From contig RPFO01000418.1 in the NCBI GenBank assembly GCA_009746045.1, positions 394,501 to 458,500 on the forward strand: a stretch of DNA of 64,000 bases. Direction: 5' to 3'. Below are positions 1-64,000 of this stretch, one piece after another (the first letter of the stretch is position 1; each line of letters starts with the position of its first letter). Both the position numbers and the translations under genes were made by a program. The notes beneath the pieces were generated by a model. The model saw only the letters and a program-made list of their open reading frames with translations, had not been told where the DNA came from and did no database searches. This stretch comes from Mesostigma viride. Lineage: Eukaryota; Streptophyta; Mesostigmatophyceae; Mesostigmatales; Mesostigmataceae.

Positions 1-3000
1 CGCGCGAGTACGAGCAGGTGCTGCTGTCGCCCATGTCGGAGCGTCCAGATGACGAGGACGACTCGCGCCAGCTGCGCAATCAGTTCAACTTCTCTGAGCG
101 CGCCGCGCAGACGCAGAACAACCCGCGCAGGGTGAGCAAGGGGATGCACCGAGCAGCGTGGCAAGGTGGAGGGGGAGGGGAGCACTGTAACAAAGCATGT
201 GGCAAGGTGGAGTGGTTTGATGCATCGGGCAGACATGGCCGGGCACAAAATTTGTTAGGCAAATTCAGGGGCCAGAATCGTCGAATAATGCGGACATCGC
301 GCTTAGACAAAGGCACCGCCTAAGCAGAGTGGAAAAGAAAGTGGTCAGGGCACAGTGGGCACATTCGTGGTCAGGCACAGTGGTCGGGCATAAGAGTGGT
401 CAGGTCACAGGGGGCATGAGTAGTTGGACAAAGCAGACAGGCCCAGTTGGACTGAGCAGGCAGTAGAGTGGCGGTACAAGGCAGGCTCATGCATGTCCCA
501 TGTCGCCGGAGAATGCATTCACTTTTTTCAAGAATCTGGATGGTTTCATCGCCATCTATTGGGTGCTTGCTAAGATCATGATCAGGATATACATGACAAG
601 CGACACGAACTCTTACATATGAACTCTTACGGTGTTACTTACGGTGTTACTTACGGTGTGTTTTGCTGTTGTGTTAGTGTCCATATCTGTCTATGTTCTG
701 TGCGTGTGTGTCTGTCTGTTGTGTGTAACTCCCCCCAACTCCCTGCAACTTCATTGCCCTCCCCCTCTGCACAACCTATCCTTTTCCTTCAGCCCATTGC
801 TGACACCCCATTGCTGTACCCGGCACCCACCATGCTCATCGCTGCCTCTCTATGCCCACAGATCTGCACACAACCCGGGCACAAACTGCCCACAAAAGTT
901 CCCACAACCCGGGCACAAATCGCCCACAAAATAGCCCACAACCCGGTCACAAAGTTGCCCACCACCCTGTTTTCCGTGATGCTGTCTCCCCGCAGGACCG
1001 CGCCACGTCCATGGAGCCGCCACCCATGCAAGTGTACACGGGCCAGTCGACGCAGTGGGACATCTACGACGCGTACATCGAGGACCAGGAGCGGCTGGCC
1101 AAGCAGGCCGAGCGCAACAAGGTGGGCGGGATATGTGCCGACACAAACGTGGTTGGGCCATGTGCAGGAGTGACTGTGCAAGCCCTGTGAGCAAGCCCTG
1201 TGAAATAATGTCATTACTCAAAACTAGAGCGCCCCGGTGGCTTGGCGCAACCCACAGTAAGGACAGGCCCAACAAGAAGCCAGCCCGCGTGCAGCCCGCG
1301 AATTCTTGTAGTGCACCTGGGTCGGGAATATCTTTGGGACCCACCCACGATTGGCCCCTCACTCGCGTCCCCTTCTTGGATTGGGCGCGTACTTTTTAAG
1401 CAATACTCGGGGAATGGTGCCCAAGTTTCGCTTAAGTAAAGTAGATCATAATCAACATTGGTCATTGGGCAATCCCATACTACAAGTATTGTAATATACA
1501 AGTATTATATGCAAGTATTGTAATATATCACTTGTGTAATAATATGTTGGTCTCCCTTGCCTTCAGCCTTACTCAAGTGCCCACATTCGTGGCCGCATAT
1601 TCATCCCAGCTGTCGGTTCATTCTGCGTCATCATTCTGCGCTCATGCCCGCGCTCTTTATCCTATCTCTTGCCCCCCCCCCAGCCCGGCATCCCCGGCGC
1701 CAAGAGTGGTGACGGCCTGCTGAATGGCCACCTGCACGACCCGCCCAAGCCGCCGACGGAGAAGGAGAGCCTCATCCACTCGGCCAGCATGATGAAGGCG
1801 GCGAAGGTCATGGAGCGCATGGTCAATCAGAACTCGTTCGATGACATCGCGCAGGTTGGGGCTACTTTCCTCCTCTTCCTCTTCCTCTTCCTCTTCCTCT
1901 TCCTCTTCCTCTTCCTCTTCCTCTTCCTCTTCCTCTTCCTCTTCCTCTTCCTCTTCCTCTTCCTCTTCCTCTTCCTCTTCCTCTTCCTCTTCCTCTTCCT
2001 CTTCCTCTTCCTCTTCCTCTTCCTCTTCCTCTTCCTCTTCCTCTTCCTCTTCCTCTTCCTCTTCCTCTTCCTCTTCCTCTTCCTCTTCCTCTTCCTCTTC
2101 CTCTTCCTCTTCCTCTTCCTCTTCCTCTTCCTCTTCCTCTTCCTCTTCCTCTTCCTCTTCCTCTTCCTCTTCCTCTTCCTCTTCCTCTTCCTCTTCCTCT
2201 TCCTCTTCCTCTTCCTCTTCCTCTTCCTCTTCCTCTTCCTCTTCCTCTTCCTCTTCCTCTTCCTCTTCCTCTTCCTCTTCCTCTTCCTCTTCCTCTTCCT
2301 CTTCCTCTTCCTCTTCCTCTTCCTCTTCCTCTTCCTCTTCCTCTTCCTCTTCCTCTTCCTCTTCCTCTTCCTCTTCCTCTTCCTCTTCCTCTTCCTCTTC
2401 CTCTTCCTCTTCCTCTTCCTCTTCCTCTTCCTCCTCCTCCTCCTCTTCTTCTTCTTTCTACGTTATCTTCTCTTTTTTATTTTTGTTTTTCTTCTCTTTT
2501 CTATTTGAAGGTTTGGGATTGGAGCAACTGGGAGGTTGCCTGGCAGGTTGGTGATTGATGTGTGAAGCTATGGGGGCCGTCAGGCCTGGTAGTTAACAGG
2601 GTTGGCTGTGGCGAGAGTCAATGCAACTCTCGCGGTTTTCTGCTATGCTGTCTTAAACCACCACGTTCGCTCGTGCCCGCTCATAAGGACTACATGCAGT
2701 ATATAATCATTTCACTGTTGCTCCTAATATTTCTTGGTGACCGGATTGGCTCTATCGCTACCGCGGCCAGGACTACAAGTAGTGACCACTGGAACCTTGA
2801 CCTTCGCTGCCACTTCATGAAACAATAGTAGTATGAGTTTTTATTTAATCACTCCTCTTGTCCAGGACTACAAGTACTGGGAGGACGATAACACCTCTTT
2901 TGTCCGGTGGTCCTGTCTATCTCTGGGTCATCACCTCGGTCCTAATCGTTACCACCTCCAGGACTACAAATACTGGGAGGACGCGAGCGACGCGTTCCGC

Positions 3001-6000
3001 GAAATGGAGGGCACGCTGCTGCCGCTGTGGAAGTTCTACAACGAGCGCGCCAAGCGCAAGCACGTGACGGCCCTCTGCTGGAACCCTGAGTACGCGGACC
3101 TGTTTGCCGTTGGCTACGGCTCCTTTGACTTCATGAAGCAAGGCACGGGGCTCATCTGCTGCTACAGCCTCAAGAACCCGTCGCACCCTGAGTACACGTT
3201 CACGACCGAGAGTGGCGTCATGTGCCTCCACTTCCACCCGCAACACTCGTCGCTGCTTGCGGTGGGGCTGTACGACGGCACCGTCATGGTGTACGACGTG
3301 CGCAACAAGGTCAACCGGCCCATCTTCGCGTCCACCGTCAAGACGGGCAAGCACACTGACCCCGTGTGGCAGGTGAGGGGGGGGCTTGCCCCATGCATGC
3401 TTGCCTCATACACACATTATAAGCTTTTTGAGTCAATGACGGAGACAATGATCTGAGTACAGGCGCTTGTGGTGTGTGTCCATGCTCCGTACTTAACTAT
3501 AGTAAAGTGTATTGATTAGGTGTTGTTGAGTATACTTGTAAAGGCAGCTGCCAGTGTTGCTTCTACACTTGTCTGCATGATAGCTTCCACACCCTGACCT
3601 TCCAAGAGGGAGGTTTCATAAGAGGGAGGTCAAATAGACGACATCCCTAGCCTGCGGTTCCTGCATCATGTTTCTCCTCTCCACCCCGCTCACACACGCA
3701 CACACATACAATCTGCTTTCTTTCCGTGGTACTGTGCGACTAAACAGCGCACAAGCAACAATCTGCTTTCTTTCCGTGGTATTGTGCGACTAAACAGCGC
3801 ACATGCAACAATCTGCTTTCTTTCCGTGGTATTGTGCGACTAAACAGCGCACATGCAACAATCTGCTTTCTTTCCGTGGTATTGTGCGACTAAACAGCGC
3901 ACAAGCAACAATCTGCTTTCTTTCCGTGGTATTGTGTGACTACTAAACAGCGCACAAGCAACAATCTGCTTTCTTTCCGTGGTATTGTGCGACTAAACAG
4001 CGCCCCAGCATCTGGTTTGCGCATAGCCCCCCGCTCCCCGTGTCACCTTCTTCTGTTCCACCGCGCACACACATACACGCAACCCCACCATGGCCACAAG
4101 GCACAACCACGACGGCCACCACACTTAACAATGTAATACCCCCCCCACCGCCACAACTACCCCTGCTGTGCAAAACAATCACAACCACCACCGCGGCCTT
4201 GCCGACCCCAGGTGGTGTGGCAGGAAGACGACCTGAGCAAGGCGCTCAACTTCTTCTCGGTGTCCTCAGACGGGCGCGTGACGCTGTGGATCATGTCCAA
4301 GAGTGAGTTGCAGTACCAGGATGTGATGGAGCTCAAGCTGACCAGCAGCTTGCGCGAGTTAGAGCCGGAGGACGAGACCACGCTGGGCAGCCTCGCGGGG
4401 GGGTGCTCCTTTGACTTCAACCGCACGAGCGACCACCTGTTCATCGTGGGCACGGAGGAGGGGCGGATCCACAAGTGCTCGAAGGCGTACAACTCGCAGT
4501 ACTTGGAGACGTACAAGGCAAGCGTAGGGATGGAGTGCTAGTTAGTGCTGTTACCAGCTAGTCAATGAGCTGGCATTGCGTGTACAACTCGCAGTACTTG
4601 GAGACGTACGAGGCAAGCTTATGGATGGAGTGCTAGTTAGTGCTGTTACCAGCTAGTCAATGAGCTGGCATTGCGTGTACAACTCGCAGTACTTGGAGAC
4701 GTACAAGGCAAGCGTAGGGATGGAGTGCTAGTTAGTGCTGTTACCAGCTAGTCAATGAGCTGGCATTGCGTGTGCAACTCGCAGCACTTGGAGACGTACG
4801 AGGCAAGCATGGCCAGGATGACAGCTATTGAATTTGCTTACGTCATGCAAGCGGTGTTAATGTCACGGAAGTGATGATGAAAAATGTTGAACGCACACGA
4901 GGCGTACGAAACACAGTACTCAGAGACTTGCAAAGTCTAGGCAAGGTTACCGATGGGGCGCTAGTTGGTGATGGTTCTCATTCGATGATCAGCTTGCCGC
5001 ATGCGCGAACGTCTCAGTACCGGGAAATGTGCAAGGCCGGCAGGGATGGAGCAATTATATTATTATTATTATTATTGTTATTATTATTATTTAGCTTGTG
5101 ATCCTGCCTTTATGATCCCTAAAAATCTCTTATGTATCCTATTGCACCCCCCTGACGCTTCTTCTGATCTACTCCCTTAACAATTACCCCCACGTTCTTC
5201 TGATCTACTCCCTTAACAATTACCCCCACGTTCTTCTGATCTACTCCCTTAACAATTACCCCCACGTTATTCTGATCTACTCCCTTAACAATTACCCCCA
5301 CGTTCTTCTGATCTACTCCCTTAACAATTACCCCCACGTTCTTCTGGTCTACTCCCTTAACAATTACCCCCACGTTCTTCTGGTCTACTCCCTTAACAAT
5401 TACCCCCACGTTCTTCTGGTCTACTCCCTTAACAATTACCCCCACGTATCGCCATCTATCCCCCTATGCCCTTAGTTTGCTAACCTGCCGAGTCTTCCGG
5501 CCTACCACAACGTGCCTGCCCACCTGCCCCCCCCACGCCTGCAGGGCCATCACATGTCGGTGTACGCGGTGCGCTGGAATTGCTGGCACCCGCGCGTGTT
5601 CCTCTCCTGCTCCGCGGACTGGACGGTCAAGCTGTGGGACCACAACCTGGTCAAGCCCGTCATGTCCTTTGACCTCAACAACGCAGTCGGCGACGTCGCC
5701 TGGTATCCAAACTCGAGCACCACTTTTGCGGCGGTGACCAACGATGGCAAGGTGAGGGGAGGGCGGGACATGCTATTTTTACTGTGCAACTGGGCTCTAC
5801 CATCTTATTACATTATGGCTGCACGGTGAGCAACCACTGCAAGGTGAGGGTTGGGGTACGACTAGGCAATTTCTTGTTGTTGGTAGTTTACTGGGGGGCA
5901 ATTTCTGTTGACAGTAACAGGGACCAACGACGGCGAGGTGATCATATCCGTGACCAACGACGGCGAGGTGATCATATCCGTGACCAACGACGGCGAGGTG

Positions 6001-7184
6001 ATCATATCCGTGACCAACGACGGCGAGGTGATCATATCCGTGACCAACGACGGCGAGGTGACATTTGCACATGAGTAATACCTTTTCCTTTTCTTGTCAT
6101 TGTTGTCATCCTGTTTTTCTCCTTCTTAATCCTCATCTTTAGGTCCAACTTAAGTTTGCCCTCATTCCTTGCCCTCATTCCTTGCCGTTGCCCTTGGCTG
6201 CCGTGGTGCATCCAGGTGCATGTGTACGACCTGAACGAGAACAAGCACGAGCCGATGTGCGAGCAGAAGATTGTGCACAAGGCCAAGCTGACCAAGATCG
6301 CGTTCAACCCAAAGGTGAGGGCAAGCACAATTAAGTATACGCGTCCAGCCCAAAGGTAGGCCAACCTTAGGTAGAGAAGGCATTCAATGAAAAAGTCGGG
6401 ACAGTGTGACCAAGATCGTGTTCCACGCAAAGGTAGGGGCACGCAGATTTAAGATTTTAATGTACGCGTCCAACCCAAATGTAGGTCAAGCCTAGCTAGA
6501 GAAAGCGGTCAATAAACGGTTGGGACAAGCTGACCAAGGTCGCGTTCAACCCAGAATGAGAGCAAGCTGGGTGCACCATCTTGTGAAGTTTGATGATAAA
6601 TGGGGGCGCAAGAATGCTGGGTTGATGCATAGAACAAGAGTCCGCCTGCGATGGGAGGTAACAGAGCAGCTTTTTTTTTTTTTTTTTCAACGCAGGGGGT
6701 GAATGGGTGACCATTTATTTGTTAAGGTCCTCACATTCAGTTCCTTATTTCTCTGGCAGAACTGTTTCGTGGTGGCAATCTGGAGTGTGCAGGGGTGTGT
6801 GATTTGGGACGGTTAGGCGAACAACTAACCTCGCGTGTAAGGACTGATGAAGGTGTGGAGCTGGTGGGACTGATTAGTCTACTCCGTTCCAACACTCTGT
6901 TTGTATACTGCCACTGGATGGTTGTGTCCTTGACATATTCAACCGCGTTTATCCTTTTTTGGGTTCGTTACGTGTTTATCCATGCTTTTGTTTTGTCGTG
7001 CCTTGCTGCGCAGAGCCCCATTGTGCTTGTGGGTGACGACCGCGGCTGCGTGACGTCCCTGAAGCTGTCGCCCAACCTGCGGAAGTTCTCCATGCCGGAC
7101 AAGACCAAAAGCCACCAAGAGCTCGAAACAGAGAAGCTGGACCGGATATTGGAGCTGGCACTCAAGGGCGAGGGGGCCATTTAG
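1..7184 (+). CDS. DNAI1: Axonemal outer-arm dynein intermediate chain (IC78/DNAI1 type), 3' part of gene, 8 exons
   Basis: This is a WD-repeat intermediate chain of the outer dynein arm, which anchors the motor on axonemal doublets in flagella. Exons read from the sequence: 3-131 (5' partial), 996-1121, 1684-1854, 2962-3372, 4212-4517, 5545-5751, 6216-6314, 7014-7184, with stop TAG at the end. They give about 539 residues; the family is about 680-700, so roughly 150 N-terminal residues lie left of the window. Family landmarks include [49 protein letters not shown], then the beta-propeller with [38 protein letters not shown], and the last-exon motif [10 protein letters not shown]. All seven introns are phase 0. 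Six donors are GT; the donor after exon 5 is GC (AAG|GCAAGC). Introns are rich in tandem repeats, several of them copies of exon edges. Assignment to IC78/DNAI1 rather than IC69/DNAI2 rests on the N-terminal and [11 protein letters not shown] motifs. Confidence 0.93.
132..995 (+). other. Intron 1 of the dynein gene with short degenerate repeats
   Basis: The donor is GTGAGC at 132 and the acceptor CAG ends at 995. Near 866-955 there are three degenerate units built on CACAACCCGGGCACAAA/T followed by GCCCACAAA. No coding exon or transposon was recognised inside. Confidence 0.6.
1868..2456 (+). repeat. (CTCTTC)n hexanucleotide microsatellite, ~565 bp
   Basis: An almost perfect pyrimidine hexamer array, about 94 units, ends in CTC and TTC runs. 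It lies in intron 3 of the dynein gene, starting 13 bases after the donor at 1855. It reads open as Phe-Leu or poly-Ser but sits between a clear donor and the DYKYWED exon, so it is treated as intronic. Strand-asymmetric polypyrimidine of this length can form triplex (H-DNA). Confidence 0.95.
2771..2985 (+). repeat. Three tandem copies of the exon-4 acceptor and exon head
   Basis: The motif CAG|GACTACAAGTACTGG occurs with spacing 95 and 96 bp: heads at 2771 (stop after three codons), 2866 (in frame, open for 32 codons) and 2962 (chosen exon start). The chosen start gives the family sequence [17 protein letters not shown] without insertion. Use of 2866 would add 32 residues in frame. Confidence 0.85.
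3709..4003 (+). repeat. 50-bp minisatellite in dynein intron 4, ~6 copies
   Basis: Units start with CAATCTGCTTTCTTTCCGTG near 3709, 3759, 3809, 3859, 3909 and 3962; the last step is 53 because of a 3-bp insertion. Copies differ at one to three positions. The units are contiguous with no unique spacers. Confidence 0.92.
4491..4810 (+). repeat. 95-bp tandem repeat seeded by exon-5 tail and its GC donor, 4 copies
   Basis: The motif AACTCGCAGTACTTGGAGAC starts at 4491 (inside exon 5) and recurs at 4586, 4681 and 4776, an exact 95-bp period; the fourth copy has two changes. Each copy carries the exon end and a GCAAGC donor (4518, 4613, 4708, 4803). Only the first donor keeps an open frame, because a TAG follows. 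Confidence 0.92.
5157..5447 (+). repeat. 36-bp minisatellite in dynein intron 5, ~8 copies
   Basis: Units of 36 bp contain TCTACTCCCTTAACAATTAC and CCCCACGTTCTTCTG, with single-base variants (GATCT/GGTCT). The reverse strand reads as an open 12-residue repeat ([12 protein letters not shown]). This is an artefact of a period divisible by three rather than a gene. Confidence 0.92.
5921..6064 (+). repeat. 30-bp repeat seeded by exon-6 tail, 5 copies
   Basis: Exon 6 ends GTGACCAACGATGGCAAG followed by donor GTGAGG at 5752. About 170 bp downstream the element GTGACCAACGACGGCGAG plus GTGATCATATCC repeats five times at a 30-bp period (copies end at 5940, 5970, 6000, 6030, 6060). The array is therefore a copy of the exon edge and its donor. 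Confidence 0.9.
6400..6565 (+). repeat. Two decayed copies of exon-7 tail in dynein intron 7
   Basis: Exon 7 ends with TGACCAAGATCGCGTTCAAC then CCAAAG|GTGAGG (donor 6315). Similar segments lie at about 6405-6440 (TGACCAAGATCGTGTTCCAC) and 6527-6562 (TGACCAAGGTCGCGTTCAAC), about 120 bp apart. They show progressive loss of the donor. Confidence 0.8.
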
Positions 7185-7815
7185 ATGAGCGAATCGTGCT
7201 ATGCACCGCCCCCATTTCGCATTGCGTAGGAGCCGTGCTAATAATAGCACTGGTTCCCCAAGTGCTGGTATTGTTGGCTGTCTCACTCAAAATTATTAAC
7301 TTTAGAGAACTCAGGTATCAATGAAACAACCAGCGCAGGCCGGAAATCGTGAGAATCCGGACCATGGTAGCTCGAGCCTGCCGTTATCTTATCAGCGTTT
7401 TCGAGTCGTTCAGGATGATGGATATAAATGGAGATGGAAATGTGTAGCCTGGTTTGTTAAAATTGTGAACTCAGGTATCCACGGACAAACAAGCCTGGCC
7501 ATGCCCGTAGGCTGAGGGGAAGTTCCTGCAAGCTTGAACATGATGGTTCCTTAGGTATATGCCAGTTCAAGCCAAGGCTAAGACGCCTTTCAGGATTGTA
7601 CAGTTGCGATGAAAGTGTCAAGTATTTTTGTGCAATTGAATTACCAAACATAGCTGTCTCACTTAATAAAATTAGATTGCTAATGGTAACACTTCAACCC
7701 AAGTAGTTGCGTGTCATGGGCAACACTTCAACCCAGCTTGTATCAATTTCTCTGGATTGTGTTGCATGTGGAATGCTCATAAAAGCGATCGACAATGTCT
7801 TGCGCGCGATCACCA
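7185..7815. other. 3' flank of dynein gene and dispersed repeat fragment
   Basis: No gene was found. 7321-7440 matches a short dispersed repeat (GAAACAACCAGCGCAGGCC ... GGTAGCTCGAGCCTGCCG) also seen at 40211-40293 and 44303-44420. GCTGTCTCACT motifs near 7273 and 7650 recur elsewhere in the window. Confidence 0.5.
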
Positions 7816-8110
7816 TTAATTAATTAATTAATTAGGAACATCACTCCGTTGGGAGTAAATGTAGCACATAGCCCTGAGAAGGGGCATATGGCCTATAATA
7901 CATTCTAAGCTACTTCCTGCAAGGGTGGGAATGTAAACAACACTTGCTCTAGGTGCACTAGGGCACCTGCACCACCCAGAGTCTCGGGCAACACCCAGCT
8001 AAGGGGAGCTCGTCATAGGTGGGGAAGATCATCATGGCTATACAAGAGCTAGGGCATGGCTTCTCAGCAGAGAGTGACTCCCTGCATGGGCACTGCATAA
8101 TTAAATAAAG
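7816..8110 (-). mobile_element. Solo 3' end of an ORF1-only retroelement
   Basis: The segment begins with an (ATTA)n tail and then CATCACTCCGTTGGGAGT. It continues in parallel with the 3' ends at 18445-18620, 37862-38230, 40017-40410 and, on the other strand, 58020-58460. There is no ORF. It is read as a heavily 5'-truncated insertion in minus orientation. Confidence 0.7.
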
Positions 8111-8247
8111 CTAGGCATCATCTGGAGGGTGGCTCATCACAGCCACACATTAATTAATTAATTAATTAATAGACACGTGACTGCGTCACGTGAGCATAAG
8201 TCCTCAGTGGGAGGGGAACATGGGATGGAATGGATGGTATAAGCTAT

Positions 8248-8859
8248 CTAGGTCCTAGTTACAGGGGTGTGGGCACCGCGGCCCGAATCGCTATGAATGC
8301 CATACTTGGTCACACGCGGAGCCCCCACAGGCTTGGGGGTGGTCTCCTTCATCACTACTTGCCATCTATCCTTGCGCACCATCTGCCTCCATATTACAGA
8401 CAAACCAGGAGGCTGCCCGGGGGTGAGCCCGTCACGTCTAGTGTAGCACATGTCCATGCCGAGTCTATCACGAAAAGTCCACGGGTGGCGGCCCTGCCGC
8501 GCGCGGCCGGGGGCACGCCAGGTGAGGACATATCGCCCAGGCTGGGCGGGCTTGGTGCCAGCTAGTCTATCTGATGTATCTACCTGATCTGTGCGGGCCA
8601 GGTGCCCGGCTAGGCCCAGGCGCCTGTGCCTAATAATGTGGGAAACATAGGGCAAATCAGCGTACAAATCCTCATTACTAATGTGCAAACCAAAGGGGAT
8701 GTTAAGGGCCTTGCGCAGCATCTTGGTGACGGCGCCGTCGAGTCGTTGCTCCAGCTCCTGCATCAGTGTCCACGTCTCGGCGCCGTAGGTCAGGATCGTC
8801 AGAATGACGACCTTGAAGAGGTCACGCTTGCCGATCCGAGGTAGGGCGGGGTTGCTCAC
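8248..8859 (-). pseudogene. C-terminal fragment of LINE A ORF2 (reverse transcriptase protein)
   Basis: About 203 residues from the thumb onward. Landmarks are [16 protein letters not shown], the LAGHLARTDQVDTSD motif and a basic C-terminus. The same region occurs in the longer copies at 35727-36840 and 55491-56600, where it follows the YADD catalytic motif. Here the catalytic core is missing and the frame opens in unrelated sequence at about 8860, so this is a remnant. Confidence 0.85.
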
Positions 8860-8968
8860 ACATGTACATGACTAAAAAGGCTAGGCCTCAGCTGGTATAG
8901 TGCCTGTAGTAGGCGGGCATGTACAAGGCCACTGTCTAACTATTCTACACTACTGCTGCTGTATTCCC

Positions 8969-10427
8969 CTAGGCTGGGGCTTCTGGAGTCGCTGGGGCCG
9001 CGGTGGTCGAGGGGGTCGCGTGCCAGGGCTTGTGGCCGACGTAGATGGCCGCCCCCTTCCAGTACACCGGCTGGCCCGCCTTGGTCTGCCGGAGCTGGAG
9101 GTAGGTCGGCCATAGCTAACGTCGCCGTTGTTGCTGCGCCAGGGTCAAGTCGTCGTCCACGGTGAAGGGAGTGTTCTCGAGCCGCATGCGGCGTCGGAGA
9201 AACGAAATCTTGTCCGCTGGGCTCTCAAAGATGAGAAGAAGCGGAGGCGCCCCTGCCTTACCCCGCGCGCGGGGGAGGCGGTGGGCGGTCAGCTTTATCT
9301 CACCAAGGAGGCCCATGCGTGCAAGGATTTTGCTCTCAAACGCACGTGCAAGCTTCTCGGAATTCTCACCTTCCTCCATGGTGAAGTTCTTGAGTATGGC
9401 GTTGTGGCTGTGCTTGGCGAGCTCGGCCTCCTCGCGGAGGTCAAGCGTCTGCCGTTGGAGCTGGGCTGCGACGGCGGAGGTGGTGGAGGTGGTATGTTGC
9501 TTAAGCATGTGCGCCCAGGTTGTGATGGGAGGAGCAGGCGCCGGCCAGGCCAGCAGGGGCTGGCTTGGCGGCAATGTCCTTCACCGCCTGGGCGGTGAGG
9601 CCTGCGGTGTTCTGCAGGACCTCGATAGCGATGGCATTATCCTTAAGACGCTGGTCGATGTCGCGGAGCTGGGCGGTGATGGAGTCGGTGGAGGTGGAGC
9701 CGTGATGGAGTCGGTGGAGGCGGAGGGGGGGGGGGGGGGGGAGGCGAGGAGGGTGGCGGTGTCGGTGGGGATGGTGGGGAGCTCAGCAGCCAGCGTGCGA
9801 CCCACAGCTGCCAGGCACATCTGCAGCAATGGGCGTCATGTGCTGTGAGAGGGCGTCGTGGAGGTGGCGGAGGAAGGTGGATTCGGTAACGGGGGCGGGT
9901 TGAAGAAGGTCTGCAGCCGAGCGCTTAGTGATGATATAATAGAGAGCTGCGAGCTGAAGGCGGGGGCGAGGCCAGCCGGCCATGTTGGCCGAAGAAGGGG
10001 CGTCAGCTGCGCTATCGGAAAACCGGCCGTCAGCTCCGTTGCGGAAAAGGTGGGTTCGGGAATGAAACTGCTCGCACAGGGCCAGCAGTGAGGCGTGGGA
10101 CCCGTAAAACACGAGCTCCAGTAACTTGTAGGAAGGCATTTCGAAAAAGGCAAGCCTGTTGATGTCGAAGGTGGCAAAGAGCCGATCAACGTCAAAATCT
10201 CGCTCAGACCAGCCAGGTTCGCCTGGGCGACTGCGCTTTGGATCAGGCGAGGCTGAGGGCGAGGCATGAAGCCCGGGAGCCGGGTGTTGGGCGACCACCA
10301 GTGCGCGACTAGTGTCACTGCTGCCTGCCGGACCTGATGGCGAAGCTGCAGCCGGAGCTGCAGACGTATTTTCATTGCCGAGCGCAGCCGCCAGGCTGCG
10401 TTGCGTCGAGGCGCGTTTATTCGCCAT
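8969..10427 (-). pseudogene. LINE A ORF1, broken by one nonsense codon and frameshifts
   Basis: The N-terminal part (9783-10427) starts with Met-Ala-Asn-Lys-Arg and has QRSLAAALGNE, DTSRALVV, SPSASPDPKRSR and VFYGSHASLLALC. The middle (about 9575-9830) is Ser/Pro/Thr-rich and changes frame at a C-run. The C-terminal part (9116-9574) has TWAHMLKQHTTSTTS, DLREEAELAKHS and RLPRARGKAG. A TAG replaces the Glu codon of RRRELWP at about 9115, after which the frame continues (VYWKGAAIYVGHKPW) to a stop at 8969. The order of basic N-terminus, coiled region, RRM-like strand pattern and C-terminal basic domain resembles L1 ORF1 RNA-binding proteins. It is homologous to 38290-39669. Confidence 0.8.
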
Positions 10428-10620
10428 ATATTGCGTAATAGCTTCGGAAAATTATATCAGCATGTGCGTCGTAGCAAGGCGCGTCGATTGTGATATTCAC
10501 GGCTAAATTCGGTGCTCAAACGTGAAAGTTATGAGCTCCGCCGTCAGCCATGGCTATCTCGTGGCTCGTACCGACTCATGGACTAGTACATCAGCCGTAC
10601 TAGCGCGATCACCATGCATC

Positions 10621-11924
10621 CAGGAATAGTTGTCTCCTTGATACATTGTCGATTATATGTATCTCTTGTTAGCGTTGGCTTTGTTTATTTTTACTTGGGG
10701 CTTTTGCTCTGATGTAAGTAATTATATTTTTAAATACATAAATCGACAATGTATTGCCTGTCTAATTCCCATAATTTTTCATTTTCAATAAATGGATATT
10801 CAACAAACGGCGGGCTTGAGACTCGACCTATTTTCATGGTCCGGATTCTCCAGATTCCATTCGTTTACACGCTTCGTTTACAGCCGGATCCGTCGGATCC
10901 GGACGGATCCCGTTGTGGAAAAAGTGCCCGGCGCGGTTCCGGCCAGACAGATGGCCCTTGTCAGGGCCGGCGCGGCAAATATTGTTGTAATACGTACTTT
11001 CTGCTAGGAGATGCGACATACGTGCATGAGAATGCTCCCCGAGCGGTGCCGAAGATTCGCCCCGTTCAATTGTTGGTTCGTTTTGCGCCATTCGGCGAGC
11101 ATCGAACGGAGCCTGAACCCGCATCCCATGTTGAGTTGAGTTGAGTTTTTTCCGGGGAAATGTTTCCGGGGAAAAGTTGAGTTGAGTTTATTCCCGCGCT
11201 GCCCACCGTGCGGCGTTGGACACAACAACAACAACAACAGTTGATTCCCACGCCGGTTAAGAACGCCGCGGAAGCTTAGTAAAATCTCATTTCATGCAAC
11301 AAAGTTATAGTAGTAGTAGCAACTGGCCGGCTGATTCGCCGGCCACCGGCCATGTGAAACAGTTGCCGGCGCGGCGCAGCCTGTGGAAAAAAGCCTAAAC
11401 GAAGCTCTGATCCTGGCCTGCACTGGTTGTCTGATTCATGACTCCCTAAGTAAAAGTTGTTGTTATAGTAGTGTCTCACTTAGTCAGAAGTACTAGTAAT
11501 CTTTTTTTGTCTGTCGTTATAATTTGCTAGCGCTTTTTCTTCCTTGAGCAGCCTGCTACCCCTTTCCATCCACCATACGGTCAATCCCCTTGATTTGTTT
11601 ATTACTCCGTCATCTCTCCAGCAATGCCTTGCCACCATACCTAGTCACGCCGCACCGCTCACGCACCGACGGTACACAACCAGCCGGCAGCCATAGCCTA
11701 GCTTAGCTTACAGCAGTAGTACAGCCAGCAATGCAACGCCCTAGCTATCAAGCGCTTGCTTGCCCATGCACGCTCCTTGCCATGATATGCTCAGGCGGGT
11801 CATATTGCACCCACAGAATTCGCCGGATTGTCTATCATGTCCGATTGCTGATGTGGCATGCCTCAGACTGGCATGAAGGAGAAAGGGGTTCTCTACCCTT
11901 TCTTCCTGTTGCGCATATGAATTA
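10621..11924. other. Repeat-derived spacer, including a relative of the CACTA-like MITE
   Basis: No gene was recognised. 10985-11125 is similar to the reverse complement of 59500-59640 (shared TTGGTTCGTTTTGCGCCATT and GGCGAGCATCGA), so a diverged relative of that element lies here. 11813-11920 forms an inverted repeat with 12017-12120. Confidence 0.5.
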
Positions 11925-13990
11925 ATTGAACTCGTGCTCCGTTGGGGAGTCACGGAGCACCGGAGTGCTTTTAATCCCTGTAAAAATTGAGATCGACAAC
12001 TATGCGCACAACTATGTGCACAACAGGAAGAGAGGGCAGAGACCCCCTTTCTCCTTCATGCCTATATAAGGCATGCCACAGCAGCAATCGGACACAATAG
12101 ACAATCCGGCAAGGTCTGCATGTGGGTGCAATGAGACCTGCGTGAGCATATCATAACATTGAAGGAGTGTGGACAAGGAAGCTCAGCATAGCCAGGACGT
12201 AACATTGCTGGCTGCACATGCAAGGGCTAAGCTAAGGCTATGGCTGGTTGTATAGGCCGCGCGTTAGCAGTGCACGTGACTATAGGTATGGTGATTGGCA
12301 AGGCTAGGCAAACATTCTAGGCATGGCTGCCAATTGGCGGCCGGCAGTGACTACCAATGATTACAACCTAGGGCTATTCTAGCCCGCTGGGGGCGTCCAC
12401 ATCTTGTGGTTGATCGAATCAGGTCCCCGCCCCTCCACTACACCTTGGGCTTTCTGGGGGTCCTGCTTGTGGCGGAGGTATTCCGGCCACAGGTCGTGTC
12501 GCTGCTGCTGCTGAGCGGGGGTCAGGTCGTCGTCCAGCGTCCAGGTGAGGTCGTGCAACCTCTTGCGACGAGAAAGGAACCGCTGCTTGTCCTCAGGGGA
12601 GGGGAAGGTGAGCAGGACTGGTGGGGGAGCCGCCTTGTCCCGTGAGTGGGGAACCGGCGGTGGCACCGGCCCGCGCAGTTCTACCTCAGTGACGTCCTAC
12701 CAAGCCCATGCTGACTGAGGGTAAGAAGCTGGCCATTGAGCTCGTCGGCAAGGGTGGTTGACGTCTCACCTGGCTTCTCAGTGGGGGAAGCGACGCAGCA
12801 CCACTAGGCATTCGCGGCGAGCTCGGTCAGTGGCCTCCCGTTGTTCGGCCTGGCGGTGGTCCTCCAGCTCCTGGAGTTTCCTGGCCATGGCGTCAGTGGT
12901 TGAGGCGGTCGCTGACCGCAGCAGGTCTGCATAGGAGAGCGGCGGGAGGTCGCCAGCATCCTGCCGGATCGGTGGCTGGGATGCGATGGTGGCCGTCTGC
13001 TCCGCTATCCTTGGGACCTCCGTGGCCTCGGTGTGGCCGGGCGGTGATGGCTTCAAGCTTCTTCATGACCACGCCGTGCACTTTCCCTCCATGCTGGTTG
13101 AGGCGGGATGAGAGGAGGGCGGCATGTGCATCAGAGGCCTGCGCCGTGGTCTGCAGCGCCGTGAGCTGAGGTTGAAGCTTGTGCATGGGCGACCTCAGTT
13201 GGTTTACGTATTGGAGACCTAGTTAGCCTCCACCGTGTTGATCGAGCGCCGTGGTCATCGATGTCATCTTCTCGGCCAGCGGCCGGGTCACGTGCTCGAT
13301 CCTCCAGCACTGCTCGGATCGATGTCATCCTTGCAGAGCTAGGGAGGGAGCCGATTTGGCTGCCGGCTGCGCAGCCGGCCGGGCTGGGTTGCAGAGCTTT
13401 AAGCAACGATGTTTAAAACATTTAGCTGGAAGAAGCTGCACAGGATATCGAGGCGGTGGTTGATCTCTGGCCTGGCGAAGAACCCCTCCAGGCTCCATGT
13501 CGTCAGCGGGGATGGGCCCTAAGGGCCCAAGGATCTTGCGTTCCTGTGCTAAGAACTGGACTATTTCGGCGCATTCTTCCTTGATCAGTAGCAGCCAGTT
13601 GCTGAAAGAAAAGCGTTCGTAGTCCGGTAGGTACTTTCGCCATTTGTGTTCGTGGCAGGGTTTCTTGGCCGGGCTCGGGCGAGGCGCTGGGCGATGGGTT
13701 TGCTTGCGATGGGTTTGCGGGCCCAGACGGATGGGCAAGCAAGGACGATGGCGAGTGGGTTGGGCTGGGAGCCGGAAAGCTCCTGTTCCAAACCTCGTTT
13801 TGCTTTAAAGTGGAGTTGCCATAGCTGCTTGTCACGTGCGAAACATTTTCGATACCGCGTTTCAGCCGTAACCGATTATACTGGCGAGTGCGTCATAAAA
13901 AGGCACATCGAATGCAAGTGATCTGGCTGAACTTGGGGCTCAGAAGAAAACATCTGAGCTCCACCGTCAGCCATACCGCCGTCAGCCATC
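11925..13990 (-). mobile_element. Diverged ORF1-only retroelement
   Basis: The minus-strand order is 5' UTR-like sequence (13830-13990, with GAGCTCC and CAGCCAT blocks as at 10540 and 39780), broken ORF1 (12379-13830), then about 450 bp of non-coding 3' sequence. It ends in GTGACTCCCCAACGGAGCAC and a short AATTAATT tail at 11925. No reverse transcriptase remnant follows ORF1. Confidence 0.6.
12379..13830 (-). pseudogene. Diverged ORF1 of the same superfamily, frameshifted
   Basis: Fragments in different frames keep the ORF1 order. 13325-13835 holds the N-terminal half (basic, Pro-rich, KYLPDYERFSFSNW). 12778-13056 holds LSYADLLRSATASTTDAM and a Glu/Arg-rich helix. 12379-12666 holds VLLTFPSPEDKQRFLSRRKR, WTLDDDLTPAQQQQRHDLWP and a short tail. 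These match the C-terminal half of the 459-residue ORF1 at 38290-39669. Several frame changes make it non-functional. Confidence 0.65.
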
Positions 13991-15054
13991 ACGTATTCCT
14001 TATTATGCTATGCAACAGCACGGGGTCGTTAATTAAGCCATATGTATGGATGTAAGTTAAAACTTAAAACAGTCATTGGGCAGATCGATGGTTCTGGGCG
14101 GCTGGTTCATCTTGATACGTGTCAACCGATCGACAACCCGACCGCCGCAATCTTGACGTAACCATAACGTGAAGTGCCGCAACGTGCCTGCGGCTCGATC
14201 ACGAAACCCAAGCCCTTGTGCGACAAGCCCCCATGCACCGGCAGGCATTTGCACTTTGCACCACAACATAGGAAGCCCCCAAGCCCCGAGGCCCTGACCC
14301 CCCGCGGACAGCCCGGCAGCCTGTGATTTCTTGACAGCGCTTCCGCTATTATAAGTGAGACAACTATTCGATCCTGGACGCATATGGCCATCCAACTTGT
14401 GGAAGGACTATGGTAGTTAATTGTCTGAGATCGAGGAAAGGCTATAGCTGTCGCGAATGCATGGTACGCATGGCTAATATGGCTGCACTGACCGCCTGCA
14501 CATAACGAGGCGGACAAGTCCATGCACTTAAATCATGAAGTATAGTGCATTGCCTGCTGCATGCTAATTGTAAACCATGGGTGGCGAAGGGTCGCAAAGC
14601 CCCGATCGCATGGGCTTTCATGGTCCGCGTTGGTCAGTACGCCGTACGGAGCCGCAAAAATACGGGAAAACGTACACTAAAGGCCTCCGCGTATTATACG
14701 CGTATTTATTTCAGAATACGCGGTTTGGACTTGGAATTTTTCGGGGGTACCAGCGGGCAGCGGGCGGTCCGCAGCGGGCACTGGCGCGGTGCCCAGGTTC
14801 TGGGCGCGGCGCGTTCACTGCACATTTGATATTTTTACTACTAGAAGTAGATGCGTACAGTTCTTTTCATAATTAAGCGCAAGCCTTGCAAAATCTTTGG
14901 CCGGTAGGAGACAGCTAGGACTAGGTACATAACGCATAATAACAGTGTGCCAGCAAATGCCAGCTGTGCTACTGACGGTGTAATGCAATATAGCGACGAT
15001 CGACGAGGCCAGTGCGACTGTGCGACAGTGTGCAGCCATTTTCGATTTGCAGCC
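13991..15054. other. Spacer upstream of hAT remnant with CGCGTATT motifs
   Basis: No gene is supported. 14690-14740 contains CGCGTATTATACGCG and AATACGCGG. Similar CGCGTATT runs recur at 15850-15945, on the other side of the hAT-like ORF, as would be expected of subterminal transposase-binding repeats. Confidence 0.4.
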
Positions 15055-15660
15055 ATGCCGAAGAAAGGGCCTGAATGGGATTTCGTTGTCGAGAAGAAAG
15101 AAGCAGTCACAGATACTGTTAGTAACACAACGCAGTATGTGTCGAGGATGTTCTGCTCATTTTGCAACAAGAATTTCTCCTACAAGGCGGGGCCAATCAG
15201 CGTATTCCGAGTCTGTGCACACTTTGCCGGAATCGCAGGGGAAGGGATGTTACCCTGCGACGAAATTCCACCGAATATCCGGAGCAGGTTTCTCAGGATT
15301 GCTAACAACAAGTTGCAGAAGTCAGACGCCAAGAAGCATCACAATTTGAACAGGGCAATGGCGGAGATGGGAGGGGCTGCGCCGGCTGACTTGTCGTCGG
15401 TTCCCAGCAAAGGCCAGCTGCGCATCACCAAATGGCTGGTTCCCGTCGACGAAAAAGGTGTCCAGCTGCTGGCTGCCGAATTTTTTATCGAGAACGGCAT
15501 TGCCTTCAATGCGGCTGAGAGCGCCTCTTTCAAGCAGATGGTGGCCGGCATGATCCAGTACGTCAAAGGAGGGCACGTCACCCCTCCTTCTCGGAAGTTG
15601 TGTCTTATGTCCTCTCATGCATTATATAGTGGATGGCTTTCCTTACAATCAATTAATTAA
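15055..15660 (+). pseudogene. hAT-like transposase, N-terminal part with BED-type zinc finger
   Basis: ATG at 15055 opens a 201-residue frame starting MPKKGPEWDF. A zinc-binding pattern FCSFCNKNFSY ... HFAGIAGEGMLPC matches BED-type fingers of hAT transposases. Further on, AEFFIENGIAFNAAES then SFKQMV and TPPSRKL match the segment that precedes the hAT catalytic core (DUF659 type). The frame stops at 15658-15660 with no catalytic domain in it. The rest may be in the next remnant (16046-17017) or lost. It is either a decayed gene or the first exon of one. Confidence 0.65.
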
Positions 15661-16045
15661 TTGATTCCTTACTATTCCCGTTGCAGCCTGCTCCCCCCTG
15701 CATTTAACAAAACATAGTCAGATAGGATTGCAGGGCACAAATGGAAGATGTTAATAAATAAGCATATACACCAAATTTCAGTTGCAATAACTGCATGACC
15801 ATCATCAAGGAGCGAGCTAATTGGGTGACTGACAATTGGACCACAAAAACTGTCGCGTATTTTACCGCCGCGTATTTTACACCCCCCACGTATAATACGC
15901 GTATTTTAGGTCCGCGTATTATACCCCGTACACGTATTTGCCAACGCGGTTCATGGTGATCGGCGATGCCTGCCCCGGCCTCTGCCCCCAGTGGACCGGG
16001 AACCAGCAAGGCAACTAGTCAGAAGAACGGGCCGCGGGGCGGCGG

Positions 16046-17017
16046 GTGAGCCAATTGAGTGCTGGCTGGGTGTGCCATGCTGCTGCGCAGTCCCAGCTGC
16101 ATCCGTCATTTCCGCTCTCGTGTCTTTTGGGTAAGAAAGAAGAAGACATCGAAGCATGCAAAGACTCTGCTTGGTTGGAGGGCTCGTACACTGAGCATCT
16201 CAAGGAGGAAACTCATCGGTCCCGCCCCGGGGCTTACACGTATCACTCAGCATATGGAGCGTCCTCTATCACCCACCATGTCGAGACCTATCATGGCACC
16301 ATGCTGCCCTTTGCCGAGGAGCACCACTGCGGAATGACGGTGACGCTGCATGCGACAGGGTTTAATATGGTGGTGCTTCCAACAGGAGCAGCACCGATGG
16401 TGCGCTGGTGGGCGGCAGGCAGGTCTTCGGGAGAACACCGCACAGTTCGATTCGAAAATTCGTCCAAGAAGTCAAAGTCGATCAGACCACCCAAGGCAGG
16501 GAATGTTTTCCTGTCTTCTGCTGCTCGTGTTCCTCCTCCTGCATCTTCCTTTTGCTGCGCTCGAGAATCCCTGGCGGAAAGCATTCGTGCTCTTTCTGGA
16601 CCCCGCGCTGTCCCTGTACGTGCCCACAAGGAGCTCATTTGTCCGGACAATGCTCCACTAGCTTGGCTTTTACTCGGGCATGGTGGGCTGGAAGGTCCCT
16701 GGCAGCCTCCTTTGTGCGATGGGTGTAGCGATTGTATTCTTGATATCTTCGATCTCTGGATGCCAAGAGCTCCGAGGATGTCTTATCAGCACATCAATGC
16801 CCATTACATCACAAGTGACTGGAAATGGGTCTGTTCGCATTTGGGGCTAGCTGCTGCAAGTCTGCACAGGGGGCAAGCAAGGGTCTGCCCTCGCGAGCAT
16901 GTGATGCTGCCACTGCTGCAAAAGTTTGGCTTGCAAAACAAGGTGTACTCCTACGTTACCGACCAAGGCGCTACACTCCGTAAGACAGCTACAAATCTGG
17001 GTTCTCGCGTCACTTAA
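16046..17017 (+). pseudogene. hAT transposase core remnant
   Basis: The last 79 residues (about 16778-17017) hold YQHINAHYITSDWKWVCS and KFGLQNKVYSYVTDQGAT. These match the hAT RNase-H-fold region (AHFI..DW.L ... KV..I.TDN), with Asp in the expected place. Around 16550-16640 another frame reads HLPFAALENPWRKAFVLFL, a second copy of the segment before the core, so frames change between domains. The C-terminal half, including the dimerisation domain, is absent. LINE B sequence begins about 25 bp after the stop. Confidence 0.55.
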
Positions 17018-17039
17018 TTGTATAGGCATGGCTTCACTT

Positions 17040-18130
17040 CAAATTTATCAATAGGGGGACTGTTATGGCCACCTGGTTACCGCCTGGCCGACTTGATTTA
17101 TGCGGACGACACCACCCTCATCGCGCGCCCCGAGCACATTCAGACCTGGCTGGACTGTCTGGGCTTGGAGGCGCGGGCGGTGGGGTTGGAGATTAGTGTC
17201 AAAACTGAGGCTATGGTGATTGGGGCTTCCAGTTACTAGCCCGCCGCTACCACGGCTGCTAGACGGGACGGAGGTCCCGTTTCGTGATCGCTTTAACCTG
17301 CTGGGAAGCATGCTTCCTGACACCGCCGCCGATGTGGACACCCGCATCAGCCTGGCCTGGGCTCGGCATCGTTCGCTGAAAACCTACTGGCACTCGAAGG
17401 TCCTCGGCGAGCACCGCAAGGCGCAAGCGCATGCTCCTCAAGGTCCTGGTCCTCACGGTGCTCACGTATGGCGCCGAGGCATGGACGCTCACGAGTCACG
17501 GACAAGCTGGCAACCAAGCTAAACGGCACGGTAACCAGGATGCTCCGTCAGGCTCTGAATGTCGGGTTTTCCACGCATAGGCATCTAGAATCTTTGTACC
17601 AGGGCATGCCTCGCATTTCGGACGAGATTAGACTAGCGTAGGATAGCATTCGTAGGACATCTTGCATGCTCGCACCAGCCAGGTAGACACCGCCCTCGGT
17701 CTGGCTGGCCCACGGCGGCTTGGCCAGCCAGGACGGCATATCCTGACCTGGCCTGGCCCCAAGGACATTCCTAAGAAGGTAGGCAAACATGTCATGACCT
17801 ACCCACAGCAGTTGATGGCTGACCTAGCGGTCCCAGCGCAGTTTGAAAATCGCATTCACTCCCTCTCTCTTGCTTGGACTGCTATGCAGGACAAGAGGAG
17901 GTGGAAGACCATTGTCCAGGCTCATACGCCCGGGCCCCTGTGGGCAAGCCCCCTCCCCCCAAGCGGAAGGGGCGCTTTGCTGAGTAGAATAGGTAGGGTT
18001 TTCTAGATTAGATTAGCTTAGAGTTAGATTAGTTCGGTTTCGCGGCTTTGTCCCCCCCTCCATCCATCCACGGGAATATGTGCTACATGATCTCCCAACG
18101 GAGTCATGTTATAATTTGATAATTTAATTT
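17040..18130 (+). mobile_element. LINE family B copy, 5'-truncated, frameshifted
   Basis: The fragment opens at [15 protein letters not shown], the RT catalytic motif. It continues through [20 protein letters not shown], the TYGAEAWTL segment, HARTSQVDTALGLAGP and a Pro-rich C-terminus, in at least three frames (17018-17239, 17220-17522, 17662-18006). The 3' UTR ends near GATCTCCCAACGGAGTCATG and an AT-rich tail at 18110-18135. Its closest relative in the window is the minus-strand copy at 30928-34366. Confidence 0.8.
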
Positions 18131-19160
18131 TTTTTTATGGCCACCTGCTGTGCAAGGGTGCATGCAACGCTAGTGTTCAGGCGATCGAGCATGCTGCAAT
18201 CTTTAGCGTGCTGAACGTGTCTAACGCCTTAGACAGCTAGGAGCCCTGCATAAGTGCATCACTTGGACCAAGAAGTCTTCTGTGGGCTGGATCACGTTCA
18301 GGCAATGCTGTCTAGCTCATCACATTGAGCCGCGGAAGCTCATGACTCCCGTGAAGACACGGTTCACATCGGTAAACCAAGTTGACATTGAAAATTAAAA
18401 GTGGCAAGCTCATGCACTTACCTATTACTCACTCAATGAATTATTTAATTAAGAACATACCTCCGTGGGGAGGATATGTAACACATATCCCTGAGAAGGG
18501 GCATATGGTTTTTAATACATTCTAGACGACAACCTGCAGGTGGTGGGTGTAAACTGCCACCTACTCGGGGTGCACAGCTGAGGTGCACCTGCACCACCAT
18601 GTATTCCAGCATCTATGCAAAGTTGCGGGCATGGGTGGAAGATGATCATGGCACTTACTTAGTCACTAATAAGTAAATAAGTAAGTATTCGCGTGCCATT
18701 CGCGGGGGAAGAAGCGCATCTCCCGCCATGGGAAGAATGCCCGGCGTGACCGCTAGGGCTTGGCACTACCTGTTACATTGCATGTCCGGCCATTGATTTT
18801 TTGTTTAGACTAGGCATTAGTTAGATACATACAATAGAACCCGCAGGAGTGTTTGTCCATCAATCCATTCATCGGGGCTGATCGATTAATACTCCGTGAC
18901 TCCCCAACGGGAGCACCTGTTTAATTAATTAATTAATTATTTATTTAATGCGCGGGGGCAATGGGCGTGTCATGGAGGACTATGCATGCCGTATCAACTA
19001 TTAGGGAGACAACCAGCGCAGGCCGTATGTCAATGAGATAACCATGTCAATGAGCCCTAGCCCCTATGCGCTTAATTCCACCCCCAGTTCACGGGCACCG
19101 AAGTTCCGTGCACAGCCATTCGTTTTCCTTTGTTACTTAATTAATATGTTACCTTCCAGT
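18131..19160. other. Mosaic of retroelement 3' ends
   Basis: 18445-18780 resembles the 3' end of the ORF1-only elements (GGAGGATATGTAACACATATCCCTGAGAAGGGGCATATGG-type text, split by an AT tail). 18885-18940 is the family C 3' hairpin (TGACTCCCCAACGGGAGCAC) with an (ATTA)n tail. No gene was recognised. Confidence 0.5.
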
Positions 19161-19169
19161 TCCCACTGT

Positions 19170-19540
19170 ACTTGGTTAGCATTAATTAATTAATTAATAG
19201 ACACGTGAATTACACGTTAATTAATTAATAGACACGTGACTGCGTCACGTGAGCATAAGTCCTCAGTGGGAGGGGAAAATGGGATGGAATGGATGGTGTA
19301 AGCTATCTAGGTCCTAGTTACAGGGGTGTGGGCACCTCGGCCCGAATCGCGATGAATGCCATACGCGGTCACACGCGGAGCCCCCACAGACTTGGTTGGC
19401 ATGCCATGCGCATTAATTAATTAATTAATTAATTAACTAATAGACACGTGACTGCGTCATGTCCTCAGTGCATAAGTCCTCAGTGGGAGGGATACATGGG
19501 ATGGAATGGATGGTGTAAGCTATCTAGGTCCATGCGCATG
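19170..19540 (-). mobile_element. Two short 3' ends of LINE A in tandem
   Basis: Both pieces begin with (TTAA)n and GACACGTGACTGCGTCA and continue with CCTCAGTGGGAGG and GGATGGAATGGATGGT. The first (19170-19400) reaches into the last ORF2 codons; the second (19411-19540) ends in the 3' UTR. They are 5'-truncated insertions in minus orientation. Confidence 0.75.
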
Positions 19541-20922
19541 TACTCAGTATAAGAAGCTCTGCTTTCCTATCCGTGTCTTTCACACAATGTATGCCATGCC
19601 CAGTCCAGCATTGCTATTCTCGTTTGTGAAAGTATCAAACAACACGGCCATGGTTGCCCTTCACCTCAACCAAACTCCAGCCTAGACAAATACCAGTAAG
19701 GTTCGCTTAAGTGGTGCAAAACTGGTCAATGCTCAAATGCAGCTTACACCTCGTGATACCGGGAAAGCCATTCACAAAGTACAAGTCATGCATCATCATT
19801 GCTCGAATTCCGTGCCACCAAACAAAGATTAGCAGAAAGCAGGATATTGACAGCAGCTACTAGATCGTGCCATGTACAGTAACTTACTCCCTGGAAACTC
19901 TCCTTTCTAGTGAGTCATCGCGAGGACCTGGCTGGGCGAGACGTGAACATGCTTCCCCGCGTTGGAAAACTCGAGCAAGCTGTATCAAGGCAAGCATATC
20001 TCCTTGCTGGTCCCGCACGGCCACGTTGCCTAGAAACCAACAGCGCCAAACTATGGCCGAAAAATGCCTGCAATTCGGCTCTTGCCCATGAAGTCCGGTG
20101 CTCTTGGCCGCTGAACATGGCCTGAGCTCCGAACCCCTAATGTACGCATCGCAATTTATGATTCAACGCATTTAGCCGCCATTTCCCAACAACAAGCGTA
20201 GGCACCATCGTTGGACTTCCCTGGGTCGCAGACGTATTGTGCACGGCAAACGTATTGTGCACGGTGCGCGACGTCCGTCATAGCCATGATGCCATCTATA
20301 TTACCTAGCATGCGCATGAGTTGCGCGGACTTGATGTTATGTACTGTGCAGGGAAAGACGCCAGGAGCCTCTTGTGCTGGCTGTCTCTGGCTGTGCAGTT
20401 ATACTTGCACGCTGAACTTTTTATTACTCTTCCTTTCAGCTTCCTTCTGGTATTTCCTTTTCGTCCGCACCAGGCATCTCGCGGGTTCAGAATACCCGGC
20501 ATCTCGCTAGGATGTGGTTGTGGATTCCTCCTTTTATCTACCCGGTACCCGAGCAGGTCCGATGTGCGTCTATGTGCGTACGGCCGTACGGTCCCCGACC
20601 ACAAATTCCCGAGCTTTCCCGAGTTCTGCACCCTTTTGCACTAGTCGCTGGCCCCTGTCACAGTGCTTTTAGCGTCCGAAATTCCGCAGGCCGTACACTG
20701 TTGTATGCCGGTGCACGCCCACGGTGACGCGCGTGCGGATGATGTGTGCGCGCGTGCGACGTGCAACTTGGCCGTGGCCGAGAGAGCGTTGCCCTCGCCC
20801 AAGTCTCTACATTAGCCCCGCAGCGACAACATCTCGTCCCTCTCTCTATTACCTAGTCGGGTTGCGCCTGCGTTGGGCGCGGGCCAGCTGTTGGTAGCGT
20901 GTTTATGCCGGTGGCCTTGAAC
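19541..20922. other. Upstream region of ALB3
   Basis: No gene was recognised. The ORFs here are short and show no family motifs. The last 100 bp before the ALB3 start contain a CT-rich stretch (TCCCTCTCTCTATTACC near 20838). No TATA box can be singled out with confidence. Confidence 0.4.
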
Positions 20923-29904
<8,982 letters not shown>

Positions 29905-30927
29905 GGAGGTTGAAGTCTGAGTGTGATGAGGAGAAGAGAGACCATCAGGGTGGCGTAGGAAGGGCTGCCAATGGGGAGAAGGGCTGAGGATGGCGCACGC
30001 GTTTCATGCCCGAGGAAGCGGACCCTGATGGCCTGCGCACCTTTGTGCAATGTGTGGCCTGGCATTGCGAGGATTGGCGGTAACAAAAGAATCCCAATCA
30101 ACCCTACCTTATACTTGCTGTCGTGCGCGTTGCAGTGTCACGGTCCTCCGCATCGGATGGAATTGAGGGAAAGGGGGGCGGGGTGGGGGGGTGGGGGGTG
30201 GAAGCAGGCGGCGAGCCTGAGGGTCAGAGCGAATCACCTGGCTTGCTCCATTTTGGCGCTTGGGGCTTTGTAGGGTGGAAGGGATGGAGCCCACAGGCAG
30301 TTGGCTTGTGAATGTGAGAGTGCACCCGCTGTTTGTGTGAGCACGTCTAGTTACATGGTGCGGTGGGTGCACCTCTTTTCAGCAAGGCAGGCCTCATAGG
30401 TAGTGTGCCTCACAGGTCGCTATACGAATAGCGACCTGTGGCGGTCGCTATTCGTATAGGTATGGGCGCATGAGCCGGCATGACCAACCAGCCGTGGGGG
30501 TCCGATTTGCACTGAAGAATAGACAAAGCTGTGCTATTCTGCACGAGGACAGTGGGCAGTAGCGACTTGTCGCGTCAGGCTGATGCTGGGCCTTCTCGGT
30601 ACGCATCAGAATAATCATCATCCATTACTCAGCGTCGAGGCTTAGCTGTTTGCTCTTTTGTATTTATCTGTTTTGGGTGTGAACAGCAACATAGAGTCCT
30701 TTGGTTTTTCAGTTACTTTAGATAAGATTATCAATAAAAGAGTCCTGATGTGTCCTACAAAATGACCTTTCTTGTGCACAATGGCCTGTTAATGAATTAA
30801 AGTAATTCGTGCTCCCATTGCACAACGGCATAGGCTGCATGCATCAGATGTCGTCCACACACGCAATAGTTCCGGAGAGGTATCATGCTGTGAGAAAAAC
30901 TATGCTATCATTCAAAAATTAAATAAA
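29905..30927. other. ALB3 3' flank and intergenic region
   Basis: No gene was recognised. 30160-30230 is a G-rich stretch. A compact double hairpin lies at 30411-30458. 30800-30860 contains GTGCTCCCATTGCACAACGG, a weak match to retroelement 3' ends. Confidence 0.5.
30411..30458. other. Two overlapping perfect inverted repeats (mutually exclusive hairpins)
   Basis: Arm CACAGGTCGCTAT (30411-30423) pairs perfectly with ATAGCGACCTGTG (30428-30440) around a 4-nt loop. Arm TATACGAATAGCGACC (30421-30436) pairs perfectly with GGTCGCTATTCGTATA (30443-30458) around a 6-nt loop. The middle segment can pair with only one partner at a time. It sits about 510 bp after the ALB3 stop. Confidence 0.85.
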
Positions 30928-32096
30928 ATATGACATGCCTCCGTTGGGAGATCATGTAGCACATATTCCGTGATGGATGGGTGGAGTGGAGGAAGCCGCG
31001 TAATCGAACTAACCTAACTCTAAGCTATCTAGTCTAGAAAATCCTAACTACACTACTCATCAAAACGCCTCCTCTTGGGGGGAGGTGGCTTGCCCACAGG
31101 GGCTGGCGTGTGAGCCTTGACAATCTTCTGCCACCGCGTCTTGTTCTGCATGGCAGTCCAAAGAAGGGAGAGAGAGAGTGGATGCGGTGTTCAAACTGGG
31201 CTGGGACCACTAGTACGTCGGCCAGCAACATCTGGGTGTAGTTCGTGGCATGTTTCCCTACCCTTTTAGGAATGTCCTTAGGGCCAGGCCAGGTCAAAAT
31301 ATGCAGCCCTGGCTGCATGGCCAAGCCGCTGGGGGCCGGCCAGACCAAGGGCGGTGTCGACCTGGCTGGTGCGAGCAAGATGTCCTACAAATGCTATCCT
31401 ACGCTGCCTAATCTCGTCCGAAATAGGAGGCATACCCAATCAGAAAATCAGAATCAGAATACCCTGATACAAAGACTCTAATGACCTACGCTTGGAAAAC
31501 CCTACGTTCAGGACCTGTCGGAGCATCCTGTAAACCGTGCCGACTAGTTTAGCTGCCAGTGTTTCCGTGCGTGTCCACGCCTCGGCGCCATACGTGAGCA
31601 CCGTGAGGACGAGAACCTTGAAGAGCATGCGCTTGCAGTGCTCGCCCTGGCCCTTCGAGCGCCAGTAGGTGTTGAGCGAACGGAGCCTGGCCCAGGCCAG
31701 GCCGATGCGGATGTCCACATCGTCGGCGGTGTCAGGGAGCATGCTCCCCAACAGTTTGAAGCGATCGCGGAACGGGACCTCCGTCCCGTCGAGCAGGCGC
31801 GGCAGCGGTGGGAAACTGGAGGCCCCAATCACCATCGTGTCAGTCTTGACTCTAATCTCCAACCCCACCGTCCTCGCCTCCAAGCCCAGACAGTCCAGCC
31901 AGGTCTGAATGTGCTCGGGGCGCGCGATGAGGGTGGTGTCGTCCGCATAAATCAGGTCGGCCAGGCGATAGCCAGTGCTAACCCCGCCGTGCTCTTTCTC
32001 GTTAACACGTCGTACGTCAAAACTCAGTCCTAAAAATAGGACTGAGTATGCCAACTTTGAGATCATGTAGCGGTAAGGGTAGGGGGGTACCCCATA

Positions 32097-32217
32097 TTTG
32101 ATCAGGCACTCCGCAAAGGTGAAAACCATTTGCGTTCAGTACCGGGCCGCGGAAAACGCGGAAAAACGCGATCTGCAAATGAATCCGACCGGAATCGAAC
32201 TGGGGACCTCTCGCACC
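32097..32217 (-). repeat. tRNA-like dispersed repeat (possible SINE or tRNA relic)
   Basis: On the minus strand AGTTCGATTCC (32191-32201) matches the pol III B-box consensus at 10 of 11 positions. It is preceded by GTGCGAGAGGTCCCC, as in a tRNA 3' half. A tail AAATGGTTTTCACCTTTGCG follows. The same ~120 bp occurs at 43309-43428. No acceptor stem can be paired, so it is not an intact tRNA gene. Confidence 0.55.
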
Positions 32218-33038
32218 AATTTTGCTGACTATAGGACGGACGTCTCCGGTTACCATGGCATCGCCAACTTACACCTACAGTCATCCGCAAAAGTTCTCCT
32301 GTCCGGGGAGTGATGCAAGCCTTTCGGATTTGGTACTAGATAAATCACTCGAGATCTGTGTGTAGGAGTACTACACACGTGTCTGCCCCATATGTTTGAT
32401 ATGCATCAGAGCACTCAATATCATGCTAATGCTTGGGCATATGCCTAAAAAATCATATGTTGACCAAATCATGTAAAATTTTACAAGGGTGTCAACCCAT
32501 GCTCGCGATTTGGCAATTTTCTGTGGAAGGACGAGTTGGGAAAATTCAATAAAATCCATATGCATGTTGAAAAAATATAGGCGTGTAAACAATATAGTTC
32601 TTGAAACATGGCAAAAAACTGGGCTCAATTTGGCCACAGCCTCTACCTGAAACTCACCAAAAACCACCAGCCCTAAGAATGGGTTTCGAGGTTGCTAGCA
32701 ATGTGCAAGCATGTAAGTGCAGTCATACTACACACCAACGTGGCAACCAACCATGCCAATCAACTCATTTCCCTTCTAGCATAACAGGAAAACATACTTG
32801 CATCATCATATTGCAGTTATAATATACCTTAGTATATGTGTGAGAGCCTATGCACGCACGTAGGGAATGGGCATTGATACCTACCTACAAAGGGTTTTAT
32901 TATGAGCCTTAACCACCAATATAATGGGTAGGTTAAGCATATTTCAATTGTTTTTAACAAGAATAGAGATGGCTAACACTGTTTTGCCTTGCCATGGCAT
33001 GGCCAACATACTTGCTGGCACATGATGACAGTGGTTTA

Positions 33039-33455
33039 TCAACAAGATTCTTCACTCACCCGTATAAGCTTGAAAGCACGCTGGATGCAGCCCATGGCCA
33101 TACAATCACGCAGTATGAACGTAGCAAAAGAATAACTAACATCTATGAAGGTATTTAAACCCATACAGCGCCTAAAAAACTGCAAAAGTACACTAGGGTA
33201 AGGCAAATGCCTGGTAACATCATAAAAAATGGGGGGTTTAGAGAGGGGCAGGCAACGGTCAAGAAAGCGCATCAAGATTCGAAACTGACAGCGCCTTGCA
33301 AGCTCAAACTCATGTAAGAATATAACAAAACGATGAGGTGACCATATTTCAGCTTTACCGTGCACGGATGGCGTTATCTTGGCCCAGGCGGTGCCCGCAA
33401 AAGTGACACTTGCGGCACACAAACCATGACATGACAGAGTGGTCGAAATAATCAA
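33039..33455 (-). other. Unrecognised ORF inside the TTAA element (138 codons)
   Basis: This is the longest frame in the element interior (FVIFLHEFELARRCQFRILM and similar text). It is hydrophobic and Cys-rich with no domain recognised. A second frame (33548-33733) lies upstream. They could be remnants of a transposase or chance ORFs in AT-rich DNA. Confidence 0.2.
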
Positions 33456-34379
33456 ATCTTTACTGCCACTGACTTAATTCTACACACATGCATGATAATA
33501 AGTAGAAAGAAGCATATAAACCCTTCGAACTGCACCGTAAAGTAAATTTAGTCATCAATTCCGTCAACCTGCCTGGTCGCAGTTTTTTCCAGCAAGAGCA
33601 GTGCCGACACCTGGTAAATCGCATCCCCGGGAGCTAAAAATTGGTTTGTGTCATCTTTAGGACATATAAAATCTATTTCCTGGGTTTTACCAGCTAAATC
33701 GTCCGCAAACGTAAACTGCATGCATGGGCGCAAGCCGCCATGGCTAGGTCGTGCATTTCCGGAACTCGCGTTTCACGTGAAAAAGTACCCTTACCACCTG
33801 TACTTTGACCGTACATTTAGCCGCCCAAACAAAATCCAAAAAAATCGCAAAAATATGTCTAAGAAAGGCCATTTCACGTAGTATTTGAATAAATTTTGAG
33901 GGAATTTTTTTGACAAACATTCCGACTTGGGCGAATTTTCTACGAAACCCAAAAACTCAGTCCTAAGAATAGGACTGAGTTGAACTCAGTCCTAAGAATA
34001 GGTGCAGTGACGAACGACGTGTTAAGGATGTCCAAGCCTGGCTCGAACCCCTTAAGAGCAGTATAGCGCGCACGTGCCCGGCGCATGACGTGATCCACGA
34101 CAATAATGAACAGGTATGGGGACAGGACACAACCTTGCCACACCCCGTGGTGAAGGGTGGTGCCCGTTCCGCAGTCCGCACGGCTACTGCCTGTGAGCCC
34201 TCATATAGTCGACGAATGGCAGCAATAAACGCTGGTGGCACCCGATCCAGAGCTAGGATGGCCCAAAGAGCCTCCCAGAGGACCGTGTCAAAGGCCTTGA
34301 TATAGTCAACAAAATGAAGACCAGCGGCAAACTGTCAGGGCAAAGGCGACGCACCTCCTCCATCAACCAATGCTATCAT

Positions 34380-35245
34380 GCATGCATGCAATAACCTCTC
34401 GCGTCCTGTATCGGGACCGCGTCAAGCTGCTGGGCAGCCTGCTCCCCAGCTGCGAGGTTGATGTGGACCATCGCATCTCCCTCGCCTGGCACGCTTTACG
34501 TCAGTACCGGGCCCTGTGGCGAAAGCCCCTGGGCAAGATCGAGAAACAGGACCTGTTCAAGGTCCTCGTCCTTCCTGTTCTCACGTATGGGGCCGAGACG
34601 TGGACCCTCACCGCCGACCTAGCCCGCAAGCTGGACGGCGCGGTCACCAACATGCTGCGTTCCATTTTCAGAGTAGGATATGCTGCTCATGTCCGCAATG
34701 AGGACCTGTACCAGGGCATGCCATATATTACCAGCACCATTAAGCAGCGGCGCCTGCAGCTAGTAGGGCACTTAGCTCGCACCAACCAGGTAGACACAGG
34801 CTCACGTGGCCCCCCCGCAGGACTGCGACCAGCTCAGCCTGGCCGGCACCTCCTGACGTGGGCTGGGCCGGCCCCCTGATGTTAGACGCCGCAACGCCCG
34901 CACCTTCAAAGAACAGCTCGTAGAGGACATGGGGGGCCTAGGCCTCTCCATGATTTGGAAGAAGATGATGGACAACCTTGGCCAAGTGGGCCCAGGTCAT
35001 AGAGGACAACGAGCCCCCCGCTGTGGGGAAGCGCCCGCGTGTGCAAACCCACGGGAGGCACCGGCCAGACAGCTCCCCTAGGGCCACGTGATGCTGTCTA
35101 GATAGATGTTGTAGTTAGTTGCTGTAGATAGATGTCGATCGTAGGTAGATGATGTAGATAGCTTAGACCGGTAGGACTGTTTGCACCCACCCATCCATCC
35201 ATCGGGGTTAATGCTCCGTGACTCCCCAACGGGAGCACGAGTCTA
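34380..35245 (+). mobile_element. LINE family C copy, 3' part only
   Basis: The plus-strand frame 34380-34879 begins at [19 protein letters not shown], downstream of the RT catalytic motifs. It contains [26 protein letters not shown] and [10 protein letters not shown], then shifts frame and ends with the 3' UTR. The tail has GTGACTCCCCAACGGGAGCA (35218-35237) followed by (TTAA)n. It is about 95% alike by eye to 41340-42030 on the other strand. Confidence 0.82.
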
Positions 35246-35335
35246 ATTAATTAATTAATTAATTAATTAATTAATTAATTAATTAATTAATTAATTAATT
35301 AATTAATTAATCAATTAATTAATTAATTAATGCAA
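35245..35335. repeat. (TTAA)n microsatellite, ~85 bp
   Basis: About 22 TTAA units with one TCAA variant form the tail of the LINE C copy ending here. Shorter (TTAA)n runs sit at most retroelement 3' ends in the window. Confidence 0.9.
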
Positions 35336-35495
35336 TAACCCTGCATGGCTGGTGTGAGACCTAAAGCCACCGGGATGCCATTCGTTCAGGAATAGTTTTA
35401 AGTGAGACAACTATTAATTAATTAATTAAACTCGTGCCCCCGTCGGGGAGTCACGGAGCACCAAAGTGCTTTAATAATCCCTGTGTGTGCACAAC

Positions 35496-35633
35496 AGTAA
35501 GTAAGTAAGTAAGTACTTGCGTGTCATGCGCAAAGGCATGCCACGGAGTATACTATGCTAATCTCATTAGAAAAATATTTACACAAAAGTTTAAACAAAT
35601 ATCGTCTGCATCATCCCCCAACCGTTAGGCACT
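35496..35633 (-). mobile_element. Short retroposon with (ACTT)n tail, copy 1
   Basis: Starts with (GTAA)n on the plus strand, then CTTGCGTGTCATGCGCAAAG ... TTTAAACAAATATCGTCTGC and ends CCGTTAGGCACTAG. The same sequence is at 54226-54351 and, inverted, at 55154-55290, where a target duplication defines its ends. Confidence 0.75.
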
Positions 35634-35726
35634 AGATTAATTAATTAATAGACACGTGACTGCGTCACGTGAGCATAAGTCCTCAGTGGGAGGGGAACAT
35701 GGGATGGAATGGATGGTATAAGCTAT

Positions 35727-36836
35727 CTAGGTCCTAGTTACAGGGGTGTGGGCACCGCGGCCCGAATCGCTATGAATGCCATACTTGGTCACACGCGGAG
35801 CCCCCACAGGCTTGGGGTTGGTCTCCTTCATCACTACTTGCCATCTATCCTTGCGCACCATCTGCCTCCATATTACAGACAAACCAGCTAGGAGGCTGCC
35901 CGGGGGTGAGCCCGTCACGTCTAGTGTAGCACATGTCCATGCCGAGTCTATCACGAAATGTCCACGGGTGGCGGCCCTGCCGCGCGCGGCCGGGGGCACG
36001 CCAGGTTAGGACATATCGCCCAGGCTGGGCGGGCTTGGTGCCAGCTAGTCTATCTGAGGTATCTACATGATCTGTGCGGGCCAGGTGCCCGGCTATGAGG
36101 CCCAGGCGCCTGTGCCTAATAATGTGGGAAACATAGGGCAAATCAGCGTACAAATCCTCATTACTAATGTGCAAACCAAAGGGGATGTTAAGGGCCTTGC
36201 GCAGCATGCATCTTGGTGACGGCGCCGTCGAGTCGTTGCTCCAGCTCCTGCATCAGTGCCCACGTCTCGGCGCCGTAGGTCAGGATCGTCAGAATGACTA
36301 CCTTGAAGAGGTCACGCTTGACGATCCGGGGTAGGGCGGGGTTGCTCCACCAGCGGCGGTGGTCATGGAGGTGCGCCCACGCCATGCCGATCCGTGTCGT
36401 CATGTCGTCCTCGCAGTCGGGAAGCCAACTGCCGAGCAGCTTGAAGCGGCCTGAAGGAGGGTAGTTGACCTCGGCATCGTCTAAGAGGCGGAGTGTGGTT
36501 GGGGGGCCTGCCATGCCGAGGGCCAGGGCCTCCGTTTTGGGGCTGATTTCTAGACCAACTGCCCGAGCCTCGAGCGCCAGGCAGTCCAGCCAAAGTTGGG
36601 CAGACTCCGGCTTCTCGATGAGCGTGATGTCGTCGGCATAAATGAGGTCAGCTAGTAAATTCTGCTTGTTAGTCGGCCCCCCTTCCCCAAGCTTGTTCGT
36701 GATCGCTAGGCCAGGGGCACGGCCTGCAATGCTAGCAAAGTGAGCACGTGCCTGGCGCATAACATAATCCACTACAATAATAAACAGGTACGGCGACAGG
36801 ACGCAACCCTGCCAGACGCCGGTCTGCAGTGGGCAT
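35727..36836 (-). pseudogene. LINE A ORF2 fragment with YADD motif, frameshifted
   Basis: Frame 36188-36772 holds DYVMRQARAHFASIAG, LLADLIYADDITLIEKPES, GLEISPKTEAL and TYGAETWALMQELEQRLDG. It shifts at an extra GCAT near 36205 into 35845-36207 (LNIPFGLHISNEDLYADL) and again near 35887 into 35727-35999 (the C-terminus ending HTPVTRT). The product is the palm-to-C-terminal part of a LINE reverse transcriptase. Confidence 0.82.
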
Positions 36837-37477
36837 TAATTAATTAATTAATTAGACTCGTGCTCCCGTAGGGGAGCTAGTCACGGAGCAGTAACCCCGA
36901 TGGATGGATGGATGGGTGCAAACAGTCCGACCGGTCTAATCTATCTACATCAGCTACCTACGACATCTATCTAACAGCATTCTTACTACAACATCTATCT
37001 AGACAGCCTCACGCTGCCCTAGGGGAGCTGTCTGGCGTGCCTCCCGTGGGTTTGCACACGCGGGCGCTTCCCCACAGCGGGGGGCTCGTTGTCCTCTATG
37101 ACCTGGGCCCACTTGGCCTTGTCCATCATCTTCTTCCAAAGCACGGAGAGGCCTAGGCCCCCCATGTCCTCTACTAGCTGTTCTTTGAAGGTGCGGGCCT
37201 TGCGGCGTCTAACATCACTGGGCCCCGGGCCCACGTCAGGAGACCTGTGCCGGCCAGGCTGAGCTGGTCGCAGTCCTGCGGGGGGGCCACGTGAGGTGTC
37301 TACCTGGTTGGTGCGAGCTAGGTGCCCTACTAGCTGCAGGCGTCGCTGCTTAATGGTGCTGGTGATATATGGCATGCCCTGGTACAGGTCCTCATTGCGG
37401 ACATGAGCAGCATATCCTACTCTGAAAATGGAACGCAGCATGTTGGTGACCGCGCCGTCCAGCTTGCGGGCCATGCT
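36837..37477 (-). mobile_element. LINE family C insertion with 12-bp target duplication
   Basis: It is flanked by TGCAGTGGGCAT at 36825-36836 and 37478-37489. Contents on the minus strand are the RT C-terminal frame from [14 protein letters not shown] (about 37444) to the stop at 37019, then the 3' UTR with GTGACTAGCTCCCCTACGGG and an (ATTA)n tail. It is 5'-truncated. Confidence 0.88.
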
Positions 37478-37590
37478 TGCAGTGGGCATGGCGGGCTAAT
37501 GCCGTGTTGAGTGCGCACCGAAGTGGTCGACCCCTCATACAGCGTGCGGATGACAGTAATCAGGGGAGTGGGGACGCGAGCGCGAGCACT

Positions 37591-37861
37591 AGATGGGTTG
37601 CACAACAGGAAGAAAGGGCAGAGACCCCCTTTCTCCTTCATGCCAGAGGCATGCCACAGCTGCAATTGGACACGAAAGACGATCCGGCAAGAGACAACTA
37701 TGCCTGGACGCATGGCGATCGATCCAACCCTGTGGAAGGACTAGGTTGTCTAGCCAGCGGGGTTTACATCCCCCACCTGCAGGTTGTAGCTCAGAATGTA
37801 TAAAAAACCATATGCCCCTTCTTAGGGATATGTGTTACATATGCTCCCCACGGAGATATTA
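37591..37861. other. Dispersed repeat fragment
   Basis: 37604-37700 (CACAACAGGAAGAAAGGGCA ... AAAGACGATCCGGC) matches 12017-12120 and, inverted, 11813-11920 and 43618-43720. No gene was found. Confidence 0.5.
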
Positions 37862-39830
37862 ATTAATTAATTAAAATCATAGCTCCGTGGGGAGCATATG
37901 TAACACATAGCCCTGAGAAAGGGGCATCTATGGGTTTGTAATACAATCAGGGCGACAACCTGCAGGTGTAGGATGTACAACTATCACCTGCTCTGGGTGC
38001 ACTAGGTGCACCTGCACCTCCATGGTGGTTCATGCCTCCTAATCAAGCACAGGCACCCAGGGGGGGCTTGAGGAGAGGGCCTAGAAGGCCTGCATGACAT
38101 GGGGTGGAAGGTATGTGGCTAGGCTATAGCTAGGGTACACATGGCCTCTCAGCAGGGAGTAACTCCCTGCATGGGCAACGCATGACTCGAAATTGCTACG
38201 GCTATTGCAAGGGCGGGTGTGGGCCCGTCACGTAAGCATACATGGCCACGTCACTAAGCTTTCTAGTCTACACTACTGCTATATATTCCCTAGGCTGGGG
38301 TGGCTGGGGTGGCTGGGGCGGCAGGGGTCGCCTGCCAGGGCTTGTGGGCGACGTAGATGTCCGCCCCCTTCCAGTAGACCGGCTTCTGCCCCGCCGTCTG
38401 CCGAAGCTGGAGGTAGGTCGGCCATAGCTCCCGTCGCCGTTGTTGCTGCGTCAAGGTCAAGTCATCGTCCAGCGTGTAGGCGGTCCCCCCAAGCCGCTTG
38501 CGACACTTGAGGAACTCCATCTTATCCGCCATGGTGTCAAAGGTGAGGAGCAAGGGGGAGGGGCCGGCCTTACCCCGCGAGCGGGGAAGGCGGGTCACCC
38601 CCCGCGGCTTGCCCTTACCAGTGATAGCCATGGGGACAAGGATTTTGTTCTCAAACGCCAGGGCAAGGGTCTCGGAGGTCTCGTCCTGCAGCGGGTCGAA
38701 GTGCTTGACTATGACGTTAAGGCTGCGCTTGGCGAGCTCGGCCTCCTCGCGGAGGTCCAGCGTCTGCTGCTTAAGCTGGGCGGCGACGGCGGAAGTGGTG
38801 GAGGTGGCGTGCTGCTTAAGCATGTCCGCCCAGGTCGGGATGCCGGGAGGAGCATCGCCGGCAGGGCCAGCAGGGGCTGGCCGAGCGGCGATGTCCTTCA
38901 CCGCCTGGGCAGTGATGCCGGCGGTGTTCTGCAAGCATTCGATGGCTATGGCGTTGTCCTGCAGGCGCTTGTCGATGGCGAGGAGCTGGGCGGTGAGGGC
39001 TTCGGTTGTGGTGGAGGTGGCGGCGAGGAGCTTGGAGGTGGCGGTGGTGGTGGAGGAGAGGAGGGGAAGCTCGGCAGCCAGCGTGCCGCCCATGGCCGCC
39101 ACATCTGCGGCGAGGGGTGTCACGTGCTGTTCGATGGCCTTGTTGATGATGGAGCGAATTTCGGAGGTGGAGGGGGGGGCCCAGATCTCGGCGACAGAGC
39201 GCCCGAGGAGGCAGCAGAGGGCGAGGAGCTGCAGGCGGGGGCGGGAGTAGCGGGACTGGTGATCCGGGTGATAAAAATCACCACGGGCAGGCGAAATGAT
39301 GCGACCTTGGACGTAAAAGTGCTTGCACAGGGCAAGAAGCGAGGTGCGCGTCCCGTAGAACACGGCTTTCATAAACTGGATGGGATCTGCTTGGCCTTGT
39401 GTCCACCAGGCAGCTGATTTGGCGTCAAAGTCGATTTCTTTCCAGCCCGGCTCGGCAGGGGGCGGATCCTCAGGGCGACTGCGTTTAGGCTCAGGCGATG
39501 CAGAGGGCGAGGCAAGCCCGTGAGGGGGCTGGGCAACCACCAGTGCACGACTAGTGTCACCGTTGCCTTCCGGGCTTGAGGGCGAATCTGCTGCCGAAGC
39601 TGCAGACGGGCTTTCATTGCCGAGCGCAGCCGCCAGGCTGCGTTGCGGCAAGGGGCGTTTGCTCGTCATATATTGCGTTATAGCTTCGGAAAATTATATC
39701 AGCATGTGCGTCTAAGAAAGACGAAGCGATTGTGATATTCACGGCTGAATTCGGGGCTCAAACGTGAAAGTTATGAGCTCCGACAGCCATGGCTACCTCG
39801 TGACTCGTGGCTCGTGGCACAACAATGCAT
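37862..39830 (-). mobile_element. ORF1-only (HAL1-like) retroelement, near full length
   Basis: Minus strand: 5' UTR (39670-39830) closely similar to that of LINE A (10428-10570), intact ORF1 (38290-39669), then a ~420-bp 3' region ending with ACTCCG/CGGAG hairpin sequence near 37875 and an (ATTA)n tail. No ORF2 is present. The 3' region matches 58020-58460 and the solo ends at 7816 and 40017, and differs from the LINE A 3' end. Confidence 0.8.
38290..39669 (-). CDS. Intact ORF1 protein of ORF1-only retroelement, 459 aa
   Basis: This is an L1 ORF1-like nucleic-acid-binding protein by inference. Order of parts: basic start (Met-Thr-Ser-Lys-Arg), QRSLAAALGNES, DTSRALVV, a Pro/Ser-rich nuclear-signal-like SPSASPEPKRSRP (about 50-65), and a conserved helical block with VFYGTRTSLLALCKHF. 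A Thr/Ala-rich coiled region (about 200-265) is followed by TWADMLKQHATSTTS (near 280), DLREEAELAKRSLNVIVKHF (near 305), RLPRSRGKAGPSPLLLTF (near 360) and YTLDDDLTLTQQQRRRELWP. The end is VYWKGADIYVAHKPW and an Ala/Thr/Pro tail. It is the only uninterrupted member of the family here. It has no reverse transcriptase neighbour; in trans mobilisation by LINE A is inferred. Confidence 0.75.
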   Translation of the reverse strand: MTSKRPLPQRSLAAALGNESPSAASAADSPSSPEGNGDTSRALVVAQPPHGLASPSASPEPKRSRPEDPPPAEPGWKEIDFDAKSAAWWTQGQADPIQFMKAVFYGTRTSLLALCKHFYVQGRIISPARGDFYHPDHQSRYSRPRLQLLALCCLLGRSVAEIWAPPSTSEIRSIINKAIEQHVTPLAADVAAMGGTLAAELPLLSSTTTATSKLLAATSTTTEALTAQLLAIDKRLQDNAIAIECLQNTAGITAQAVKDIAARPAPAGPAGDAPPGIPTWADMLKQHATSTTSAVAAQLKQQTLDLREEAELAKRSLNVIVKHFDPLQDETSETLALAFENKILVPMAITGKGKPRGVTRLPRSRGKAGPSPLLLTFDTMADKMEFLKCRKRLGGTAYTLDDDLTLTQQQRRRELWPTYLQLRQTAGQKPVYWKGADIYVAHKPWQATPAAPATPATPA

Positions 39831-40016
39831 TCACATTGTACACGGAGATATGAAGTGAGACAACTATGTTCTTTTCATCAGCGACTAATACACCTTATGC
39901 CAGATCCAAGTAAATACACGAGGCTTTTGACCCTGTTGGATAGAAGACCCCGGCCAGCCGGGCACCATGCCGGGCGCTGAAACACGTGTCTATTAACTAA
40001 TTAATTAATTAATACT

Positions 40017-40410
40017 CCCAACGGAGTTATTAATTAATTAATTAATTAGGAACATCACTCCGTTGGGAGTCAATGTAGCACATATCCCTGAGAAGGGGCA
40101 CTATGGCTTTTAATACATTTTAGGCTACTTCCTGCAAGGGTGGATCGAATGTAAGCGACCCTTGCTCTAGGTGCACCAAGGCACCTGCACCCTCATAATC
40201 TTCACACTATCAAAGAGACAACCAGCGCAGGCCAGAAATCGGGAGAATCCGGACCATGGTAGCTCGAGCCTGCCGTTATCTTTTCCGCGTTTTCTATGCC
40301 CAGCTAAGGGGGAGTATGTTATGTGGGGGAAGATCATCATGGCTATACAAGAGCTAGGACATGGCTTCTCTACAGAGAGCATCTCTCTGCATGGCATAGC
40401 ACGGATGTTC
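40017..40410 (-). mobile_element. ORF1-only element 3' end with an 83-bp insertion
   Basis: The segment follows the 3' region of the ORF1-only family (CTCCGTTGGGAGTCAATG ... ATCATCATGGCTATACAAGA). At 40211-40293 it is split by an 83-bp dispersed repeat (CAAAGAGACAACCAGCGCAG ... CCGCGTTTT), flanked by CTAT at 40207-40210 and 40294-40297. The uninterrupted version is at 58260-58300 (reverse strand). Confidence 0.72.
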
Positions 40411-40540
40411 CTAGTTAATTAATTGTAGCGATTGTATAGCTGAGGCCTAGTAGCCACGGTAGCCTAAATGTGCAATGATCATTAATTAATTAATTAATTA
40501 AACTCGTGCTCCCGTTGGGGAGTCACGGAGCATCAACCCC

Positions 40541-41174
40541 GATGGATGGATGGATGGATGGATGGATGGATGGATGGATGGATGGATGGATGGATGGATG
40601 GATGGATGGATGGATGGATGGATGGATGGATGGATGGATGGATGGATGGATGGATGGATGGATGGATGGATGGATGGATGGATGGATGGATGGATGGATG
40701 GATGGATGGATGGATGGATGGATGGATGGATGGATGGATGGATGGATGGATGGATGGATGGATGGATGGATGGATGGATGGATGGATGGATGGATGGATG
40801 GATGGATGGATGGATGGATGGATGGATGGATGGATGGATGGATGGATGGATGGATGGATGGATGGATGGATGGATGGATGGATGGATGGATGGATGGATG
40901 GATGGATGGATGGATGGATGGATGGATGGATGGATGGATGGATGGATGGATGGATGGATGGATGGATGGATGGATGGATGGATGGATGGATGGATGGATG
41001 GATGGATGGATGGATGGATGGATGGATGGATGGATGGATGGATGGATGGATGGATGGATGGATGGATGGATGGATGGATGGATGGATGGATGGATGGATG
41101 GATGGATGGATGGATGGATGGATGGATGGATGGATGGATGGATGGATGGATGGATGGATGGATGGATGGATGGA
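40541..41174 (+). repeat. (GATG)n tetranucleotide array, left part
   Basis: About 158 perfect GATG units. It continues after a LINE C insertion at 42957-43252. It lies in the 3' UTR of an outer LINE C copy, whose hairpin and (ATTA)n tail are at 40485-40540. Other LINE C 3' UTRs carry only 3-5 units (for example 36899-36914), so this is an expansion. Confidence 0.95.
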
Positions 41175-42956
41175 TTAATTAATTAATTAATTAGACTCGT
41201 GCTCCCGTTGGGGAGTCACGGAGCATTAACCCCGATGAATGGATGGATGGGTGCAAACATTCCTACCGGTCTAATCTATCTACATTGGCTACATACTACA
41301 TCTATCTAGCAACATTCTAACTACATCATCTATCTAGGCAGCCGCACGCTGCCCTAGGGGGAGCTATCTAGCGTGCCTCCCGTGGGATTGCACACGCGGG
41401 CGCTTCCCCACTGGGGGGGCTCGTTGTCCTCTATGACCTGGGCCCACTTGGCCTTGTCCATCATCTTCTTCCAAATCACGGAGAGGCCGAGGCCCCCCAT
41501 GTCCTCTACTAGCTGTTCTTTGAAGGTGCGGGCCTTGCGGCGTCTAACATCACTGGGCCCAGCCCACGTCAGGAGGTGCCGGCCAGGCTGGGCTGGTCGC
41601 AGTCCTGCGGGGGGCCACGTGAGGTGTCTACCTGATTGGTGCGAGCTAGGTGCCCTACTAGCTGCAGGCGGCGTTGCTTAATTGTGCTGGTGATATAGGG
41701 CATGCCCTGGTACAGGTCCTCATTGCGGACATGAGCAGCATATCCTACTCTGAAAATGGAACGCAGCATGCTGGTGACCGCGCCGTCCAGCTTGCGGGCC
41801 AGGTCGGCGGTGAGGGTCCACGTCTCGGCGCCATACGTGAGAACAGGAAGGACGAGGACCTTGAACAGGTCCTGTTTCTCGATCTTGCCCAGGGGCTTGC
41901 GCCATAGGGCCCGGTACTGGCGTAAAGCGTGCCAGGCGAGGGAGATGCGGTGGTCCACATCCACCTCGCAGCTAGGGAGCAGGCTGCCCAGCAGCTTAAC
42001 GCGGTCCCGATACAGGACTCGAGAGCCGTCTAGGAGATAGAGGGGCGGCGCTGAGGTGGTGAGCCCAACCGCCAGGGCCTCTGTCTTCTTGCTGACCTCA
42101 AGCCCCACTGCACGGGCCTCGAGAGCCAGGCAGTCAAGCCATGTCTGCACGTGCTCAGTGTCCTCAAAGAGGGTGGTGTCGTCTGCGTAAATGATGTCTG
42201 CCAGCCGAATCTCCGTGTCCGCACCGCCATGCCAGAATTTGTTAGCAACCTGCACTCCTGGTTCCCTGCCCACGATGCGGGCAAATCGCTTGCGCGCCTG
42301 AATCATTACGTATTCGACAACAATAATGAACAGGTAGGGCGACAGCACGCAGCCCTGCCACACACCCTTCTGTAAAGGGCATGGGGGCGTGGTCCCGTAA
42401 GAAGTGCGCACCGAAGTGGTGGACCCTTCATACAGGTTGCGGATGACAGCAATCAGGGGGCGGGGGATCCGGAACAACTCGAGGATGTCCCAAAGCGCAG
42501 GCCAGAAAACTGAATCGAAGGCTTTGATGAAGTCCACCAGCACAAGGTGCAAAGGGGACTCACCAGGCTGAAGGCGTTGCAGTTCCTCCACCAGTCGGCG
42601 AGTAGCGAAGAGCGCCTGTACTGTGTTGCGACCTGAACGGAAGCCGTGCTGAGTCTCGCTGAGGTGACCGTCCAGGGCCGTGCGCAGGCGGTTCAGGATG
42701 AGCCGCATAAGAAGCTTGAGGGGGGCACTTTGAATGCACACCCCTCTGTAGTTGCCGGGGTCGGCAGGCGACCCCTTGTTCTTGTACAGCATCGTGCGAA
42801 AACTGTGTTGCCAGGCCGCTGGAGGTGGTTGCGACGACAGCAGAAGGCGGTTGCAGATGTCCCGGAAGAGCAGCATAACACCTGTGTCCTCGAATTCGGC
42901 TGCAAGTTTTACAACTGCGGCCGGAATCTCGTCAGAGCCGGTGGCTGCGTCATAAC
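41175..42956 (-). mobile_element. LINE family C copy inserted in the (GATG)n array
   Basis: The 3' end is at the left: (ATTA)n tail, GTGCTCCCGTTGGGGAGTCA hairpin (about 41196-41215), a short GATG run, then ORF2 from 41340 upward. The 5' end stops at the start of the RT domain (42956), where the GATG array resumes. It is the most complete RT domain in the window. Confidence 0.88.
41569..42956 (-). pseudogene. LINE C ORF2: reverse transcriptase domain, open but 5'-truncated and C-terminally frameshifted
   Basis: The frame reads from [16 protein letters not shown] (motif 0) through [20 protein letters not shown] (motifs 1-2), [30 protein letters not shown] (catalytic Asp, motif A), [20 protein letters not shown] (motif B), [13 protein letters not shown] (YADD, motif C) and [11 protein letters not shown], to the thumb (TYGAETWTL) and [16 protein letters not shown] one-base loss in a G run at about 41610-41617, compared with 37280-37287, ends the frame early; the rest of the C-terminus continues in another frame to about 41360. 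The apparent N-terminus of Ile-His-Pro-Ser repeats is the translated GATG array and not protein. Confidence 0.85.
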
Positions 42957-43252
42957 GATGGATGGATGGATGGATGGATGGATGGATGGATGGATGGATG
43001 GATGGATGGATGGATGGATGGATGGATGGATGGATGGATGGATGGATGGATGGATGGATGGATGGATGGATGGATGGATGGATGGATGGATGGATGGATG
43101 GATGGATGGATGGATGGATGGATGGATGGATGGATGGATGGATGGATGGATGGATGGATGGATGGATGGATGGATGGATGGATGGATGGATGGATGGATG
43201 GATGGATGGATAGATGGATGGATGGATGGATGGATGGATGGATGGATGGATG
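42957..43252 (+). repeat. (GATG)n array, right part
   Basis: About 74 units with one TAGATG variant. It was contiguous with 40541-41174 before the LINE C insertion, giving about 930 bp in all. 43253-43290 (CAATCCTACCGGTCTAATCT) is the continuing 3' UTR of the outer LINE C. Confidence 0.93.
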
Positions 43253-43308
43253 GAGACACGCAATCCTACCGGTCTAATCTATCTACAAAAAACAATCCTA
43301 CTCTATAT

Positions 43309-43428
43309 CTGATTTGGCACGCCGCAAAGGTGAAAACCATTTGCATTCAGTGCCGGTCCGCGGAAAACGCGGAAAAACGCCATCTGCAAATGAATCCGAC
43401 CGGAATCGAACTGGGGACCTCTCGCACC
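43309..43428 (-). repeat. tRNA-like dispersed repeat, second copy
   Basis: About 95% identical by eye to 32097-32217, with the same B-box-like AGTTCGATTCC (43402-43412, minus strand). It stops at CTCGCACC, so the part upstream of the tRNA-like 3' half is not shared. Confidence 0.55.
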
Positions 43429-44725
43429 CCTACTCTACATCTATCCATGGTGCCCGCGAAATGATCATGCACGGTAGATGGCCTAGCCTTGCTCTACAGT
43501 CTGTAGCCAGTTGCTCTAGTTGCCACACCGCCAGCCTAGCTATGCCCCGCCTTGCATCGCACGTTCGCTCACGCCAGCCCAGCCATGCAATGCTCACACG
43601 GGTCTTTTTGCACCCACAGGGAATGCCGGATCGCTTCGACAGGTCCGATTGTGCACCCTGTGGCATGCCACTGGCATGAGGGAAGAGGGGGGTCCCTGCC
43701 CTTCCCGCTGTGCACACATAGGGATTAAAAGCACTTTGGTGCTCCGTCACTCCCCAACGGGACCACGTGTTTAATTATGTAATTAATGGACAATATGCAA
43801 TAGACAATATGTTGCGGGGATGCAAGTACGCTGCTTTCCCAGCTAGGCACACGATCTCTGTCTCATGCACTGGAAACCAAGTGCACCGCGTGCCTCACCC
43901 ATCGTTCATTAGAATTAGACAACCAGGTGTCCTAAGACTCCAATGCAGGCTAAAATTCCACTGATAAGCAAGCATTGGCTGTCTCACGGATACAAGTGGG
44001 TGGGTGGACGGGTGCCCAACCACGTACGTACCCGAATAGACAATTACATTACTAGCTGGAACTATGCAATCTGACTCTTTTCGTGAGGGGAACAGCCCTT
44101 GCAAAGCCTAGAGCCTCGCCTGAGCACCCCTGGTATCCTTCAATGGGTCGAGAACCAGGCAAGCTCATGGTACAAAGCCGTTCTCGGGAACCTACATTGA
44201 AGACCTCCCTGGGAATGAAGTCATCCGCTGCTTGATTATGGTCATGACCATGGTATCCACAAGACAACCAGCGCAGGCATGGCATTACTATACTATAGTG
44301 ACCATGGTATCCATGAGACAACCAGCGACGGCCGGAAATCAGGAGAATGCGGACCATGGTAGCTCGAGCCTGCTGTAGTCTTATCCTCGTTTGTCTAGTC
44401 GTTCACGATGAAACGGATATGTGCAGCCGTGGACATTGAAAGTTATGGCTGGCTTATGGTCTGATTACGGTCATCCCCGAGACCTTTCAAGCAGCTTGCG
44501 TGCCATGAAGCACTGACTGCCGGCCCCGTGCAGGGTTACGGGAATCGCTGCAGCCACTGAGAAAGGCCCATGACATGTATTGCAGGAGATCTGCCCTGCC
44601 ACACGTGCATCATGAGCACCACAGCAAGGAAAATGGGTCCCTGGGTACTCATGGGTCGCCACCCACCTATCCTTCATCAGGGTCTGCAATAGTGTGGAGT
44701 GCATGCGCTGCAGCAGATCTCTATT
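43429..44725. other. Repeat-rich spacer left of the FKBP gene
   Basis: 43618-43720 is an inverted copy of the dispersed repeat at 37604-37700. 43735-43790 carries CGTCACTCCCCAACGGGACC with an AT tail. 44260-44420 has two copies of GAGACAACCAGCG and one of the GGTAGCTCGAGCCTGC repeat. No gene is supported. Confidence 0.5.
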
Positions 44726-45400
44726 TTACTTTAAATCCATCAGCTCGATGTCGAAATGCAACGTCTTCTCGCTCAAGGGGTTGTTGCCGTCCAGGACAAC
44801 CGTCGCCTCGTTCTTCTCTATCAGGACGGCCTTCCGGCCGCCAGGGAGGACGGTTACGTCACCAACGTTAAGGGTGTCCGTGAGCATCGACGCAGGAAGC
44901 GTGAGCACGAGCTTGGGATCTCGGGCTCCGTACGACTCTGACGGTGGGACGCTAAAACTCTTCTTCTCCCCGACGCGCATACCAAGAACCGCGTTGTTGA
45001 AGTTGCGCATCATGGAATCTGCCATCACCCTCTCGTCTCCCAGCTTGAACGAGAACGGCTTTCTTGTTGGCACCTTCTCGTCTGGGACGGTAGTTGCAAA
45101 CATTCCCAAATCCGTTTTCCCCGTGTAATTAATGAATGCCATATCACCCACTGCCGCTGCCTTACCAGCCATGGCTACCACGCGGATGCCCCTTGGGATG
45201 CCCTCTACGCTATGACGGGCAGGCTTAACAAGCAATCTGCAGCCGCTGAAACCGTTTGGTCTCGCCAGGGCGAACCCTGCGGCGGGGTGGTAGGACACTC
45301 GGCTTTGCCTCGCAGAATGCGTAACAGCAGGAATCGCAAAATTTTCAACCGAGCACAATGACGAGCAGGACAGCAAGGGTCGCGCCGTCACTGAACTCAT
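44726..45400 (-). CDS. FKBP-type peptidyl-prolyl isomerase, SlyD-like, probably plastid-targeted (224 aa)
   Basis: A folding helper that isomerises Xaa-Pro bonds, by family. It is a single uninterrupted exon. Residues 1 to about 75 are Ser/Arg/Ala-rich like a transit peptide. The FKBP core starts at VGDMAFINYTGKTD (84-97) and includes NAVLGMRVGEKKSFSVPP (136-153) and ESYGARDP (155-162). An insert-in-flap-like region (about 164-206) follows, and the SlyD-type end DGNNPLSEKTLHFDIELMDL closes the fold. The usual Phe-Asp pair of the active site is Phe101-Ala102 here, and the Val-Ile pair is Met-Met, while Tyr157 is kept. Isomerase activity may be weak; chaperone function from the flap could remain. 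It is divergent from the D-enzyme gene, with 651 bp between starts. Confidence 0.88.
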   Translation of the reverse strand: MSSVTARPLLSCSSLCSVENFAIPAVTHSARQSRVSYHPAAGFALARPNGFSGCRLLVKPARHSVEGIPRGIRVVAMAGKAAAVGDMAFINYTGKTDLGMFATTVPDEKVPTRKPFSFKLGDERVMADSMMRNFNNAVLGMRVGEKKSFSVPPSESYGARDPKLVLTLPASMLTDTLNVGDVTVLPGGRKAVLIEKNEATVVLDGNNPLSEKTLHFDIELMDLK

Positions 45401-46051
45401 CCCTTCGACGACTGCCGCAGCAAACGGCGTCTTGCAAAATGCCTAGCTTTCCTTTTTCAAACTTGGCAAGAGGGATCCTCTACGATTTAGGGCGACCAAC
45501 TGCTGCAAAGATCTTATCAGCACGCAGCAGCACTTCGTCGTGGTCACATGTCGACCTGGAAGGACCTCGCACGTGCAGACGTGCTCCTCACCTGTTTCTC
45601 GCCTGTGGTCGGCATACAGTGCCGGCAGGCTGCTGTCTCCTGTACCAGCCTCCGCCGTAGGTGGTACGTCTTGTTCTGGGATTGCTCCTACTCAGTCAAC
45701 GGTAATATAGCCGTTTATTATTCCACACTTCCATCCAATCCCAAGTACTAGTAGTTAGTTCTGTCGACGGGGTGGGCAGTTCACCGTGCGCGCCACGACA
45801 TGACGTGACAGTCATCGGACTTGTGCGGCACCGAACCGCCACCGATGCGGTCCCTCAACAGCAAGATCTCGCTCAGCGACTCGGCCCGCTGCTGCCTTGG
45901 CAAAAAGATCCACCCAACAAATCGAGCCATGTTCGCAATGCACGAGATCTGCGGGCGTTTAGGGCGGAAGGGAAGGAAGGCGAGAAGGCAGGCAAATCGG
46001 TATCTCCCGGCCTCTATATTATCAATTTCCTGACCTTAGTGACGCTCGGTC
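45401..46051. promoter_or_regulatory. Shared upstream region between FKBP (-) and D-enzyme fusion (+)
   Basis: The 651 bp between the two divergent start codons must hold both 5' UTRs and promoters. A TATATTAT at 46014-46021 lies about 30 bp before the D-enzyme ATG, but that is too close for a TATA box if there is a normal 5' UTR. No other element can be assigned. The region has no repeat copies, unlike its surroundings. Confidence 0.5.
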
Positions 46052-49000
46052 ATGGTTTCCGTCGTGTGCGCGACGCGGGCCGGTGCCATCGCCAATGCTA
46101 CCGTTAAACCCGCGAAGCTCGGGACGAGCGTGTCGTCGTCTGCACATCGCTGCCTGGCTCCGAAACGGAGCCAATTCTCGGGGGCAGCCTTGCCATTAAA
46201 GGTAAAAACCCCTAGCAGGGTGGAATCTAGCAGGAGAATTGCCGTCGCCTCCACTGAAGATGACTATCCCTACCCTTGGGGAAAGAATGTGGAATCTCTT
46301 CCACTGCCGGCGACGTGGATTAGGCAGGATGACAAGCGCGTCGGTGGCGTGTTGCTGCACCCGTCAAGCCTGCCCGGCAATGAGGCACTCGGCACCCTTG
46401 GCAAGGAGGCCCACGCATTTGTCGACTGGCTCGCAGAGGCAGGGCTCGGGCTCTGGCAGGTGAAGAAAAATTGCTTCGAAATTGCTTTTAATCTACTGCG
46501 ACCGCGTCCTAGGTCGGTCTTATCTCGCCAGCTTTGCTGCAGCTCGCCCCATTCCGCATGTCGCGGCAGAAATGCACTCACCTGCGTCGCTCTAGCACCT
46601 GCGTGTCCTCATCGGTCTGTCGGTCTCTGTCACCCCAATGCATCGGCTTTGGTTCATGGGCACCTGGAACTTGTGACTCGTCATGCGTCCCATGATCGCA
46701 CGACGGCCAGATTCTGCCACTGGTGCCGCCAGACAAGGACGGCTCCCCCTACTCCAGCTCAGAGGCCTTCGCGGGCAGCCCGTGGCTGATCGACATCACC
46801 GAGTTGGTTCGGCTGGGCCTGCTCCCACCCGAGGACCTGCCGCTGGGGGAGAAGTTCACCACCTGGTCGGATGTAAGTATGAAGTTCTCGAACAGGTCAG
46901 ATGTGAGTGTACAATTCACCACCTGGTCGGATGTAAGTATAAAGTTCACGAACAGGCCCAATGTGAGTGTACAATTCACCACCTGGTCGGATGTAAGTAT
47001 ACTCACATTCCAACATGCGTACGAGGAGAGCATCGTTGTTTATTTGAATCAGTATTCCCCTCCCCCTCCCCCCCGCTCCCTCTCGCATGGCATCCCTTAA
47101 AACCAAGCCAACTTGTATGATTGTATTGTTGGTGGCCCATTGAAGCGTTACATGCTGCATGGCCTTTTTCCTCATTCAAGTGCCTTATTGGCCTTTGAAT
47201 GACCAATAAATAAGGGATGGTGTTCTACATGGCCAAGAGTTGCATGGTTGTCCTTACGGATGAATTGCCCCGCTGCACATTCCCAGCGCCCCCCACCACA
47301 ATTTTCTTTATACCATCCCCCACCGCGTTGTTGTTATATCTCTCGCCCCGAACTGTCATATTGTTGTTAGACTCTCTCATCCTCTTGTTGTACTGTGATA
47401 CTCTGTTATCCTCTTTATCTGTTATCATCCTTTTGTTATCATCTTGTTATACTCTTGTTGTACTGTGATAATCCTATTTATCTCGTATAATCCTTTTGTT
47501 ATCATCTTGTTGTACTGTGATGCTCTGTCATCCTCTTTATCTCTTATCATCCTTTTGTTATCATCTTGTTATACTCTGTCACGCTGTTGTTATATCTTCT
47601 CTCACCCCACCCCAACCTTGTTATTGTGTCTCCCACCACCCAACACCACCCCGTTGATTTCATGCCCCCACTCTTAACACCCCGGCAGCTGTTTGCCAAC
47701 AAAGGCGCGCTGCTGACCAAGGCCCAACCCCTTGCTGTTGTTTCGCTCACCCCACCACCACCACCACCACCTTATTCTTTCTCACCCGACCACCACCACG
47801 TTAATCTTTCTCACCCCACCACCACCACATCAATGTTTCTCACCCCACCACCACCACATCAATGTCTCTCACCCCACCACCACCACATCAATGTTTCTCA
47901 CCCGACCACCACCACATCAATGTTCCTCACCCCACCACCACCACATCAATGTTTCTCACCCCACCACCACCACATCAATGTTTCTCACCCCACCACCACC
48001 ACATCAATGTTCCTCACCCCACCACCACCACATCAATGTTTCTCACCCCACCACCACCACATCAATGTTCCTCACCCCACCACCACCACATCAATGTTCC
48101 TCACCCCACCACCACCACATCAATGTTCCTCACCCCACCACCACCACATCAATGTTTCTCACCCCACCACCACCACATCAATGTTTCTCACCCCACCACC
48201 ACCACATCAATGTTCCTCACCCCACCACCACCACATCAATGTTCCTCACCCCACCACCACCACATCAATGTTTCTCACCCCACCACCACCACATCAATGT
48301 TTCTCACCCCACCACCACCACATCAATGTTCCTCACCCCACCACCACCACATCAATGTTTCTCACCCCACCACCACCACATCAATGTTCCTCACCCCACC
48401 ACCACCACATCAATGTTCCTCACCCCACCACCACCACATCAATGTTTCTCACCCGACCACCACCACATCAATGTTCCTCACCCCACCACCACCACATCAA
48501 TGTTTCTCACCCCACCACCACCACATCAATGTTTCTCACCCCACCACCACCACATCAATGTTCCTCACCCCACCACCACCACATCAATGTTTCTCACCCC
48601 ACCACCACCACCTTATTCTTTCTCACCCCACCACCACCACATCAATGTTCCTCACCCGACCACCACCACATCAATGTTTCTCACCCCACCACCACCACAT
48701 CAATGTTTCTCACCCGACCACCACCACATCAATGTTCCTCACCCCACCACCACCACATCAATGTTCCTCACCCCACCACCACCACATCAATGTTTCTCAC
48801 CCCACCACCACCACATCAATGTTTCTCACCCGACCACCACCACATCAATGTTCCTCACCCCACCACCACCACATCAATGTTCCTCACCCCACCACCACCA
48901 CATCAATGTTTCTCACCCCACCACCACCACATCAATGTTCCTCACCCCACCACCACCACATCAATGTTTCTCACCCCACCACCACCACATCAATGTTTCT

Positions 49001-52000
49001 CACCCCACCACCACCACCTTATTCTTTCTCACCCCACCACCACCACATCAATGTTCCTCACCCGACCACCACCACATCAATGTTCCTCACCCCACCACCA
49101 CCACATCAATGTTTCTCACCCCACCACCACCACATCAATGTTTCTCACCCCACCACCACCACATCAATGTTCCTCACCCCACCACCACCACATCAATGTT
49201 CCTCACCCCACCACCACCACATCAATGTTTCTCACCCCACCACCACCACATCAATGTTCCTCACCCCACCACCACCACATCAATGTTTCTCACCCCACCA
49301 CCACCACATCAATGTTTCTCACCCCACCACCACCACATCAATGTTCCTCACCCCACCACCACCACATCAATGTTTCTCACCCCACCACCACCACATCAAT
49401 GTTCCTCACCCCACCACCACCACATCAATGTTCCTCACCCCACCACCACCACATCAATGTTTCTCACCCCACCACCACCACATCAATGTTTCTCACCCCA
49501 CCACCACCACATCAATGTTCCTCACCCCACCACCACCACATCAATGTTTCTCACCCCACCACCACCACATCAATGTTCCTCACCCATCATCCCCAAGCCG
49601 TGTTCCCTGCACGATTACAACCGCCCCTGCAGCTGTTTGCCAAGAAGGGCGCCCTGCTGACCAAGGCCGCGCGGGCCCTGCTCGATGGCAAGGCCTTCTC
49701 GACCGCGTGTTCTGTGGAGCTGCTGACGGAGTTTGAGTCGTTCAAGAACCAGTACACGTGGCTGAGAGAGGCCGCGCTGTTCATGGTGCGTGGGAAGACA
49801 GTAGCCGTCTGTGTCCCCACCCCCCTGCCTGGTATTGTTGCAGCGGATGCAAGAAGTGGTGCTCCCACCCCCCTGCCTAGTATTGTGGTAGCGGATGCAA
49901 GTAAAAATATGGTAGTATATTGCAGCGGATGCAAGAAGTTGCGCCGGGTTTGATTTATAAAAAGAAACAGCACTCTTAACTGAGAGCGGCTTTTATGGTA
50001 AGGGGAGAGGTGCTCAGTGAGCTTGCCTAGGTCACTTACTCACGTGATCCAAGTTTTTCTCCTTTTCAATGGCTTGCCCCCGAGACCACTGACATTATGG
50101 TACAGTCATTCACGCCTTAAGTTGAGTTCGAGGTTTTACACAGGTCAACCCAACTTAAGGCGTGAACCCAACTTAAGGCGTGAATGGCTCTACTAAATCG
50201 TACTTATTTGAACTAAAGATACTAAAACATACTATTATGAACTACATCGAACTTGGAAAGCCGAAATCGTATGCGACCCAACTTAAGGCGTGAACACAAC
50301 TTAAGTCAACCCAACGTAAGGCGTGAATGACTGTATGGGCACTAGGCTTTGGACACAGGACCTGTGTGAATGGAGGTACCTGTTTGGGTCTTACATCATG
50401 GATGCGCGTTCCATCATGGGGACACGCGTTCGACGTCACCAGGCGGAGGTCTAGTCTTTTTTTTTCTTTGTTCTGAGGTTTCTGAGGTCTTCTCCGCGGC
50501 CACGAATGCTTCTCATGAACCAGTTACTGCAGCTTGTCCACGCCTACTCTACGGCTTCGGAGGGCTACCACTCCTTGACGGGTGGGATTCTAGCGATTGG
50601 GTTATGGGAACTAGCCCATAGGACAGTTGAGCATCTATTGGCTGCCTCGATCTTCCTGTTTGCTGTCCGCATCCAATAAAGCATTGCTGTGTGTAACCAT
50701 AACCTTGTTGCTCGCCCTTCTTCTCTTCCCTTCTTCCTAATCCCCATTCACCTGCCCACGCCCAACTCGCTCGAGCTTTTTTTTTTCTGATGGGAAAGGT
50801 GTGGAACCAAGAGGGGCGATGAATAGTCGGAAAATGCTAATGTAACACACTCCACCCGAACGCCTACCAAAACCCCGCCCGCCCGCCCCCCGCCTCCCCC
50901 CCCCCCACTCAGGTGGCCACCAATGTCCACCCGGGTAAGTCCTGGTGGGAGTGGCCCGCGGCCCTGCGTGACCGCGACCCCTCCGCGCTGGCTGCCTTTG
51001 AGAAGCAGCACTTGGCAGGGATCCAGGAGCAGGAGGCTATCCAGTTTCTGTTCGAGCGCCAGTGGCAAGCGCTCAAGAAGCACGCAAACTCGCTCGGCAT
51101 CCGCCTCGTGGGCGACATGCCCATCTACGTGGGCGCCCACTGCACGTCCGTGTGGGCTCACCAGGAGTTGTTCATGCTGGACCCCGTCACCAAGGCCCCT
51201 GCGGCCGTCTCTGGCGTCCCCCCGGATCTCTTCAGCGCCGACGGCCAGCTGTGGGGTTCTCCACTCTACAAATGGGAGGCACACAAGGCGGAGGGCTTCA
51301 AGTGGTGGGTGGAGCGTCTCAAGCGGAACTTCCAGCTGGCGGACATCTGCCGTATCGATCACTTCCGGGCTTTCGCTGGGTACTACAATAATGCTGCGGA
51401 TGCCCCCAATGCCCGGTCGGGGCACTGGGAGGAAGGCCCCGGGCTGGCGTTGTTCGAGGCTTGCAGGAAAGCGCTGGGTGGTGCCAGGGTGCCCATTATC
51501 GCCGAGGACTTGGGGTTTGTGACCGAGGACGTGGTCAAGCTGAGGGAGGACATCGGGGCCCCGGGCATGTTGGTGCTTCAGTTCGCGTGGGGCGGGGCCA
51601 ACCCGACGAACGTCTACCTTCCCCACAACCACTATGCGAACGCATTCGTGTACCCCGGCACGCACGACAACGACACCACCGTGAGCTGGTGGCAGGGTCT
51701 ACCGGACGGCGACAAGGCGTTCCTGCGGAGGTACCTCCGCTACGAGGGGGACGACATCGAGTGGGAGCTGATCCGGACCTCGTTCCGGTCGCCCGCAGAC
51801 TCAGCGGTCGTGGCCATGCAGGTGGGTATCATATTCATATTATTATTATTATTATTATTGTTATTATTATTATTGTTATTATTATTATTATTATTATTAC
51901 TATGCAGGTGCGTGCCCGCAGGTTGATAGGGCTCAACATCCCCATGTCGTCCCAATCGGGATATTCCGTGGTCGTGGCCATGCAGGTGCGTGCCTGCCAG

Positions 52001-54687
52001 TTGTGGAGGTTGAGGACTTGTGTTTCGTTTGCCTACCATGGACAGTGTGTGGCTCTTTTCTCCAAGCTCGCGGTACCCATTACCCTAAAAGTCCACCCCG
52101 CACAACCCCCGACCGTGCTGGGGCAAGGAGTACACGAAACCCTATAGTGAAACAATCAAACCTACTTCTCTACCTTCACTCTACGCTCACGCTACCATGG
52201 TCAGATGCTGCCCTCCACTCGACCACGGTCACTCCGCGGTCACTGTACGGTCATGCCACCCTCCACTCCACTGTACTCTACTCCACCGTGTCATGCCACC
52301 CTCTACTCCACGGTGCGCGCCACCCTTGACCCCACCGTGTTATGCCACCCTCTACTATCACTCTACCCTCACTCTAAAAGGGTCATGCCCTCCACTCCAT
52401 GGTCATGCTACCCTCGCTCTGCTACGCTCAGTCTTACCCTCAGTCTGCCTGAAACCCTATAACGAGTAATCAAGCCCGCTGTTTCTCGCCCCTCACTCTG
52501 ACTAAACTCATGCTACCCTCACTCGACCGTCTCCTACGTTCGCTCTCCGCCCCTGGCAGGACTACCTGGGCCTGGACGGCACCAACCGCATGAACATGCC
52601 CGGCAAGGCGTCCGGCAACTGGACTTGGACGATGAAGGCCGGGGCCACCAGCAAGCTGCTGGCGTCCAAGATCCGGTCCGAGCTGGAGATCACCAACCGG
52701 CTGCCGCGCAAGCAGGAGGGGGGGATCGTGCCCGTGCGCAACCGGGGGGACGCGGCCAACTGGGAGAAGGTCGTCATGAACAAGGTGAGCAGGTTGACAA
52801 ATCATTTGTATGGAAATATTTAAAACAGCTTTCCTTCAAATGGTTGGTTTTGTCTTGTGCACGATCATAAATAAGGTGATGAGTTTTTGTTGAACCAGCT
52901 GTCTCAAAAGACGTGTGTGCAACAGTTATCGGATTATCGTGGTTTTTATGGGCCAAGGTCGTCATGAACGAACATTTCGCGGAGGCTGGGCAAGTTCGAA
53001 AATGGTCTCTTCATTTCCTCACTGGTAGGTTTTCAATGCACAACATTCCATCCCCCCCCCCCCCCCCCCTGGTCCCCTTTATTTTTAAGGAAAGAAAAAA
53101 CTCAACTCGCTGTCTCAAACCCTGCTACGGGTACTCACAGCAAGTACGGAAACCAACCCCTCGGTACTCGTTTATACCAACAAGATGTTGTCCTCGTTTA
53201 CACCAACAGGATTTTGTACTCGTTTACACCAAATGGACTCGCTGTCTCAAAGCTCGCTATTTGTACTCTTTTGTATTCGTTTATACCAACAGGGCATGGA
53301 TGTGGTCGTCCCCGTGTTCACATGCATTTCTTTGCCACCACCACCACGACCTTCTGCCTTTCACCACCACTATTGCGCCACCCCTTGTTAAGTTCACCCA
53401 TGATGTTGACAGGACACGGGCGTGGTCGTGCCCATGTTCACATCTCACCCCTACCCACACCCTCCCTGCTCCTATCTAATCGGCCCTAATCTACCCGACA
53501 CCCTGACAGGACACGGACGTGGTCGTGCTCATGTTCGCGCCTTGGTGCAAGCACTGCAACGCGTTTGAGCCCAAGTACGAGGCGGTCGCGAAGCAGTTGG
53601 CTGGGCAGAAGGGCATCACGTTTGCCAGCATCGACATCACGCAGAACGACCGGCCAGACGGCGCATTTGCCAGCAAGACCATTCCCCAGGTGAGCCCTAT
53701 GATTCCATCTCATAATGACCTTTTATTCAAGGGCTTGTATGTCCTGACGGTGTATTTTACCAGCAAAACAGTTCCCCGTATATGCTCTACTAACCGACGG
53801 TTTTCAGATGGGCGGACATTTCAGTGATGAGTCATTTTAGTATCTTATCAACCAGTCCCAATGAGGGGGCCGTTTTACTGAGGCCATCCCCCAGGTATGC
53901 GTTCCTATTTAATTGGATCGGTGTAGCTAGTTGCGACAGTTTCTTTGTCTTACACCTTCCTCGGAAACTTTGAATAGGTTCTCGCATCTGCATGGCTAGT
54001 TCGTCTAACTACCCAGGGCTTCTGCGCTTTGTTCCTACATGTATGCACCGATGCCAGGTCGACGCTCTGCGAGGGATGTGGCATTCCGCTGTGTGCATGC
54101 ATTGATGAGCAGGCTTCCCATAGCATGGTGACCTTCCCATACTAATAATCCCATACCATCGCAACACTCGCATACCATATAGTGAAAGCGACGCTCCCAT
54201 ACCATATAGTGACCATTGCGACAGTAAGTAAGTACTTGCGTGTCATGCGCAAAGGCATGCCACGGAGTACTATGCTAATCTCATTAGAAAAATAATTACA
54301 CAAAAGTTTAAACAAATATCGTCTGCATCATCCCCCAACCGTTAAGCACTAGATGGGGATGTAATCCTCATCCGAGCTGTCCTCTACTGTAATGGCAGAC
54401 GAGGATTGCGACAGTCCCATGCCATATAGTGACCACTGGCATGTGCGGGGATGATGCTCATGCCTAGCTCATTTGAAAACGCCTCTGATTGGTGACTGGC
54501 GGCCTTGGTTCTCGTTTCACGGTTGGATCGTTCCCTGTGCAAACACCCTGCCTCTATTCTGCAGGTGTTTGTGGTAAGCGGCAAGGACAACACGGTCACC
54601 AAAATTGAATGGAAGGGAGGCAAGTCGGCCGATACCACGGTGGAGGATGTCGTCAAGTTTGTCAAGTCCAACCGCAAGCTTGCGTGA
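46052..54687 (+). CDS. DPE1: 4-alpha-glucanotransferase (D-enzyme, GH77) fused to a C-terminal thioredoxin/PDI domain, 7 exons, 719 aa
   Basis: The GH77 part transfers maltooligosaccharide chains in starch turnover. Exons: 46052-46459, 46711-46872, 49633-49785, 50913-51821, 52560-52784, 53510-53689, 54565-54687; all six introns are phase 0. Residues 1 to about 70 resemble a transit peptide. GH77 blocks: RVGGVLLHPSSLPG, LPLVPPDKDGSPYSS, GDMPIYVGAHCTSVWA, GVPPDLFSADGQLWGSPLY; catalytic Asp390 (CRIDHFRAF), Glu439 (IIAEDLG) and Asp493 (GTHDNDT). Exon 5 runs from the GH77 end (RMNMPGKASGNWTW ... KIRSELEITNR) straight into EGGIVPVRNRG and NWEKVVMNK. Exons 6-7 complete a thioredoxin fold with FAPWCKHC (Cys632, Cys635), cis-Pro in KTIPQ and FVKSNRKLA. 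Plant D-enzymes stop after the GH77 domain. Introns 2, 4, 5 and 6 contain copies of exon edges. Confidence 0.9.
46855..46995 (+). repeat. 60-bp tandem copies of exon-2 tail with three GTAAGT donors
   Basis: TTCACCACCTGGTCGGATGT followed by AAGTAT occurs at 46855, 46915 and 46975, an exact 60-bp period. Donors are at 46873 (chosen), 46933 and 46993. Because 60 is a multiple of three and no stop intervenes, use of the later donors would add 20 or 40 residues in frame. Confidence 0.9.
47225..47600 (+). repeat. Degenerate TTGTTAT/CTCTTTATC repeats in D-enzyme intron 2
   Basis: Pyrimidine-rich imperfect units such as ATCCTTTTGTTATCATCTTG and TACTGTGATACTCTG recur about every 75-80 bp. There is no coding signal. 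Confidence 0.6.
47689..47724 (+). repeat. Copy of exon-3 head with its acceptor, upstream of the satellite
   Basis: GGCAG|CTGTTTGCCAACAAAGGC and CGCTGCTGACCAAGGCC differ from the true exon head (49633-49668) at 3 of 36 positions. The acceptor is intact. From here the frame stays open through the whole satellite into exon 3. Confidence 0.85.
47745..49585 (+). repeat. 29-bp satellite in D-enzyme intron 2, ~63 copies
   Basis: The unit is CTCACCCCACCACCACCACA plus TCAATGTTT. Main variants have TGTTCCTC for TGTTTCTC, occasional CCCGACC, and three blocks ending TTATTCTT. The unit has no stop in any forward frame and 29 is not a multiple of three, so all three forward frames are open for over 1.8 kb. 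Confidence 0.95.
50103..50333. mobile_element. MITE of Tc1/mariner type with TA target duplication, 231 bp
   Basis: TA at 50101-50102 and 50334-50335 flank the element. The left end CAGTCATTCACGCCTTAAGT is matched by the reverse complement of the right end (CAGTCATTCACGCCTTACGT), 19 of 20. Inside, further ACTTAAGGCGTGAA copies lie in both orientations, so the element can fold back. No ORF. It lies in D-enzyme intron 3 (49786-50912). Confidence 0.85.
51838..51903 (+). repeat. (ATT)n array in D-enzyme intron 4
   Basis: Imperfect ATT/GTT trinucleotides of about 66 bp begin 16 bp after the donor at 51822. They are followed by two copies of the exon-4 tail (ATGCAGGTGCGTGCC at 51902 and GTCGTGGCCATGCAGGTGCG at 51971). 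Confidence 0.88.
53293..53440 (+). repeat. Two decayed copies of exon-6 head (thioredoxin exon) inside intron 5
   Basis: The true exon start is CAG|GACACGGACGTGGTCGTG at 53510. Copies: 53413 (CAG|GACACGGGCGTGGTCGTG) and 53293 (CAG|GGCATGGATGTGGTCGTC), spaced 97 and 120 bp. Both keep the acceptor AG; neither reaches the CKHC codons. Confidence 0.85.
54226..54351 (-). mobile_element. Short retroposon with (ACTT)n tail, copy 2, in intron 6
   Basis: Matches 35496-35633 and the reverse of 55154-55290 over about 125 bp (GCGCAAAGGCATGCCACGGA, TTTAAACAAATATCGTCTGC). It sits in the last intron of the D-enzyme fusion gene, between repeats GATTGCGACAGT and CCATATAGTGACCA. Confidence 0.72.
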
Positions 54688-54989
54688 AGCGTGGGATTGG
54701 GCAATACTCACTCAGCCAGTTTGCCACTCCATCTCAGCAGGGTATTTTCAATAACCATATTCCCGTCCTGACATCATCTATTCTTTCCTGATATGGCCCC
54801 ATCTGTCTCGTGTTAATTAATAATCAATTAATGGCCGCAATGCCCTGTTGCTTTCATAACTTCATTGAATGGGTTTGCATGCCTTTGTTTGACGTGACCT
54901 CGTGTGGACTTACATGAGTAAGAATGTCGAATGACATACAGCCTACTGGTCGATTGCCATCGCTCCTATGCACATGGGATTAAAATTAA

Positions 54990-55398
54990 ATTAAATTATA
55001 ACATGCCTCCGTTGGGAGATAATGTAGCACACATTCCATGATGGATGGGTGGAGTGGAGGAAGCCGCGTAATCGAACTAACCTAACTCTTAAGCTATCTA
55101 GTCTAGAAAAGCCTAACTACACTACTCATCAAAACGCCTCCTCTTGGGGGGAGTGCTTAACGGTTGGGGGATGATGCAGATGATGTTTGTTTAAACTTTT
55201 GTGTAATTTTTCTTCTAATGAGATTAGCATAGTACTCCGTGGCATGCCTTTGCGCATGACACGCAAGTACTTACTTACTTACTTACTTACTTGGGGGGAG
55301 GTGGCCTGCCCACAGTGTCTGGCGTGTGAGCCTTGACAACCTTCTGCCACCGCGTCTTGTCCTGCATGGCGGTCCAAAGAAGGGAGAGAGAGTGGATT
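54990..55398 (-). mobile_element. LINE family B 3' end interrupted by a short retroposon
   Basis: 54996-55153 and 55291-55398 together match the LINE B 3' end at 30940-31190 and 58862-59130. Landmarks are GATGGATGGGTGGAGTGGAG, ACTACTCATCAAAACGCCTC and CAGTGTCTGGCGTGTGAGCC. The retroposon 55154-55290 splits it. On the right it stops where LINE A is inserted. Confidence 0.8.
55154..55290 (+). mobile_element. Short retroposon (SINE-like) with (ACTT)n tail and 10-bp target duplication
   Basis: TTGGGGGGAG at 55144-55153 and 55291-55300 flanks the insertion. The element begins TGCTTAACGGTTGGGGGATG and ends in ACTTACTTACTTAC. No pol III box is evident, so it could be a SINE or the 3' stub of an unknown LINE. 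Confidence 0.85.
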
Positions 55399-56623
55399 CA
55401 TTAATTAATTAATAGACACGTGACTGCGTCACGTGAGCATAAGTCCTCAGTGGGAGGGGAATATGGGATGGAATGGATGGTATAAGCTATCTAGGTCCTA
55501 GTTACAGGGGTGTGGGCACCGCGGCCCGAATCGCTATGAATGCCATACTTGGTCACACGCGGAGCCCCCACAGGCTTCGGGGTGGTCTCCTTCATCACTA
55601 CTTGCCACTTATCCTTGCGCACCATCTGCCTCCATATTACAGACAAACCAGGAGGCTGCCCGGGGGTGAGCCCGTCACGTCTAGTGTAGCACATGTCCAT
55701 GCCGAGTCTATCACGAAAAGTCCACGGGTGGCGGCCCTGCCGCGCGCGGCCGGGGGCACGCCAGGTTAGGACATATCGCCCAGGCTGGGCGGGCTTGGTG
55801 CCAGCTAGTCTATCTGATTTATCTACCTGATCTGTGCGGGCCAGGTGCCCGGCTAGGCCCAGGCGCCTGTGCCTAATAATGTGGGAAACATACGACAAAT
55901 CAGCGTACAAATCCTCATTACTAATGTGCAAACCAAAGGGGATGTTAAGGGCCTTGCGCAGCATCTTGGTGACGGCGCCGTCGAGTCGTTGCTCCAGCTC
56001 CTGCGTCAGTGCCCACGTCTCGGCGCCGTAGGTCAGGATCGTCAGAATGACGACCTTGAAGAGGTCATGCTTGACGATCCGGGGTAGGGCGGGGTTGCTC
56101 CACCAGCGGCGGTGGTCATGCGGAGGTGCGCCCACGCCATGCCGATCCGTGTCGTCATTTCGTCCTCGCCGGTCGGGAAGCCAACTGCCGAGCAGCTTGA
56201 AGCGGCCTGAAGGAGGGTAGTTGACCTCGGCATCGTCTAAGAGGCGGAGTGTGGGTGGGGGCCCTGCCATGCCGAGGGCCCGCAGGGCCTCTGTTTTGGG
56301 GCTGATTTCTAGACCAACCGCCCGAGCCTCGAGCGCCAGGCAGTCCAGCCAAAGTTGGGCAGACTCCGGCTTCTCGATGAGCGTGATGTCGTTGGCATAA
56401 ATGAGGTCAGCTAGTAAATTCTGCTTGTTAGTCGGCCCCCCTTCCCCAAGCTCGTTCGTGATCGCTAGGCCAGCTAGGGGCATGGCCTGCAATGCTAGCA
56501 AAGTGAGCACGTGCCATGCCTGGCGCATAACATAATCCACTACAATAATAAACAGGTACGGCGACAGGACGCAACCCTGGCAGACGCCGGTCTGCAGTGG
56601 GCATGGCGGGGTAATGCCGTGTT
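55399..56623 (-). mobile_element. LINE family A copy, 5'-truncated, with 13-bp target duplication
   Basis: GAGAGAGTGGATT at 55386-55398 and 56624-56636 flanks the element; the target is LINE B sequence, compare 59113-59124. The minus strand runs from RT motif B to the 3' palindrome (CACGTGAC arms near 55418-55436) and the (ATTA)n tail. Confidence 0.88.
55491..56620 (-). pseudogene. LINE A ORF2 fragment, RT palm to C-terminus, nearly open
   Basis: The frame 55491-56540 gives 349 residues from DYVMRQ through LADLIYANDITLIEKPES, GAETWALTQELEQRLDG, SNEDLYADLSYVSHIIRHRR and ARTDQVDKSD to HTPVTRT. The catalytic YADD is changed to YAND here, and a short out-of-frame stretch occurs near 56165-56180, so this copy could not be active even if complete. 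Confidence 0.82.
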
Positions 56624-56664
56624 GAGAGAGTGGATTAAAATTAAATTAAATTAAATTATAACAT

Positions 56665-58460
56665 GACTCCATTGCCCCGGCGCAACGCAGCCTGGCGGCC
56701 GCGCTCGGCAATGACAATATGACGTCTGCAGCTCCGGCTGCAGCTTCGCCATCAGGTCCGGCAGGCGGCGATGACACTAGTCGTGCACTGGTGGTCGTCC
56801 CGCAACCCCCCGGGCTTAACGCCGCGCCATCTGCATCGCCTGACCCCAAGCGCACCCGCCCAGCCGACGACACAGGAGGGTCTTCACGCCCCCAATACAC
56901 AGAACCGAGCTTTCGTCCCCGGCCTTTCAAGGTCGCAGATTACGACTGGGCCACCATTTCTCCGACCGATGCTATGCGCTGCATCTTCTTCGGGGATTAC
57001 GCTTCGCTTAACGACCTGTGCCTCCATCTCTACTCCACCAACCGCCTCCTCGCCCCGGACGGCAGCCGCGTGGGCAACATCTACCATCTGATCGGCGGCT
57101 TCCGCCCCCATCTCCAGCACGCCATCCTCAACTCCCTTCTCCAGCGCTCTGACGCCGAGATCTGGGCTTCACCCCTTTCCGTCCCCACCCTCCGCTCCAT
57201 CCTCACGGAAGCCTTTCAGCAGCACGTGACCCCCCTTGCTGCCGGCATAGCAGCAATCGGCGGCACGCTGACTGCTGAACTTCCTCACATTTCCACCGCC
57301 GCCGCCTCCACTTCCACTGCCATTTCCTCCTCCACTGCCGACATCAAAGCCCAGCTCCTCGACCTCGACCAACGCCTTCAAGCCACCGCCACCGCCCTTG
57401 AGAGCTTGCATGACACCGCCGGCCTCACCGCCCAGGCGGTGAAGGACATCGCCGCCCAGCCGGCGCCTGCTGGCTCGGCCGGCGATGCTCCCTCCACCTG
57501 GGCGGACTTGCTTAAGCAGCACACCACCTCCACCACCTCCACCATCTCGGCACAACTCAAGCAACAAGCCCTCGACCTTCGCGAGGAAGCCGACATCGCC
57601 CGGCGCAGCCACAATGTCATCGTCAAGCACTTCGACCAGCCGGCAGGTGAGACCTCCACGAGCCTTCTTGAGGCATTTAAGCGCGCCATTCTTGCCCCCA
57701 TGTTACTCACTGGTGAGCTGGACATGTCGGCTGTCCGCCTCCCCCGCGCGCGGGGGAAGGCTGGCCCGGCACCCGTGCTCCTCACCTTTAAGTACATGGC
57801 GGACAAGCTGGCGTTCCTTAAATGCCGCAAGAAGCTCTCGGAGACTCGCTTCACGCTGGACGACGACTTGACCCTGGCCCAGCAGGCAGCGGCGACGCGA
57901 GCTATGGCCGACCTACCTTCAGCTCCGGCAGAGCGCAAGGGGGAAGCCGGTATACTGGAGGGGGGCGGTCATCCACGTTGACCACAAGCCCTGGCAGCCC
58001 CCTCCTGCCACCTCAGACTAGGAATATATATACCAGTAGTGTAGATTAGTAAGGCTTAGCCTAGCATGTGGCCCCGCGCATGTGCGCCCATAATGGCCCC
58101 CATGGATGATGCCTTCACCATTTAGCCATGCTTTGTCTATAATGGGACCCCCATGGATGTTGCATTAAGAATTTAGCCATGCTATGCCATGCAGAGAGAT
58201 GCTCTCTGTCGAGAAGCCATGCCCTAGCTCTTGTATAGCCATGATGATCTTCCCCCACATGACATACTCCCCCTTAGCTGGGCATAGTGTGAAGATCATG
58301 AGGGTGCCGGTGCCCTTGAGGCACCTAGCAAGTGCTGCTTACATTCCACTCTTGCAGGAAGTAGCCTAGAATGTATTAAAAGCCATATGCCCCTTCTCAG
58401 GGATATGTGCTACATTGACTCCCAACGGAGTGATGTTGATAATTAATTAATTAATTAACA
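56665..58460 (+). mobile_element. ORF1-only retroelement, plus strand, with complete 3' end
   Basis: The 5' end is cut inside ORF1 just before QRSLAAALGND. ORF1 runs to about 58020, followed by a 440-bp 3' region ending GACTCCCAACGGAGTGATGT and (ATTA)n at 58440-58460. The 3' region matches that of 37862-38289. No reverse transcriptase sequence lies between. Confidence 0.8.
56683..58020 (+). pseudogene. ORF1 of ORF1-only element, 5'-truncated, one frameshift
   Basis: The frame is open from 56683 to 57981 (in-frame ATG at 56719). It has DDTSRALVVVPQPPG, SPDPKRTRP, FFGDYASLNDLCLHLY, a Thr/Ser-rich helix region, TWADLLKQHTTSTTS, RRSHNVIVKHFDQP and RLPRARGKAGPAPVLLTFKY. After LDDDLTLAQQ an indel near 57885 shifts the frame. 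The remaining C-terminus (LWPTYLQLRQ, KPVYWRGAVIHVDHKPWQ) continues in another frame to TAG at about 58019. Confidence 0.78.
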
Positions 58461-58847
58461 AGCAGAATTTATAGCTGACCTCATTTATGCCGACGACATC
58501 ACGCTCATCGAGAAGCCGGCGTCTGCCCAACTTTGGCTGGACTGCCCGGAATGTGTAAGCTATCTAGGTCCTAGTTACAGGGGTGTGGGCACCGCGGCCC
58601 GAATCGCTATGAATGCCATACGCGGTCACACGCGGAGCCCCCACAGACTTGGGGGTGGTCTCAGGACTTCATATTACTACTTGCCATCTATCCTTGCGTA
58701 CCATCTGCCTCCATATTACAGACAAACCAGGAGGCTGCCCGGGCGTGAGCCCGTCGCGTCTAGTGTAGCACATGTCCATGCCGAGTCTATCACGAAAAGT
58801 CCACGGCGTTGCACAAACGGTGTGCAATTATACCTCGATCTTAACAT
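58461..58847. other. Two LINE A fragments in opposite orientation
   Basis: 58461-58550 is plus-strand RT sequence (ADLIYADDITLIEKPAS). 58553-58805 is minus-strand ORF2 C-terminal and 3' sequence (as 55480-55730) without the terminal palindrome. The pieces meet at 58551. Confidence 0.7.
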
Positions 58848-60000
58848 TAAATTAAAATTAAATTATAAGATTGCTCCGTTGGGAGATCATGTAGCACATA
58901 TTATTCCTTGATGGATCATGGTGGAGTGGAGAGAGCCGCGTAATCTAACTAACCTGACGCTAATCTACCTAGTCTGAAAAAATCCTGACTACCCTACTCA
59001 TCAAAACGCCTCCTCCTCTTGGGGGGAGGTGGCTTGCCCACAGGGTCGGGCGTGTGAGCCTTGACAATCTTCTGCCACCGTGTCTTGTTCTGCATGGCAG
59101 TCCAAAGAAGGGAGAGAGAGTGGATGCGGTATTCAAACTGGGCTGGGACCAGCAGGTCATCCAGCAACCACTACAATACGCTTCCGCGGACACCTTTTTC
59201 AGCGGGGAAAGTGCCCCCGGGCTTCCGGGGCAAATTCAGCAAGCGCTGCGGAACTTAGATACTAAAATTTCGTTTTTGGTTCGTACCGTACAACCAATCA
59301 TTTTGCGCCCGGATCAAATTGTGATCTGGTCACTGAACACGAAAATTTCAGCGGAACGCACGATCCACAAACGCAACTAGAGAAATTTTCAGTGTTGAAA
59401 ATGTAGTACCGTGTAACCAATCAAAATGTAGTAGGACTTCGCTAAAGTCATGTTCGGAATTTTTCCCCGCAAGATTCCCACGCAAGATTCCCCCGCATGA
59501 TTCCCCCCGCTAGGTTCAGGCTCCAGTCGATGCTCGCCAAATGGCGCAAAACGAACCAACAATTGTTGAATCAACGGTGCGAATCCTCGATACAGCTCGG
59601 GTAACATTCTCACTCATTTCGCGTCTCCTATGAACCGTATTGTAGTGACATCTGGATGCAGTTCGTGACATGTTTCCCTACCCTTTTGGGAATGCCCTTG
59701 GGGCCAGGCCAGGTCAGAATATGCCGCCCTGGCTGGCCAAGCCGCTGGGGGCCTGCCAGACCAAGGGCGGTGTCGACCTGGCTGGTGCGAGCAAGGTGTC
59801 CTACAAATGCTATCCTACGATGTCTAATCTCGTCCGAAATACGAGGCATGCCCTGATACAAAGACTCTAATGACGGGCGCTTGGAAAACCCTACGTTCAG
59901 GACCTGTCGGAGCATCCTGTAAACTGTGCCGTCTAGCTTAGCTGCCAGCTTAATGGTGCACGGGATGCACGGTGTGGCGAGCTGCGGATGCCGAGAATGC
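58848..60000 (-). mobile_element. LINE family B copy, 3' part, interrupted by a CACTA-like MITE
   Basis: Minus strand: 59990-59650 encodes AAKLDGTVYRMLRQVLNVGF, SLESLYQGMPRISDEIRHRR, TSQVDTALGLAGP and TWPGPKGIPKRVGKHV. After the insertion (59169-59647) it continues at 59166-58960 to the C-terminus and then the 3' UTR with the CTCCCAACGGAGC hairpin and an ATTTAATT-type tail at about 58848. Confidence 0.82.
59169..59647. mobile_element. CACTA-like MITE with 12-bp TIRs, 479 bp
   Basis: CACTACAATACG (59169-59180) and CGTATTGTAGTG (59636-59647) are perfect inverted repeats. AC at 59167-59168 and 59648-59649 is the apparent target duplication, judged from the uninterrupted LINE B at about 31203-31213 (CAGCAACATCTGG). 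No ORF. A diverged relative lies at about 10985-11125. Confidence 0.82.
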
Positions 60001-60165
60001 TCATAACTTTTACATCCGGGCATGAAATTTGGTCGGGTCAATTGCAGTAGATGCGCCTTTTGATGACGAACAGGATGATATAATTTTCAGCCGCCATTGC
60101 CCAAGATTTAGCGCAATATCATAAAACGCAGCACAGGCAGGGTTCGTATTTTCCCGGAACCAGCT
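60001..60165. other. Presumed 5' UTR of LINE D
   Basis: Short AT-poor leader before the ORF1 start at 60166. Contains TTTTGATGACGAACAGGATG and ATCATAAAACGCAGC. No promoter can be named. Confidence 0.4.
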
Positions 60166-61512
60166 ATGGCAGAAACTCCGTCAACCGCATCCCCTCCTCT
60201 CTCCGAGGGGGAGGCTTCAGCGCCCAACACGATTACGCAACTAATCGCAGATGCGGAAACCATTGCGACGCAGCCCCCGGCAAACGAGGCAGCCATTACA
60301 GCCTCCTCCAAGCGGCTTTGCGTCAACCCAGCCGACGAGATGGATCGCCAGATCCCTCCGCCATCCTCTTCCAAACCCAGCGAGGACACCCCCATTGACG
60401 ACGCCACCGACGACGCTACCGACAGTGCTGAGTTCGACCCAGCATCCTTCATGCCTGGCGAGGTTGTCGCCGAGCACCGGTTCTTTTCGCTTACCGCCGA
60501 GGAGGCGCAGGCTATCCTGCGCCACCTGAAAGCCAACGACATTCCGCTCTATTTTCCTAGTAGCACGTCTGGCGAGACCATTTCAATGGACGAGCTCGCC
60601 TACATGGACGAGCCACAGCTTCGACTTTCTGTTTTCCTGAGCCACGCGCACTGAGGCCCCTTGCCTCCGGGCACTCTTTGCCGCTTTCGAGGACGCCGAG
60701 CACGGCACCGCCAACACCCCCGATGCTTCCCCGGAAGCAGACCTGCACAAGCTCAATACGAAAGTCGCAGACATGGCTGCCCAACTCGGCGCCTTGTCCA
60801 TCGCTATCCGTCAAGACACTGCTGAGCTCCACTCCAGCATTGCCGAGGTCAAGGCCACCCTGACCAGCCCGCCCCAGCAAGCCGCCCCCGCACCCACCAG
60901 CTACGCTAATATGGTGAAACAGACGGACATTGCCAACCTGATGGAGGATGCCGCACGCAGGGGGGCGGCAGCCCACAATACTGCTGTCGAGGAGGACCAG
61001 CGCTCACGCAGTATAGTCGTCCGGTATTTCGAGGTAGCGCAGCAGCCAGAGACGGACCTGACGGCTAGCGCAACGCCTGTACCACAGCCTCATCGTGGGC
61101 CGGCTGCATCTGGGCAACGAACGCATCCGCATTGAGTCGGCCGCCTGGATGGCGGGCCAGCCTGGCCCCATCCGGGTGACCTTCGCGAATGTGGCCAGCA
61201 AGGTGAAGGTACTCCAGGCCCGCAAGCTCCTAGGCGGGAGAAACGCGCCGAGCCTCGACGACCTACTCTCCCCGGCCCAGCTAGTCATCAAGAACGGTCC
61301 GGTCTGCTGGGCAGCGACGTGGCGATCTAGGCTAGGCATGAAGGCCAGAAGGTATACGTCCGCCTCGTCAACGACACCCCCGTGCTCTTCATCAACGGTC
61401 AGCGCACGGATGTGCAGGCTCCCAACAAGCGGCACAAGCCGGGCCGTCCCAAACACGCCCCAGCTGCGTCATCATCGTCCACGCACGTCCCGGGTATGGA
61501 GGGCGCCCGGTA
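60166..61512 (+). pseudogene. LINE D ORF1, frameshifted
   Basis: Part 1 (60166-60654): acidic, Ser/Thr/Pro-rich start (MAETPSTASPPLSEGEAS) and EAQAILRHLKANDIPLYFP. Part 2 (about 60663-61135): helical HKLNTKVADMAAQLGALS, SYANMVKQTDIANLMED and SRSIVVRYFEVAQQ. Part 3 (61095-61270): IVGRLHLGNERIRIESAAW, GPIRVTFANVASKVKVLQAR and SLDDLLSPAQ. Part 4 (about 61330-61512): GQKVYVRLVNDTPVLFINGQ then RTDVQAP. This is the same plan as family A ORF1 (helix, RNA-binding fold, basic end). At least three frame changes. Confidence 0.7.
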
Positions 61513-61592
61513 AGGGCACATCCTCGATCGCGGCCTTGCGGTACAATAGGCTTTGGGCATAGCCTTTTATAAACAAGCCCCTTTCCATCCTC

Positions 61593-62757
61593 ATGTCGCA
61601 CCGTGCGAGCATGATGAGGATGCAAGGTCGCCAGGCACGCCACGGTCAACCTTCCCGCCAATTTACCAGCCTCACACGCCTCCTGGCCCGCCTTGAGCGG
61701 GATGAGGCCCAGTCGACACGCCGGCGACCCCAGCCAGGACGGAGACGACGCATATCCGCCCTGAAAGAAAGACTCCATGCGTTGACAAGCATTAACCCCA
61801 ATCGCCACCCTCCCCCTCCCCCCCCACCCCCACCCCCACCCCCACCTCCAGCACTACCCTTCTCCACCCCCACCCCAACCCCCACCCCCCCGCTAATAGG
61901 GCAACGGCCCATTCTTGGTATTGCAAGCTTTAATAATGTGCGCACCCTCCCTGCAGATCCTTCTACTACGAGCGGCGGCACCCCAGCACGCCAACGCGTC
62001 GACGAGCTGCATGATCGCCTTGTGCGCCGACAACAAGATCGCTGTCCTCGGGGTCCAGGAGCACCGACGCACCGTTGACCCTAGCTCAGCACGGGGTCAA
62101 CGGTCTGCTGGCCGACGACCTGCGTGCGGGCTGGCGGTTCCACTATGGTGGCGGCGACGCGCCGGGTCAAGGTGGTGTGGGCCTCTTGTGCTCGCCGGCA
62201 GCATCAGAGCAGCTCCAGCCCATCGTGCTGCGGTCCCCGCGTGTGCTAGTGGCCACTTTTTCGGCCACTGAGGGCCATTCCCACCACACGCTAACCGTTA
62301 TCGTGGGATATGCACCACATGCGGGTCGAGCTCAGGCGGAACGTGAGGCCTTCTTCAACGCCCTCAAGGAGGAGGAGGCCAACATCCCAGCTCGGCACTT
62401 CCTGGTTATGCTGCTCGACGCCAACGCCACGCTGCCAATTGGCACAGGGGGTGCTCAGTACTCCCCAACCAACACGACAGCCAACGGTATAACACGCCTT
62501 TATTTGCGAATCTGCCGGCAGAATCTGCGCTGGTTGCATGCAATGCTTCTTTCGCACGCCCCGCTGAGCAGCTTGCCACTTTTTTGGGGCCGTCGGATCG
62601 GGTGGTGTGCCTTGACTATATCTGCGTACGTCGGGCTCAGCGCCCCTCAGTTATAATTGTCGATGCTCGCGTCCTGCAAGATTCTGTCAGCACGGTGGAA
62701 TCTGATCACCGTTTTTACATCCCGGCTGACTGCCGGCTGCGAAAGATCTACACCTGA
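61593..62757 (+). pseudogene. LINE D ORF2, APE-type endonuclease domain, frameshifted
   Basis: After an Arg-rich start and a C-rich/poly-Pro stretch (61805-61890), the endonuclease motifs appear in order: ILGIASFNNVRTL (Asn), DNKIAVLGVQEHRR (catalytic Glu; another frame), GGGDAPGQGGVGLLCSP, LTVIVGYAPH, FLVMLLDANATLP (Asp/Asn), then RVVCLDYICV and VESDHRFYIP with the catalytic Asp-His. Frames change near 62025, 62085 and 62480. A stop at 62755-62757 follows. It would nick target DNA for reverse transcription if intact. Confidence 0.72.
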
Positions 62758-63446
62758 TTCATAATAGACCATTATGAACAGTGGTCGCTATATTAATCTA
62801 AGCAATCCACACCATGAATAGTATGGACGATAACTAATCTAACATAATTAACCTGCCGCAGTTGACCCTGGCCGGTTCAAGCCCGAGGTGTTGCAACCTC
62901 GTGGGAAGCTGGGCGAAATGCCTTCCGAGGTACATGTAGCATTTACGACAGGAATTCAGGACCATGCATTTCCTAAACCCGCGGGCGTGACCCAGCCGGA
63001 AAGAGAAAGAGACTAACTCAATGCATTTCATTCATTCCGGGGGTGACAATGGTGAACGTTCCCACGCACTATTATTAACCTTGGCGGCTCACGGCGTCGC
63101 CAAGCAGTGCCAAGCAGCACTGCTTGGACGCATGGTCAACCGAGATCTCTAGCCCCTAAATGGGCAGAAATACTGCCGATGCATCGGCTGTAACTTCACA
63201 ATTTTGCAAACCAGATGCCATCCAACCCACCCATATCCAATGGCTGTCCTTGGGGGCCAAGCATGTCCATGAGTTGCCCTTCGGGTTGGTATATCACAAC
63301 CTTACATATATTTTAAAAATATAATTACTTACAGCAGAGTAAAATCACTCAAACCAAAGCAAACGCCCAGCTATAAACCTATATACAGAGCCATGTCAAA
63401 GCTCTATACTACGATAAGACCAATGGAAACGCCTAACGGGAGGAAC
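62758..63446. other. Spacer with nothing recognised
   Basis: No ORF with family motifs. The stretch is AT-richer than the flanking element sequence (63290-63400). Confidence 0.5.
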
Positions 63447-63983
63447 CTAATAGCCCTGCTGCACCGCAAAATCAGCCCGCGTACGGCGGAGCATGATGTC
63501 AGCCATGGCCCGAGTCAGCGCCACCGACAAGCGCTGACGCCAATATGACGTCCAGGTCCGCGCCGACCATGGGGCCCGCTGGCCCTCCAGGTCCAGCCGG
63601 TCCTCCCGGAGCCGGCAACACTCCTTGAAGAAGGCGGAGGTCAGGGGCCCCATGGCCCCAAACTCCTCCAGGACAAAGGGCACCACACGATGGTGCCCGA
63701 CGTCGCCGTAGGCCAGGAGCTTGGCCCGCTCCGCCCGGTCCGCCGTGTAACCTGCCGTGAGGGAGGCCCCAGCCACGTGGCTAAGAGCCAAGGGCCGCGC
63801 CACCGAAACGTCAATAAGCAGATGCCGGCCACCCCCCTCAAAGTCCAGCACCACGATGTCAGGCCGGTGGTTGGGGGAATAGAAGGCAGCGCCATCCGCA
63901 TCCTCGGACCGGATGTTCGCGTGGGGGAAAACCGACCGAATCATGGCGAGCACCACCGTCAGGAGGACAGTGTGCAAATACAA
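63447..63983 (-). CDS. C-terminal part of a protein with a restriction-endonuclease-like fold (retroelement-associated), partial at window edge
   Basis: About 178 codons run to a stop at 63447; the true start probably lies right of the window, because the frame opens with TTG. The block NHRPDIVVLDFEGGGRHLLI DVSVARP resembles the PD-(D/E)XK core. AERAKLLAYGDVGHHRVVPF VLEEFGAMGP follows, a pattern known from C-termini of retroelement polyproteins. The tail is Arg-rich. Function is inferred, and it could be a domesticated or decayed element protein. It points toward LINE D, end to end. Confidence 0.5.
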   Translation of the reverse strand: MYLHTVLLTVVLAMIRSVFPHANIRSEDADGAAFYSPNHRPDIVVLDFEGGGRHLLIDVSVARPLALSHVAGASLTAGYTADRAERAKLLAYGDVGHHRVVPFVLEEFGAMGPLTSAFFKECCRLREDRLDLEGQRAPWSARTWTSYWRQRLSVALTRAMADIMLRRTRADFAVQQGY

Positions 63984-64000
63984 ATACCAATTCTGATTCT

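Follow-up and report, generated by a model that had tools for sequence, protein, structure and literature searches.

The window analysed in this study, a 64,000-nt stretch of Mesostigma viride contig RPFO01000418.1, carries genes for a dynein intermediate chain, ALB3 and D-enzyme, which together have 20 introns inside it (Table 1). The dynein exons from 996 onward matched database protein P0001 with 100% identity over the whole query, and the splice junctions agreed. ALB3 exons 1-7 aligned with Chlorokybus ALB3 without gaps at the junctions, save one residue at or beside the exon 5/6 junction, and the last ALB3 intron (27926-29544) and the exon that follows it were taken from the gene finder alone. 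For D-enzyme, the M. viride protein P0121 (jgi/Mesvir1) was identical to the query over the 66% that it covered and confirmed the last three junctions, and all six junctions aligned with a Chlorokybus relative, none of them gapped. At 46043-54687, splicing joins the D-enzyme (GH77) to a C-terminal thioredoxin-like domain; this pair of domains recurs in Chlorokybus protein P0122, and the alignment spans the two. Broken open reading frames that by eye resemble reverse-transcriptase or retrotransposon pieces were present at 8251-17014 and 55494-63998, and long near-perfect simple or minisatellite arrays, several of them intronic, at 1871-2454, 23845-24047, 40541-41175, 42957-43254 and 47753-49585.

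Table 1. Exons and exon-edge copies in the window, in window positions (new, absent from the list of the sequence-only reading).
Gene	Feature	Position	Strand	Remarks
Dynein	Exons	one ending 131; 996-1121, 1684-1854, 2962-3372, 4212-4517, 5545-5751, 6216-6314, 7014-7184		
ALB3	Exons	21000-21312, 23496-23606, 24705-24779, 25542-25784, 26303-26413, 26706-26818, 27784-27925, 29545-29904		start of first exon undefined
D-enzyme	Exons	46043-46459, 46711-46872, 49633-49785, 50913-51821, 52560-52784, 53510-53689, 54565-54683		
Dynein	Older acceptor/head copy, exon starting 2962	2767-2784	+	score 14
Dynein	Acceptor and head copy, exon starting 2962	2861-2887	+	26/27 identical
Dynein	Copied exon tail, 31 nt	4487-4517	+	GC donor at 4518
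Dynein	95-nt units in intron 4518-5544	4582-4676, 4677-4771, 4772-4808	+	last one partial
Dynein	Decayed copies in intron 4518-5544	4905-4933, 5008-5037	+	both new
Dynein	36-bp array in intron 4518-5544	5159-5447	+	
Dynein	Copies of exon tail ending 5751	5824-5850, 5922-6061	+	first new; second a 30-bp array
Dynein	Copies of exon tail ending 6314	6340-6364, 6407-6441, 6465-6489, 6527-6565	+	first new; feature span 6340-6567
ALB3	Decayed copy of exon tail ending 23606	23700-23734	+	score 14; new
ALB3	Weak copies, donor at 24780	24881-24893, 24983-25021	+	score 13 each; first new
ALB3	Acceptor-tract copy, exon starting 25542	25453-25477	+	22/25 identical, 4 exon nt; below edge test
ALB3	Copies of exon tail ending 25784	25825-25848, 25887-25907, 25994-26016	+	second score 13, new
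ALB3	Copy of exon tail ending 26413	26436-26479	+	36 exon + 8 intron nt
ALB3	Copy of exon tail ending 26818	26877-26915	+	35/39 identical
ALB3	Acceptor and head copy, exon starting 27784	27674-27701	+	
D-enzyme	Exon tail and donor	46855-46872/46873	+	
D-enzyme	Older 30-nt half-unit	46883-46908	+	
D-enzyme	60-nt tandem units	46915-46974, 46975-47000	+	
D-enzyme	Acceptor and head copy, exon starting 49633	47680-47718	+	1.9 kb away, 29-bp minisatellite between
D-enzyme	Copy of exon tail ending 51821	51965-51991	+	shorter related piece at ~51902
D-enzyme	Copy of exon tail ending 52784	52949-52969	+	
D-enzyme	Acceptor and head copies, exon starting 53510	53289-53319, 53407-53439	+	
D-enzyme	Copies of exon tail ending 53689	53743-53777, 53881-53896	+	second score 12

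Introns were used when they lay between homology-backed exons, with the last ALB3 intron as the exception. Nineteen window introns were tested (dynein 6, ALB3 7 and D-enzyme 6), and the 20th (dynein 132-995) was kept out of the pooled counts. The full sample of 85 introns also included 46 from dynein heavy-chain genes and 20 from two GH5 mannanase paralogues and one syntaxin near the window, the families being assigned by Pfam; the syntaxin introns depend on a Pfam family that covers part of the predicted protein. Dynein heavy-chain loci were located with Pfam PF12774 on ten contigs other than that of the window, and their introns were predicted by spliced alignment to intron-poor paralogues with a purpose-written aligner. 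This procedure predicted 36 introns in 12 loci, of which 26 were kept, and 62 in extended loci (overlap included), from which 20 were added. Introns beside exons shorter than approximately 80 nt and gaps of 39-75 nt were excluded before edge scoring. For heavy-chain intron L027, the donor at 2598 was chosen over an alternative prediction at 2610, and at least two of the kept heavy-chain introns had poor splice motifs. All 16 mannanase introns were kept, four of them bordering predicted exons of 17-23 nt. The limit to homology-backed exons was set because a self-trained gene finder degenerated and merged genes with repeats, and training on curated exons did not stop it from joining neighbouring genes. 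Some dynein heavy-chain genes on contigs C1909, C2022 and C458 had open reading frames of approximately 2000-2400 residues, and their paralogues had many introns.

Exon edges are copied into their own introns

Each exon edge was taken as 40 nt (30 exon and 10 intron nt) and aligned locally (+1/-1) to its own intron with simple repeats masked, and a score of at least 13 was counted as a copy. The reverse complement of the same intron and equal lengths of introns from other genes served as controls. A previous reading of the window made from the sequence alone (the sequence-only reading) had claimed that at least 12 of the 20 introns of these three unrelated genes carry copies of a neighbouring exon edge; our alignments bore this out, with copies in 13 of 20 introns against approximately 0.3 copied edges predicted. 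Among the 19 pooled introns, donor edges were copied in 12, acceptor edges in 4 and at least one edge in 13, whereas the reverse complement gave no match for either edge and the introns of other genes predicted 0.19 and 0.13 copies, respectively. The dynein intron at 132-995 fell below the threshold (tail 11.5, head 8). An earlier run on the window with 200 random draws per edge gave p<0.01 in the forward direction for 12/19 donors and 5/19 acceptors; on the reverse complement, 4 donors and 2 acceptors reached p<0.01, with scores of 10 to 12.5.

Nearly all of the coordinates listed in the sequence-only reading fitted the cores detected here. However, 25471/25532 and 51902 lay below the edge test, and 53870 was weak (score 12). 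The 25471/25532 pair, an ALB3 acceptor-tract match, scored 19 (p=0.013 with other introns as control). At 51902, 11 of 12 nt were identical to the D-enzyme donor, and the match to the 51971 copy was 24 nt long. The copies marked as new in Table 1, among others, had not been listed, and several of the unlisted copies score only 13-14.5.

The exon-edge copies in the window introns are real, and the pattern holds in genes that were chosen independently of the earlier claim. Over the full sample, donor edges were copied in 34/85 introns and acceptor edges in 19/85, compared with 0.61 and 0.57 expected from introns of other genes. The reverse complement gave two donor matches, both among the last 20 introns, and no acceptor match. 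Copied donors and acceptors numbered 13/46 and 8/46 in dynein heavy chain and 9/20 and 7/20 in mannanase plus syntaxin. At least one edge copy was found in 44/85 introns overall, in 31/66 outside the window genes and in 2/11 introns shorter than 400 nt. When exon edges were compared with a wrong intron of their own gene (45-intron sample), 0/30 donor and 2/30 acceptor edges matched. Donor-only introns outnumbered acceptor-only introns in the full sample (25 versus 10, p=0.017). The donor excess looked clear in the window (12 donor versus 4 acceptor copies) but was not significant outside it (16 donor-only versus 9 acceptor-only introns, p=0.23). Searches of open-licence papers listed none that describes the copying of exon edges into introns across a genome.

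Direct duplication extends through the introns

The dynein intron starting at 4518 contained 95-nt units (31 exon and 64 intron nt) at 4487-4808, three complete and one partial, for which Tandem Repeats Finder gave 3.4 copies and 96%; two decayed copies follow, and direct self-copy covered 72% of this intron. The unit was 60 nt in D-enzyme (18 exon and 42 intron nt), 118 nt in the dynein intron from 6315 (26 and ~92 nt; ~6289-6527) and 106 nt in one dynein heavy-chain gene (37 and ~69 nt). In a genome-wide search that covered the 95-nt unit set only, the exon end with its units (4440-4860) had a single match in the 440-Mb (439.9-Mb) assembly, namely itself. The recognisable part of many older copies was the exon stretch and donor motif alone, as would follow from conservation of the exon original and drift in the two intron parts. 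Identity spanned 100% to about 65-70%, in line with the earlier description of the copies as near-identical to barely recognisable, and a gradient of decay with distance from the exon was seen, by eye, only in dynein intron 4518. The 60-nt D-enzyme units (46855-47097), which include copied donors at 46933 and 46993, and the 96-nt dynein acceptor unit (2861-2962) were open and in frame; use of their copied splice sites would add 20, 40 or 32 residues.

Over 65 introns, 34% of unmasked bases had a direct copy in the same intron, compared with 2.4% for inverted copies and 2.6% for copies in size-matched introns of other genes. A downstream direct copy was present for 363 of 1219 intron-interior 40-mers (30%) in 45 introns and a reverse copy for 17, indicating that the edge copies are one part of an intron-wide process. 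Virtual junctions set inside introns were copied in 25% of cases (227/916). The tandem duplication across splice junctions inferred in the sequence-only reading therefore stands in part: the copies are direct and the young head-to-tail units straddle the splice site, but the duplication is not specific to junctions. Its remark that the copies look unlike introners or transposon insertions agrees with our data, in which the 65 introns gave no sign of a shared family and similarity to other genes was close to the inverted background.

Copying fell steeply on the exon side of the junctions. In the donor-side profile of the 65 introns, 40-mers centred in the exon at 10, 30 and 50 nt from the edge were copied in 38%, 18% and 3% of cases, respectively; those from 60 to 120 nt were copied in 0-2%, those at 140 nt in 2/45 and those inside the intron in 10-28%. 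On the acceptor side, copies were found for 19-21% of 40-mers at the edge, for 14-23% of those within the intron and for 0-3% of those lying 40 nt or more into the exon.

Random between-gene blocks in the window showed 4-6% direct and 3-6% inverted copies. In the 200 kb next to the window, a region that includes incompletely annotated genes, blocks reached 14% direct and 1.8% inverted, and nearby direct copies were found for 146 of 1392 random 40-mers (studied introns excluded) and inverted copies for 19. At a search distance of 700 nt, the proportions of direct and inverted copies were 0.33-0.55 and 0.01-0.07 in six gene bodies and 0.08-0.16 and 0.03-0.12 in five intergenic blocks; five gene flanks gave 0.27, 0.05, 0.08, 0.04 and 0.00 direct. 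Exon-interior bases at the same distance gave 0.15 direct versus 0.07 inverted, indicating that local direct matches are not wholly absent there, and 11/609 exon 40-mers had a copy inside the same exon. Duplication is likely to be concentrated in introns, and transposon-rich DNA may hide the same process between genes.

Copies seldom reach far into the exon

For each junction the best copy was taken. Its exon part was 3-69 nt at donors (n=34), with 27/34 at 18-45 nt, and 19-60 nt at acceptors (n=19), with 18/19 at 19-43 nt; the median copy spacing was 107.5 and 119 nt, respectively. Extents were measured by anchored extension. Copies that reach only a little way into the exon tend to be missed. 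For comparison, virtual junctions within introns were measured identically with the reach capped at the spacing, and 47-49% of them exceeded 40 nt (average per intron). At real junctions with a spacing of at least 45 nt, a reach of more than 40 nt was found in 4/33 donors against 15.4 expected (P below 0.0001, resampling introns) and in 2/19 acceptors against 9.3 expected (P below 0.0005, resampling introns). We do not think that this shortfall is a detection effect, because conservation on the exon side should make long copies stand out more at real junctions than at virtual ones. One donor copy with approximately 69 nt of exon retains an intact donor. A sharp exon limit, suggested by maxima of 38 and 39 nt in 65 introns, was discarded as an artefact of costly gaps; affine gaps gave 69 and 39 nt in the same introns and 69 nt (donors) and 60 nt (acceptors) in all 85. 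Copies thus rarely take in more than approximately 45 nt of exon. Such a limit is not a prediction of plain tandem duplication, and it is new relative to the sequence-only reading.

Decay and turnover of the copies

Among copied donors with a mapped junction, GT or GC was kept in 51/61, where exon identity predicts 46.0/60, and AG was kept in 15/23 copied acceptors (16.6 expected). The copied splice dinucleotides appear to be neither destroyed nor maintained and to decay at a neutral pace. A depletion of GT in copied donors, which had been expected, was not seen.

Edge copies turn over between the two mannanase paralogues, which have eight introns at matching positions and, in exons 2-5, 87% nucleotide identity (73.5% at 68 fourfold sites). 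At a score of 13, three copied edges were shared by both paralogues, while paralogue A alone had two and paralogue B alone had four. BLASTN between corresponding introns detected homology in four of the eight pairs, over 20-75 nt near the acceptor, and one intron end had short matches (33-46 nt) to an intron at another position in the other paralogue. The members of one pair measured 140 and 1107 nt; the longer contained a decayed acceptor-and-head copy 112 nt upstream and a long trinucleotide tract.

Discussion

We consider it probable that M. viride introns lengthen by pervasive short-range direct duplication, with units mostly of approximately 30-200 nt, combined with a reach into exons that is limited by selection. 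Direct duplications might arise from slippage or end-joining without being aimed at splice sites; units that straddle a splice site carry that site and some exon into the intron. The original (first) donor would stay in use, and the exon original would be held by coding function, which would make edge duplicates the easiest to recognise. Duplicates extending more than approximately 45 nt into the exon may be removed by selection, as a second splice site with more exon context would compete with the first; the copy that has approximately 69 nt of exon and an intact donor counts against this step. Very short exons are poorly recognised, which fits the limited exon reach. Local duplication is denser in gene bodies than in intergenic and most flanking DNA, so that genome-wide duplication without any aim does not suffice as an account, unless the intergenic values are lowered by young transposons. 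A further counterpoint to unaimed duplication is that donor edges were copied more often than acceptors, though not significantly outside the window.

The bounded reach could instead mean that duplication is coupled to splicing or transcription, so that a spliceosome footprint or nascent-RNA structures set which DNA is copied, taking 20-45 nt of exon and sparing the exon core. The similar bound on the donor and acceptor sides and the concentration of direct duplicates in gene bodies are what such coupling would give, but we regard it as unlikely: the copying of virtual interior junctions shows that no splice site is needed, and young units combine exon parts of similar size with intron parts of very different length (approximately 22 to 92 nt, taken as the spacing less the exon part). 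A fuller version, in which splicing or transcription guides DNA duplication in transcribed introns, the exon part (~20-45 nt on either side) corresponds to spliceosome coverage and introns grow from splice sites and interior by an RNA-linked route, seems slightly more doubtful still. That most copied donors look usable, and that the D-enzyme and dynein head units are open and in frame, would suit copies that selection retains because, as backup or decoy splice sites, they help to regulate or protect splicing; this is very unlikely, however, given that GT and AG retention is near the neutral expectation and that 6/9 copied mannanase edges occur in one paralogue alone.

It is highly improbable that the copies stem from transposable elements or elements like introners, from simple repeats or from errors of assembly. 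The M. viride genome paper does ascribe long introns to repetitive elements (PMC6947507), and the mannanase intron end that matches a non-corresponding intron could be read in the same way, but between-gene intron similarity in the 65 introns compared is as low as the inverted control and simple repeats were masked in the tests. Assembly error cannot make decayed copies, although the copy number in near-identical arrays could still be wrong. The least credible reading, to which we give hardly any weight, takes the copies for remains of introns that were born when an exon piece bearing AGGT was duplicated in tandem (the Rogers model). Tandem duplication and exon sequence inside introns are common to both, but the model, as described in PMC4974935, places copies at the new splice sites, with the copied exon tail at the acceptor. 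Here, 0/66 tail copies lay within 10 nt of the acceptor and 0/27 head copies equally close to the donor; moreover, the copies are repeated within an already existing intron.

Short-range direct duplication limited by selection has a parallel in the potato RdRp gene, where tandem duplication across an intron-exon boundary copied splice signals and a short exon piece and made a new intron, and where an 83-bp tandem duplication inside an intron left the structure unchanged (PMC4974935). The potato duplication altered the mRNA, whereas in Mesostigma an existing intron is lengthened, edge copies occur in 44/85 of the introns sampled, and comparison with relatives suggests no change in the proteins of the dynein, D-enzyme and ALB3 genes. 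Intronic minisatellites and tandem repeats share with the young Mesostigma copies direct head-to-tail units of 30-120 nt, but the Mesostigma events are often single or few in copy number, many are decayed, and the duplicated unit takes in the exon edge.

Introner elements, found in Micromonas and other algae, are single families spread through many genes. The likeness lies in algal introns and in splice sites carried by duplicated sequence, but each Mesostigma intron is copied from itself and cover by other genes is at background level in the 65 introns compared.

Long introns are usually explained by transposons, as in the M. viride genome paper, which gives a 441.8-Mb assembly for NIES-296, 24,431 annotated genes and a mean intron length of 1141.9 nt, and names as the cause repetitive elements, which fill 30.1% of intron space (PMC6947507). 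The self-copied third of the intron sequence sampled here shows that introns can lengthen without mobile elements. Such copies are datable because one partner is a conserved exon edge; surveyed genome-wide, they would give a clock for intron growth and natural tests of how much exon context is tolerated with a second splice site. The pattern is worth seeking in other genomes with long introns.

Elsewhere in the assembly, the predicted proteins of L016 and L020 (contig C1535, ~599-601 and 639-641 kb) by eye resemble large-DNA-virus genes (ribonucleotide reductase and D5-like helicase). The surrounding 590-658 kb contains few local direct duplicates, amounting to 0.12 of bases.
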